Assembly: GCF_004210375.1 (NCBI RefSeq) | Contig: NC_134825.1 | Location: forward strand, 67,757,558-67,821,557 | DNA length: 64,000 nucleotides | Direction of reading: 5' to 3' | Source of the DNA: Tachypleus tridentatus | Taxonomy: Eukaryota > Arthropoda > Merostomata > Xiphosura > Limulidae | Shown here: piece after piece, positions 1 through 64,000 of the stretch | Numbering within the stretch: the stretch's first letter is position 1 | Layout: each line of letters starts with the position of its first letter | Translations under genes and position numbers: made by a program | Notes under the pieces: generated by a model | What the model was told of the DNA's origin: nothing | The model's input: only the letters and a program-made list of their open reading frames with translations | Database searches by the model: none

Positions 1-57
1 CAATGTGCAACTATATCTTGATGGATTAGAGCTAAACTTGGTATTAGTGATGAGTGC

Positions 58-236
58 TTATGAGATAGATGATATTATGATATGTATGTTGACTTCATAT
101 GTGATAGGTGTTATTATATTGTAATATGTATGTTGACTTGAAATGTGATAGGTGTTATTATATTGTAATATGTGTGTTGACTTAAAATGTGATAAATGTT
201 ATTATATTGTAATATGTACGTTGAAATGTGATAGAT
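58..236. repeat. 44 bp tandem repeat, about 4 units
   Basis: The phrase gtgatag followed by ttattatattgtaatatg recurs with starts at 101, 145 and 189, a period of 44 bp. A diverged unit lies on each side; the last is shortened to about 39 bp. It is AT-rich and non-coding. Confidence 0.75.
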
Positions 237-1040
237 GACAATAAATTTCAAGCACTAAATTTATTTGTTTATTTGAAAACAAGACACAGTATTTAAGCAA
301 TATATGGCTAGGATTTGGTAAAATAAGAGCAAGGTATACACAAATACCTCTAGAATTATTGCACTTTTTGCCGAAAACACAATGATTAAAAAAATCTCTT
401 GATCCGAAGTTTAATCTCCTGATTAAAATTTTGAAACCTCCTGATTTTGAGCGATAGTTCTGTCATATGTGTGTATTTCGTCTAGTTTTGGATATTTCTA
501 TCGATTCTCTTTGGTTGCTTTGATGGTAGAATTTTAGTCCAGTAATGATTTTAATCAATCGAAATTAATTTTGTCGATAGTTATGAAAGGGCAACATCTG
601 TAATTATTTTAGTCACTACACGAAGAATGCAACGCTAAAAATCGAGTTTCAATACCCGTAGTAGGCAGAGCACAGATAGCCCTTTTTTTTCAGCTTTAAG
701 CTTAATAACAAACACACAAAGGCCGTGCACATGATAAATGCAATCATATATTTTTATAGTTACTTGGACTATGCCTTGGAAACTAGATGCGTAAACAAGT
801 TCAGGAACTGTACAAGTACGTGGAGTTGTTGGAAACATGAAAACGAGTGAACAAAAATTAAAAGAGTAGAATGAAAATACGTAAAACAAAATATAATTCT
901 AAACATAATTAAGCCTGAATGAAACATAAGCGTAATTAATTTAACTAATAAAAATAAAACGACAATCCAAACTCTGTGTAAACCGAATTCTAAACACTGA
1001 CAAGAATTAAGTCACATTAAACATACAACCCAGAACAAAT
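237..1040. other. Non-coding stretch with a decayed tRNA-like repeat scrap
   Basis: No convincing gene is visible. Around 630-685 there is a short scrap of a second tRNA-like repeat family (an 'aacgctaaaaatcgagtttcaatacccg' type phrase running into 'gcacagatagccc'). The minus-strand open frame at 635-889 lacks splice or start support and overlaps this repeat. Confidence 0.5.
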
Positions 1041-1369
1041 GAAATAAATAATAATGATAATACCTAACCACCAATAGGAAGAAATAAATAATAATGATAA
1101 TACCTAACCACCAATAGGAAGAAATAAATAATAATGATAATACCTAACCACCAATAGGAAGAAATAAATAATAATGATAATACCTAACCACCAATAGGAA
1201 GAAATAAATAATAATGACAATGCCTAACCACCAAAAGGAAGAAATAAATAATAATGATAATACTTAACCACCAATAGGATGAAATAAATAATAATGATAA
1301 TGCCTAACCACCAATAGGAAGAAATAAATAATAATGATAATGCCTAACCACCAATAGGAAGAAATAAAA
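1041..1369. repeat. 40 bp minisatellite, 8.2 units
   Basis: The unit starts gaaataaataataatgata and ends ccaccaataggaa. Exact 40 bp steps start at 1041, 1081, 1121, 1161, 1201, 1241, 1281 and 1321, with a partial unit at the end. The first four units are identical and the later ones differ by one to three bases, so the array grew recently from its left side. Confidence 0.97.
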
Positions 1370-3263
1370 AGGTGAACTAAGAAATGAAGTTAACACAGTT
1401 TATTAAAATTAAATTAAAAAATCCAAATCTACAATTGCTAATCAAAGTTAACAAAACAAACAACATCATTTGTTGTGTATTTTTGCAAAAACGAACATAG
1501 AAAGGACAATGATACAGGAACTTGTTCTTATCTTTTACCCAATTGTTTTCTGCGTCACAGTGAAACTATTCTCGGCCTTAGAAGCCTTCTTAGAAAATAG
1601 TGATTGCAAAATCACACTGAGTGCCAGAAAAATGGATATATCAGAAACATGTATTAAAGTATAGTAACAAATATAGTGAGAGAGAACAGAACTTATATTT
1701 TTTTATTGTTACTCTGGGATCTAACCTTATAGTAAATATGAAAATAGGACAACAATGATAAAACACACTTCACACTGATGTATCAAATTATTCCAAACTT
1801 ACTTTTCTAAACCCCTGTCTCCTATATACTAAAATAAGCTAATCTGGAAGCAGTCAAAAGCTTTATTACAAAATTCTTATTAATTTAAATATATATATAT
1901 ATCAAAATGTATCGTTATTTGTGTAGAAAGTAACTGACAAGAGTTATTGAAAATTGTTCATTGCAGTTTGTTAATACACAGCGATGTTATGTTGACCTAC
2001 TTTCTAAAGATGGCTCTTTATCGGATGAAATTTGAGGAAGCCTTGAGAAACAGAAAAAAAATATTCATAAAAATTTTGTACAAAATAAGTAACCTCTTAG
2101 ATGCTTCTAGCCATAAGATATAGTGTGCGTGAGTTTATTAATTTGGCATTTAAGCGTACTTAGCTTTTCAAAATGAGATTAAGCTAGTTTGATTATATCT
2201 AAAATAAAATAAACTTTTCCTTGGATGTGTTCAGAATTAAGAGATGTTGGACAAATTTTTTTAAGGGAAATATTTGGAATGTTTCTTTTGTTTTAGGATA
2301 AAGTTTCATGAGTAACTAACTGTAATCGAAACTAGAATCATAGCGATGTAAACCCTGAATCTTACCGGGGGATTAAATTGGATGTAAGTTTTCGAAAACT
2401 GATATTGTAGTGGATACAAATTTAGGAGCTGCAGAATGCTTTTTTGCGTCTCAAAATATTATAACAAACCTTTTTAGTTTTGTTTTGTGTTTAATTTTCA
2501 AGTTTGACATGCAAAAGTGTTGTGTATATTTGAAGTACAATATTTCCACTGTATATAGTTTACACACGTTTTAAGACACATAGTATCTTATATATATATA
2601 TATACGGTCATGATAATGGAAACTGCCAAGAATATTTGTTTTTCTTATACTATATATATACAGTGATCTGTAAAGGCTCTACACGGGATACTTAACAGAA
2701 TTATGGAACGATCCTGTATTTTTATAGGATCAGATATTTAAGTGCAAAGTATGAAAAACTAAAGTAAAACAAGTTAAATTACTTAAATAAGTTGGGGTAT
2801 TAAGATGGGCTTACGTAAGTGGTATACAAAATACCAATAATAACAAATGAAATAAACATCCAGTCCTTAAGTTTTCGATCAGTGGTATTTTCAGAAGATT
2901 GTTATTGTTGTTTCAGCACAAAGGTACAGCGTGGGTAATTGAACCCCGAATTCTAGCACTATAAGTCTATAAATTTACCGTTGACCCACCAGAGGGCACT
3001 TTCAAAGGAACGGGCCCTTATAGGAGAATAATTTTCCCTTTTTTGCTACATTTATTTTCAGTGCTTATTCTGTTCATTTAACGAGACTTTAATAACTTAT
3101 ATCTCAAAAGATAAAGATAAATCACAATTAGAACAAACTCTTAATCCGAGAACTTTCAAAAGTTTTACTGTAGCCTGCTCAAGTAACACGCATGCGTGAG
3201 TAAGGTGATCCTTTACTTACAGATTGTATTAATTTATTTCTTCTTATTTTTATTTTATTCAAG
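1370..3263. other. No gene seen
   Basis: AT-rich sequence with short (ta)n runs near 1890 and 2590. A decayed tRNA-like repeat scrap lies near 2915-2995. The open frame at 1470-1664 has no splice or start context that would make it credible. Confidence 0.5.
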
Positions 3264-3528
3264 AAACGTTCAAAAAGAATCAGACGAACGGCGATGAAGG
3301 CATGTCGTTATATTGGAGTTGGGCTGGCAAACATGGCTCCCACCGTTGGAACGCCAATGGCTGCTTCTGTGGAAAATCCGTTCTGGTACTCTGAAAATTA
3401 TTGTTACCCATGCACATATCCTTCAAGACTTAACCAATATGGATCAATTAACTATACTGGAAATCCTTGGGGTAGAAATCGACCAATTAGTGTGTGGTAA
3501 GACAGTTCGGAACAACAAAAGTCACTGA
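3264..3528 (+). CDS. Possible orphan terminal exon, product unknown
   Basis: A polypyrimidine tract (3236-3260) ends in a good acceptor AG at 3262-3263. The sequence after it is richer in G+C than its surroundings and is followed by AATAAA at 3557-3562. One frame, open from the acceptor to a stop at 3500, begins with a basic run (KRSKRIRR, furin-like) and continues with IGVGLANMAPTVG and a Tyr/Asn/Pro-rich end with two cysteines (YCYPC). A second frame, open to 3528, is leucine-rich and ends CGKTVRNNKSH. I cannot tell which frame, if either, is used. No upstream exon was identified and no family was recognised. It could also be an old repeat remnant. Confidence 0.35.
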
Positions 3529-3556
3529 GATGGACTCTGTAAATTTAAAATTTATA

Positions 3557-3562
3557 AATAAA
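3557..3562 (+). promoter_or_regulatory. Candidate polyadenylation signal AATAAA
   Basis: It lies 57 bp after the stop of one frame and 29 bp after the stop of the other frame of the possible terminal exon, a normal distance. The motif is common by chance in AT-rich DNA. Confidence 0.3.
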
Positions 3563-4207
3563 TCAGGGTGGATGGTGCTATTCTAATGAAAGTTATGTAT
3601 ATATATATGATTATCAATTAATTATTTTTACTGGTTTTATTGAGAACAGGTAATATTTTGATTGTTACTATTTTCAAAAAGATAAATTGTAAATAAATTT
3701 TCGAAAATTTTTGTTGTTTTCAGAAGAAAACAAAATATTAAATTTATTGTTTAAATATCAGTGAAATATTAACTTATATAAAGGAAAAGGATTTTATACA
3801 GCAAACCGTTTGTAGTCAATCAGGTTCTTATTTTACCAAATTAATAATTGTGAAATTATATAACATTACGTTAATCATAATATGAATTACATCACATCTA
3901 GCCAATTTGACATTTTGACCAATTTAATAATTGGGCTGAATTTACTTAAAAGGCAAATGTTTTAAAATGCCAATTGAAGAAACAGAATGCTGTAAAAATG
4001 AACTCCAATTGGCATTATGGCTAAATAGAAAACTTTCTGAGAGATTTAAAAAATGCGAGTTGAATATCTTATGTATTTTGGTAATGAAATAAAGTAATTT
4101 AGAATTAGTTGTCCTTAGTCCTTACATAGTCTTTACAACTTTTTGTCAAACAAGACATTAATATTTGAAGAATTTCGTTATTAAATATCAAAACATAATT
4201 TTAGTTA

Positions 4208-4487
4208 TCCCGGTGTTGCCAGGTGGGTTAAGGCATTCAACTCGTAATCTGAGAGTCGCGGTTTCGAATCCTCGTCGCACCAAACATGCTCGCCCTTTCA
4301 GGCGTGGGGGCGTTATTATGTAACGGTCAATCCCACTATTCGTTGGTAAAAGAGTAGCCTAAGAGTTGGTGGTGGGTGGTGATGACTAGCTGCCTTTCCT
4401 TTAGTCTTACACTGCAAAATTAGGGACGGCTAGCGCAGATAGCCCTCGTGTAGCTTTGTGCGAAATTCAAAAAACAAATAAACAATC
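4208..4487 (+). mobile_element. tRNA-derived SINE, near full length
   Basis: The head is tRNA-like, with an A-box-like part (gccaggtgggttaaggc), an anticodon-loop region ctcgtaatctgag and a B-box variant ggtttcgaatcc. The family body follows (ggtggtgatgactagctgcc, gggacggctagcgcagatag) and the end is gcgaaattcaaaa with an acaaa-type tail. This copy has several substitutions relative to the best copies in the window. Confidence 0.9.
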
Positions 4488-4528
4488 ACTTCAAATTATA
4501 TATATATATATGTATATTAATATAAAAT

Positions 4529-4805
4529 GCCCGGCATGGCCAGTTAGGTTAAGGCGTTCGACTCGTAATCTGAGGGTCGCGGGTTCGAATCCCGGTCGCA
4601 CCAAACATGCTTGCCCTTTAGCCGTGGGGCCTTATACGGTGACGGTCAATCCCACTATTCGTTGGTAAAAGAGTATCCCAAGAGTTGGCGGTGGGTGGTG
4701 ATGACTAGCTGCCTTCCCTCTTGTCTTACACTGCAAAATTAGGGACGGTTAGCACAGATAACTCTCGATTAGCTTTGTCCGAAATTTAAAAAACAAACAA
4801 ACAAT
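4529..4805 (+). mobile_element. tRNA-derived SINE, full length with TSD
   Basis: It begins gcccggcatggccagttagg and carries an intact B box (ggttcgaatcc) and an (acaa)n tail. It is flanked by a target-site duplication: aatataaaat at 4519-4528 and aatataaaaat at 4806-4816. Confidence 0.93.
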
Positions 4806-5927
4806 AATATAAAAATCTTCTGATACTGACTTTTAACAGAATAAAATGGGCCAGATTTGCCCCGAATCTATTCATTTGTAGCAGGGACAGAACTTCAAAA
4901 CCCAGGCATATAATTTTAAACGAATAATACGCAGTCAGTGCTAAGTCATGCTCTTTTTGAAGTCAGCACTGTTTCGAAAATGATATCTATACTTTCCTAT
5001 AATTCTGTACATCAAAATTAAGTATTTTTAATCAACCCAGTTTGAACCCTAAGCTGTTATAATCATGGCCACGAAATGTGTTGCCTCTATAGTACACTGT
5101 AATTGTGAATTGGTTTTGACGGGCATTGCAGCTAGCTGACCTAGGGGAGTTACCGACACGAGAACTAGATGGGAAAATAGAACTCTCGCACGTTGTGTTT
5201 GTGCACATGTGACTGGTCGATTATCTATGGTTGACCTCAATACGGTTTTATTTTTGGACTTTCACTAATTCTCAACTTTGTCAATATGTTGATTTTATTT
5301 CATTTTTATTCAGTTCTGATTATTTCGAATATATCCTATCCTTTCTTTGTGTGCATCTTATTTATGCCAACAACTCTAAACTTCCCATTTAGAGGTAAAG
5401 AAAATTTATCTATTTTTTTTAAATTGCCTGTGTGTCTTCCTTTCTACACAAGTTGTACACAACAACCCGCCTTCCCCCGAATCTTTTTTTTTGTGTGAAA
5501 TACTTAACGCTGCAAGAGGGCTGATGATAAAAAAATCATTTATAATTTCGCAATGCGTATCTGTTGACAGATATTTGTTACGCAGAGCTGCATACAGTAA
5601 GATGTCTTAAACAGGAACTTCCTTTTTGTCTAAAGCATTTCCTTTAAAAAAAAAACATGTCGTGTAATCTCTGCTCTATATGCGTACAAAGCGTCTGACT
5701 GGTTTTCTACTTAGAAATGCTTGTGAATTAACTCTCGTTGGGTGGATTATAAAAATATATTTTTCTTGTAGCTAATCACCATAACTATTGCATATTAATT
5801 CGTGATGACGAGGAATTTACTTTAAGTAAATATGTGGTACGTAGAAAACACAAAACAAATAACAACATTTTAACTTCCTTTGGTCATCATTAGGTTATTC
5901 CAAGGAGGTTAAAAATTGTTTGGTGTG

Positions 5928-6082
5928 GTCTGGCATGGCCAGATGATTAGGAACGCTTTACTCATAATCTGAGGGTTGCAGGTTCGAATCCCCGTCCACC
6001 AAACAGGCTCGTTCTTTCAGCCGAGGGGCCGTTATATTGTTTCGATCAATCCAAATGTTCGATGGTTAAAGAGTAGGCCAAG
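5928..6082 (+). mobile_element. tRNA-derived SINE, 3'-truncated
   Basis: The tRNA-like head and the first half of the body are present (ctggcatggccag, ggttcgaatccccg, ctttcagccga). The family sequence stops soon after 'aaagagtaggccaag'. It is an old, substituted copy. Confidence 0.8.
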
Positions 6083-6317
6083 GTGTGTGTACATGCACAA
6101 CAAATGAAATTAGTAAATCAGTAGTGAATTATGAAAAGCTTATCTTTTACCTTGATAGACCGATAATAGATAGGTAGGTGTAGATGGATAAATAGATACT
6201 ACCAAAAATTAGGACTTTAATATGTTTAGTTTCCATATTTTGAAACAAAATATTGAAGAACAGAAACTAATTTGTGCTGGCTGCATTCTTTCTAGAAACT
6301 TCCATTACAACAACTCA

Positions 6318-6562
6318 CAGGACTCGTAATCTAAGGGTCGCAGTTTCGAATCCCTCTCGCACCAAACATGATCTCCTTTTCAGCCGGGGGCATTATAATG
6401 TGATGGTCAATTCCACTATTCGTTAGTAAAGAGTAGCCCAAAAGTTGGTGGTGGGTGGTGATGACTAGCTGTCTTCCCTCTAGTCTTACACTGCTAAATT
6501 AAGGACGGCTAGCGCAGATAGCCCTCGAGTAGCTTTGCGCGAAATTAGAAAAAAACGAACAA
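6318..6562 (+). mobile_element. 5'-truncated tRNA-derived SINE with TSD
   Basis: It starts inside the tRNA head at actcgtaatctaagggtc, lacking the A-box part, and ends in the acaaac tail. The flanks carry acaacaactca at 6307-6317 and 6563-6573. This shows that insertion itself was 5'-truncated, as in LINE-mediated target-primed reverse transcription. Confidence 0.9.
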
Positions 6563-6573
6563 ACAACAACTCA

Positions 6574-7510
6574 ACCAATTAAAGTGCCGAATGAAATTCG
6601 TCACCAATTTATTGGGACTGCGACTATCTGAGATCTTTGGTACGACATTTTCGCATGAAGGAAGCAATCAAGTAGTTAGGGGATTTCCCTTTTTATAAAT
6701 GTGTTGAATTACCTACAATTATAAAATGTTCCTAAATTTTGCGAATCCTAGTAATTAAAAATGAAATGCGTGAAATGATTCAGTAATGATAGAAAGTTTT
6801 ATTTCAAATGCTATTAGTGTCAGATAAAAAAAACTTAAAATGTTTTCTGATGTATCTTAAATTAGTTTGTAAATCTCGGACGGAATTGGTAGAAAAAATA
6901 CCCCAACAAAAACAGTTAAGTTGCCTGATATTAGAGAAAATTAAATGGAAATATATTTGTAGGTAACACACAAACATAAGTAAAATTTTAAAGTGAAAAT
7001 AATAAACAAAATATTATATGTCTTATATTAACTTAATGGTGTATTGTATTTATATGTAAAATTTAGATATTGTTGAATGACCTATTATTTGTATTTTATG
7101 TTTATAGTAAAATAATTAAAGTTATCTACTCAGGTCCCTAATTTTGAACTACTGACTAGGCAACCAGTCAACAGGATCTTACCATCCAATATAGATTATT
7201 AATTTTCACTCTTATAACGCATACACATTTTAAAGTTGGGGAATATTTTGTGGCATCGTAAGGATTCGAGCTTGGGTCGGAAGTTTTAAGAACAAAGCTC
7301 CATTATAGGGCTAACTACGCATTAATAAATAATCAGTAAAGAGGTGAATAGATAACGTTTAGTGCTAACTACCTCTCTCTTATTGTAACCTAGTATTTAC
7401 GTCTTATGCGACAATATATGATGCTGTGATGACTTATAGTTTGATATATCATATACTGCTACTCGTTTATATTAGTATTGAGCTTTTTAAGATTTGTCAT
7501 TTGTTTTAGT
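6574..7510. other. No gene seen
   Basis: AT-rich intergenic sequence. No open frame with splice support and no recognisable repeat apart from low-complexity A/T stretches. Confidence 0.5.
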
Positions 7511-7515
7511 GAGTA

Positions 7516-7775
7516 TAGCATGGACTGACGGTTAGAACGCTCGACTCGCAATACGAGGGTCGCTAGTTCGAATCTTTGAATATGCTCACCTTGTCAGGCG
7601 TGAGAGCATTATAATGTAATGGTCAAACCCATTATTCATTGGTAAAATATTATCCCAAGAGTTGGAGATGGGTGGTATTGATTAGCTGCTTTCCCTCTTC
7701 TCTATCACTGCTAAATTATGGATGGCTACTACAAATAACCCTCCTTTAGCTTTGCGCGAAGTTCAAAAGAAATCA
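7516..7775 (+). mobile_element. Old diverged tRNA-derived SINE
   Basis: Head (catggactgacggttagaac, ctagttcgaatc), body (gagttggagatgggtggt, tagctgctttccctctt) and tail (gctttgcgcgaagttcaaaa) follow the family order, with many substitutions and a short deletion after the B box. Confidence 0.8.
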
Positions 7776-10320
7776 AACCAATTGTTCTAGTGTATGTGTG
7801 GTTTCCACATAATACATCGGTCAAGAAGGTTGTGAAGCTCCCTTCTCACTGGTTTGCCTGTTCTGAATGATAAGTAAAAATAATTAATTCAAAGGAACTT
7901 ATTTTTTGTTTGTAGTGAAGATAACGGTAAGGTTTTACCTATTCTACGAAAGCAGACAACACTTTTCTTCATTCGTATGTCAGGTGATATTTCGAGGTAA
8001 CAACCTCTCTTATTCTCTATTGTAACGCTAGATCCCGAAGGATACATTTTCTCAGACTAGAACAGATCTTTCAGACAGAAGAAAATATATGTTTGATTGT
8101 AGTGAAGCTGCACAATGGGCTATATTTGTTCTGTCTGACTCCCTCCCAATTAAAGATTTATAAATTCAGAAATAACATATTTTAGTCTGAAAATACTACA
8201 ATAGAATTATGCCAGTTTTGTGTTTATATTAGGCAAACGGATTATTAAGTTTTTGTTTCCTTATATGATAGCAATCGTATTAAGCCAACATATATTAGAT
8301 CTTTTTTTTTTCATTTCTGATGCAAAATTTAGTTTTAGTGTTTAGTCTATACTATTTTAATGGTTCCTTTGTAAATTGTAAATTGCCTGTGGCAAAAGTA
8401 AGTTTTCAGCAAACAATATAATATTTATATTATTATACCTAAACTTTATGATTTATACTTAACATTGTTCATATTTCGCTTTTGTTTTTTGTTTTATATT
8501 CTCATGACGTATTTTAGTGAATAATACAAACGAAGGTGGGGAGAAAAGAATATAAGGGTGTTACTTCCCATGACGAAAATAATGAAATGAATCACGAATA
8601 GTTTGTACTCTGTTTTGTTTTTAAGATACTGTGAATTTTTTGCATGTGTGGAAACGACAAGCTGATTCAAACAGTTCTTTCTCCAAGGATAAAGTCTGTT
8701 ATTACACATAATTGTTTCAGACACACATACAAATTGTGAGAAATTAAAGTACAATTTGACATGTAGTTTATATTCATTTAATGACTGTTTTGTTTTGTAT
8801 GCCATAATTCACACTTGATAATCAGGTGTTTTTTTTTAATAAACTGAGTGGAATTTAATAACATTGTTTATTTTAGATGCTTTCTCTATAACTTCAAGGA
8901 TAATATAAGTAAAGTAAAAAAAAAGTTTCATCATTACGCACTTTTTGTGATTTATCTACATGAACCTAATCTAGTTTACATCATAATAGTCGATAATCAT
9001 AAAGGTTAATGACATAAATATTGTCTAGACCGTTAATATGCCTGGCGTATCCCAGCTGACCTGATGAGTTCTGGTATTGATCAAAGGTTCTCATCGGTAC
9101 TGAATATTGCAGAGCTAGGATAGCTGATCTATATTTTTTAATTTATTTCCTCTTATAAGTTCATAGAATTTAACTGGTTGCTGGAGTGAAAAATGAATCC
9201 TTCCAAGAACGAGATCTATGTGGACACCTACTTTTATAGCTAGGCAAAGATCTTTGTGGCGTACCTTGTAAGTTCTCAGATAACATACTTCAACCAGTAG
9301 TTTATATATTGTTCTATGCCATTTCAAACCAGCTTGTACATGTCTTCTGGTGGGACAGCGACACGTTTACAAGCTTACAACAATAAAAATCTGTGGTTCG
9401 ATTTCTAGAGATGGATACAGTAGATGGTTTAATGTAGCTTTGCTCTAAAAGACACAAACGTGTTACTTTATTACTTGTTTGAATAGCATAAATTCGTAGA
9501 AGTTCTACAAATTACAGTACGTAACCATTACCTGTGTAAAAATATAATCACGTGATTACGACATTGAGATATCTGGTCAACACGGGCTAGATTAACAACA
9601 TGCAGAAAGAGCATGAATTTGAAAAACAAACAAACGTGAATATGTAATAAAACATCTTTATTCCAAAGGTGTTAATGAATCAAATAGTCTAATGTATTAG
9701 AAAATAAGTTACAAATTACTGTACATACAAAACACAAAAGTACTTGAATTGGAATCAACTGAAATAGTTAGCAAAGGTTACTTTTTTCTAAATTTATTTC
9801 GTTAAAAAGTAGAATTAAAAATAACATTTCAAATACTTGTTACCGACGACAGTATATGGAAGTAATAAGTAATAATTGTGTGTTTTGTAAGTAAGATGTA
9901 ATTTGTTCTTTCTTTCATGCCATTATCGTTAACATCATTGTATTTTATTATATATATTATTTTGTTTTATTAGTTTAGTATATGGTTTAATGGCTAACTT
10001 CAATCAAACAAATATCATTATGTCTGCAATCGAAAATATCGCTAGCAGCTAAGTACTTTGCTGATAGAAGAATTCGTTCTGATCTTTATACATACTATTT
10101 ATTTAGCAGAACTCACAACAGAGTAGATTTTTAGTTTTGGTTCTCGTTGTGGTCAGCAGATGGTGCTTACTTGAGTAAAGGAGCATTATTATTCCAATAT
10201 AATAATAGGTAAGCAAACATCGATTTATGAGCGCAAGGAATACCTTTACTGATGATGGAACATATTACGTGTTTCGAGAGAACACTGGCCTGTCCTTTTT
10301 CAGCTATTATCAGTTATTTC
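7776..10320. other. No gene seen; decayed repeat scraps
   Basis: Short pieces resembling the second tRNA-like repeat family occur near 8105-8135 (gctgcacaatgggctatat) and 9345-9450. The minus-strand frames at 8494-8805 and 9115-9327 are AT-driven, without family resemblance or splice context, and are not called as genes. Confidence 0.45.
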
Positions 10321-10323
10321 AAT

Positions 10324-11165
10324 TCAATACGTAACACGAATTTCGGAATGAAACTTTAATTTCTCTTCGCCTTTGTCGTGATTTTGATGTGGGCTGTACT
10401 TGAAGTTTTGTGGTTTTAACTTAAAGCAGACTGTGTTTTCAAGACATGTTTGAAGACGCTTCAAGCAGTCAGGAGGAATCCAGAGAGTCTTGAACCCAGA
10501 ATTCATAAACCAAATGACCCTTGTGAGGCATAGAATCTTTTAAAGTGACAAGGATCCATAAAACCAAATCGTGGAAGAAACGGGAATGCCAAAAAAACAT
10601 GCCTGGGTCACTACCGGGAAGAAAAGGACTGAATAAGACATTTATGGAGGGAAAGATGAGAGTGAGAAACATTACATTATTTTCTCAGAAGATATTTACC
10701 ATCAGAACGTTGCAGGCTTTTCAAGGAACGGCTATATTCGTAATCGCTGTTGTAATCATGGTAATAGATTTGGTTGAAAGGGAAGAAGCCGTCAAAAGCT
10801 ATAGGGTCGGAATGTATAGGCGTGTGGAATCGAAGTTTTAGAAGATTTCATGAAGGTTGTTCGCCGAAAGTGGTCAACGGTGGTCTTTACTCGTGTAAGG
10901 TTTAGCCTATGTGAACTTGGTGGCATAAATGACGGTGTCTGCTTACATGGATGAATCGTTAGTTTCAAAGATGTCGATCTGGGTGGCTTGATCAGTTGTA
11001 GAAGTATTTCTACTTGTTTGCATGAATTGGTCAATAGATAGCAGAGTGGTACGTGGCGGCAGTTGGGTTGGTGGCTTGAAGTAATTGCCAAAGTTGGTGA
11101 AGCCTTTTTACGATTTCCTTTATCGTGTTTTTCGGTTTTGAAATGAAAGAAGTAGTAAAAGCAGT
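10324..11165 (-). repeat. Unclassified interspersed repeat, copy 1
   Basis: From about 10655 to 11160 this matches 35788-36315 in the same orientation: gaaacattacatta, then ccatcagaacgttgcaggct, and later tttcggttttgaaatgaaag. The minus strand carries long but interrupted open stretches (10792-11091, 10469-10672, 10324-10506), which suggests a decayed element with coding on that strand. I could not assign a family. Confidence 0.6.
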
Positions 11166-11494
11166 CTTATATACAAACAAGTATATAACTTTTATAAGTT
11201 GTATAACTTTATAAAGATTTTAGCATAAACTGAACTAATCTATTTGTTTACCAGTACAATTACCACAACTATCTAAAACCTAAGTTGTATTTATCAAATG
11301 TTTGTAACCGAAGGTTAATTGGGAAGTAGACTGATTGAGTCAAAAGCTCTGTGCACAAGTCTCGCTTAAACTAGTAATACGATATTTCAATTAATACAGG
11401 CTGATCACTAAAATAAAATAATAGGAAAATTCTTGTGAATATTTATATGCAAAAAACGGCTCGTTTGGGCTGAGAAAACACTTTACATAGAAGA

Positions 11495-11536
11495 GCGAAC
11501 AACGTTTCGACTTTCTTCGGTCATCGTCAGGTTCAC
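11495..11536 (-). ncRNA. Hammerhead-ribozyme-like motif, left PLE end
   Basis: On the minus strand: GUGAAC, then CUGACGA, a short stem II with loop, GAAAC, GUU and GUUCGC. The outer six bases pair (GUGAAC with GUUCGC, one G-U wobble), giving stem I. Stem III is only AC/GU. Stem III this short is known for PLE hammerheads, which are thought to act as dimers. Stem II is imperfect, so activity is doubtful. Confidence 0.6.
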
Positions 11537-11654
11537 AAAGAAAGAGGTAACTGACCGGAAGCTGACCACATGTTTGAAAGGGGTTGTGTAACTGTGTGTC
11601 GAAATGTAGAGGGCGGTATTAGATGTTTGAATATATAATTTATTATATTAATAT

Positions 11655-12020
11655 AGGTATAAAGGCGTTCCTTTATATTGGTTTATTTTGGGTTTAAGTT
11701 GTTGTATAAGTAAGGCTTCTTTAATTTTACGTTTGTTTATGTTTGTTTCTTTATTTAATATTTGAGTGTTTTCTATGGTTATGTTGTGTTTATTTGACTT
11801 GCAGTGTTCGAAAACGTGTGAAGGTGACTTTTATGTTCTTTGAATCTGGTTTCCATTTTCTACTTGTTTCTCAATATAGAAGTCGTGGCAGTTATCACAT
11901 TGTATTTTATAAATAATGTTGGTGTGGTGTTTGTCAGTGTAGTTTTTACATAGTATAGACCTCAGTTTTGTGCCGGGTTTTTGAATAAACTTGGTATTAA
12001 TTGGAATGTCATATTTTATT
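11655..12020 (-). pseudogene. PLE GIY-YIG endonuclease remnant, left arm
   Basis: This is the mirror of the endonuclease block in the right arm: the reverse complement of cacgacttctatattg and of the flanking Lys-rich tail can be read here. In PLEs this C-terminal nuclease nicks target DNA for target-primed reverse transcription. The copy is decayed. Confidence 0.75.
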
Positions 12021-12310
12021 TACTAATTTTGCCAAATGTTGGTTATTTGTTTGCTGATGTCGGAATATATGGTATACAGCAGCAGTATATGGTTTCGTGG
12101 TTTTGATTCGTGAGCTGTATTTACTTTAGTTGGTTGATTTTGCTTTCTGTCTAGGTGTGTGCGTATAATGTTTTCTACGGTTTGTGGAGAAACTTATTGA
12201 TGTTGGTGAAGTATTGTTTTATTTGTCTAATTCATCGTTAATTTTATCTGGTGAGCATAGTTTATGGCTGTGTTTATTTGGTTTCTTAGTATGTTGAGTT
12301 TTGTGTTGTT

Positions 12311-13300
12311 TCATGTGCTGAGTCCCAAGGAATGTATAGTCCAGTATGGGTGATTTTCGGTGGATTTCTGTTTGAAATTGTGTATCAGTTCTTGTAATTT
12401 TGAGGTTAAGAAATGATATTTGATTGTTTTCTTCCTGTTCACATGTGAAGTTGATGTTGGGATGTATAGAGTTAATGTGATTGAAAAAATTAAGTATGTG
12501 TTCTGTAGATTTGAATCCACAACCGTGTCATCTACATATCTATACCAGTATAGTGGTGGATGTAATGCTGTGTTAATTGCTTGTGTTTCAACTTGTGTCA
12601 TAAAAATATTGGCTAGAACTGGTGATACTGGGTTGCCCATGCTTAGGCCGTTTGTTTGTATATAGTTTTGGTTGTTGAACATGAAGTTTGTCTTTATCGT
12701 GGTGAATTCTATGAGGGTTGCTAACTGGTTACTGGGAATTTCTATAGTTGGGTTAGGGTCTCGGATATAGAGTTCTAAGGCTATCTTACAGGCTTCAGTG
12801 GTTGGAGCTTCTGTAAAGAGGGATATAACATCGAAACTGGCCATTAAGGCTTTATGATTAAGTTGATTTAGATTAGACTTGAAATTAAAAGAGTCTTTGA
12901 TAAATGAGCTGGCTGATGTTACATATTTGGAGAATGCCATGCTATGTATTTACCAAGGTTGTAATTAAACGATTCATATGTGGACATTATTGGTCGTAAT
13001 GGACAATCTGGTTTTATGAGGTTTGGGGATGCCATATATTTGCGGTGTGCGTGAGTCAGTTTTACGTGGTAGGAATAAAGTGTTTGTGAAATGGTGTTGG
13101 CTTTTTTCATTTGTAGTAGTAATTTGTTCAGTTGCGTCTCGTGTGTCTTTGTTGGATTTGTGTGTATTGGTTTAAATTTGTTCGTGTCTGATAGGATGTT
13201 ATTCATTTTTTGGATGTATTCATTCGTGTTCATTATGACTATAGCGTTACCTTTATCTGCTTTTAGAATTTTTATGTTTTTGTCTTGTTTTAGGTTTTTT
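12311..13300 (-). pseudogene. PLE reverse transcriptase remnant, left arm
   Basis: Read on the minus strand, motifs appear in RT order: a fingers-region ADKGNAIVIM type block near the arm centre, SFDVISLFTEAP (motif A, catalytic Asp), GLSMGNPVSPVLANIFM (motif B) and YRYVDDTVV (motif C, the two catalytic Asp). This is the PLE type of RT, related to telomerase RT, not an LTR element or virus. It is 5'-truncated and degraded, with the endonuclease region following towards 11650. Confidence 0.85.
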
Positions 13301-13460
13301 ATGCAATTAATGTCTCTTTTTGTAAGGTTGTTTTTCAGTGAGAAAATTTTCTCACAAAACCATCAACATAATTTCACAAAACAGAAAACTGAAAAACAAC
13401 CTTACAAAAAGAGACATTAATTGCATAAAAACCTAAAACAAGACAAAAACATAAAAAATT

Positions 13461-14700
13461 CTAAAAGCAGATAAAGGTAACGCTATAGTCATAATGAACA
13501 CGAATGAATACATCCAAAAAATGAATAACATCCTATCAGACACGAACAAATTTAAACCAATACACACAAATCCAACAAAGACACACGAGACGCAACTGAA
13601 CAAATTACTACTACAAATGAAAAAAAGCCAACACCATTTCACAAACACTTTATTCCTACCTACGTAAAACCGACTCACGCACACCGCAAATATACGGCAT
13701 CCCCAAACCTCATAAACCAGATTGTCCATTACGACCAATAATGTCCACATATGAATCGTTTAATTACAACCTTGGTAAATACATAGCATGGGCATTCTCC
13801 AAATATGTAACATCAGCCAGCTCATTTATCAAAGACTCTTTTAATTTCAAGTCTAATCTAAATCAACTTAATCATAAAGCCTTAATGGCCAGTTTCGATG
13901 TTATATCCTCTTTACAGAAGTTCCAACCACTGAAGCCTGCAAGATAGCCTTAGAACTCTATATCCGAGACCCTAACCCAACTATAGAAATTCCCAGTAAC
14001 CAGTTAGCAACCCTCATAGAATTCACCACGATAAAGACAAACTTCATGTTCAACAACCAAAACTATATACAAACAAACGGCCTAAGCATGGGCAACCCAG
14101 TATCACCAGTTCTAGCCAATATTTTTTATGACACAAGTTGAAACACAAGCAATTAACACAGCATTACATCCACCACTATACTGGTATAGATATGTAGATG
14201 ACACGGTTGCGGGATTCAAATCTACAGAACACATACTTAAATTTTTTCAATCACATTAACTCTATACATCCCAACATCAACTTCACATGTGAACAGGAAG
14301 AAAACAATCAAATATCATTTCTTAACCTCAAAATTACAAGAACTGATACACAATTTCAAACAGAAATCCACCGAAAAATCACCCATACTGGACTATACAT
14401 TCCTTGGGACTCAGCACATGAAACAACACAAAAACTCAACATACTAAGAAACCAAATAAACACAGCCATAAAACTATGCTCACCAGATAAAATTAACGAT
14501 GAATTAGACAAAATAAAACAATACTTCACCAACATCAATAAGTTTCCTCCACAAACCGTAGAAAACATTATACGCACACACCTAGACAGAAAGCAAAATC
14601 AACCAACTAAAGTAAATACAGCTCACGAATCAAAAAACCACGAAACCATATACTGCTGTATACCATATATTCCCGACATCAGCAAACAAATAACCAACAT
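13461..14700 (+). pseudogene. PLE reverse transcriptase remnant, right arm
   Basis: The plus strand repeats the left-arm protein: the ADKGNAIVIM block near 13465, MNTNEYIQKM just after, a motif A block near 13880, GLSMGNPVSPVLAN near 14080 and a YVDDT motif C near 14190. The thumb-type segment FLNLKITRT and LYIPWDSAHE follows. It is degraded by several breaks and lacks the N-terminal part of a full PLE protein, which is usually around 800 residues. It runs directly into the endonuclease region. Confidence 0.85.
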
Positions 14701-15093
14701 TTGGCAAAAAAATTAGTAACAAAATATGACATTCCAATTAATACCAAGTTTATTCAAAAACCCGGCACAAAACTGAGGTCTATACTATGTAAAAACTACA
14801 CTGACAAACACCACACCAACATTATTTATAAAATACAATGTGATAACTGCCACGACTTCTATATTGGAGAAACAAGTAGAAAAATGGAAACCAGATTCAA
14901 AGAACATAAAAAGTCACCTTCACACGTTTTCGAACACTGCAAGTCAAATAAACACAACATAACCATAGAAAACACTCAAATATTAAATAAAGAAACAAAC
15001 ATAAACAAACGTAAAATTAAAGAAGCCTTACTTATACAACAACTTAAACCCAAAATAAACCAATATAAAGGAACGCCTTTATACCTATATTAA
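14701..15093 (+). pseudogene. PLE GIY-YIG endonuclease domain, right arm
   Basis: The segment reads NIIYKIQCDNCHDFYIGETS, then RKMETRFKEHK, then HVFEHCKSNKHNI, ending in a Lys/Leu/Tyr-rich tail (LKPKINQYKGTPLYLY). The IYKIQC...FYIG pair is the GIY-YIG core, and the CxxC cysteines and the Arg and His that follow are typical of the PLE class. It is the C-terminal domain of the RT protein above, not a separate gene. Confidence 0.88.
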
Positions 15094-15204
15094 TATAATA
15101 AATTATATATTCAAACATCTAATACCGCCCTCTACATTTCGACACACAGTTACACAACCCCTTTCAAACATGTGGTCAGCTTCCGGTCAGTTACCTCTTT
15201 CTTT

Positions 15205-15246
15205 GTGAACCTGACGATGACCGAAGAAAGTCGAAACGTTGTTCGC
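15205..15246 (+). ncRNA. Hammerhead-ribozyme-like motif, right PLE end
   Basis: Identical layout to the left end: stem I GUGAAC (15205-15210) with GUUCGC (15241-15246), core CUGACGA (15211-15217), an imperfect stem II (15218-15232), GAAAC and GUU. The expected cleavage point would be after 15240. PLEs are an established host of such motifs; this one has a weak stem II. Confidence 0.62.
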
Positions 15247-15349
15247 TCTTCTATGTAAAGTGTTTTCTCAGCCCAAACGAGCCGTTTTTTGCATATAAAT
15301 TTCTCAACAAGTGGGTTTCTCGTCATCACTGATTATTCTTGTGAATAGT

Positions 15350-16432
15350 TATTTACTTAACTTCTGCCATCTATCGATGACTTTAGAAATTATCAGTTAT
15401 TCACGTTCACGCATATTGTTTTGAAACATTTATTGTTATTGGTGTCGGTGATTCGATAACTGCACTTTGCAGATACTCTCAGTTCAACCCTAAGATATGC
15501 CAAACAAACCATAAACCAGCTGAAACGCTATTTGGAAAAACATTCCTGAAAGATATAGTTACAGGTTACGTTTAGACATATAGCGTAATGATAGGAATTT
15601 ATCTCAATTTCCAAAGAAGAAGCAATGTTAATAACTATTATAAAACGTGAAAAGTATCTAATAATTGTATCTAGCAATACAAGATAGAATATAATGAATG
15701 AACACAGCATATACAGTGTTAACACTTATAAGATGTTACTATATGCTTTTGTTTTTTTAAATCATAATTAACAATTACGAAACTAAACATACAAACAAGT
15801 AACGAAAGTCAGAAAATACGTTACCACATGGATTCTGAAAAATGGCATCATTTTTATTTTGGTGTTACCTCTGGCGAGCTCACATTTTTCATATCAAAAC
15901 ATTGAAATATATGACTACTTCATAATTCTGCATGTTTCTAGAAATAGGTCAAAGTTTATCATTTCAATATCTACCCTAATCTCACTCTCCAACAACCTGG
16001 AAAAGTTCTATCAGTGCTTATACATTTTGTATCACACTATCATATTAGAAATTGCATATCTCACTTCCGTATTATTAGTTTCTCATTGTGCATCACTCTT
16101 GCAACAGTTTGCTTAAATTCGTAATAAAATCATGTACAACATGCAATACCGTTTCGTATTTACTATATCTGAAACATGATAGCAGCAAATTAGTTAAAAT
16201 AGAGCTTCCAGAATGAAGGCGTTCTTAGCTGGGCTTACCTCGGGTTTCCATTTTGTCCTTCAATTCTTTTCAGAGATATTTGTTTCGAAGTTACTGAAAG
16301 TAGACGAGAGCTTGAGAAACGTTATTACCTGGAACCTCGTGGTTCAATATTGTTGAATTGTTGATTGTAACGGATTTGCCGTCATACGTTTATTTTAATA
16401 CCTACGTTTGTTTCAGTATAGTTTTCATGTTT
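15350..16432. other. No gene seen
   Basis: AT-rich intergenic sequence downstream of the PLE. The frames at 15528-15725 (minus) and 15859-16116 (plus) show no family features. Confidence 0.5.
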
Positions 16433-16442
16433 GCTTCTGACG

Positions 16443-16522
16443 ATTACACTGCTAAATTAGGGACGGCTAGCACAGATAGCCCTCGAGTAGCTTTGTGCGA
16501 AATTCCAAAACAAACAAACAAA
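16443..16522 (+). mobile_element. Strongly 5'-truncated SINE with TSD
   Basis: Only the last 80 bp of the SINE are present, from ttacactgctaaattaggg to the (acaa)n tail. They are flanked by gcttctgacg at 16433-16442 and 16523-16532. The body is almost consensus-like, so the insertion is young, and it was truncated at insertion. Confidence 0.93.
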
Positions 16523-16532
16523 GCTTCTGACG

Positions 16533-17580
16533 TATATTCTTGACCGTGTATTGCGCAAGTCCCTCTTCTTACAAAGACTCTATTGCAACAGAAGTACATT
16601 GTCATTATAACTGCTCCATTTCATATACATTTGAAGGCATTTATGCGAAATACACAGATGTGTCATCATTGATCATAAAACCTTGAAAATGAATGATCTG
16701 CGACAATATCATGTCTCACTTCTCTAAGAAGTATTTCGAGATTTGTTTCCTAGCATCCCGGGGTAAGAAGTGAAGCAGATATAATGTCTTGTCCTGAGCT
16801 CCTAAAGGACAAGTTATTGAATCTGGTACTTAACAAACACCTAAGATATTAGCCACATATGATGATCACTTTTAGAAGTTCCTCACAGCTGATGATCTTG
16901 TTAACATTTGAGAAATTTACAGTGTTGTCAGCGATTTTCACAAAGAACTGAATGAAATAATAAACTAAATGCCTTAGCCACCTTCAGGTGATATGATCTT
17001 TACAACTACCAAGTGCAGGCAATGGATGATCTCTGAGATCAGAGATGACTATAGCACATTGGAGCAAATACCTACGAAAGGTGAACTTGATCAAAGAGTA
17101 TCCACCGTTGGACAGGACTTACTCCATAATGTATCCAAATCTCCAAACATCTAAACTATTTTCCTTTTGATTAACGTGAAGAATTTCATTGAGAGCTCAC
17201 AGATAATTTTCATATTCATTAGTATATCTTATACTTACGATATACCATGCAAAAAGTTGCTCAAAATCAAATCCTCTATATCATCCAAGTAGGTCATAAA
17301 GGAACAATACATCACATTATTTGTAAACACTCGGCCACACATTCTTAATTCCTTCTTTTGGGATAGCAGTAGCCTGACATAGTAGATTCATTGTATCAAT
17401 ACAACATCATTCAGCATCATATTCTCAAACATCAACATCACCAGGATCACCTAATGTTAGTGCCACCAGTCATTAAACCATGATTCTAACTTTTCTAGAG
17501 AAGATGATTCCATTCAATCCTATAGGAAGTGGACTAATAATCTTAAATTCTGTTATGAATCCGACTAACGAAATACCATC
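16533..17580. other. No gene recognised
   Basis: Slightly higher G+C around 16650-17110 hints at an old coding or repeat remnant, but all frames are broken and no protein family is visible. Confidence 0.4.
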
Positions 17581-17582
17581 TG

Positions 17583-17802
17583 CTGTTGCTTTGAACAAAA
17601 CACATAACTGAAGAAAACTTGCTCTTAAATTGAACAAGACATATTACTAAAAACCATCTGCTCTTAACATTGAACAAGACGTATAACTAAAGTCCAGCTG
17701 CTGTTAACAATGAACAAGCCACATAACTAAAGACCATCTGTAGTTAACTTTGAAGAAGACATATAGCTAAAGACCATCTTCTGTTAACACTGAACAAGCC
17801 AT
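17583..17802. repeat. 40 bp degenerate tandem repeat, about 5.5 units
   Basis: The phrase gaacaagac, followed by acataactaaagaccatctg and ctgttaac, recurs with starts at 17593, 17632, 17672, 17712, 17752 and 17792, steps of 39-40 bp. Units differ at many positions, so it is older than the 1041-1369 array. The two arrays share no sequence. Confidence 0.88.
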
Positions 17803-20385
17803 ACTCTTAGCTGTTTCTGTTGCCGCTGCCTAAGGAATGTGATGTTGGAGATTTCTTTATAAAAATTATTCAAACACTCTATGTAAAACTGTATTATATT
17901 AAAGGGTAGAAACTCATTCAATATATTTACGTCTCCTAGTGACACAGTGGCATGCTTACGGACTTACAACGCTAGAAACCGGGTTTCGAAACCCGTGGTA
18001 GAAAGAGCACAAATAATTTATTGTATAAAGTTTTGTTTAATTACAATCAATCAATACATTTACACATTACTAGGAGTTTTGAAGAATATTTCTGACAGCA
18101 CTTAAACTCACTTGTACATATTCTACTTTTATATTACACATTCTTTATATTTAGAGGGGGGTCCATTCAACACCTAGTTACGTAACAAAAATGTACCTCC
18201 GCCAACTGCAGTAGGATATTATCTAAATATTGATGCCAGCCCACTGACGTTTAGACAGTACATACAGCATTCAAATGTTCCTTTCTGATTCTTGATCAAC
18301 TAGGACATGAAGATGTAGCAGTTGATACAAACTAGTCTATTTACAGAAAGCTATTCTTACTGTGTATGACAAGGGTTTTCTTCTTGAACTGATATGTGAC
18401 CTGCTACATGTGTTGGGTAACACACTTCTAATAATTCTTCTCATGTCACGTTATTAGAATAGAGTTTGGTGTCTCATAAATGCCCTAACAGTGAATAAAG
18501 GTTTCTTTCAAATTAGTCCAAATAACGAAAGCTCATCAATTTAATTCATATTGAATTAAATACTTTCAAGGATTTAGGGATCTCGGCTGACATGGAATTC
18601 TACTTCACAAAGGATACAGACTGTCACAGACTAATGCAATTTATTACAGACTACGAGATGAGACGGTATTTGAATTATGTTTAAACTATGAAAAAGCTAA
18701 TGAGAGAATCTTCTTAGATGTACTTCATACATAACATGAAACGAGACATAACACAATATTTATTCAGAATATTTACACTCACTGATGTTGAAGACATCAC
18801 TAACTACTAGTAGATAAGCTTTGTTTTTTTACAAGAGGTTGATAAGAACAACGTGTCATTAAAACCCGAGGTTTAACATGAAGGAGGAATCAGGATATAT
18901 GTAGTTTTATTCTGGTTTTCACCTCATTTAATAGAAATGGCAAGTGCTAATTCACCTAATTGTAAATGCTACAAAAATATCTCGTACAAATATCTCATCT
19001 ACTTAGAACTCAGACTTAAACAGGAAATTAATGAACTTGAATCAAAACATGTGTACAACATCCCATTGGTAGCATGTACCCACAATTCAACAAATATCAA
19101 CCTTAAAGTATTCTAAATAAAAATAGTAAACATCTTTCTGAGTTACTCTCCTACATCAAGTAACTGCAGAAATGGCATGAAGCAGTACAAAAGGCTTAAA
19201 ATTCTGAAATAAAAATAAGACCTTGGCGAAACAATGAACCTGATTTTAGGCTATCTAAGCAACCATTGTTTCTAAGACACCAACTGCAATCCAGTGAAAC
19301 TATTGTTAGTACGTTTAGGGTTTATTGTAAATAATAATATTAGGAATAAAAGCGTGTCTGTACACAGAAAAAGGTAAAAATAAATTCGAAATACTGAAAG
19401 GGTGTTTTCCATATTCATAACATGTCAAATTAGGCTTCGTAAAATATAATGAAATTTGACACATTTTAGGGTAATTGCTGACCTAGAAAATTTTGTTACC
19501 AAAATGTAGGGGGAGGTAACAAGAGGAAGAATATGTGTTTACACGTTTTTAGTTCTTGCGTTCTCTTTACTGATTTGGTGTTTCTCGCCAAAGGCTATGT
19601 TATTCTTATGTTTTCTTGTAGCCAAGCCAAAGCGGGCTATTTCCTGTGTCCACCAAGAAGAATCGAATTCCCTGATTTTAATGTTGTAACTCCAAAGGTT
19701 TGTCGTCTATCCCACTGAGGTATATTCGCCAAAGGTACAAATAAAATGTTCATCTGATTTTTTTTAGCGGAAGACCAAGAAACATCTCCATCTGATGATA
19801 GGAATATTTATTCATTTTTTCACCACAAAAACAAGCAGTTTGTTCATGTGAGTTTTAACTAGAGGAACAATCTAAGTGTTCATCTGATGTTTCACCAGAG
19901 CAAAAAAAATGGGTTTCCATCAAATATTTGTTCACTGAAAAGAATAAAAAGTCTTCCATTCGATATTTCATTAGAGGATAAAGGAAGTGTCTTTTTAGTT
20001 TTTTACAAGTAGAGCAAATAAATTATTCCCCTTCTTAGAGCCATCTCTATATGTGTTGAAAAATAAATCTAAGGACCACAGCAATAGTAATTTAACCCTC
20101 AAATTACTGAGTTAGTTACATATCATTCACTGTCTGTGGGATTATCATGTTACACCACACTGAGTAATTTTATTTTTCCCGTTACAACACAGTTTAAGGA
20201 ACTGACCAGACAACTGATGGAATCTCTCATTTTTACGAAATTATATAGAAAATCCTGGCTTTAGTCAGCGTTATTGTTGGCTGTGCTGCTCACTTTCCAC
20301 GAACCTTCCGTGAATCATTTGTTATGTTTTAGCTGTACGTTTTATCGAGGAATACAGGTTATACCTGCAAGGAGCAGTTAGTGAC
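17803..20385. other. No gene seen; tRNA-like repeat and weak tandem structure
   Basis: At 17940-18030 there is a copy of the second tRNA-like family: acagtggcatgcttacggac, acaacgctagaaaccgggtt, cgaaacccgtggtagaaagagcac. At about 19745-20000 the phrase catctgatgtttcaccagagg recurs loosely every 50-60 bp. The 19533-19718 frame has no support as a gene. Confidence 0.5.
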
Positions 20386-20620
20386 GACTCGTAAACCGAG
20401 GGTCGCGGGCTCGAATCTCCGTCACACCAAACATGCTCGCCCTTTCAGTCGTAGGGGACTATAATGTGACGGTCAATTCCACTGTTCATTGGTAAGAGAG
20501 TAGCCCAAGATGACTAGCTGTCTTCCCTCTAGTCTTGCACTGCTAAATTAGATAATGCTAGAGCAGATAGCCCTCGTGTAGCTTTGCGCGAAATTCAAAA
20601 GAAACCAAAACCAAACCAAC
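20386..20620 (+). mobile_element. 5'-truncated tRNA-derived SINE
   Basis: It starts in the anticodon region (gactcgtaaaccgagggtcg) and keeps the B box (gggctcgaatctccg), the body and the gcgcgaaattcaaaag end. A short repeat tagtgac at 20379-20385 and 20621-20627 is a likely but weak target-site duplication. A piece of the body before 'gatgactagctg' is deleted. Confidence 0.85.
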
Positions 20621-20627
20621 TAGTGAC

Positions 20628-22190
20628 CAGAAAACAATTTTTTGACATTCATTTTCGTCGATCCCGTTCTCTGCGATTTCACGTGCTGCACACCCGATCG
20701 CACCGAATTTGCTCTCTCATCAAATACTGAAAATAATTACGCCCTCTCTTCGTCCGAATCAATGAGAGTGATATTGTATTTAGAAAATACAAACGTGATA
20801 CAATATCCGTGAGGTAATGTAGTCTATTCAAATGTACTTGTGAATCATTGTATTGGATAAAAATAGTAAGATAAGTTAGTCATTGATGTGGGATCTTTAT
20901 CAGTAGCAGAAAGAGATATCAAGTACACATTTAGAAATTAATAACAGTAGTGAAAACAGCTTCTTTAAAGGGTTAACATTTATGCTGATGATAACGTTTT
21001 GGGTGATAAAACCCCAAGTGGTAAATCGTGTACAAAGCTAAAAGACATGTTTGATGATAGGTGAGAAGTTGGTGCGATTATACATTTCACTAGTAAAAGA
21101 TGAGAACAAGAGAATCAACTTGTGCTTTATATAATGTCTAATCTATTCGTACACTTTTAAACTGTTTGGTTTTAACTCTTAAAAAATGGTTCTTAACGCG
21201 TGCTAAACTCTTAGCTGTAGACATGTTATGAAAGCTTTCGTTTATTACACTATTCGCTTAAAAGAAGCCAAGGATGCTGTTGACTGGTTTCATTGGTTTT
21301 TAATCAGCAGTTTATTAAGATCCAATGTTCGAGGCGTGATGCTGTTGAATGCACTGCACACGTTCAGTTGTTGATCCATGATAAAAAGTTACAGTCAATC
21401 ATGTTGTTTGGTTCATAAAGCCAGACAAAGTCTTCGTGGCGGTGGGTACTGTAATCTACCTTCCCTCCCTCCCTCTGGTCAACAGCTCAAAATTAAGGAT
21501 ACATAACATGATCTCTAGGGGTTTCCAGCCTGGCCGTTTAGCCCACGTTTTCATAAGTGTCACTTTGGTTGAAAATGCGAATTCTAAATTGTTTTGTGTT
21601 TACATTCATCTCAGTAAATTAGAAACCTCCTATTATTGTGGTCTCAAACAGCTTCTCTGTTGCTCAAGTGTACTTTGGAATACGTTATCAGGATCTGCCT
21701 ATGCTGTCTTCATCTATACTTGTTTTACGAACTAACACTTACATGAAGATTGGACCAGTGTATTGTTTATAAAATTAAATACTCTCCAAAGCATACATAT
21801 ATTAATGCATAGAGAGACGTTAACCATGTTGTAGATTTAACAAAAATGTGTCAAGATTACCAAAGGAATGACCCAACTACCAGACCCGACAATATTAGTT
21901 AACTATGATGTTTTTGAGAATATAACAATGTTTAACAAAGTAAGAATAAATGTGCGTATTAAATTCAAGATCATTTCCAAATAATTGTTATTAAAATCCT
22001 TTTTAACAAATAACCCAAACTGCCGCATCTTTTCCTTATTATAAACAAAACTTCACACATTTATTGCACCAATTTTAAACTTTTTCTCGACTTGTATTCG
22101 AATTCAAAGCTTTTCTCACAGCTACGAGGACAGGAACTCTAATTATAACAACTAAAATTATCGTGTAGCTTCTATATGCGTACTCTTAAT
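20628..22190. other. No gene seen
   Basis: Intergenic sequence. The plus-strand open frame at 21436-21735 (99 codons) has no start context, splice context or family resemblance, and I do not call it. Confidence 0.45.
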
Positions 22191-22196
22191 TAAAAG

Positions 22197-22420
22197 ACAA
22201 ACATGCTCACGCTTTCTACCACAGGGGTGTTATAATGTTACGGTCAATCATTGGTAAAAGAGTAACCCAAGTGTTGGCGGTGGGGGGATGACTAGCTGCA
22301 TTCACTCCAGTCTTGCACTGTTAAACCGGAGAGGGCTGGCCCACGTGTAGCTTTGCGAGTGCGAAGTAACCACATTACTTTGTAGATAGAATAAAATAAA
22401 ATGTTTCCATCAACACCAGC
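22197..22420 (+). mobile_element. SINE, variant subfamily with different 3' end
   Basis: The body is shared with the main family (aaacatgctcac, ggtcaatcattggtaaaaga, gttggcggtgg). The end differs: gagagggctggcccacgtgt, then gcgagtgcgaagtaaccac and an attagaataaaataaaa type tail. The same ending is in the copy at 40371-40660. The tRNA head is missing here. Confidence 0.8.
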
Positions 22421-22889
22421 GAGACAGTGCTGGTTTCTTAAAGGAGTTCACTATTTTAACAACTGATCAGTTGACGTTTATCTCTAGCAGCTCTTGCAGC
22501 CCAGTGGCTCAACGGTTAGTCTACGGTACTACGATACTAAAAAAAAAAGTGTTTTCCATACCAGTGTGGAACAAAACAAGTTACCAAATCAAACTCAATT
22601 ATTACAAAGAGATATACAATTACATATAAAATATAATGATGGAAACGTTTATAAAAATGGCCAAGAGAAGCTTGCACCAACCAGGATGTCTTGTTGTATT
22701 GTAATACACAGCAACAAGAGAAAGAAATTACGTCTTACGAAAAGCTTGCTGTTAAAAAGACAGAACAATGTACAAATGTAACTTGAGCTACATTTTCATC
22801 ACTTATATATATAATTACTAGCTTGAGTCTCAGACTCAAAGTTTTAAAACAGATCTTTATACGAAATTCACAAACGACAACTTCAATAT

Positions 22890-23150
22890 AATAGCAGTCA
22901 TAACCTGACGGTTAGGGCGCTCGACTCGAAACTTGCGAGTGAGGAGATCGAATTCCTTCACCAAACATTCTCGCACTGACAGTCACTGGGCCATAAAATA
23001 TGACAGTCAAATCCACCAGTCGTGGGTAAACACAAGTAACCAAAATATTGACGATGGAAAATGTTGACGAGCTCTCTGATCACTTCAAAATTTGTGACGA
23101 CTGGTGCAGATAACCCTGGAATAATTTTGCCCGAAATTTAACAAAAAAAG
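22890..23150 (+). mobile_element. Ancient SINE, unit A copy
   Basis: A heavily substituted head (acctgacggttagggcgctc, atcgaattccttcaccaaac) and end (gcagataaccctgg, ttttgcccgaaattta) keep the family order. The same copy is at 43367-43610 in unit B, so it predates the A/B duplication. Confidence 0.75.
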
Positions 23151-23978
23151 CTCATAATTTGTTGCAGATTTCTACAGCAATTTATGCACGAGCTTGAACA
23201 ACTAAAAACACCCTTTTCCCAAGAAATTTAAACGCGCATGCGCTCTTTTTTCCCCCTTAGTAGGTGAATAGTCCGGGAGTTACACTAAATTGGCCTTCAC
23301 GCGAACAAATAAAAACATAATTGATACAATTATAATAGTTATCGATACTTCACTTTCAGTTACACTTTTGCTTCAGTATAGTGTAGTCTTGGAAAGTAAT
23401 TAGGAATGAACATTTTAAAAACAAACGTATATTGAAGATGTACTTAAAAATTAAATGTGTTTTTATTTATTGTTTTACATAAAATGTTACAATCGATATT
23501 TAAAAAAAATCGTAGAGTCGCATTCGCCTGGATGGATCAGTTAATTATCTGTTTGATTTGGAACACAAAGCTACACAATGAGCTATGTTTGCTTTGCTGG
23601 TATCGAAACAACAGCTTTAGTGTTATAAGACCACCAAATTGTTGCTGAGCTACTAGTGGACCATTAAATAGCAAACATATTAGACAATCATAGTTCAACT
23701 ACACAACAGGAATTACAGCAAACAACGTTTGTACAGAATTATTACTCAGAGTTGTAGCGTTTAATTTTCAAAGTTTTCATTGATATGACATTATTTAGTA
23801 ACACGTCACACTATTCTAATAAACCGTTATCGTATGAAAATACCATTAATAAAAACACTATGGTTTAAAAATACCAAACTACATATCTGCTAGATTTCAA
23901 TTAATTCGCTACATATGTTATGCCTAAACAAAGCTTGCACACGTTTGACTTTGACAATCAAGACGTCATCAATCTAGG

Positions 23979-23986
23979 TGACGTCA
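23979..23986 (+). promoter_or_regulatory. CRE-like site TGACGTCA upstream of TGase A
   Basis: A perfect 8 bp ATF/CREB palindrome sits in a block conserved in all three units, with a second ACGTCA 15 bp before it. Removing the 271 bp added by the SINE insertion, it is about 680 bp before the TATA box, as in units B and C. Function is inferred from position and conservation only. Confidence 0.45.
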
Positions 23987-24147
23987 CTATTAACTCACAC
24001 TTTTCTGTCAGAAAACGAAGAATGGTTACTCAAACTTTTATTGCTCTGTATCATATAGAAAGATGAAAATAATCTTGTGTCTATACGTGCACACAACAAA
24101 TTGCTTATAAAGAACGGACTGAAACAAAAAACTATTTATACTCGTGA

Positions 24148-24410
24148 CAATTGTTTGTTTTTTGGAAAGCTACTCGAGGGCCATCTGTGCTAGCCGTCCC
24201 TAATTTAGCAGTGTAAGACTAGAGGGAAGGCAGCTAGTCATCACCACCCACCCCCAACTCTTGGGCTACGCTTTTACCAGCGAATAGTGGGATTGACCGT
24301 CACATTATAACGCTCCCACGGCTGGGAGGACGAGCATGTTTAGCGCGACGCGGGGACGAACTCGCGACCATCGAATTACGAGTCGACCTTACCCGCTTGG
24401 CCATGGCGCC
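24148..24410 (-). mobile_element. SINE inserted in TGase A upstream region, TSD
   Basis: A full tRNA-derived SINE in reverse orientation, from the tttgttt tail to gccatggcgcc. Repeats actcgtga at 24140-24147 and 24411-24418 flank it. Unit B (about 44605-44618) and unit C (about 61286) read straight through the site, so the insertion followed duplication. It lies between the CRE-like site and the TATA box. Confidence 0.95.
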
Positions 24411-24931
24411 ACTCGTGATAAAAAATTATTCAAATCACTTACATGTAAAAAGCTATGAAAACAAGTTATGTGAGTATCAATTCATAATGAAAATTACTCT
24501 GATTATTTTACGCTTGTATAACCACTATTCTTGTAGCTGAAAATGTTGTTTGCTTCGTAAGACCCTGCTTCTCAAAATATGTAGATTATGATAACGTGTG
24601 AAATAAAAGTAACAAATTCACAGAAAACAGATGGGCTGGAATGTGACGTCTTCTATGACGTTGCCCATTTAGAAACCCTGGCACTGAACGTCATATTGTT
24701 GTTTTCCAACCGGAAGGGAATGTCCAGTTTAAGAAACATATAAACATGTACCTTGTAACATGTGTACACGTAATTAAATCAGATAAAGGCACCGATAGGC
24801 CAGCAGAGACTCCCTCTTACCAAGAACCCAATTTCCAATTAATAGGCTAACATATTTCTCTCGTAATTGATTCTTACCATCACATGATATATTAAGAAAC
24901 TGGTATTTCCAAAACTGTTCACTCATTCATC

Positions 24932-24940
24932 TATATAAAG
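24932..24940 (+). promoter_or_regulatory. TATA box of TGase A
   Basis: tatataaag lies 234 bp before the ATG, in a block shared by all three units (from about ggtatttccaaaactgttca to gaagttataatttatc). Transcription would start near 24962-24972, giving a 5' UTR of about 200 bp. Confidence 0.7.
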
Positions 24941-25165
24941 AAGATCACTAGCTTACTTGATCTAAGATATCACGAAAGTTATTATACTCTGATTATAACG
25001 TTCTTCAGAAGTTATAATTTATCTTTGCTTCAACGTTTGATTTAAGGAGTTTTCAAACTAATACCAACAGCTACTTTTTGTTATATACGAAGTTGACATT
25101 AATTACTAAAGTATATCGTAGTGAGAAAACTATTTGGCTTGTGTTGAGAAATCTTAACTCGGAAG

Positions 25166-28100
25166 ATGTACAGTTTTGGAAGACTTCCATTGTCCGACGT
25201 GTCCAACAACACAGTCTCCAGTTATAATGTCAGTGACGTGGATGATTATAACAGCTACCTGCGAGACCTTTTAAGAAAGATGTTAGAAGAGTACGAGAAA
25301 AGAAGAGAATTGAACGGTTCTGAGAACGGTAGGCAGTTCATATTTTGGATTTATTGTATTCTAAATTTCATTTTATTTCTACTTCGGACATTTAATAATA
25401 CCTGAACATAAACTGTAGTGTTTTTGTAAACCTCTCTCTCTCAGTATAAGTAAACAATATAAAGTCTCCCTCTGGGTGTGTGGTAATCTTAAAAATATCT
25501 AATAATAAAACCTGGGGCTACCGTTCATGAAAATATAAATTGTCTCATATAAATACGAGTCTATGAAATTATATAAATATAAATATTTATGTAGCAAGAG
25601 CTCTGTTTCTCACATAAAGTAAAACAAAATCCATACAGTTAGTAATTTTATCTTAGTGTTATTACGAAAATTGTGTTTAAGACATCAGATGCAGCAATTC
25701 TTATCACTTTATTTTTGCTTTGTACAGGTGAAGATGGATCCTCGGCTCTAAAAGTAGAGAGCGTGGATTTCCTTCCACGAGATAATGCTCTAAAACACAA
25801 CACCCAAATGTACGAACTCGTAGAGGGTCCTAAGCCTGTTCTCATACTTCGGCGTGGCTTGTCGTTTACTGTTACCATTCTGTTCAATAGAGACTACGAT
25901 CCAAAGAAACATACGCTTAAACTGGAAATGTCGTGTGGTGAGTTAGAATAACTAAAACCTGCTACACGTTTACAAACGTATTTATTAACCCTAACGTCTT
26001 AAAGACATGTTGAATAAGTTTTGATTTTAAAAATGATATAATAACCAACAAACATTTAGTTTTTATAATATTCAACTTTGATGACAGTGATTATGGGTTT
26101 GTCGATTAAGAGTTTTACGAGATCTATCTTACGATATAAAATATTCTGGAAAAATGTATTATTTTATTCTTAAGGTGTGATAAGTGCACAAAAACATACT
26201 TGTCACGTGATTACACTAATTGAAGACTTTTTTCTATACATTTTATATTTAGGTTCGAACCCTCAAATCAGTAAAGGCACCTTAGTTGTAATACCCATAA
26301 CCAACAACGATTCATATAAAGAAGATAAAACAAAGTGGGATGTGCGACTACAAAGTCACGATGGTTCTAACATAACTCTCCAAGTACACGTGCCCTCTTC
26401 CGTGGGAGTTGGAATTTGGAAGATGAAAGTTACTTCACAATTAAACTCAAAAGATGACGAACCAGTCTCTTCTTCAGAAACGTATGAATGCAAGGAGAAT
26501 ATTTACGTTCTCTTTAATCCATGGAACAAAGGTGAGTTTAAAAGTAAAAATATCCATAACTAAAACTTATGTTTTACGAAGAGATTTTTTTCATTAAATA
26601 AAGGTGCTAAGAGTACTAACGAGATGTAATTTTGTTTTTGGTCGACAGATGACTCTGTCTACATGCAAGATGATAAAATGAGAAAAGAATACGTTTTGAA
26701 TGACGTTGGAAAGATTTATGTAGGTTCGTTTAACTACCCACAAGGAAGACAGTGGATTTTTTTGGGCAGGTAATAAATGTTTAATAACTTAAATAAAACT
26801 GACATTTCTCTTCAGTTTAATAGCATCTAAAAAATAAACTATTGAAAAATATTGATGTTTATGTTTCATTTCGGCTTCTAAACAGTTACACGGCACAATT
26901 CTATCAATTCTACTTGAGTCAATAAGAAGAGTATATTTTGTATTTCAGTTTAAAGACTCGGTCCTTCCGGCTTGCATGTTTTTGTTGGAACGTTCTCGTC
27001 TCGATTACAGTTCCAGGACTAACCCAGTCAAAGTAGCTCGTGCTGTGTCGGCCATGGTAAGATTTCTTTGAAAAATCGTGATACGAGTATTACCTTAATT
27101 TAATACATTTACTTTTGTCTCTTATCAAAATTGTGATGCAAGTTTTATCCACTTGTTTGTGTCAGGAAATCATTAAAAGTATTGTCTAAATATAATAGTA
27201 TAATAACTAATTGTTTTCACGAGTTTCAGCGCGTTCAAAACTATATTTAATCCAATTTAATATTTCAAGATTAACTATACACTTTACATATACTTAGCAG
27301 TAAATGTAATAAACACATAATCAGAAATCATTAAAAACCTTTGACTTTTTCTGATTAAAGGTGAACAGCCTTAACGACAACGGTGTGATAATAGGTAGAT
27401 GGCATGAGCCTTATGATGAAGGTGTCGCCCCCTGGAAATGGACTGGAAGTGCTGCCATTCTAGAAAAGTTTATGAAAAACGGAGGAGATCCAGTGAAATA
27501 TGGACAATGCTGGGTATTTGCTGGTGTATGCAATACTGGTAGGTTTCGCTTCTTTCTGCCTATATTTTATGTGATAACTAACTTTTATTAGCTGGATTTA
27601 ATAAAATGTAGATTCATGATTTGTTTTAATATCATACATTTGTCATAACGAAATAAAAAGGAAAAATCAATAATCTTAAGATATTTATATCAGTGAAAGA
27701 AATGATGAGCAATCAAAGTCATTTGTGTGACAACAAATATAACAATTTAATCTGTTAATCACAAGCAGACATAACAGGTTTTTTATTAACATGTACATAC
27801 AACAAACTAATCTAATGTTGCGTATATGCCTTTATATGTCATGTTCAAAGTTTCTTAAACCATTTATTAAACATAAAGTTGATGACAATTTTTTATACAA
27901 CTATATTACAAAAGGAGCTAACCATTAAAGTTATTAAGTGTTTTAGAAGTTATTTAAAGGTAACTATTTATAAGATGATACAGTTGTTTCATTCATGTTA
28001 ACATTCACACAAAATGATTATTAACATTTCACTATCTTAACACCTCCTGTTCATATCACTACATTCCGAAGAATCTCTTTCCACATCATAAAAGCGATAA

Positions 28101-31100
28101 ACAGAAGTAATATAGTGATTTCAATAACCCAAGTTATTGTTTTAATATTTACTGTACATCACGAAAATGTACTTACGAAAATTTTGTCGGTTGCTAAAAC
28201 ATTTTATGAAACTTTAATTTGATGTGTTATGGTTACAGTTTGCCGAGCCTTGGGGCTCCCCTGTCGGCCAGTTTCAAACTTCGTGTCAGCTCATGATGCA
28301 GACGCCACATTAACCATTGACAAACTATTTAACGAAAACGGAGATCAGATGTCTGGAGGAACAAACGATTCAATATGGTACTTAAGGTTTTATGTTACTT
28401 TAATGTGATAATATTGTTCCAAATTATTGCATATTAACGGCATGTTCAGATAAGATTTAATTACTAGCCGTTTTAGTACAGTTTTATAAAGAGTTTCTGC
28501 ATTTGTTTTTCTTATATATATATATTATATGATATATAACTTTTGAAAATACGTTTCTAAACAGTGAAAAGTTAAGGGAAAGTAGCTCATTATAACAGAA
28601 GGTTTTTCTTTTATCTTTATGACAAGAACATCCTCTAACGATCGATCACAAAACTTGTTAAGTATGTGTGACTTTGTCACTGAGTTTTGAACGGAATGAA
28701 ATCAATGTGTTAAACATTTTTAAGTATTTTATATAAAGAAATCTTTCTTCTGTGATTAGTTTTACAACACGAAACTCGTTCACTTTATTCAGATAACCTC
28801 TGAATAAGAAACAAAGATGTATTAACTAACTCGACAACTCGTGTTTCAGGAACTTCCATGTATGGAATGAGTGTTGGATGGCGAGATCTGACCTTCCTGC
28901 AGGATACGGGGATGGCAAATAGTTGACGCCACCCCACAGGAAACCAGCGAAGGTATCTAACTCCTAAAATTATAGTTTCAACTGAATAAAATTATAGTTT
29001 CTATGTAAATATTTGTTATGGCTGTATTAAGTAAACCATAATAATCATCAATATTATTTAATATTTACTTATTTACAAAGTATGAATACGAAAACTGTGG
29101 TTTTGTATGATGACTTGCAGTTTGGATCTTGCAATTTAATATTAAACTCAGTTAAAGCAAGTTTCATAGTCTTAGAATCAAGAAATTTTAAAGGATATCA
29201 AAAATTACTCTTTACTTTAAAGTTCTGGGAATATAATTAGAGATATGTTTTGATATTTTCACTCAGGTATCTATCAGTTAGGACCAGCATCTCAACTAGC
29301 TGTGAAAAGAGGAGAAGTTGGATACAGATACGACGTCCCTTTTGTCTTCGCTGAAGTCAATGCAGACATCGTTTACTGGCAGAAAGACCGAAAAGCGGAA
29401 ACTGGGTGGAAAAAATGAAAACAAACACTAGCCAGTACGTAATTTTAAGTGTTACATGTTGTTACATGTTGTTTCTGAATGTACACCGTATTCGCCATTT
29501 GTAGTGACTGATATTCTGGTTGGCTTCTTTTCCTTTATTTCCGTAGTAACAACTCAGGAACGGGTATACCTGAATACAAGTGTCTGCGACCTCACAGTTC
29601 AGCCACCTTTTATACAAAGTGCCGTTTAGGTTGAAAATTCCAGTTCCTGAAATCTTATGCATGTTTTTGAGCACAATACATTTCAGTTAAAAATACCGCT
29701 TTGTTATATCTATATAAATCACACTTCTTATTTATAAGCTGGTCCTTCATGCTTGCATAATAAAATAGGCCCTAGAAGACAAACTTTTCTTATAATAGGT
29801 TATTTCTCAAAGATAATTAATCCAATTATTAATTAATGCAATCAAAAGCTATCAATTTGATATTACGTCTGGCTGCAGATATTGTTTAAAAGATAATTAT
29901 TTTTTAGTAGACGTAAATGTTCAATGTTAAATGAATTACTAACAAGTTACTGACTGGCTTTATTTCATTTCCGTTCCATGTTAGGTTTAACTCCACAACA
30001 ACAACTTGCTTAATTTGAGAATTAGCTTGTTTCAAAGGCACAATACGAGTGTGATAAACTGTTGTTTTTTTAAACTTATAGTGTGGGCCGTCTTATACTA
30101 ACAAAGAAGGTTGGAGTTGATGATGATTATGGAAACAGGGATGCTGAGGATATCACTTACGAGTATAAAAACAAAGAAGGTAAGTAACCAGTATATGTTT
30201 ATAAAAATAAACCGACGTTTTGAACACTTGTGTATTGGAGAGTTTGTTTATTTTGTTTCTAAGTGGAAAGCTACACAATGAGTTTGAAAATAAAATTGCA
30301 CCAGAGAATCTTGTTGCCTGATAAAACTGGTTTGTGTCCTGCAGGAACCGAGGAAGAGAGAATGTCTGTACTGAACGCCACAAACAACGATATTGTGAGA
30401 CACAGATTCGACCGACCTGTTGAAAAAGAAGACGTTTCATTCGAGCTATTGGAGAGTAAGAAAGTGATGATAGGACGGCCATTCGATGTAACAATAAAGA
30501 TTAAAAATCTGAGCAGCAAACCCAGAACAGTGTCAGCCATATTGTCAGCCAGCAGCGTTTACTACACTGGAATTACAGCTAAAATGTTGAAACGGAAGAG
30601 TGATAAATTTATCCTTCAACCTAAGCAAGGTACACTTATGTTACCTAGTTTCACCTTTCTTGTATCCGTATGATTTGTACTGATTAGAAGATAGACCTCA
30701 TGAGCTGTTTATAGAATAATCTAATTACCATATGTAAGGTAATTGATAAACAGGACAGGTGTGGGTGTTGACGAAGTAAATAGAGTTCTGATAAAACTGT
30801 AATTGCGTAGTTCAGTACGGTAACGTAGAAGTCTAATACAACTTTATTTAAAATGATAAACACTGTTGTACTAGTTCAACATAACTGTTCTTAAATTAAT
30901 TAACACCATTGTTTCTAATAGAATGTTTTCTATCATAGCAACAAATTTGTTCTAATATATATATGTATATATTTAAAGTTAAATTTGATATTTCCCAGAA
31001 GTAATGTTCAGGAATTTTCTATCTTTATATAAGTAACGAAAAATGATGATGTAACTAAAGATATGTATTCACAATATTTATTATTAAAAACAATGAATTA

Positions 31101-32383
31101 CATAGAATTAACTTGTGATCTAGTGTTGTCACAAGAAAAATGTGTAGCATAAACGTGTACAAATGAATTTAACGTTCGGTACGCATTGAGAAATAGGTTT
31201 AGGGAAAATTGTAATAACTGTCTGTAGGGATTATAGAGATTCGTTTTACATAGAAAGTTATATTAAATATATGTTATTTACAGAGGAACTTCTTTCAATT
31301 AAATTGACCTCAAGCGAATATCTCGACAAACTGGTGGATTACGCCATGATAAAAATCTACGCTTTGGCCACAGTGATGGAAACGCAGCAATCCTGGTCTG
31401 GTGAGGACGATTTTGTACTGGACAAACCGAAGTTGAGTCTTGAGGTAAGGTCAAATAAAGATCATATTTTTAAAATTCTAACGATAGACACTACATTATG
31501 TTCCATATCTAGAATCCATGATAAATCCTCGATAATGAAATGTACTGTTATTATTATTTAACTTAGGTCCACGGAACTCCAGAGGTTGGAAGACCATTTG
31601 AATTAGTTATCACTTTTCAAAACCCACTGAAACGTATTCTGGAAGATTGTGTCTTCAATATTGAAGGACCGGGACTTGCAGGACCGTACCATTCAAAGTT
31701 CAGGTGTGGAAAATGTGCTTTCTCGTGTCTTAAAACAAAGTAACTCTCCGTATTTGAGTAAATTCAATTTCACACAAAATTTCTTTAAACCTATCCGTAT
31801 TTACGAACAAACAAATACCATGCGTCTTTACTTTATAATAACAATTCTAAAATAAACGAATTCAGCGACAATGTGTGAGAAGTTGATAAAAAACGGTTGA
31901 AAGACTAAGAGATACTTCTGAACTTAACAGTTGTTTCTCATATAGTAATTTTAACTTTGTTTATAATATTGTTTAAGGAGAATTTCATTTAACCAACATT
32001 TAAATGGTGAGATAATCATACACAAAAAAACTCAATTAAGATCTTCTTAAGTCGAACAACTGTTGTTCAGATACTAGTTATAATTAAGTTTGTAGATTAA
32101 TATCGAATCTGAATAATGTTACCTGTTTAACTACGTTTAAAACAATACAAAGTTTACACATCGATGGCTATATTATGTTTTTTTTCATAACATAATTTTG
32201 TACCATTACAGGGATATCAAACCAGGTGAAACTATAACTCATAACGAAAAACTCGTTCCTCAGCAGCCTGGTTCCAAGACAATATTCGTCACTTTCAGCT
32301 CTCGGCAGCTCATCCAGCTCATGGGATCAAAACATATTGAGGTGATCCCAAAATCCGATCCAAGCCACAACGAGACTTTATAA
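25166..32383 (+). CDS. Hemocyte-type transglutaminase, copy A (14 exons)
   Basis: Protein-glutamine gamma-glutamyltransferase: forms Gln-Lys isopeptide bonds using calcium and, in horseshoe-crab hemocytes, cross-links clot proteins. Exons: 25166-25328, 25728-25937, 26253-26531, 26649-26769, 26949-27056, 27361-27538, 28239-28377, 28850-28952, 29267-29434, 30082-30179, 30345-30629, 31284-31444, 31567-31703, 32212-32383, all GT-AG. The uninterrupted model is 773 residues, against about 764 remembered for the Tachypleus enzyme. Order: charged N-terminal extension without signal peptide (1-54), N-terminal beta-sandwich (about 55-217), core (about 218-530) with Cys343 in [10 protein letters not shown], His402 in FHVWNECW and Asp425 in DATPQE, calcium-site-like EGTEEER (about 522-528), two C-terminal barrels. 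Oddities: compared with copy B, exon 4 has two extra T (26757-26763), exon 8 lacks a G (28908-28911) and exon 9 lacks an A (29410-29415). As given, the core is out of frame. Confidence 0.93.
27753..28001. repeat. Intron 6 indel between copies A and B
   Basis: Copy A has about 243 bp that copy B lacks at 48556. In A the segment is bounded by the direct repeat tgttaa (27753-27758 and 27996-28001) and B has one tgttaa, so B most likely lost the segment between short repeats. Confidence 0.7.
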
Positions 32384-32802
32384 GTTCTGTTTAAAGTTAC
32401 TGTTTGAGATGCAGTGTTGTAAACTTTAGGTTATTGAATCGTGTTGTTTAATTAATATACTCGTATTTCTGTGTAACTTATGCCTTTCAGGGATCAACTT
32501 TTTTTTTTTTAAGCATGTTAATTTTCTGTTTTTGCTTTCTCATTTCAATACGATATGTTATAGTATTTCTTGGAAGTTTTAAATATATTTTCGAAGTCTT
32601 GAAGATTGATGCTATATTTATACCACTTGGGTTCAACGAGTGAGCAATTTTTCACTTAAAATATATTTTCCATGTCTCCAGTTTAAATCACGTATTTGTT
32701 TCTATTGAAATACTTAATATCTGTTGTGTATTTTTCAAATTAAGATCGAATTTATTTATTTATTTATATCTCGTGCAGTAAATGACAAAATACTCATAGT
32801 GT

Positions 32803-32808
32803 ATTAAA
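32803..32808 (+). promoter_or_regulatory. Candidate poly(A) signal of TGase A
   Basis: attaaa, a common variant signal, about 420 bp after the stop. It is preserved at the equivalent place in copy B (53341-53346). No nearer AATAAA was seen in this 3' region. Confidence 0.3.
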
Positions 32809-34390
32809 CTTTTTAAAAAATATCAATGAAATATAGTATCTGTTTGAATTAATTCGTGAAGGCAGGTTTGCCATTTAGTACACTTTCAAAGTTAGTTCCT
32901 TATTAGAACCACAAAGAAAATCGTAAAACATTTTAATTAAAATATCCAAGTCATGGTGATGATTTCATGTCTGGAAAGTGAGTTGCGCTGGAGTAAACAA
33001 ATAACGATTTCAATTTGAAGATCTAGAATTAACAAATTTCACGTCAATTTCAAAATCAATGACATTTTAAAGTTTGTTTTGTCATACCAAAGGCACCTCG
33101 TATTATTTGTTGTGTCAACCAACTAGAATCGAACCTATGATTTTAGCGTTTTATTTCTGAAGATATACCACTGTTTCACTTGATATATAGGTGTTAACCC
33201 ACATGTGAATACTTAAAGAAACTGTTATCAAGGTCATACCAAAAGAGTTATTATGTTACTGTTTCTATCACTGTGTATATTCTTGTTAATTAATTTGTAA
33301 AAAAAATCACAGAAACAGAAAATATTTCATTTCTTCCAGCATACATAGTTTCACAAAGTAACACCAACTAATCCACATGTCTAACTCACAGAGAAAACTA
33401 AATATTGCTTGTTAAATTTCCTCCGTCGTATATAACACCGTCTAACAGACTGACTCCTAAGTGATTAACCAGCCCATCCACTAATTCACTGTGGTATTTT
33501 TATGAAATACTAGTTTTCCAAAAGTCTTTCGAAAATTGGATATGTGACGTAAGATTTAAACACTGGAATTTCTGAATAATTACGTCATACCGAACCTTTT
33601 ATCTAGAAAAAAAAAAGACTAAATTAAATCACTCAAAAAGAAAACCTATAACTCTGGGCCTTCCAAGACTTTGAAATCGTTAGAACAATTTTAACACACA
33701 AATGGAACAAAGTGTGTTAAAGTTCCATATTTATTTATGTATTCTAATGTACAATTATGAAGATGTAATATTTGTTAATGGAATTATCAGTACTAAATCG
33801 TTAATTAAACGAAAAAAGAAACAAGATCTTTTTACTCTTCCGTGGTTTGTGGAACTTGGACGAAACGATCTCTGTCCTTTGTTTTCATTTTGTGTCTTAT
33901 CACGTGGCGAGTTCTCTATGGTAAATGGTTGAACGAATCCTTTTATGTCTGTAGTTCTCTTTATAATCTGGACGTTGTCTCAACAGGTTCTCATGCATGT
34001 TTAATTAGTTTGCCGAAAGCTAAAGTTTTGCTAGAGATGTAACAACTATCTGATCTCCTGTCGACGTCTTTCGAAAGATTGTCAGAACACTTAATACTTT
34101 TTCTGGTTTCTTGTCTGTTACATTCAAGGTCGACTCTTCTCATAACACTGTGCACCAATCTTTGTAGTTATCTGAAGTCCATTCTCTAGCGGTGTAATTG
34201 TTATATAATGTATATTTGTTTCCTTGTCGTAGGCTATAAAACAATTTGAAACTACCCTAACTTCAAAACCGCTTTTCTAAATCAGTAATTTTCAAATATG
34301 CACTCATTCTTGGTATGTAATATCCACACAGTATGAAGTGTAGAGAATATATTCTGAAGACGGCTGGAACGGGTGTAAGAATTGTTATTA
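32809..34390. other. TGase A 3' flank, no gene seen
   Basis: The stretch to about 33060 and parts from 33130 to 33700 align with 53345-54400 behind copy B, with unit-specific replacements. A decayed tRNA-like repeat scrap is near 33120-33185. Open frames at 33702-34042 lack support. Confidence 0.5.
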
Positions 34391-34391
34391 T

Positions 34392-34495
34392 AATAAAGTA
34401 CAGAATAATGTTTCGACCTTCTTAGATCATATTCAGGTCTTTGTTTTAGTTTCAATATGACCTAAGAAGGTCGAAAGGTTATTCTGTACTTTATT
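34392..34495. mobile_element. Inverted pair of PLE-end hammerhead-like motifs
   Basis: aataaagtacagaata and tttcgaccttcttag at 34392-34426 return in reverse complement at 34458-34495 (cctaagaaggtcgaaa, then ttattctgtactttatt), with a spacer of about 13-20 bp. The ctaagaaggtcgaaa core matches the stem II plus GAAA part of PLE hammerheads. At 34545-34562 gtgggtttctcgttatca matches the outer end of the PLE at 15311-15328. It is a different PLE subfamily from 11442-15334, and the surrounding 34150-34790 has no counterpart in unit B. Confidence 0.65.
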
Positions 34496-35195
34496 TTAAT
34501 TAAAATACTGATACCCATACCAGCCGAATAAATTTTTATTTCGTGTGGGTTTCTCGTTATCAGGAAGCGCAGAGAAGTTATCCACAGGAACTGTAACATT
34601 CTTCTTGTTGTAATTTTATGTCCACTTTCAGTTAGAATTAATCGATAATAATTCTTTCTCTCTAAATGAAATTTTCTCTGTTTATCCAATACTGAACAGT
34701 TGTCGCTGTAGAACCAGTATTGATCAACATGTTTCAAGGATTTTCATCAACGAATCCATTATCTCGTGTGCTGGTTTTTATAAATAATTAACAGTTTATA
34801 TATTTTAGAGTAAATGGAGTTTTGTTAGTAAGATCTCGCCCATAAGCTCAGCTAATTCCTATTGTCCGATGTCTGAATTACTCACTCTTACCGGTTCCTT
34901 CATCTGACTAAAGTCGTCACTATGGTGATGTCTCACTCTTTAAATACCATCTGTTTATTCCTTACACTCCTATAGTGATGACTGTGTTCAAACATATATA
35001 ACAGTTCTCTTTTACTGACATCCTTTGGAAGGAATTTTAAATCCCTATCAACTTATTCCAACAGTTATTGGTAATATGTCCTTTCACGATACAGTCGAAA
35101 TAACTACTGTCTTGTAGTTTCCATCTTCCGTTCTAAATAATTAATTATTTAATTATTCGTTTCACTTCTTCTGGAATACCGTCAGAGGGAGTTCA

Positions 35196-35427
35196 GCTAG
35201 CACAGATAACCCTAATATTGCAGTGTAAGACTAGATGGAAAGCAGCTAGTAATCATCACCCACCGCCAACTCTTGGGTTACTTTTTTACCAACAAATAGT
35301 GGGATTCACCATTACTTTATAACATCTCACGGCTGAAAGGGCGAGCATGTTTGGCGTGATGGGGATTCGAACCCGCAACCCTCGAATTACGAGTCGAGTG
35401 CCTTAACCACCTGGCCATGCCGGGGCT
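35196..35427 (-). mobile_element. SINE in the 3' flank of unit A
   Basis: A reverse-oriented tRNA-derived SINE from gctagcacagataaccc to catgccggggc. It keeps the head and body but lacks the A-rich tail. Unit B reads through from gagggagttca to gattatcctgaat around 54915-54955, so the insertion is specific to A. Confidence 0.9.
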
Positions 35428-35783
35428 CACTTTGCGTGAAGTGATTATCCTGAATTTCTGTATGGTGTTTTTAGATCTTTATCGGTGATTTTAATGGATG
35501 TAAGTTCTATCGTCAACTGTCAAACTTCCTTCAAAGATGATCATATGCCTTGCTTTAGTCTAATTCAGATATCCTAATATATTACGGTAATTTTGAACTG
35601 CTGAGTGGATTAATGAATCCACACTTCATGTGGAACATCCTTACAAGATATCTTGATAAAGGTTTTCACAAGTTCTGTTAAACTATCATCCACACTCTTT
35701 ATTCTGCTTCAAAACTGTTTTATAATTATTATATACAGGGATGTAGAAGGAAAATTAAAACTGGGAGAGGACCAAAGCTGATT

Positions 35784-36601
35784 GTGTGAAACATTACATT
35801 AGTTTCTCAGAAGATAGTTACCATCAGAACGTTGCAGGCTTTTAAAGGAACGGTTACATTCGTAGTCGCTGTTGTAATCATAGTAGTTAGTTGGGTCGAA
35901 AGGGGAGAATCCGTCAAAATTGTAGGGTCGGAATATATAGGCGTGTGAAATCGGAGTTATAGAATATTTCTGGAAGATTATTTGTCGAAGGTGGTCAACA
36001 GTGGTGGTAAATGTTTGCTTGTTTTTTCTACTGATGTGAGGCGTAGTCTACGTGAACTTGGTGGCATAAATGGTATGTCTGTTTACATGGCTGAATCTTT
36101 GGTTTCCAAGATGTTGATTTGGGAAACTTGAACAGTTGTAAAAGTACTTCTGCTTGTCCGGACGAATTGGACGATAGAGGGTGGAGTGGCGCCTGGTGGC
36201 AGTTGGGTTTATAGCTTGAAGTAATTTTGATTATTAGATTGCCAAAGTTGGTGAAGCGTGTTTACGATTTCCTCTGTAATGTTTTTTCGGTTTTGAAATG
36301 AAAGAAGTAGTTAAAGAAGACATGGCTGATAATAAGTTCTTCTGTCGGTTTGGATTGTGTGATGATTTTCATGAATTAATTGGCAGTTAATCGGGAGCGG
36401 ATTCATTGAACACCATGCAGTTTAATGTTGTTGATTGTTCGAGGGATTGTTAGATTTCATCAAGAGTTATGGTGAATCAATTTGGAGGAAAGCTGAACAA
36501 TGATCAGGTTTATCTGTCTAAAAGTATGGAGATCCCGTCAAAGGTAACGGATGAGATTGCGCAGCTTATATCGGGACATAGCTAAAAAAAAAAAAAAAAA
36601 A
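35784..36601 (-). repeat. Unclassified interspersed repeat, copy 2
   Basis: It begins exactly at the right edge of duplication unit A and shares about 500 bp with 10655-11160. It extends further, to an A run at 36583-36601. Interrupted open stretches lie on the minus strand. I see no family signature and no clear target-site duplication. Confidence 0.6.
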
Positions 36602-38579
36602 ATTGACCGAGTTGCAAGTCGAGAGATTTCAACTGCTTAACACCCTCTTCCCAAAGAACTATACCAATACAAAGCTTATAAGTTATAAAGATAAAAGACT
36701 CAAACATTCAATGTGGTAGAAATTATATCAGCAGATAACAGACTACAGAAAAGGGTGGATTCTGGTTAAGTCAGTGAAAGGTGAATAAACCTTGCTAAAT
36801 ATGGTTAATGTTGCTAGGGCCATTATCATGGTTTAATGAAAATCACTTGCCTTAATAATTTCTGTAGATTCTAAAGAGTTTGTTTCTTCTTCGTGGACAC
36901 AAATTTGTATAACACGAATTGCGTTGGTGAAGTAGGAGGGTGTAGGATGTATTCTGTCATAGGTGGTGGTTAGTTCTCAGATAATACCGATTAAAAACAG
37001 TTACTTAAGATACAAAGACTAGGTTTATAAATCAAATTATGGACTAATGATTGGATTCATCCATTTCCTCTACTTAGTGACCTCTCTGTTAATATTGTTT
37101 TGTGTCATTCGTTGTGTTATTAGTTGGTTATTTAAAGAAAGCTATTAAATCATTTGAACACTCCTCTGTGTCCAGTCAGGGAACTATAAAAACAACGCAT
37201 TTTACTTTTAAGTGAAAGTTTTGTTATTTTAGAGCAAAGACAAAGTGACCTATTTGCTGAGTATACGGCGGGGAATCAAAACCTGGATTTTAGTTTCGCA
37301 AGTCCGTAACCTTCTCTTGGAATACTGCAGCGAATAGCTTAGACCTTTAGATGTAAAACACAGCGTGATAATAAAAATAAAGAATATAAACAATTTGTTC
37401 TCAAGCTAATATATTCGTGAGAAAAAGACCCAGAGTTCCTCTATGAGGTACACCACAGCAGATGAACAACGTGGTCGTCCCACTGTCTACACTAATATCA
37501 GTAAAGGGGTATCTTTCAATTTTGGTAACAGAAATATTTATAGACAGAGAAAGCAGTAAGGAAAAGGCGCTTGTATGGGGCTCAAGTCTCACCGTAACGA
37601 GTCTTAGCGTCCCCCCCCCCCTAACTCCCTCTCCCAACAAAAGAACGCTTACTTTTAATGTTGACCCACTTCTCGTTCGTTTGAAACAAAATAAAACGCA
37701 GAGTACTTATTGGTTTTAAGTAGTTTGACTGAGAAATGTATTTAATTTGTATAATGAAAGGATTTCTCAATTTAGACTGGATCGCTGATTGTTTTATACA
37801 GTTCAGAAATAATATTAAGGTAATCGTAAATCAAGAACTTTTCACCTGTGTAGTTGTTGTATATTATTCCTTTAAGAGTTTCTCCACGAGTGTCTCTCTG
37901 AACTAGGTAGCTGCTGGCAAATCCACCTTTGTTTCATTGTCAAGACTCTGTCTAAATGATCTGTATCAATAAAAGGAAGTGTTAGTGTACAAAGCTTTGT
38001 TTTCAGGAGATAAAGCCTCTAAATAACAAGCACCTCACTATTCAGTGAAGACGCTGAAGAGCCCATGCTTCCAACATGTCTTGCAAAAAATATCGTATGT
38101 AACATTTTGAGATTCATGTTAACTGCGTTTTGTTTTTCAGTTAGTTTTCCGCGTTTCATAATTATATTTGACGTGTTTGTATGATTTTTGTTTATATTCC
38201 TTTTTCATGTATAATATGTAAAGTTTGTTTTATTTGTTTGAAACATTATTTAAAGTATGTGACCGACAAGTTTTATAATTTTGAGTTTAAGATTTAAACG
38301 TCATTTTATTTACTTTCAACTATAGGTAATTTAGCTTCAATTTATATTTATGAGTTGTATTATGATTTTGACGTGTTTTATTAGTTTGAATATAATTTGT
38401 TTTATTCTTTTGAAGTGAATCCTAAATTTATGTTGTATTTTACTTGATTTTTTAACTATTTTTGAGGGATTTATGTATCGCCATATTGTAGCCTTTGTGT
38501 TTTTAGTAGAGAAAAAGATTTGGTGGAACACTGTGTCACAGCAACACAAAACATCTGTGTTGGTGGTAAGAAGTTACAA
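36602..38579. other. No gene seen
   Basis: AT-rich sequence with a run of C at about 37611-37621 and runs of T/A. Opposed open frames at 37401-37719 overlap each other and have no family features. Confidence 0.45.
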
Positions 38580-38791
38580 GGCCCGATATGGCTAAGTGAT
38601 TAAGGCGCTCGACTCGTAATTTGCGGGTTCAAATGGCCATCAATACCACCATTCGTTGGTAAAGAAGTAGCTCAAGAGTTGGCGGTGGGTTACGATGACT
38701 AGCTGTCTTCCCTCTAGTGTTACAGTGCTAAAGTAAGGACAGCAAGCGCAGATAGACCTTGAGTACCTTTGCGCGACATTTAAAAACAAAC
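38580..38791 (+). mobile_element. SINE with internal deletion and TSD
   Basis: The head starts ggcccgatatggctaagtga. The B box runs straight into the later body (gggttcaaatggccatcaat), so about 70 bp are deleted inside. The flanks carry aagaagttacaa and aagaagtcgcaa (from about 38568 and 38792), a slightly diverged target-site duplication. Confidence 0.88.
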
Positions 38792-39281
38792 AAGAAGTCG
38801 CAATAGATGCTCCTATAAATACCAAGAAATACAAAAGATCAAAAGAAGAATTACCGTCATAACTGTAACTTTTGCGAATTTGGGCAGAATCTCCAAGACA
38901 AAAACCATATCCTCAGCACAAAGTTTTCTCCACAGTAATATACGGTCATACGGAAAAGAAACAGCTAAACTTTGTATAATAGCATTCACCAGGCATGTCT
39001 TTCTCTGTTGTTACAAGACCGACCTGTGGATTCGTCTTGCGTTTCTTTACAAGAGTTATTAGGTTCTGAAACATTCTAATAATCGATGTTAATTCTGATT
39101 GGGCTGATATCTTTCCAGGATAACATGACTACGTTGATGGGGGAAGATGCACATATGATTCCTCCCTAGATGAGAAAGACTTTCAAAAATGGACAGAGAT
39201 TCATAACAGTTCCTTCATGATAGAGGACAATTTAAATGGATATACCATATAAACACCCTGTTGTGATACTTACAGCTTGCA
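38792..39281. other. No gene seen
   Basis: Short intergenic sequence between two SINEs. The frame at 38880-39062 has no support. Confidence 0.45.
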
Positions 39282-39552
39282 GGCCCGGCATGGCCAGGTG
39301 GGTTAAGGCATTCGACTCGTAATCTGAGGGTTCGAATCCCCGTCGCACTAAACATGCTTGCCCTTTCAGCCGTGGGGCGTTATAATGCGACGTTCAATCC
39401 CACTATTCGTTGGTAAAAGAGTAGCCCAATTGTTGGCAGTGGGTGGTAATGACTAGTTGCCTTCCCTCTAGTCTTACACTGCTAAACCAGGGACGGCTAG
39501 CGCAGATAGCCCTCGTGTAGTTTAGCGCGAGATTTCAAAAACACACAAACAA
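39282..39552 (+). mobile_element. Near-consensus SINE with 11 bp TSD
   Basis: It runs from ggcccggcatggccaggtgg to the acacacaaacaa tail. A few bases of the T-arm region (gtcgcg before the B box) are missing. tacagcttgca flanks it at 39271-39281 and 39553-39563. The exact duplication and close fit to the family make it one of the youngest copies here. Confidence 0.95.
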
Positions 39553-40370
39553 TACAGCTTGCATATCTCTTTTCTCTCATAATTACGAAACTTATGAGTC
39601 TCCAGATAATTAATTCATTGTTGTTAGCATAGTTCACGCCACAAAAAAATTAAATACAAATATGAAAGAGAATACACAATTATATTTTTTATTTATGCTT
39701 ACTAATGTTACTGCAGTTATACACACACACGTACATACAATCATAACTTAAATAAAATTCACGAGAATATAAACTCTGCAAAATGTTTACGTAATATTTT
39801 CAGGCTGCTGCCATCTCTTTTCTTGTACTGACAGACGTTGAACTTTAAAGTATGAATATTACACGAAGCATCGTAGTGTAGAAACCAAATTGTTGATATA
39901 AATCTTATATTGTGTGGATTTTCACTCCAAATAAGTAAATATTTTTTTAAATGTATTTAAAATGTAGTGGCCACATGATGAAAAATACCCTTGAATTATC
40001 AATATCTTTTACGTGTTACTTTTCAAATTTTAAATATGAATGCTATCGTCTACTTCTACTTTGAAGTGTAACACTATTATGTACTTTGTAATCTATGGGT
40101 ATGTTTTTCCATATCCAGTATAAGAGGTCCCACTCTTTAGCAACTCATGTCTTTCACTGAAAAATGTTTTTTTATTTGTACTTTCGGAAACCACTAAATC
40201 GAAAGAAGTTGACTTTATAATAAGCTTTATGTCCCCATTATTTCGGAAGTGATGCTTTTACATTCTATTAGTGGAAGTATACCGATAGAAGAACCATGAA
40301 CTTCAAAAAGATTACATACTCGTTGAATATGGATCTGCCTAGCTGACGTCAGCATGAGAGTGGGTCTGGC
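39553..40370. other. No gene seen
   Basis: AT-rich sequence with a short (ac)n at 39720-39732. No repeat family or coding exon recognised. Confidence 0.5.
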
Positions 40371-40660
40371 ATGGTCAGTTGGTTAGGGCGCTCGACACGC
40401 AACTTGCGGGTTCCGAATTAGAATCCCCGTTATACCAAACATGCTCACCCTTTCAACCGCAGGGGTGTTATAATGTGATGGTCAATCATTGGTAAAAGAG
40501 TAACCCAAGAGTTGGCGGTGGGCGGGGACGACAAGCTGCCTTCCCTCTAGTCTTGCACTGTTAAATTGGAGAGGGCTGGCCCTCATGTAGCTTTGCGAGT
40601 GCGAGGTTACCACATTACATTGTAGTTAGAATAAAATAAAACGTTTCACCGTCACAACAC
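40371..40660 (+). mobile_element. SINE, variant subfamily, full length
   Basis: Complete head (ggcatggtcagttggttagg, acacgcaacttgcgggttcc), shared body and the variant 3' end: ggagagggctggccctcatg, gcgagtgcgaggttaccaca, ttagaataaaataaaa. With 22197-22420 this defines a second subfamily with its own tail. Confidence 0.85.
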
Positions 40661-40999
40661 TCGTGAGTTTCGAAGCTTTAATCGCGGACCACTCGCTTGC
40701 GATTGTATGTTATGAATCAATAATACACAGAAACTTTGATATTAAATATTTTAAAAGCTTTTATGAAATGAAGTAGTCTTGTCACTTGGCCTTGTTTTCA
40801 AATTTTAAAGATGAAAACCTAATATATTATTTGAAAAAGAAAGATATAAGTACGAAGGATATGAGAAAAAAAAATAGATGTTTTATTTGCAAGTGATACT
40901 TAAGATAAGGATAAAATTTATCATTATACTTGCATATCTTCATAAGACAAATCTAAATTCAAAATGCTCTGATGTATTGGTTTGGTTGTTGTTAATCAA

Positions 41000-41230
41000 T
41001 GGGCTATCTGTGCTTTCCAGAACATGGTTATAGAAAATCCGATTCTCACGTCATAAATTTGAGACTTATCACAAAGCTACTGGAGCACGAGATTATTTGT
41101 ATGTAGTTAATGCTGTTAAGACACAAAGCTATCTCTACCAGGCACGAGTATCGAACCAAAAATTTAGTGTTACAAGCCTCCAGACTTATCGCTGAGCCAC
41201 TGAACCCATATCACTGTTCGTGCATAAGAA
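41000..41230 (-). repeat. Second tRNA-like repeat family, decayed copies
   Basis: On the minus strand, gcccagtggctcagcgg-like, acaacgctaaa-like and tcgatacccgtg-like blocks are recognisable between 41110 and 41215 and again loosely near 41000-41090. Similar copies are at 17940-18030, 23560-23650, 44020-44115 and 55915-56035. The family is older and more diverged than the main SINE. Confidence 0.5.
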
Positions 41231-41299
41231 AACAATATATTGCTGAATATAAACTAAACAATAACTGTAGGCAAAAAAAGTATAATATATATGTACATT

Positions 41300-42081
41300 A
41301 CACTACTCATTGTTGTTAAGGGTAACAATAGCTCCACCCTTTTCTGCTGGTTTTCCTGTGACATTGCTATTCGATTTAAGATTGTTTAAAGCATTTCTTT
41401 CGTTTGACTAATGTTATTAGGACTTTAGTTAAGATCTTTACTAAGGAGACTGAGTTTTGCTTCAGAGAGAGTTATGTTTGAGAGATTAACAAAGTTGCTT
41501 GTTCGTTGTTCTTTGCAAGTTTTTTGTGGTTTCTGTTATTTTCAACATATTTGTTAGTTTCAAAAGACTTATTCGTATAAGAGTATAGAGTGTTTTTAAC
41601 GGTTTTTTAGTTTGTTCGATTGGAAAAAGGAAGTTTTGTGCTTTTACTAGACTATTCAATGTCGTGGTAGTTTCTTTATGATAAGAAGGAATGCTGTTAG
41701 AAGCGATTTTTGTATTGGTGTTGTTGATAGAAAGCTGTTTATTTGTTATTCTTTTAGTGAAGTAATGTATTAGTTTTATTGGTGAAAGTTTTTCAGTTTT
41801 TCTTTTACTTCCTCCGTAGCATTGTATAGATAATAATAATGGGAAATGTCTATATCTAGAATATCAACAGAGTTTTGACAGAATGTTTTAGTGATATTCA
41901 TGAGTTCTAAGGAGGTGTTTTCAAGGATCTGTTGCCAATTGTTGCAAAAGTTATTATTATGTGTTCCTATTGTTTTAATGTGAGAGATTGAGGTATGTTC
42001 CTGTTTATTATAACAACTGTTATGGTATGAACGGCTTTTGTAAGCTGGCAAAGTATTTTGATAATTAGATATACCTGTCAT
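41300..42081 (-). pseudogene. N-terminal part of a Penelope-like element protein
   Basis: Read on the minus strand, there is a stretch like VNLSNITLSEAKLSLLSKDL, followed further on by KGGAIVTLNNNE close to 41320. These resemble the N-terminal and first fingers blocks of PLE proteins, the part missing from the element at 11442-15334. The fragment is degraded and stops before RT motif A. It sits at the left edge of the region shared by units B and C. Confidence 0.6.
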
Positions 42082-42109
42082 AGGACACTAGTGATAACAT
42101 GCCTAAAAT

Positions 42110-43055
42110 TAATGTCTTATGGTAAATAATTATTTCTATATCGGTTGAAAGTTACTCTTTCACACTTTGAAAATAAAGCTTTCAAATATATAATGAAGCC
42201 TTAGTTATATACTGCTTACCTCATATTTATATATACCCCAATCAAACATCATGTGTTATAAAATAATTAAGTCTGATATGTGCTGAACATATTCAGTTTT
42301 GTCTGTAATTTTAATACTTCTTCCCATATCTCTTCTTGTTTTATGAATCCACAAACTATGTATTGTTTTATCTTTCAGAAACTTCATGTTCTAATCAACT
42401 ATTTTACTTTTCCTTTGATACACAACAGTACCATCAACTGATGTTAACGTTAATATTCTATTCATAAATAACATATTAAGTTTAAAATTATGCTGAAGAA
42501 ATATAAATACTATTTGTTTCGTGCTATGAAATGTATAACGGAAGTATTCACCTTGATTACAAATTCTGCACTAATTTTGTCTCAACACTACATACGGGCA
42601 CGTATTGTGCAGACCGAATATTGTTAGAGTGACAAAATGTTGGATTATCACATTCTGAAGCCCAATGCTGTATCTTAGCTTATTTGTCAGTGCAGCGAAA
42701 GCTTGATTTATTACGTAGTTCTTACTGTAGTCACTAATTGGTCAATTATAGAGCTGCAGGAAGAGACTTTGGGCTGTTTTGTAAACAGGAAGAGACGCAA
42801 CTTTCAGCATCACTTCTGAAAACAGAGCGTAATCACCTGAAAGTTATTAGAAACTTTGAGCAACTGGAATGAACTTCAGCCCATCACGCGCTTAACTTTT
42901 GAAACTTGTAAGCATGTTAGAATATCTTAGTTTCATCATTCAAGTAATAAACAAATATGTATAATAAATATACAGAGCTAAAAAAGATGCTTAAAAATAT
43001 GATTTATGAAAGCGTTTTCTATCTTTATTCATTCAAAATAACGATGTAAATAATA
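42110..43055 (+). repeat. Upstream extension shared by units B and C
   Basis: It aligns with about 57950-58930: tctgtaattttaatacttc against tctgtaattttatgtatcc, tgtattgttttatc, agctgcaggaagagactttg against agctgcagaaagaggctttg, agaaactttgagcaactgga in both. Unit A has nothing similar upstream of 22590, so B and C share a longer copy. Confidence 0.75.
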
Positions 43056-43366
43056 TACACGCTCAATTATTAAAAAGAAATATACAATTACATATAAAAT
43101 AGAATGATGAAAACTATTATAAAAATGGCCTAGTGAAACCAGGATGTCTTGTTGTATTGGGATTAAAGATACACACAGCAACAAGAGAAACAAATTATGT
43201 CCTACGGAAAGCTTGCTGTTAAAAAAACAGAACAATGTACTGATGTAACTTGAACTACCTTTTCATCACTTATATATATAATTACTAGCTTAAGTCTAAG
43301 ACCCAAAATTTTAAAACAGATCTTTATACGAAATTCACAAACGATAACTTCAATATAATAGCAATC

Positions 43367-43610
43367 ACAACCTGACGATTAGGGCGCTCGACTCGAAATT
43401 TGCGAGTGAGAAGATCGAATTCCTTCACCAAACATTCTCGCACTGACAGTCATAAAATATGACAGTTAAATCCACCAGTCGTGGGTAAACACAAGTAACC
43501 AAAATATTGACGATGGAAAATGTTGACGAGCTCTCTGATCACTTCAAAATTTGTGACGACTGGTGCAGATAACCCTGGAATAATTTTGCCCGAAATTTAA
43601 CAAAAAAAAA
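43367..43610 (+). mobile_element. Ancient SINE, unit B copy
   Basis: The same diverged SINE as at 22890-23150, with one small deletion after gacagtca. It was carried along in the duplication. Confidence 0.7.
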
Positions 43611-44438
43611 CTCATAATTTTTTGCAGATTTCTACATCAATTTATGCACGAGCTTGAACAACTAAAAAACACCCTTTTCCCAAGAAATTTAAACGCGCAT
43701 GCGCTCTTTTTCCCCCTTAGTAGGTGAATACTCCGGGAGTTACATTAAATTGGCCTTCACGCAAACAAATAAAAACATAATTAATACAATTATAACAGTT
43801 ATCGATACTTCACTTTTAGTTACACTTTTGCCTCAATATAGTGTAGTCTTGGAAAGTAATTAAGAAGAACATTCTGAAAACAAACGTATATTAAAGATGT
43901 ACTTAAAAAATTAAATGTGTTTTCATTTATTGTTTTACATAAAATGTTACAATCGAAATTTAAAAAAAAATCGTAGAGCCGCATTCGCCTGGATGGATCA
44001 GTTAATTATCTGTTTGATTTGGAACACAAAGCTACACAATGAGCTATGTTTACTTTGCTGGTATCGAAATAACAGCTTTAGTGTTATAAGACCACCAAAT
44101 TGATGCTGAGCTACAAGTGGACCATTAAATAGCAAACATATTAGACAATCATAGTTCAACTACACAACAGGAATTACAGCAAACAACGTTTGTACAGAAT
44201 TATTACTCAGAGTTGTAGCGTTTAATTTTCAAAGTTTTCATTGATATGACATTATTTGGTAACACGTCACACTATTCTAATAAACCGTTATCGTATGAAA
44301 ATACCATTAATAAAAAGACTATGGTTTAAAAATACCAAACCACAAATCTGCTAATTTCAATTAATTCGCTACATATATTATGCCTAAACAAAGCTTGCAT
44401 ACGTTTGACTTTGACAATCAAGACGTCATCAATCTAGG

Positions 44439-44446
44439 TGACGTCA
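44439..44446 (+). promoter_or_regulatory. CRE-like site TGACGTCA upstream of TGase B
   Basis: Identical to the unit A site with the same flanks (caatctagg before, ctattaactc after), 687 bp before the TATA box. Confidence 0.45.
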
Positions 44447-45125
44447 CTATTAACTCGTACTTTTCTGGCACAAAACGTAGAATGGTTTCCTACACTTTTT
44501 TTGCTCTGTATCAGATAGAGAGATGAAAATAAACTTGTGTCTATACGTGCACACAAGCAAATTGCTTATAAAGAACAGTCTAAAAAAGAAAAACTATTTA
44601 AACTCGTGACATTCGCAAAAATTATTCAAATCACTTATATATAAAAGCTATGAAAACAAGTTATGTCATATCAATTCATAATGAAAATTACTCTGATTAT
44701 TTAACGCTTGTATAACCACTATTCTTGTAGCTGAAAATGTTGTTTCCTTCATAAGGCCCTGCTTCTCAAAGTACGTAGATTATGATAACGTGTGAAATAA
44801 AAGTAACAAATTCACAGAAAACAGATGGTCTGGAATGTGATGTCTTCTATAACGTTGCCCAATTAGAAACCCTGGCACTGAACGTCATATTGTTGTTTTC
44901 CTCGCGGAATGGAATGTCCAGTTTAAGAAACATACACACACCTACTTTGTAGAATGTGTACACGTAATTAAATGAGATAAAGTCACTGATTGGCCAACAC
45001 AGACTCCCTCTTACCGAGAAACCAATTTCCAATTAATAGGCTAACATATTTCTCTCGTAATTGATTCTTACCATCACATGGTGTACTGGGAAACTGGTAT
45101 TTCCAAAACTGTTCACTCATTTATC

Positions 45126-45134
45126 TATATAAAG
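45126..45134 (+). promoter_or_regulatory. TATA box of TGase B
   Basis: tatataaag, 234 bp before the ATG, with the same surrounding block as copies A and C. Confidence 0.7.
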
Positions 45135-45359
45135 AAGATCACTAGCTTACTTGCTCTAAGATATCACGAAAGTTATTATACTCTGATTATAAAGTTCTTC
45201 AGAAGTTATAATTTATCTTTGCTTCAACGTTTGATTTAAGGAGTTTTCAAGCTAATATCAACAGCTAGTTTTTGTTACATACAAAGTTGACATTAATTAC
45301 TAAAGCATATCGTAGTGAGAAAACTATTTGGTTTGTGTTGAGAAATCTTAACTCGGAAG

Positions 45360-48300
45360 ATGTACAGTTTTGGGAGACTTCCATTGTCCGACGTGTCCAA
45401 CAACACAGTCTCCAGTTATAATGTCAGTGACGTGGATGATTATAACAGCTACCTGCGAGACCTTTTAAGAAAGATGTTAGAAGAGTACGAGAAAAGAAGA
45501 GAATTGAACGGTTCTGAGAACGGTAGGCAGTTGATATTTTGGATTTATTGTATTCTAAATTTCATTTTATTTCTACTTCGGACATTTAATATTACCTGAA
45601 CATAAACTGTAGTGTTTCTGTAAACCTCTCTCTGTCAGTATAAGTACACAATACATAGCCTCCCTCTTTATCTAATACAAAAATGTGGAGCTATATTCTC
45701 CGCCGAAGTGGACAATGTGCAGATTATTCACTGCGCAGCTCTGGTTTGTGTGTGTATATATATATATATATAACAGTATTAGTTGGTTTATATTGGAAGA
45801 GACTCGAAAGTAGTTAAATGTCACATGAAACGGAAGAACCGAACATCTATAAGCCTTTTTTAATCTCTGACAATTTTAAACAGCTAGTAGGTTATAACTG
45901 AATTAAATCGAAACTGACAAAGAACAAAACTAGATTAATAATGTTTTAACAAACTTTTAGTCCTTTCTGAAGACATGTAATCAGATCTACAGAAAAACTG
46001 GGCAAAGTTTGAATGTGAAAATAATTTCCTTTCCCTTGGGACAACTTAATATTTTGTCTTGACCCTATGACAACGCTTCTTACATTGGGTCGGTTTACTT
46101 TATTATAACTCTTTAATTTTGTTTCGATAGTATTCTGTCTTGACCTTATGACCTCAATTCTTTCTTTCAGATTGACGTTCTTTGAAACATTTTAGGCTTA
46201 TAGTTGTGTGTGCCACTGCAGTTATATATATATATTAAAGCTAATGAGGTTAATTTAACATGAGTTCACATAAAAGAACAACGGTAGTACAAATCACATA
46301 TTTCTCTAATAAAAACAATACATGAAAGATGGTAGTTGAAACTTTATATATATCTCTCATCACTGTATTATATTACATACATTTTGCAAGAACTCCATTT
46401 CTAACATAAACAAAACCAAAAAAAACATACAATTAGTAATTTTATCTTAGTGTTATTACGAAAGTTGTGTTTAAGACATCAGATGCAGCAATTCTTATCA
46501 CTTTATTTTTGCTTTGTACAGGTGAAGATGGATCCTCGGCTCTAAAAGTAGAGAGCGTGGATTTCCTTCCACGAGATAATGCTCTAAAACACAACACCCA
46601 AATGTACGAACTCGTAGAGGGTCCTAAGCCTGTTCTCATACTTCGGCGTGGCTTGTCGTTTACTGTTACCATTCTGTTCAATAGAGACTACGATCCAAAG
46701 AAACATACGCTTAAACTGGAAATGTCGTGTGGTGAGTCAGAATAACAGTACCTGCTACACGTTTAAAAACGTATTTATTAATCCTAACGTCTTAAAGACA
46801 TATTGAATAAGTTTTGATTTTAAAAAAGGATATAATAACCAACAAACATTTAGTTTTTGTAATATTCAACTTTGATGACAGTTATTATGGGTTTGTCGAT
46901 TAAGAGTTTTACGAGATCTATCTTACGATATAAAATATTCTGGAAAAATGTATTATTTTATTCTTAAGGTGTGATAAGTGCACAAAAACATACTTGTCAC
47001 GTGATTATACGAATTGAAGATTTTTCTCAATAAATTTTATACATAGGTTCGAACCCTCAAATCAGTAAAGGCACCTTAGTTGTAATACCCATAACCAACA
47101 ACGATTCCTACAAAGAAGATAAAACAAAGTGGGATGTGCGACTACAAAGTCATGATGGTTCTAACATAACTCTCCAAGTACACGTACCCTCTTCCGTGGG
47201 AGTTGGAATTTGGAAGATGAAAGTTACTTCACAATTAAAGTCAAAAGATGACGAACCAGTCTCTTCTTCAGAAACGTATGAATGCAAGGAGAATATTTAC
47301 GTTCTCTTTAATCCATGGAGCAAAGGTGAGTTTAAGAGTAAAAATATCCATAACTAAAACTTATGTTTTACGAAGAGATTTTTCTCATTAAATAAAGGTG
47401 CTAAGAGTACTAACGAGATGTAATTTTGTTTTTTGGTCGACAGATGACTCTGTCTACATGCAAGATGATAAAATGAGAAAAGAATACGTTTTGAATGACG
47501 TTGGAAAGATTTATGTAGGTTCGTTTAACTACCCACAAGGAAGACAGTGGATTTTTGGGCAGGTAATAAATGTTTAATAACTTGAATAAAACTGACATTT
47601 CTCTTCACTTTAATAGCGTCTGAAAAATAAACTTTTGAAAATATTGATGTTTATGTTTCATTTCGGCTTCTAAACAGTTCTACAGCACAATTCTATCAAT
47701 TCTACTAGAGTCAATAAGAAGAGTATATTTTGTATTTCAGTTTAAAGACTCGGTCCTTCCGGCTTGCATGTTTTTGTTGGAACGTTCTCGTCTCGATTAC
47801 AGTTCCAGGACTAACCCAGTCAAAGTAGCTCGTGCTGTGTCGGCCATGGTAAGATTTCTTTGAAAAATCGTGATACGAGTATTACCTAATATTACCTTAA
47901 CTTAATACATTTACTTTTGTCTCTTGTCAAGAGTGTGATGCGAGATTTATCTACATGTTTGTGTCAGGAAATCATTAAAAGTATTTTTATTTCTAATAGT
48001 ACAATAAATAATTGTGTTCATGAGTTTCAGTGTGTTGAAAACTATATTTAATCCAAGTTAATATTTCAAGATTCACTATACACTTTACATGTACTTAGCA
48101 GTAAATGTAATAAATACATAATTAGAAATCATTAAAAACCTTTAACTTTTTCTGATTAAAGGTGAACAGCCTTAACGACAACGGTGTGATAATAGGTAGA
48201 TGGCATGAGCCTTATGATGAAGGTGTCGCCCCCCTGGAAATGGACTGGAAGTGCTGCCATTCTAGAAAAGTTTATGAAAAACGAAGGAGATCCAGTGAAA

Positions 48301-51300
48301 TATGGACAATGCTGGGTATTTGCTGGTGTATGCAATACTGGTAGGTTTCGCTTCTTTCTGCCTATATTATGCGATAACTACCTTTTATTAGCTGGATTTA
48401 ATAAGATGTGGATTGATGATTTGTTTTAATATCATACATTTGTCATAACGAAATTAAAACGAAAAATCAATAATCTTAAGATATTTATATTAGTAAAAGA
48501 AATGATGAGCAATCAAAGTCATTTGTGTGACAACAAATATAACAATTCATTCTGTTAACATTCACACAAAATGATTATTAGCATTTCATTATCTCGTGTT
48601 CATATCACTGCAATTCTAAAAATCTCTTTCCACATCACAAACGCGATAATCAGAAGTAATATCGTGATTTTAATAACACAAATTATTGTTTTAATATTTA
48701 CGGTATATCACGAAAATGTACTTATGAATATTTTGTCAGTTGCTAAAACATTTTATCAAAACTTTAATTTGATGTTTTATGGTTATAGTTTGCCGAGCCT
48801 TGGGGCTCCCCTGTCGGCCAGTTTCAAACTTCGTGTCAGCTCATGATGCAGACGCCACATTAACCATTGACAAACTATTTAACGAAAACGGAGATCAGAT
48901 GTCTGGAGGAACAAACGATTCAATATGGTACTTAAGGTTTTATGTTACTTTAATGTGATAATATTGTTCCAAATAGTTGTATATTAACGTTTTGTTCAGA
49001 TAAGATTTAATTACTAGCCGTTTTAGTACAGTTTTATAAAGAGTTTCTGCATTTGTTTTTCTTATATATATATATATTATATGATATATAACTTTTGAAA
49101 ATACGTTTCTAAACTGTGAAAAGTTAAAAGAAAGTAGCTCATTATAACAGAAGGTTTTTCTTTTATCTTTATGACAAGAACATCCTCTAACGATCGATCA
49201 CAAAACGTGTTAAGTATGTATGACTTTGTCACTGAGTTTTGAACGGAATGAAATCAATGTGTTAAACATTTTTAAGTATTTTATATAAAGAAATCTTTCC
49301 TCTGTGATTAGTTTTACAACACGAAACTCGTTCACTTTATTCAGATAACCTCTGAATAAGAAACAGAGATTTATTAACTAACTCGACAACTCGTGTTTCA
49401 GGAACTTCCATGTATGGAATGAGTGTTGGATGGCGAGATCTGACCTTCCTGCAGGATACGGGGGATGGCAAATACTTGACGCCACCCCACAGGAAACCAG
49501 CGAAGGTATTGTGCAACTCATAAAAATTATAGTTTCTATGTAAATATTTGAGAATGTATTTACGTACGTGTGAATAATACGAAAACTGTGGTTTTGTATG
49601 ATGACTTGCAGTTTGGATCTTGCAATTTAATATTAAACTCAGTTAAAGCAAGTTTCATAGTCTTAGAATCAAATAATTTTAAAGCAATATGAAAAATTAC
49701 TCTTTACTTTAAAGTTCTAGGAATATAATTAGAGATATGTTTTTGATATTTTCACTCAGGTATCTATCAGTTAGGACCAGCATCTCAACTAGCTGTGAAA
49801 AGAGGAGAAGTTGGATACAGATACGACGTCCCTTTCGTCTTCGCTGAAGTCAATGCAGACATCGTGTACTGGCAGAAAGACCGAAAAGCGGAAACTGGGT
49901 GGAAAAAAATGAAAACAAACACTAGCCAGTACGTAATTTTAAGTGTTACATGTTGTTTCTGAATGTACACCGTATTCACAGATATAAACACGTTACAAAA
50001 ATAACAGAGGACAAGGCACTTGTAGTGGCTGATACTCTGGTTGGCTTCTTTTATTTCGTTCCGTAGTAAAAACTCAGGAACGTGTATACCTGAATACAAG
50101 TGTCTGCGACCTCACAGTTCAGCCACCTTGTATACAAAGTGCCGTTTAGGTTGAAAATTCCAGTTCCTGAAATCTTATGCATGTTTTTGAGCACAATACA
50201 TTTCAGTTAAAAATACCGCTTTGTTATATCTATATAAATCACACTTATTTCTCCAAAGCTTGCCCTTCATTAAAGCGTACATAATAAAAATAGGCCCTAG
50301 AAAATAAACTTTTCTTATAATACATTATTTCTCAAAAATAATTAATCGAATTATTAATGAATGCAATCAAAAGCTATCAATTTGATATTACGTCTGGTTG
50401 CAGATATTGTTTAAAAGATAAATATTTTTTAGTAGACGTAAATGTTCAATGTTAAATGAATTACTAACAAGTAACTGACTGGCTTTACTTCATTTCCGTT
50501 CCATGTTAGGTTTAACTCCACAACAACAACATGCTTAATTTGAGAATTAGCTTCCTTCAAAGTCACAATACAGGTGTGATAAACTGTTGTTGTTTTTTTA
50601 ATTATAGTGTGGGCCGTCTTATACTAACAAAGAAGGTTGGAGTTGATGATGATTATGGAAACAGGGATGCTGAGGATATCACTTACGAGTATAAAAACAA
50701 AGAAGGTAAGTAACCAGTATATGTTTATAAAAATAAACCGACGTTTTGAACACTTGTGTATTGGAGAGTTTGTTTATTTTGTTTCTAAGTGGAAAGCTAC
50801 ACAATGAGTTTGAAAATAAAATTGCACCAGAGAATCTTGTTGCCTGATAAAACTGGTTTGTGTCCTGCAGGAACCGAGGAAGAGAGAATGTCTGTACTGA
50901 ACGCCACAAACAACGATATTGTGAGACACAGATTCGACCGACCTGTTGAAAAAGAAGACGTTTCATTCGAGCTATTGGAGAGTAAGAAAGTGATGATAGG
51001 ACGGCCATTCGATGTAACAATAAAGATTAAAAATCTGAGCAGCAAACCCAGAACAGTGTCAGCCATATTGTCAGCCAGCAGCGTTTACTACACTGGAATT
51101 ACAGCTAAAATGTTGAAACGGAAGAGTGATAAATTTATCCTTCAACCCAAGCAAGGTACACTTATGTTACCTAGTTTTACCTTTCTTGTATCCGTATGAT
51201 TTGTACTGATTAGAAGATAGACCTCATGAGCTGTTTATAGAATAATCTAATTACCATATGTAAGGTAATTGATAAACAGGACAGGTGTGGGTGTTGACGA

Positions 51301-52907
51301 AGTAAATAGAGTTTTGATAAAACTGTAATTACTTAGTTTAGTACGGTAGCGTAGAAGTCTAATACAACCTTATTTAAAATGATAAACACTGTTGTACCAG
51401 TCCAACATAACTGTTCTTAAATTAATTAACACCATTGTTTCTAATTGAAGGTTTTCTATCATAACAACAAATTTGTTCTAATATACATATATATATATAT
51501 TTAAAGTTAAATTTGATATTTCCCAGAAGTAATGTTCAGGAATTTTCTATCTTTATATAAGTAATGAAAAATGATGATGTAACTACAGATATGTATTCAC
51601 AATATTTATTATTAAAAACAATGAATTACTTAGAATTAACTTGTGATCTAGTGTTGTTACAAGAAAAAAGTGTAGCATAAACATGTACAAATGAATTTAA
51701 CGTTCGATACACATTGAGAAATAGGTTTAGGGAAAATTGTAATAACTGTCTGTAGGGATTATAGAGATTCTTTCTACATAGAAAGGTATATTAAATATAT
51801 GTTATTTACAGAGGAACTTCTTTCAATTAAATTGAGCTCAAGCGAATATCTCGACAAACTGGTGGATTACGCCATGATAAAAATCTACGCTTTGGCCACA
51901 GTGATGGAAACGCAGCAATCCTGGTCTGGTGAGGACGATTTTGTACTGGACAAACCGAAGTTGAGTCTTAAGGTAAGGTCAAATAAAGATCATATTGTTG
52001 GAATTCTAACGGTAGACACTACATTATTTTCCATATCTAGAATCCATGATAAATCCTCGATAATAAAATGTACTGTTATTATTATTTAACTTAGGTCCAC
52101 GGAACTCCAGAGGTTGGAAGACCATTTGAATTAGTTATCACTTTTCAAAACCCACTGAAACGTACTCTGGAAGATTGTGTCTTCAATATTGAAGGACCGG
52201 GACTTGCAGGACCGTACCATTCAAAGTTCAGGTGTGGAAAATATGCTCTCTCTCTAAAATAAAGTAACTCTCCGTATTTGAGTAAATTTAATTTCACACA
52301 AAAATTTCTTTAAACCTATCCGTATTTACGAACAAACAAATATCATTCGTCTTTACTTCATAATAACAATTCTAAAATAAACGAATTCAGCGACAATGTG
52401 TGAGAAGTTGATAAAAAACGGTTAAAAGACTAAAAGAATCTTCTGAACTTAACAGTTGTTTCTCATATAGTAATTTTAACTTTGTTTATAATATTGTTTA
52501 AGGAGAATTTCATTTAACCAACATTTAAATGGTGAGATAATCATACACAAAAAAACTCAATTAAGATCTTCTTAAATCGAACATCTGTTGTTCAGATACT
52601 AGTTATAATTAAGTTTGTAGATTAATATCGAATCTGAATAATGTTACCTGTTTAACTACGTTTAAAACAATACAAAGTTTACACATCGATGGCTATATTA
52701 TGTTTTTTTCATAACATAATTTTGTACCATTACAGGGATATCAAACCAGGTGAAACTATAACTCATAACGAAAAACTCGTTCCTCAGCAGCCTGGTTCCA
52801 AGACAATATTCGTCACTTTCAGCTCTCGGCAGCTCATCCAGCTCATGGGATCAAAACATATTGAGGTGATCCCAAAATCCGATCCAAGCCACAACGAGAC
52901 TTTATAA
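45360..52907 (+). CDS. Hemocyte-type transglutaminase, copy B (14 exons)
   Basis: Same enzyme and layout as copy A. Exons: 45360-45522, 46522-46731, 47047-47325, 47444-47562, 47741-47848, 48162-48340, 48789-48927, 49402-49505, 49760-49928, 50608-50705, 50871-51155, 51812-51972, 52095-52231, 52736-52907. All junctions are GT-AG with phases 1,1,1,0,0,1,2,1,2,1,1,0,2. Exons 4, 8 and 9 are in frame ([27 protein letters not shown]). The one defect is an extra C in exon 6 (six C at 48229-48234, five in copy A), which throws off the frame just before the catalytic [10 protein letters not shown]. Substitutions against A are few: LKSKDD for LNSKDD, PWSKG for PWNKG, KNEGD for KNGGD, KLSSSEY for [11 protein letters not shown] for LSLE, KRTLED for KRILED. 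Whether the C is real or an assembly error decides gene or pseudogene. Confidence 0.93.
45660..46390. other. Intron 1 segment shared by copies B and C, missing in A
   Basis: Phrases such as tttcctttcccttgggacaa and cttgaccttatgacct recur at 62310-63120 in copy C. Copy A goes from the same splice-donor side to the acceptor side in 399 bp, so A probably lost the segment. A (ta)n run is at 45755-45772. Confidence 0.7.
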
Positions 52908-55287
52908 GTTCTATTTAAAGTTACTGTTTGAGATGCATTGTTGTAAACTTTAGGTTATTGAATCGTGTTGTTTCATTAATATACTCGTATTTCTGTGTAA
53001 CTTATGCCTTTCAGGGATCAACTTTTGTTTTTTTTTAAGCATGTTAATTTTCTGTTTTGCTTTCTCATTTCAATACGATATGTTATAGTATTTCTTGGAA
53101 TTTTAAATATATTTTCGAAGTCTTGAAGATTGATGCTATATTTATACCACTTGGGTTCAACGAGTGAGCAATTTTTCACTTAAAATATATTTTCCATGTC
53201 TCCAGTTTAAATCACGTATTTGTTTCTGTTAAAATACTTAATATCTGTTGTGTATTTTTTAAATTAAGATCGTATTTATTTATTTATTTATTTTTATTAA
53301 TTTATATCTCGTGCAGTAAATGACAAAATACTCATAGTGTATTAAACTTTTTAAAAATATCAATGAAATATAGTATCTGTTTGAATCAATTCGTGAAGGC
53401 AGGTTTGCCATTTAGTACACTTTCAAAATTAGTTCCTTATTACAACCACAAAGAAAATCGAAAATCATTTTAATTAAAATATCCAAGTCATAGTGATGAT
53501 TTCATGTCTGGAAAGTGAGTTGCGCTGGAGTAAACAAATAACGATTTCAATTTGAAGATCTAGAATTAACAAATTTCACGTTTTCTACACAACACACATA
53601 ATATAATTACGGAGAGAAAATATTCGAATCAATTCATTTGATGTCTAGTTTCTTTTTTCTTAAAACAACTCATTATTTAAAAGGATGAATATGTAAACAC
53701 GATATACAATGATTATACCAGTTGTACGCGGTCGTTTATAACGAGAAAAATCGAACCTATGATTTTAGCGTTTTAATTCTGAAGATTTGTTACGAACCTA
53801 TGATTTTTTTTAATTCTGACATATAATATATAAGGTGTTAACCCACATGTGAATACTTAAAGAAACTGTAATCAAGATCACCCCAAACAAGTGATTATGT
53901 TACAGTTTCTATCACTGAGCATATTTTTGTTAGTTTATTGCTAAACAATAAAGCAAAGTTCAGTCCAATTAACAAGGAGGGAATATGTTTCATTTTTAAC
54001 TAAAATTTATAACCGACATGGTTTCACAAATTAACACTAAACAAGGGACATGTCTAACTCACAAATAAAACTAAATATCGCTTGCTAAATTTTCTCTGTC
54101 GTATACAACACTGTATGACCTACTTTCTCGCAAACTGATTAACTAACCCTCTCAACAGTTACTTCTGGTGCTTTTATGAGATACTAGTTTTTTCAAAAAT
54201 CTTATGAAATTTGGATACGTCACGTAAGATTTAAGCTCTGGAGAATATCTGTATAATTACATACCGAAAATTCTACTACAAAAAAAAAGACTAAATTAAA
54301 TTATTAAAAAAAAAACTATAACTTTAGTCTTCCCTAGATTTTGAAATCCCTAGAAGAATCTTAATACACAAATGAAACAAAAGTTTGTTAAACTTAAAGT
54401 TTAACATTGCTGGATATCGAACAATTATGTGCTCTCCTGTCAACGTCTTTGGAAGACGGTCAGAACACTTGATATTTCTCTTGGATTACATATAATCTTG
54501 AATATCTCTTGAATATCATATAATTTGGAGCAAATGGAGTTTTCTTAGCTCACATTCGCACATAAGCTCAGCTAATTCCTATTGTCCGATGTCTGAATTA
54601 CTCACTCCTTCGGATTTCTTTATCTAATTGGGTTCAAGGAGTCGTCGTCACTATGGTGATGTCTCATTGATTAAATACTATCTGTTGATTCCTTACACTC
54701 CTATAGTGATGACTGTGTTCACAAATGTATAGTAGTTCTCTTTTACTGACATCCTTAGAAGGAGTTTTAATTCTCTATCCGTTTATTCCAAAAGTTATTG
54801 GTAATATGTCCTTTTTACGATGCAGTCGAAATAACTATTGTTTGTGGTTTCATCTTCCGTTCTACATAACTAATTATTTAATTATTCGTTTCACTTCTTT
54901 TAGAATACCAGCAGAGGGAGTTCACGTTTACACATTGCTCGATATGATTATCCTGAATTTCTGTATGGTGTGTTCAGATCTTTATTTGTGTTTTTAATGT
55001 ATTCAAGTTCTATCGTCAACTGTCAAACTTCCTTGAAAGGTGATCATATGCCTTGCTTTAGTCTAATTCAGATGTAACTAATATATTACGGTATCTTTGA
55101 ACTGCTGAGTGGATTAATGAATCCACACTTCATGTGGAACATCCTTACAAGATATCTTGATAAAGTTTTTCACAAGTTCTGTTAAACTATCATCCACACT
55201 CTTTATTCTGCTTTAAAACTGTTTTATAATTATTATATACAGGGATGTAGAAGAAAAATTAAACCTGGGAGAGGACCAAAGCTGATT
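52908..55287. other. TGase B 3' flank, no gene seen
   Basis: It aligns in blocks with the unit A 3' flank (for example gctcagctaattcctattgt and atgaatccacacttcatgtg in both) with replaced stretches between. A candidate attaaa signal lies at 53341-53346. The frame at 54725-54997 is not conserved as an open frame in unit A. Confidence 0.5.
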
Positions 55288-56125
55288 TCACCCAGTGAAA
55301 TGAGGGAATATTCGCCACATGTACATAACACACGTCATTCTCCGGCCTTTATCAACAGTAATTTTTCTAATTTTCATGCATTTTTACTGAGTAAGATTGA
55401 GAAATGTACCCCTTTCCTCTACTTTCTACCCCACTAGCAGTTAATATTTATTGGTTATGTTCACTCATTTACAGATTTTTTTCTGTGATAAAAGTCGCTT
55501 CTCATTTATTTCAAAATATTTTTATTTGTCAGTGTGAGAATGAGGGAGAATCAGGAAAGAGTAAGTGACTATTGGCTTACATGGCCAAATATGAATAAGT
55601 ATTTAACATATTGTAGTTACTTTTTACAAAATAGTATTTAAGAAATTTACATACATTTTTCTCAAAATAAAATGTTTATAAAAGCGATACCACAAACTAT
55701 TCACGGTACATGAATTACTTAATGCGTTGTACCAGTGACAACAAGTTCAAAAAACTTGGATGTTAGGGTTCTGCTCCTAAGTTCTCAAAGACAAAATCCC
55801 ATGGACGAACAAGCACTTCTAAGCATCCTTGCTAAAAAAATACATTGTAGATAATAGAATGAAAGCATAATACATTAATCAACTGCTGAATAATTATTAA
55901 TAATCTAGTTGTTTTGAATTAAGCACAAAGCTGCACAGTGGGCTTTCTGTGTTCTGCCCACCAAGGGTATCGATACCCGTTTTTTAGCGTTGTAAGTCCC
56001 CAAACATATCGTTGAGCCTCTGGGAGGCTGTTAATACTGACTCAAACAGTTGTTAATCACAGGATCGCATAAAGATATTGCAACCAGGAACAAGGTGATT
56101 CGAATTCAAGTAATTCTAGCTACTG
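55288..56125. other. No gene seen; tRNA-like repeat copy
   Basis: A minus-strand copy of the second tRNA-like family lies at about 55915-56035 (ttaagcacaaagctgcacag, gggtatcgatacccg, gttgtaagtccccaaacata). The remainder is unremarkable AT-rich sequence. Confidence 0.5.
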
Positions 56126-56127
56126 AG

Positions 56128-56213
56128 TAAACATACGGCGTCTCTATGGTATAACACTTATTGTTTAATATTATCATATGGTGTCTTTATGGTATAGCAC
56201 TTATTGTTTAATA
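56128..56213. repeat. Short tandem duplication beside the DNA transposon
   Basis: The phrase of type ggtgtctttatggtatagca, followed by cttattgtttaata, occurs at about 56129-56162 and again at 56180-56213. The transposon sits at the end of the second copy. Confidence 0.75.
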
Positions 56214-56722
56214 CAGTGGAGCGTCGTTAAGCCGCGGTATTTGAGGGGTCAATCTGCTTAACCGCGGCTTAAACCTTTGTGGAAAATTGAGGAAGCTACT
56301 GGTACATCATCATCAATGGAGTGATTTCTATTGGGTTTGTGGCCAATATTTATACAATTCCACAAAAATATCAGATTATCGAATTAAAATTAATATTTTA
56401 ATTATTTATCACTTTTTTCACGGATTTACCGCGGATTAACTTTAATGTATGGAGAGGTGTGATTCGGTAACAATGGCGGCCTCCATAAAGCTGACATAGA
56501 GAGCGAATAAGGTAGATTAACGGTCGATTTATATTGTAATATATTTTATTTATTTCCCAAATTAAAGCAAATCCTTTTTAAATATCCCCTTAAAGTTATA
56601 AAGCCAGAATTAAATTCGTAAGCCGCGTTTTTACACGTTCTTAAATTAGCGGTGACAAGACTTGCTACAGAGGCTTAAGCGATTTCGCGGTAACTGTGCC
56701 GCGGCTTAATGGCGCTCCACTG
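56214..56722. mobile_element. Non-autonomous Tigger/pogo-type DNA transposon
   Basis: The ends are inverted repeats: cagtggagcgtcgttaagcc at the left and, reversed, cagtggagcgccattaagcc at the right, followed on both sides by gcgg. TA dinucleotides at 56212-56213 and 56723-56724 are the target duplication. The interior (about 460 bp) has no transposase. Further inner copies of the cttaa-ccgcgg theme occur near both ends. TA target and CAGT start fit the pogo/Tigger branch of Tc1/mariner. Confidence 0.85.
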
Positions 56723-56724
56723 TA

Positions 56725-57715
56725 TTATCAGAAGAAGTTCACACCCTTATCGTTTAATTCGTTACTTTAGTAAGGCTAACTTAACCAATTGTATTTGCTT
56801 TGTTTTTTTTTCAAATATTTTAAAGAACTTTCTTGAAACTAATTCTATAACCATTTAGAATATGTTGAAAATTTTACAATAAAAAAGAGTAACTTAATTA
56901 GTCGACTTATGACGTATTTTTTCAGCTTTAAAACATATCGCTGCTGTTTTTTTAAAAAATTGAATAATAGCTCGAAGTAGTAAAAAGTAGTTTCTCATAG
57001 AACGTACTTTGTTGAATATCTCACAAATACTTGAATGGTGTGCCCATCATAAAACATTGAATGTTGTTTTCAGATTCTGTTTGAAAAGTGTTTTTTTTAG
57101 TTTCAAATCTAAATATCATTGTATTATGATATTTTATATAATTTGTAATTCATCATAAAATCCACATGTTTAAGTCGTTATTCTGTAGTAACACACAAAC
57201 CTTATTTTAAATTGTTCTTCATATCATGAGACTTAAAATTTATATTAATGTGCTAATTTTCGCTGATAAATATGTGATGTTATTTTAAATAAAGACAAAT
57301 GGCTAGTTTGTCGACTTAAAACAAAGGAACTGATACTGAAAAACAATCTTACCGTGAATTGAACTTAAAATTTATTCCAGTCAAATGATAAATGTAAATA
57401 ATACAAATATTTCGTGCAACGATAAGTAAAAAAATTGTTGTATCACTTCAGGACGACTTTAATGGTGAGGACATAAAGTAATGTTTATTATTATGCTTGC
57501 ATATCTTCGTATGACAAACTCTCACTAAATGTCCGTATATATAGATAACTGAGTCTAATAAAGAACCTATTGAATATAAATTACACAATAGTTGTATAAA
57601 AACAGAATGCAAACATTTCACTAATGTTTGGTGGAACATCTTTTATAAGCTCTCGAAGAATTATTATCATTAATTATACTTTTCAGTGATGTCGAGAAAA
57701 CCCACTTGCAGAGAA
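56725..57715. other. No gene seen
   Basis: AT-rich intergenic sequence. The minus-strand frame at 57448-57639 has no features to support it. Confidence 0.5.
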
Positions 57716-57719
57716 AAAT

Positions 57720-57945
57720 TTATATGTAAAAACGACTGATTTGAATTTAGAGAATTTTTTTGTGTAGAGGAGCGAACAACATTTCGATGATCTTCGGTGA
57801 TCGTCAGGTTCACAAAGAAAGAAAGAGGTAACTGGCCTATAGTTGACCACATGTTTGAAGAGGTTGTGTAACTGAGTGTAGGAATGTAGAGGGCGTGTTT
57901 GATTATTAATAACATATATAATTGCAATAATTAGCATAATAGCCA
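57720..57945 (-). mobile_element. PLE 3'-end fragment with hammerhead-like motif
   Basis: It matches the left-arm end of the big PLE in the same orientation: gagcgaacaacatttcgatg, ggtgatcgtcaggttcacaa, gaccacatgtttga and gaatgtagagggcg. The hammerhead-like part is 57772-57813 (minus), still with GUGAAC/GUUCGC stem I and CUGACGA but a weaker stem II. It is decayed. Like 41300-42081 it lies at the left edge of the B/C shared block. Confidence 0.85.
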
Positions 57946-58454
57946 TTATGATGATTCCTTATGGCAAGCATGATTATTTATTGCACTTTTTGTTCCAAAT
58001 TATTCTTGTCACACTTTGACTTGATATGAAATATTCCAAATGTGTAATTAAGCGTTAGTTGTAAGTCGCTCTCCTTACAATTTATATATAAGGTAGTGTA
58101 TTGGTGCTATAAAATCATTAGGTTTATATGTGCTGTGCATATTGTTGTGTTGTCTGTAATTTTATGTATCCATAAACTGTGTATTGTTTTATCCTTCGGA
58201 AACGTGGGCCGCATTATGTTTCAACCAGCCATTTTTTTCGGTACGCAACTGTACCATCGGCAATCTTTAACGTTAACTACAAAGTGAAAGGAATTTCGTA
58301 CTGATCTTGTCAAAACACAACGAACAGAATACCATCGGGACGCCTAATATGGTTACAGTAACGCCTTGAGCCATATCATAATTCCAACTGTATCCGCTAG
58401 GCTTACTATCAGAGTATAACATTTTGTCAATTCCAGAGCTGCAGAAAGAGGCTT

Positions 58455-58734
58455 TGTTTGTTTGTTTTGGAATTTCGCACAAAGCTACTCGAGGGCTATC
58501 TGTGCTAGCCGTCCCTAATTTAGCAGTGTAAGACTAGAGGGAAGGCAGCTAGTCATCACCACCCACCGCCAACTCTTGGGCTACTCTTTTACCAACGAAA
58601 AGTGGGATTAACCGTCACATTATAACGCCCTCACGGCTGGGAGGGCGAGCATGTTTAGGCGCGACTCGGGCGCGAACCCGCGACCCACAGATTACGAAGC
58701 GCACGCCTTAACGCGCTAGGCCATGCCAGGCCCG
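58455..58734 (-). mobile_element. Full-length SINE, specific to unit C, with TSD
   Basis: Reverse orientation, from tgtttgtttgttttggaatt to ccatgccaggcc. The flanks carry cagaaagaggctt (58442-58454) and cagacagaggctt (58735-58747). Unit B reads through at about 42755-42775, so this insertion followed the B/C split. Confidence 0.93.
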
Positions 58735-58932
58735 CAGACAGAGGCTTCGGGGATGTTTTGAAACACAAGGCAACACAACTTCCGCCCTCATTTCTTCATG
58801 AAATTGAGTGTAATCACGTGAAATGTATTAGAAACTTTGAGCAACTGGAATCGTCTTCAGCCTATGAAAAGTTTAACTTGTTCGAAAGTTGTATTATCGC
58901 TAGAATATCTTAGTTTTTATCATTTAAGTCAT

Positions 58933-59338
58933 AAACAATTACAATACAGGTCTAAAACAATACAAATGGTGTAATCATCCAGTTATTACAGACAAAATAA
59001 ACAATTACAATACAGGTCTAAAACAATACAAATGGTGTAATCATCCATTTATTACAGACAAAATAAACAATTACAATACAGGTCTAAAACAATACAAATG
59101 GTGTAATCATCCATTTATTACAGACAAAATAAACAATTACAATACAGGTCTAAAACAATACAAATGGTGTAATCATCCAGTTATTACAGACAAAATAAAC
59201 AATTACAATACAGGTCTAAAACAATACAAATGGTGTAATCATCCAGTTATTACAGACAAAATAAACAATTACAATACAGGTCTAAAACAATACAAATGGT
59301 GTAATCATCCAGTTATTACAGACAAAATAAACAATTAC
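58933..59338. repeat. 66 bp minisatellite, 6.15 units
   Basis: Units start with aaacaattacaatacaggtc at 58933, 58999, 59065, 59131, 59197 and 59263, with a final partial unit at 59329. They differ only at one position (catccagttatt or catccatttatt), so expansion is very recent. Unit B has no array at the equivalent place. Confidence 0.97.
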
Positions 59339-59534
59339 ATTAAAAAGAGCATGATACCAACTTTTAGTTGTTTTTGAGTTGATTTATAAAAATAACCTAG
59401 TGAAGCTTGTTCAAGCCAAGGAGTCATGCTGCACTGGAATTATTTAAGTAAGACACAACAACAAATGAAACACAAATTCAGTCGGCAAGTTCGCCTTCAA
59501 AAGGACAAAAAATTATTTGATATAACATGAACTA

Positions 59535-59690
59535 TGGGCTACTCTTTTACAAATGAATAGTGCAATTGATTATCAACTTATAACACCCCAACAGCTGAAA
59601 AAGCGAGCATATTTGGTGTGACTAGAATTCGATCAGACGACCCTCAGATTACGAGTCAAGCGCCCCTAACCATCTGACCATGCCAGGCTT
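59535..59690 (-). mobile_element. Partial SINE, reverse
   Basis: It holds the head and first half of the body in reverse: gggctactcttttac, cagattacgagtcaagcgcc and ccatgccaggc. The 3' half is absent. Diverged. Confidence 0.8.
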
Positions 59691-59854
59691 TATAAATTTA
59701 TCAGATACGACTACAAGTTCTCCTTTCTCCAGGAATGGTATAGTCTGGAGTTATAGCAATCAACTCTCAGTTTGTGAGTTCCGAGTTCGAAGCCTGTTAC
59801 ATAATAAACTTTATCTTGCAGTAAAGATTATCTCGGAACAATCTTAGTTTTAAA

Positions 59855-60065
59855 TAATACTGTGTGTGGCGCTGGATTTGCGATTTACGGATCGCAAGTT
59901 CGAAGTCACTCGTCGAATAAACTTGGCCCTTCAGCCATGAAGACGTAAAATCTGAAGGTCAATCCGTATATCAGTGGTGGGGAATGTTGACTAGTTCTGT
60001 GCCAATCAAAATTACGAGTGGGTAATACAGTTAACCATCGAGATTTACACGAAATTCAACAAAGA
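59855..60065 (+). mobile_element. Ancient SINE remnant
   Basis: The family order can be followed (gcaagttcgaag, cccttcagccatga, aaggtcaatcc, gtggtggggaatgttgacta, cacgaaattcaacaaagaaa) with heavy substitution. It occupies the place of the ancient SINE of units A and B (22890 and 43367) and may be the same insertion. Confidence 0.6.
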
Positions 60066-60308
60066 AACTAACCAAACTTCTTTCAAATTGTTACTACATT
60101 TTACGTCCGAGTTTTATCCAAATAAAATACTTCTTTTGGGAAAATGTTTAATGTGTATGCGACTATTTTTGCCACAAGAGTGAGTGAATAGCTCACGCGT
60201 TATATTACTTTAACTTTCAGAATAGTGTATTGTTATTAATAGTTTATTAATCTAGTTACAGTAGTTAATAACAACAGTAGTTAGATTATTGCCACAGCAG
60301 AAAAGAGG

Positions 60309-60580
60309 CCTGGCACGGCTAGGTGGTGAAGGTACTCGACTCGTATTCTGAGGGTTGAGAGTTCGAATCTCTGTCCCACCAAACATGCTCGCTCTTTCAG
60401 CCGTGGAGGCGTTATAAGGTTACGGTCAATCCCACTATTCGTTGATTAAGAAAAGTAGCCCAAAAGTTGGCGGTGAGTGGTGATTAATAGTTTCCTTCCC
60501 TCTCGTCTTACATTGCTAAATTATGAACGACTAACGCATATAGCCTTCGTGTAGCTTTGCGCGAAATTCAAGAACAAACA
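60309..60580 (+). mobile_element. tRNA-derived SINE, full length, moderately diverged
   Basis: It begins ggcctggcacggctaggtgg, has a B box agttcgaatctctg and ends gcgcgaaattcaagaacaaa. It lies upstream of copy C and is not seen in units A or B. Confidence 0.9.
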
Positions 60581-61114
60581 ATAGGAAACAAATGAACACA
60601 ACAATCGATTAAAACTATCCATCTAACTAAAACATCACCTGTCCAATAATATCTAAATTACAACCATTTTAGTGATGGATTAAGATTACATATTGTTATA
60701 AAATGCACTTTACAGATCTGTTTCAAAATTAATTATCTTGAACATTTTCTTGTTTTACATCGACTGCAATTAATATTCAAAACATCAGAATTCAGCTGAG
60801 TGGAGTGGAACAGTAACCAACAACCGTATCAGGTTATAATAGTTCAACTATATAACAGAGATTACATCAAAAATGTTTATTCACAATCCTTACTCAAAGC
60901 TATAGTGTTTGATTTAGCAAAGTTTTCATTGTTATGACATCATATGGTAACACACGTCACATTATTCTAATAAAGTGTTAGCATACCGTTACTATAAATA
61001 CCCTTATTTAAAAATACCATTAATACACCGTACGTGTTTTGCACAAGCAAATTATGCTTACGCTAGACTTTGAAAACTCTTGTTGGATAAACTTCAAGAC
61101 GTCACCAGTCTTAC

Positions 61115-61122
61115 AGACGTCA
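61115..61122 (+). promoter_or_regulatory. CRE-like half site upstream of TGase C
   Basis: AGACGTCA followed by the conserved ctattaactc. It is 681 bp before the TATA box, matching A (about 682 after removing the SINE) and B (687). One base of the palindrome is lost. Confidence 0.4.
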
Positions 61123-61795
61123 CTATTAACTCATTCTTCAACTGATAGATGACGTAGGAAGATACTGATGTCAAACTATTATTTTTATACTTTTCTTCGT
61201 AACAGATACATAAAATGTACTTGCATTTGTAAGTGTAAACAAATAAAGTAGTTACTAAGAAAGTATAGAAAAGAGAATCTACTTAAACACGTGGCAATCG
61301 TAAAAATTATTTTAATCACTTGTATGCCAACAACAGTAAAAACACATAATACTAGTGTCAATTTATAATGAAATTTTCTCTGGTTATTTTTCGCTTGCAT
61401 AGCCACTAGTATTGTGATTGAAACAGAAGGAATATCACCCCAATAACACAGGCTATGATTACACGTAAGTTAAAAGTTCCAAATTCACAGAAACTTGTGG
61501 ACGGGAATGTGACGTTTCCAATAACGTTGCCCAATTACAGACATCTAACACTAAAACGTCACATTGTTGTTTACTTCGAAGAATGGAATGCCCAGTTTGA
61601 ACAAACAACACGTACTTTGCAACATGTGTGTACGTCATTAAATCAGATTAAGGTACAGACAGGCCACTACTGATTTCCTCTTCCTATGAAATGGATCTAC
61701 AATTAATAAACGAACGAATTTCTCTCGTAATTGATTCTTACCATCACATGGTGTATTGAGAAACTGGTATTTCCAAAACTGTTCACTCATTTATC

Positions 61796-61804
61796 TATAT
61801 AAAG
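61796..61804 (+). promoter_or_regulatory. TATA box of TGase C
   Basis: tatataaag, 221 bp before the ATG. The distance is a little shorter than in A and B because of a small deletion in the 5' UTR near 61890 (after ataatttatctt). Confidence 0.7.
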
Positions 61805-62016
61805 AAGATCATTAGCTTACTTGATCTAAGATATCACGAAAGTTATTATACTCTGATTATAAAGTTCTTCAGAAGTTATAATTTATCTTCGGTAAAGGAG
61901 TTTCAATCTTAAATCAACAGCTACTTTTTGTTATATACGAAGTTGACATTAGCTAGTAAAGTATATCGCAGTGAAAAAAAATATTTGGCTTGTGTTCAGA
62001 AATATTGACTCGGAAG

Positions 62017-62179
62017 ATGTACAGTTTTGGAAGACTTCCATTGTCCGACGTGTCCAACAACACTGTCTCCAGTTATAATGTCAGTGACGTGGATGATTAT
62101 AACAGCTATCTGCGAGACCTTTTAAGAAAGATGTTAGAAGAGTACGAGAAACGAAGAGAATTGAACGGTTCTGAGAACG
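62017..62179 (+). CDS. Transglutaminase copy C, exon 1 only
   Basis: It encodes the same N-terminal 54 residues as copies A and B with no amino-acid change (starts [20 protein letters not shown], ends RRELNGSEN plus the first base of a Gly codon) and has the same phase-1 donor g|gtaggcag. The ATG at 62017 is chosen because it matches the other copies. Upstream in-frame codons reach a TTG at 61990, but those bases are 5' UTR in A and B. Exon 2 is not found before the window ends at 64000, although the intron matches copy B up to about 63120. Either a large insertion or loss follows, or the gene is a broken copy. Confidence 0.85.
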
Positions 62180-64000
62180 GTAGGCAGTTCATATTTTGGA
62201 TTTACTGTATTCTAAATTTCATTTTATTTATACTTCGTACAGTCAATATTATTTGAACATAAACTGTAGTGTTTCTGTAAACCTCTCTTTCTATATACAT
62301 ATAAATACACAATATAAAATCTCCCTCTGGGTGTGAGATAAGCTTACAAACTTCTAAAAGCAAAACCCGAGGTTACACCTCCGTCGAAATGGACACATAA
62401 TCCACTGCGCAGCTTTGGGCAAGAAACATAAGAACACATATACATATAACGACAGTATTAGTTGGTTTGTATTGGAAGGGCTCGAAAGTAGTTAATTTCT
62501 TTTAAATCCCATACGAAATGGAGGAACCAAACATCTATATACATTTAACAATGTTAAGCATCTAAAACGTTCAAAATGAATTAAATCGTAACTAATAAAA
62601 AATAAAACCAGATTATTTTCACGTTTATAATGTTTTAACAAACTTTTAACCCTATCTGAAGACATGTAATCAAATCAACTAAAAATCTGAACAAAGTTTA
62701 ATGTGAAAATAATTTCCTTTCCCTTGGGACAACTTAATATTTTGTCTTGACCATATGACAATGTTTCTTACATTGGATCTGTCTTTACTTTATTATAGCT
62801 CTTTAATTTTGTTTCAATACTATTCTGTCTTGACCTTATGACCTCGATTCTTTTAGATTGACGTTCTTTGAAACATTTTAGGCACTGTGGCACTGCAATT
62901 ATATATATAGATTAAAACTAATGAGGTTAATTTAACACAGGTTTACATAAAAAACACTGGGTGCACAAATCCCATATTTGGTGGTCGAAACCTTGTATAT
63001 ATATTAAAAGTAAAGTGTGCTAGAAACTTGTGGATGCCTCGCATCGGCTGTTTCCACTACAGGAATGGAACCCCAAATGTTATCGTTAAAAACCCTTTGT
63101 TTCATCACTGTATCATAGAATACATATTTTGCAATTTTTTTCCTGATGTCCACAGAAAGATAGAGGAGTGTTATTAACAAGCACGAGAACGTACAGTTTT
63201 TATTATGAAGACTTGAGAATCACAAAACGACTTGAATTAGTCCAAGCAAAGGACCCGGTAACAGTTTGTTCATATGCAATTCTCCTTGCTAATCGACTTC
63301 CGGTTTTATTCGTGGAAGTCAAATAGAGAAAAGTCGACCCTCCTTTATGGAATGACTTTAAAAGGGGAAGTTGAAAAACTTCAAGATATTTGAAAAATTA
63401 AATATATGTTAAAGAAATTGGATTTGTTATGTATACACACATATATAAATATAAGATAATACATAGAAATCCAGGTATGCATAAAGATTTTCCTTTATAA
63501 ATGGAAATTTGACGTTCGTAGATATCTTTAAGTGTTTTGAAACTCAACAAAAACGCCTCTTGAATGCAACCTGATCCACCATTTGTGCTTTAATCGTATG
63601 TTCGTCTTCCTGCCCTCTTCTCCCACCCAAACACGACAACAGTGACAAGTTAATATACTAAGTTGCTTGAAAATCCAATCAAACGAATGTTCATTATTGG
63701 ATGAATATGTTGATTTGTTTGGACGAAGAAACTGGTGATGAATATTTACCTCGTAGTTTTTATTAGATAAAAGCTGTTTTATAAACTACTTCAAATCTAC
63801 ATAAGGAGATAATGTTTATTGACTCACCCATAAAATATGCCGAGTCATACAACCTTACTTCTAAGTTACAATTTATAACACAAAATATAAAATTATGAAT
63901 TTATATTTGATCTGATATGACATCGTTGATAATGAGTAAAATATCTTTGCACCAAGTATAAAGAAGTATGATCTTTTTCTCATATACAGTTCATGAAAAT
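62180..64000. other. Intron 1 of copy C and unplaced sequence
   Basis: It resembles copy B intron 1 until about 63120, then diverges. A unique insert (about 63005-63110, tgtgctagaaacttgtggat and caggaatggaaccccaaatg) sits near the break. No second exon, SINE or open frame of note was seen to the end. Confidence 0.5.

What the first reader, a model, noticed from the sequence alone, without database searches (positions are those of the whole stretch)
25166..62179. Tandem array of at least three hemocyte transglutaminase genes
Copies A, B and C lie head to tail on one strand with matching promoters, exons and splice phases. Hemocyte TGase is a clotting enzyme and, from memory, was first described as a single cDNA. 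A local array implies more dosage or diverged roles. Copy C may continue past the window.
Basis: partly seen in the sequence, partly recalled or inferred. Interest (0 to 1): 0.75.

Follow-up and report, generated by a model that had tools for sequence, protein, structure and literature searches.

The report
Tandem transglutaminase genes, horseshoe crab
A horseshoe crab genome carries several nearly identical, side-by-side copies of a clot-crosslinking type of enzyme gene inside a large repeated DNA block, a real but fairly ordinary case of immune-type gene multiplication whose exact copy number the present assembly cannot settle.

Summary
The window carries two complete 14-exon transglutaminase genes (A 25166-32383, B 45360-52907) and exon 1 of a third (C 62017-62179), head to tail; C is complete beyond the window. 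The genome is a horseshoe crab's, judged by its coagulogen family. A, B and C are separate loci, not haplotypes of one another: they recur in the same order in a second array, where B/B' and C/C' introns differ by 1.0-1.4% while A, B and C differ by 4.6-8.1%. Past C the sequence turns back into the segment F found upstream of A, so the genes sit in a block of about 112 kb that is itself tandemly repeated. The locus holds six 14-exon copies and three partial ones, but N gaps break it and some contigs may be alternative haplotypes, so copy number is open. Only one of the six has an uninterrupted frame; the 11 indels in the other five all lie in homopolymer runs and look like assembly errors. Exons of A-B and B-C are more alike at synonymous sites than introns, suggesting homogenisation. 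'Hemocyte' could not be tested. New member of a known kind.

The parts
25166..32383 (+). TGase copy A, 14 coding exons: 25166-25328, 25728-25937, 26253-26531, 26649-26769, 26949-27056, 27361-27538, 28239-28377, 28850-28952, 29267-29434, 30082-30179, 30345-30629, 31284-31444, 31567-31703, 32212-32383
   Evidence: three small homopolymer indels (exons 4, 8, 9) interrupt the frame as assembled
45360..52907 (+). TGase copy B, 14 coding exons: 45360-45522, 46522-46731, 47047-47325, 47444-47562, 47741-47848, 48162-48340, 48789-48927, 49402-49505, 49760-49928, 50608-50705, 50871-51155, 51812-51972, 52095-52231, 52736-52907
   Evidence: one extra base in a C-run in exon 6, upstream of the active-site Cys codon
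62017..62179 (+). Exon 1 of TGase copy C; exons 2-14 lie beyond the window to C1:67828642
24760..25165 (+). Proximal promoter of A with TATATAAAG
44954..45359 (+). Proximal promoter of B
61605..62016 (+). Proximal promoter of C; similar near the start, more distal upstream sequence diverged 21-26% from A and B
1..64000 (.). The whole window lies inside one copy of the repeat unit, 112,231 bp by assembly coordinates (C1:67719846-67832076)
   Evidence: the stretch 67715021-67757557 was not read base by base
1..24149 (.). Part of segment F and the region upstream of A; stretches of it recur at C1:68492584 (+) and 67901771 (-) and in partial inverted copies

Best explanation
A genuine local array of near-identical FXIII/TG2-type transglutaminase genes, grown by tandem duplication at two scales: gene by gene (A to B about 20.2-20.5 kb, B to C about 16.7-18.2 kb) and then as a block F-A-B-C of about 112 kb. 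Shown: order, exons, catalytic triad, the block junction, a second array in the same order. Inferred: unequal crossing-over between blocks made and keeps changing the copy number; conversion between copies keeps exons alike while introns and distal promoters drift; the product is one enzyme made in larger amount or under slightly different regulation, crosslinking clot and cuticle proteins after release into calcium-rich plasma.
For: 14-exon models in six copies with no splice site lost. Pfam Transglut_N, _core and _C; factor XIII A chain is the best solved relative, 2.5e-151 over residues 74-761, with the GQC, FH/YH and D motifs of the triad aligned. A second array carries the copies in the same order (A' from exon 7 on, B', C'); positional partners differ by 0.96% (B) and 1.41% (C) in introns, A, B and C from each other by 4.6-8.1%. 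Junction C|F at C1:67832076/77 in sequence without N from the window start to 67854470, and again in the inverted contig. Ka/Ks 0.24, 0.04 and 0.12 for A-B, A-C and B-C; 0.14 and 0.08 for B-B' and C-C'; 25 of the 28 pairs compared are at 0.41 or less. Synonymous below intron divergence for A-B (p 5e-5) and B-C (p 0.003), not for B-B' or C-C'. Function of horseshoe crab TGase: passages of PMC2956697.
Against: Five of six 14-exon copies are frame-interrupted as assembled. A-C and A-D show no significant synonymous deficit (p 0.28 and 0.16). Three of 28 pairs, all with the partial copy A', have Ka/Ks 0.55, 0.83 and 1.66 on few changes. No expression or depth data. N gaps break the locus, and parts of it were not read, so copy number, the exact unit length and the order of the large blocks are not secure.
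Confidence: 0.72

Rival explanations
1. Haplotig inflation (compatible with the array being real): the second array about 735 kb downstream (A'-B'-C') and perhaps the inverted copy are the other haplotype of the same locus, left in the assembly as false duplications. True content would then be about three to five genes per haplotype.
For: The contig that holds the window begins right after a 500-N gap (67714222/23) and ends at another (67854471), and its first bases match the downstream copy outside the repeat unit too (about 1.1 kb of that 5.6-kb flank was compared). Substitution divergence from the downstream array is 0.58, 0.93 and 0.96% in the three long positional blocks, close to the 0.8% heterozygosity reported for Carcinoscorpius (PMC7210998 passage).
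Against: F occurs in three separate places, two in direct and one in inverted orientation, more than two haplotypes of a single copy give. F also recurs past copy C on the window's own side of the gap at 99% identity, so the same low divergence also separates true paralogues. Divergence is uneven: A-A' introns differ by 3.1%, and pieces of F by 3-4% when gaps are counted. The inverted contig has its own F-E-F-D layout.
Confidence: 0.55
2. Mostly pseudogenes: one functional gene (like C') and decayed copies broken by frameshifts.
For: 20 small coding indels in eight copies; only C' intact among six 14-exon copies. Some indels are shared between copies (A/B', B/D, C/E, A'/B'), which fits inheritance as well as systematic error. 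Partial copies E and G4 exist; A' has 8 indels, 6 of them not in homopolymers.
Against: No substitution-made stop in any of eight copies after masking indels, no splice site lost, and in B-B' plus C-C' 5 nonsynonymous against 13 synonymous changes (p 5e-6), while small indels are not significantly rarer in coding than in noncoding DNA (p 0.27). All 11 indels of the five interrupted 14-exon copies lie in homopolymer runs. That pattern fits poorly polished repeats. The related C10 gene shows no frame break in its 13 matched exons, which alone proves little.
Confidence: 0.15
3. A and B are uncollapsed haplotypes of a single locus.
For: Coding identity is very high (Ks 0.016).
Against: A, B and C lie on one sequence without N, B and C differ from each other far more than from their positional partners, and intron 1 has distinct lengths (399, 999, 2041; partners D 399, B' 1007, C' 2035).
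Confidence: 0.03

Closest known systems
Horseshoe crab hemocyte transglutaminase (Tachypleus tridentatus)
   Same: FXIII/TG2-type enzyme in an animal with coagulogen genes; substrates of the known enzyme are proxin, stablin and cuticular caraxin, which it crosslinks with coagulin or into a mesh (PMC2956697 passages)
Tandem innate-immunity clusters of Carcinoscorpius rotundicauda (carcinolectin-5b, carcinolectin-3/CEBP-PI, FucTC)
   Same: Local expansion of defence-type genes; 230 clusters of three or more genes reported (PMC7210998 section 11)
   Different: Transglutaminase is not named in that paper's main text; its supplementary list could not be read
Human coagulation factor XIII A chain
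   Same: Best solved relative, aligned over residues 74-761, same triad motifs
   Different: The first 73 residues here are not aligned; single gene in human (recalled)

Membership tests
Animal transglutaminase (FXIII/TG2 type) | Transglut_N, Transglut_core and Transglut_C domains | tested here: met
   all three above Pfam cut-offs, on the C' protein only
Animal transglutaminase (FXIII/TG2 type) | Cys-His-Asp catalytic triad | tested here: met
   Cys343, His402, Asp425 (positions) align with the FXIII motifs; none is among the 20 variable positions of eight copies, indels masked. Which residues form the triad is recalled
Animal transglutaminase (FXIII/TG2 type) | Crosslinking activity dependent on calcium | not testable with these tools
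   no assay
Horseshoe crab hemocyte transglutaminase | Comes from a horseshoe crab | tested here: met
   Coagulin family PF02035, 19 matches; coagulogen count 0 in the scorpion and three spiders of Table 2 in PMC7011531 (passage); species not determined
Horseshoe crab hemocyte transglutaminase | Sequence identity to the published hemocyte cDNA | not testable with these tools
   no reference sequence was at hand
Horseshoe crab hemocyte transglutaminase | Expression in hemocytes | not testable with these tools
   no RNA data; the main text of a T. gigas hemocyte proteome paper holds none of the transglutaminase terms searched (PMC9365167)
Tandem gene array | Three or more paralogues, head to tail, on one contiguous sequence | tested here: met
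   A, B, C on sequence without N from the window start to C1:67854470

The most novel reading that the evidence does not exclude
A block of about 112 kb with three transglutaminase genes is itself tandemly amplified and varies in number between chromosomes; recurrent exon-centred conversion holds the enzyme constant while each position (A, B, C) keeps its own intron 1 and, for C, its own distal promoter. This would be a clot-enzyme counterpart of copy-number-tuned immune arrays.
Probability: 0.35. Interest if true: 0.55.

Novelty: new member of a known kind. Interest (0 to 1): 0.4.

Why it matters
Horseshoe crab blood clotting underlies the endotoxin test. Published tandem clusters named in the main text of PMC7210998 concern lectins, a protease inhibitor and a fucosyltransferase; a repeated, apparently homogenised array of the enzyme type that hardens the clot suggests that crosslinking capacity too may be set by gene dosage, and gives a locus where copy number could be compared with clot strength. 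It also warns that single-gene assumptions and assembly-based copy counts are unsafe here.

Tried and rejected
Whole-core Pfam search (PF01841) found one match, on C13, in a 446-residue open frame, and none of the array genes, presumably because their core is split among exons. Reading the downstream array as part of a full haplotig of everything left of the window was rejected: the probe at 67.60 Mb has no second near-identical copy (best other match 82%; 40 of 309 candidates scored), the one at 68.40 Mb matches only itself, and the one at 68.30 Mb only itself among 40 of 397 candidates scored. Probes of 1-1.5 kb across 67.67-67.71 and 68.41-68.44 Mb matched nothing across the two regions, only a 65-bp satellite within the first; 8.5-kb pieces then located the edge. 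Exon 10 of B was first cut short by a wrong anchor and corrected before that script stopped with an error; models used are. Literature: the rows shown (20 of 154; 15 of 3,263; 20 of 35; 15 of 48; 12 of 167; 15 of 23) gave no title or abstract start that reports a transglutaminase array in a horseshoe crab; the main texts of three horseshoe crab genome papers do not hold the word; supplements could not be read. The permutation test on identical runs was dropped as weak, because positional partners also reach p 0.006-0.02.
Full report
What was checked. The window is C1:67757558-67821557 of a 2.167-Gb assembly of 205 contigs. The Coagulin family gives 19 matches, so the animal is a horseshoe crab; the species was not determined. 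Exons were found by comparing copy B with a diverged relative on C10 and fixed by GT/AG sites and phase.

Gene structure. A (25166-32383) and B (45360-52907) have 14 coding exons each; C starts at 62017 and ends at window-equivalent 71085, C1:67828642. The C' copy in the second array gives a 773-residue protein without interruption, with all three transglutaminase Pfam domains and factor XIII A chain as best solved relative, 2.5e-151. The triad positions are Cys343, His402 and Asp425; none of the 20 variable positions among eight copies (two partial, indels masked) falls on them.

Not haplotypes of each other. A, B and C lie on sequence without N. Their introns differ by 4.6% (A-C), 5.6% (A-B) and 8.1% (B-C), whereas B-B' differ by 0.96% and C-C' by 1.41%. 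A-A', which can be compared only over exons 7-14, differ by 3.1%, A-D by 3.4%, C-E by 2.2%. Intron 1 is 399, 999 and 2041 bases in A, B and C, and 399, 1007 and 2035 in D, B' and C'.

The array beyond the window. Genome searches list transglutaminase exons on C1, C3 and C10 (25 matches, with 58 of 192 candidates scored, so lower bounds). On C1 I count six 14-exon copies (A, B, C, D, B', C'), A' with exons 7-14 (it starts right after an N gap), E with exons 7-14 only, and a remnant G4 with exon 1, part of exon 11 and exons 12-14. D and E lie on the minus strand. The listed exon-1 matches are seven, all on C1; identity of the listed exons is 65-76% on C10 at 75.8 Mb, 51-57% on C3 and 48% on C10 at 172.4 Mb.

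A repeated block. Sequence past copy C matches segment F upstream of A: L011:1-4000 is 99% identical to C1:67729308 and to 68464500, and the switch falls at C1:67832076/77, where F begins, matching 67719846 and 68455014. By assembly coordinates the unit is 112,231 bp. From the window start, which lies in F, through A, B, C and back into F there is no N. The stretch 67715021-67757557 was not read, so an N gap there, and a different unit length, cannot be excluded. The inverted contig shows the same C|F junction, followed by a jump inside F that I read as a deletion.

Assembly limits. 500-N gaps lie at 67713723-67714222, 67854471-67854970 and 68503738-68504237, and another run of N begins at 68100878. 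The sequence after the first gap matches the downstream copy from its first base: 95.3% over 808 columns and 100% over 294 bases, both outside the unit, whose edge is 5.6 kb further on. The window's array and the downstream array differ by 0.58, 0.93 and 0.96% substitutions in blocks of 11.2, 31.3 and 15.5 kb; with gaps counted, pieces of F are 96-97% identical. Heterozygosity in Carcinoscorpius is 0.8% (PMC7210998, passage). So the two arrays may be haplotypes or a real duplication; F before A and F after C are about as similar (99%), so divergence cannot decide.

Frames. 20 small coding indels occur in eight copies: A 3, B 1, C 2, D 2, E 1, A' 8, B' 3, C' 0; one of those in A' is 3 bases long. 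By my reading of that list 14 of 20 lie in homopolymer runs of four or more, including all 11 in the five interrupted 14-exon copies; 6 of the 8 in A' do not. No copy of the eight has a stop made by substitution when indels are masked, and no splice site is lost in the mapped exons. In B-B' plus C-C' there are 5 nonsynonymous and 13 synonymous changes (p 5e-6, site totals entered by hand), while coding indels (6 in 4,645) are not significantly rarer than noncoding ones (38 in 17,051, p 0.27). Of indels up to 2 bases, 17 of 24 (B-B'), 14 of 20 (C-C') and 15 of 26 (A-D) lie in homopolymers, against 15 of 34 (A-B) and 17 of 53 (B-C). I read this as consensus error in hard-to-polish repeats; real recent frameshifts are not excluded, and some indels are shared between copies.

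Homogenised exons. Synonymous divergence is below intron divergence for A-B (0.016 against 0.055, p 5e-5) and B-C (0.032 against 0.065, p 0.003), not significantly for A-C (p 0.28) or A-D (p 0.16), and not for B-B' (p 0.45) or C-C' (p 1.0). The number of synonymous sites, about 495, was entered by hand, backed out of the Ks values; the pairs are not independent. Longest identical runs were not reached in 1000 shuffles for A-B, A-C and B-C, but A-D, B-B' and C-C' also give p 0.006-0.02, so this second test is weak. Exon-centred conversion is the likely cause; it is inferred.

Promoters. The last ~400 bp before the ATG, with TATATAAAG, align in six copies. In the 0.87-1.0 kb of gap-free columns within 1.5 kb upstream, A-B differ by 5.1%, A-C by 20.9% and B-C by 26.3%; partners differ by 0.2-0.5%.

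Mechanism and function. Horseshoe crab transglutaminase is stored in hemocytes, secreted on stimulation by lipopolysaccharides and activated by plasma calcium; it stabilises coagulin by crosslinking with proxin and stablin, and crosslinks the cuticle protein caraxin (PMC2956697, passages). That these genes make that enzyme is inferred from family and host only.

Novelty. Tandem expansion of defence genes is a known feature of horseshoe crabs (PMC7210998 section 11). Among the rows shown no title or abstract start describes a transglutaminase array there, and the main texts of PMC7011531, PMC7210998 and PMC7815833 do not hold the word, but the lists were capped and supplements were not readable.

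Noticed in passing
window 11430-15310: A 3.9-kb palindrome (arms 97% alike) with reverse-transcriptase ORFs (RVT_1 in one), Penelope-like by recalled features; absent from the two inverted copies of F, and the downstream contig ends near the matching place.
   Followed up: partly
window 58931-59339: 66-bp tandem repeat, 6.2 copies, 99% matches, open in one frame.
   Followed up: no
C1:67.93-68.28 and 70.20-70.25 Mb: Local repeat with copies on both strands beside the array, some about 6.77 kb apart.
   Followed up: no
C1:67695001-67713685 (L034, L057, L058, L059): 65-bp satellite in the sampled pieces, ending just before the gap at 67713723.
   Followed up: no
C3:63.79-64.02 Mb (L001-L005): Another transglutaminase cluster with inverted pairs; L002/L003 differ by 1.3% over 2.7 kb and 5.4% over 332 bases, L001/L004 by 5.3% over 2.6 kb.
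   Followed up: partly
C7:19.2-20.5 Mb and C11: Coagulogen-family exons are also clustered.
   Followed up: no
L024 and L025, C1:68559083-68561057: Remnant transglutaminase G4: exon 1, part of exon 11 and exons 12-14, middle exons missing.
   Followed up: partly
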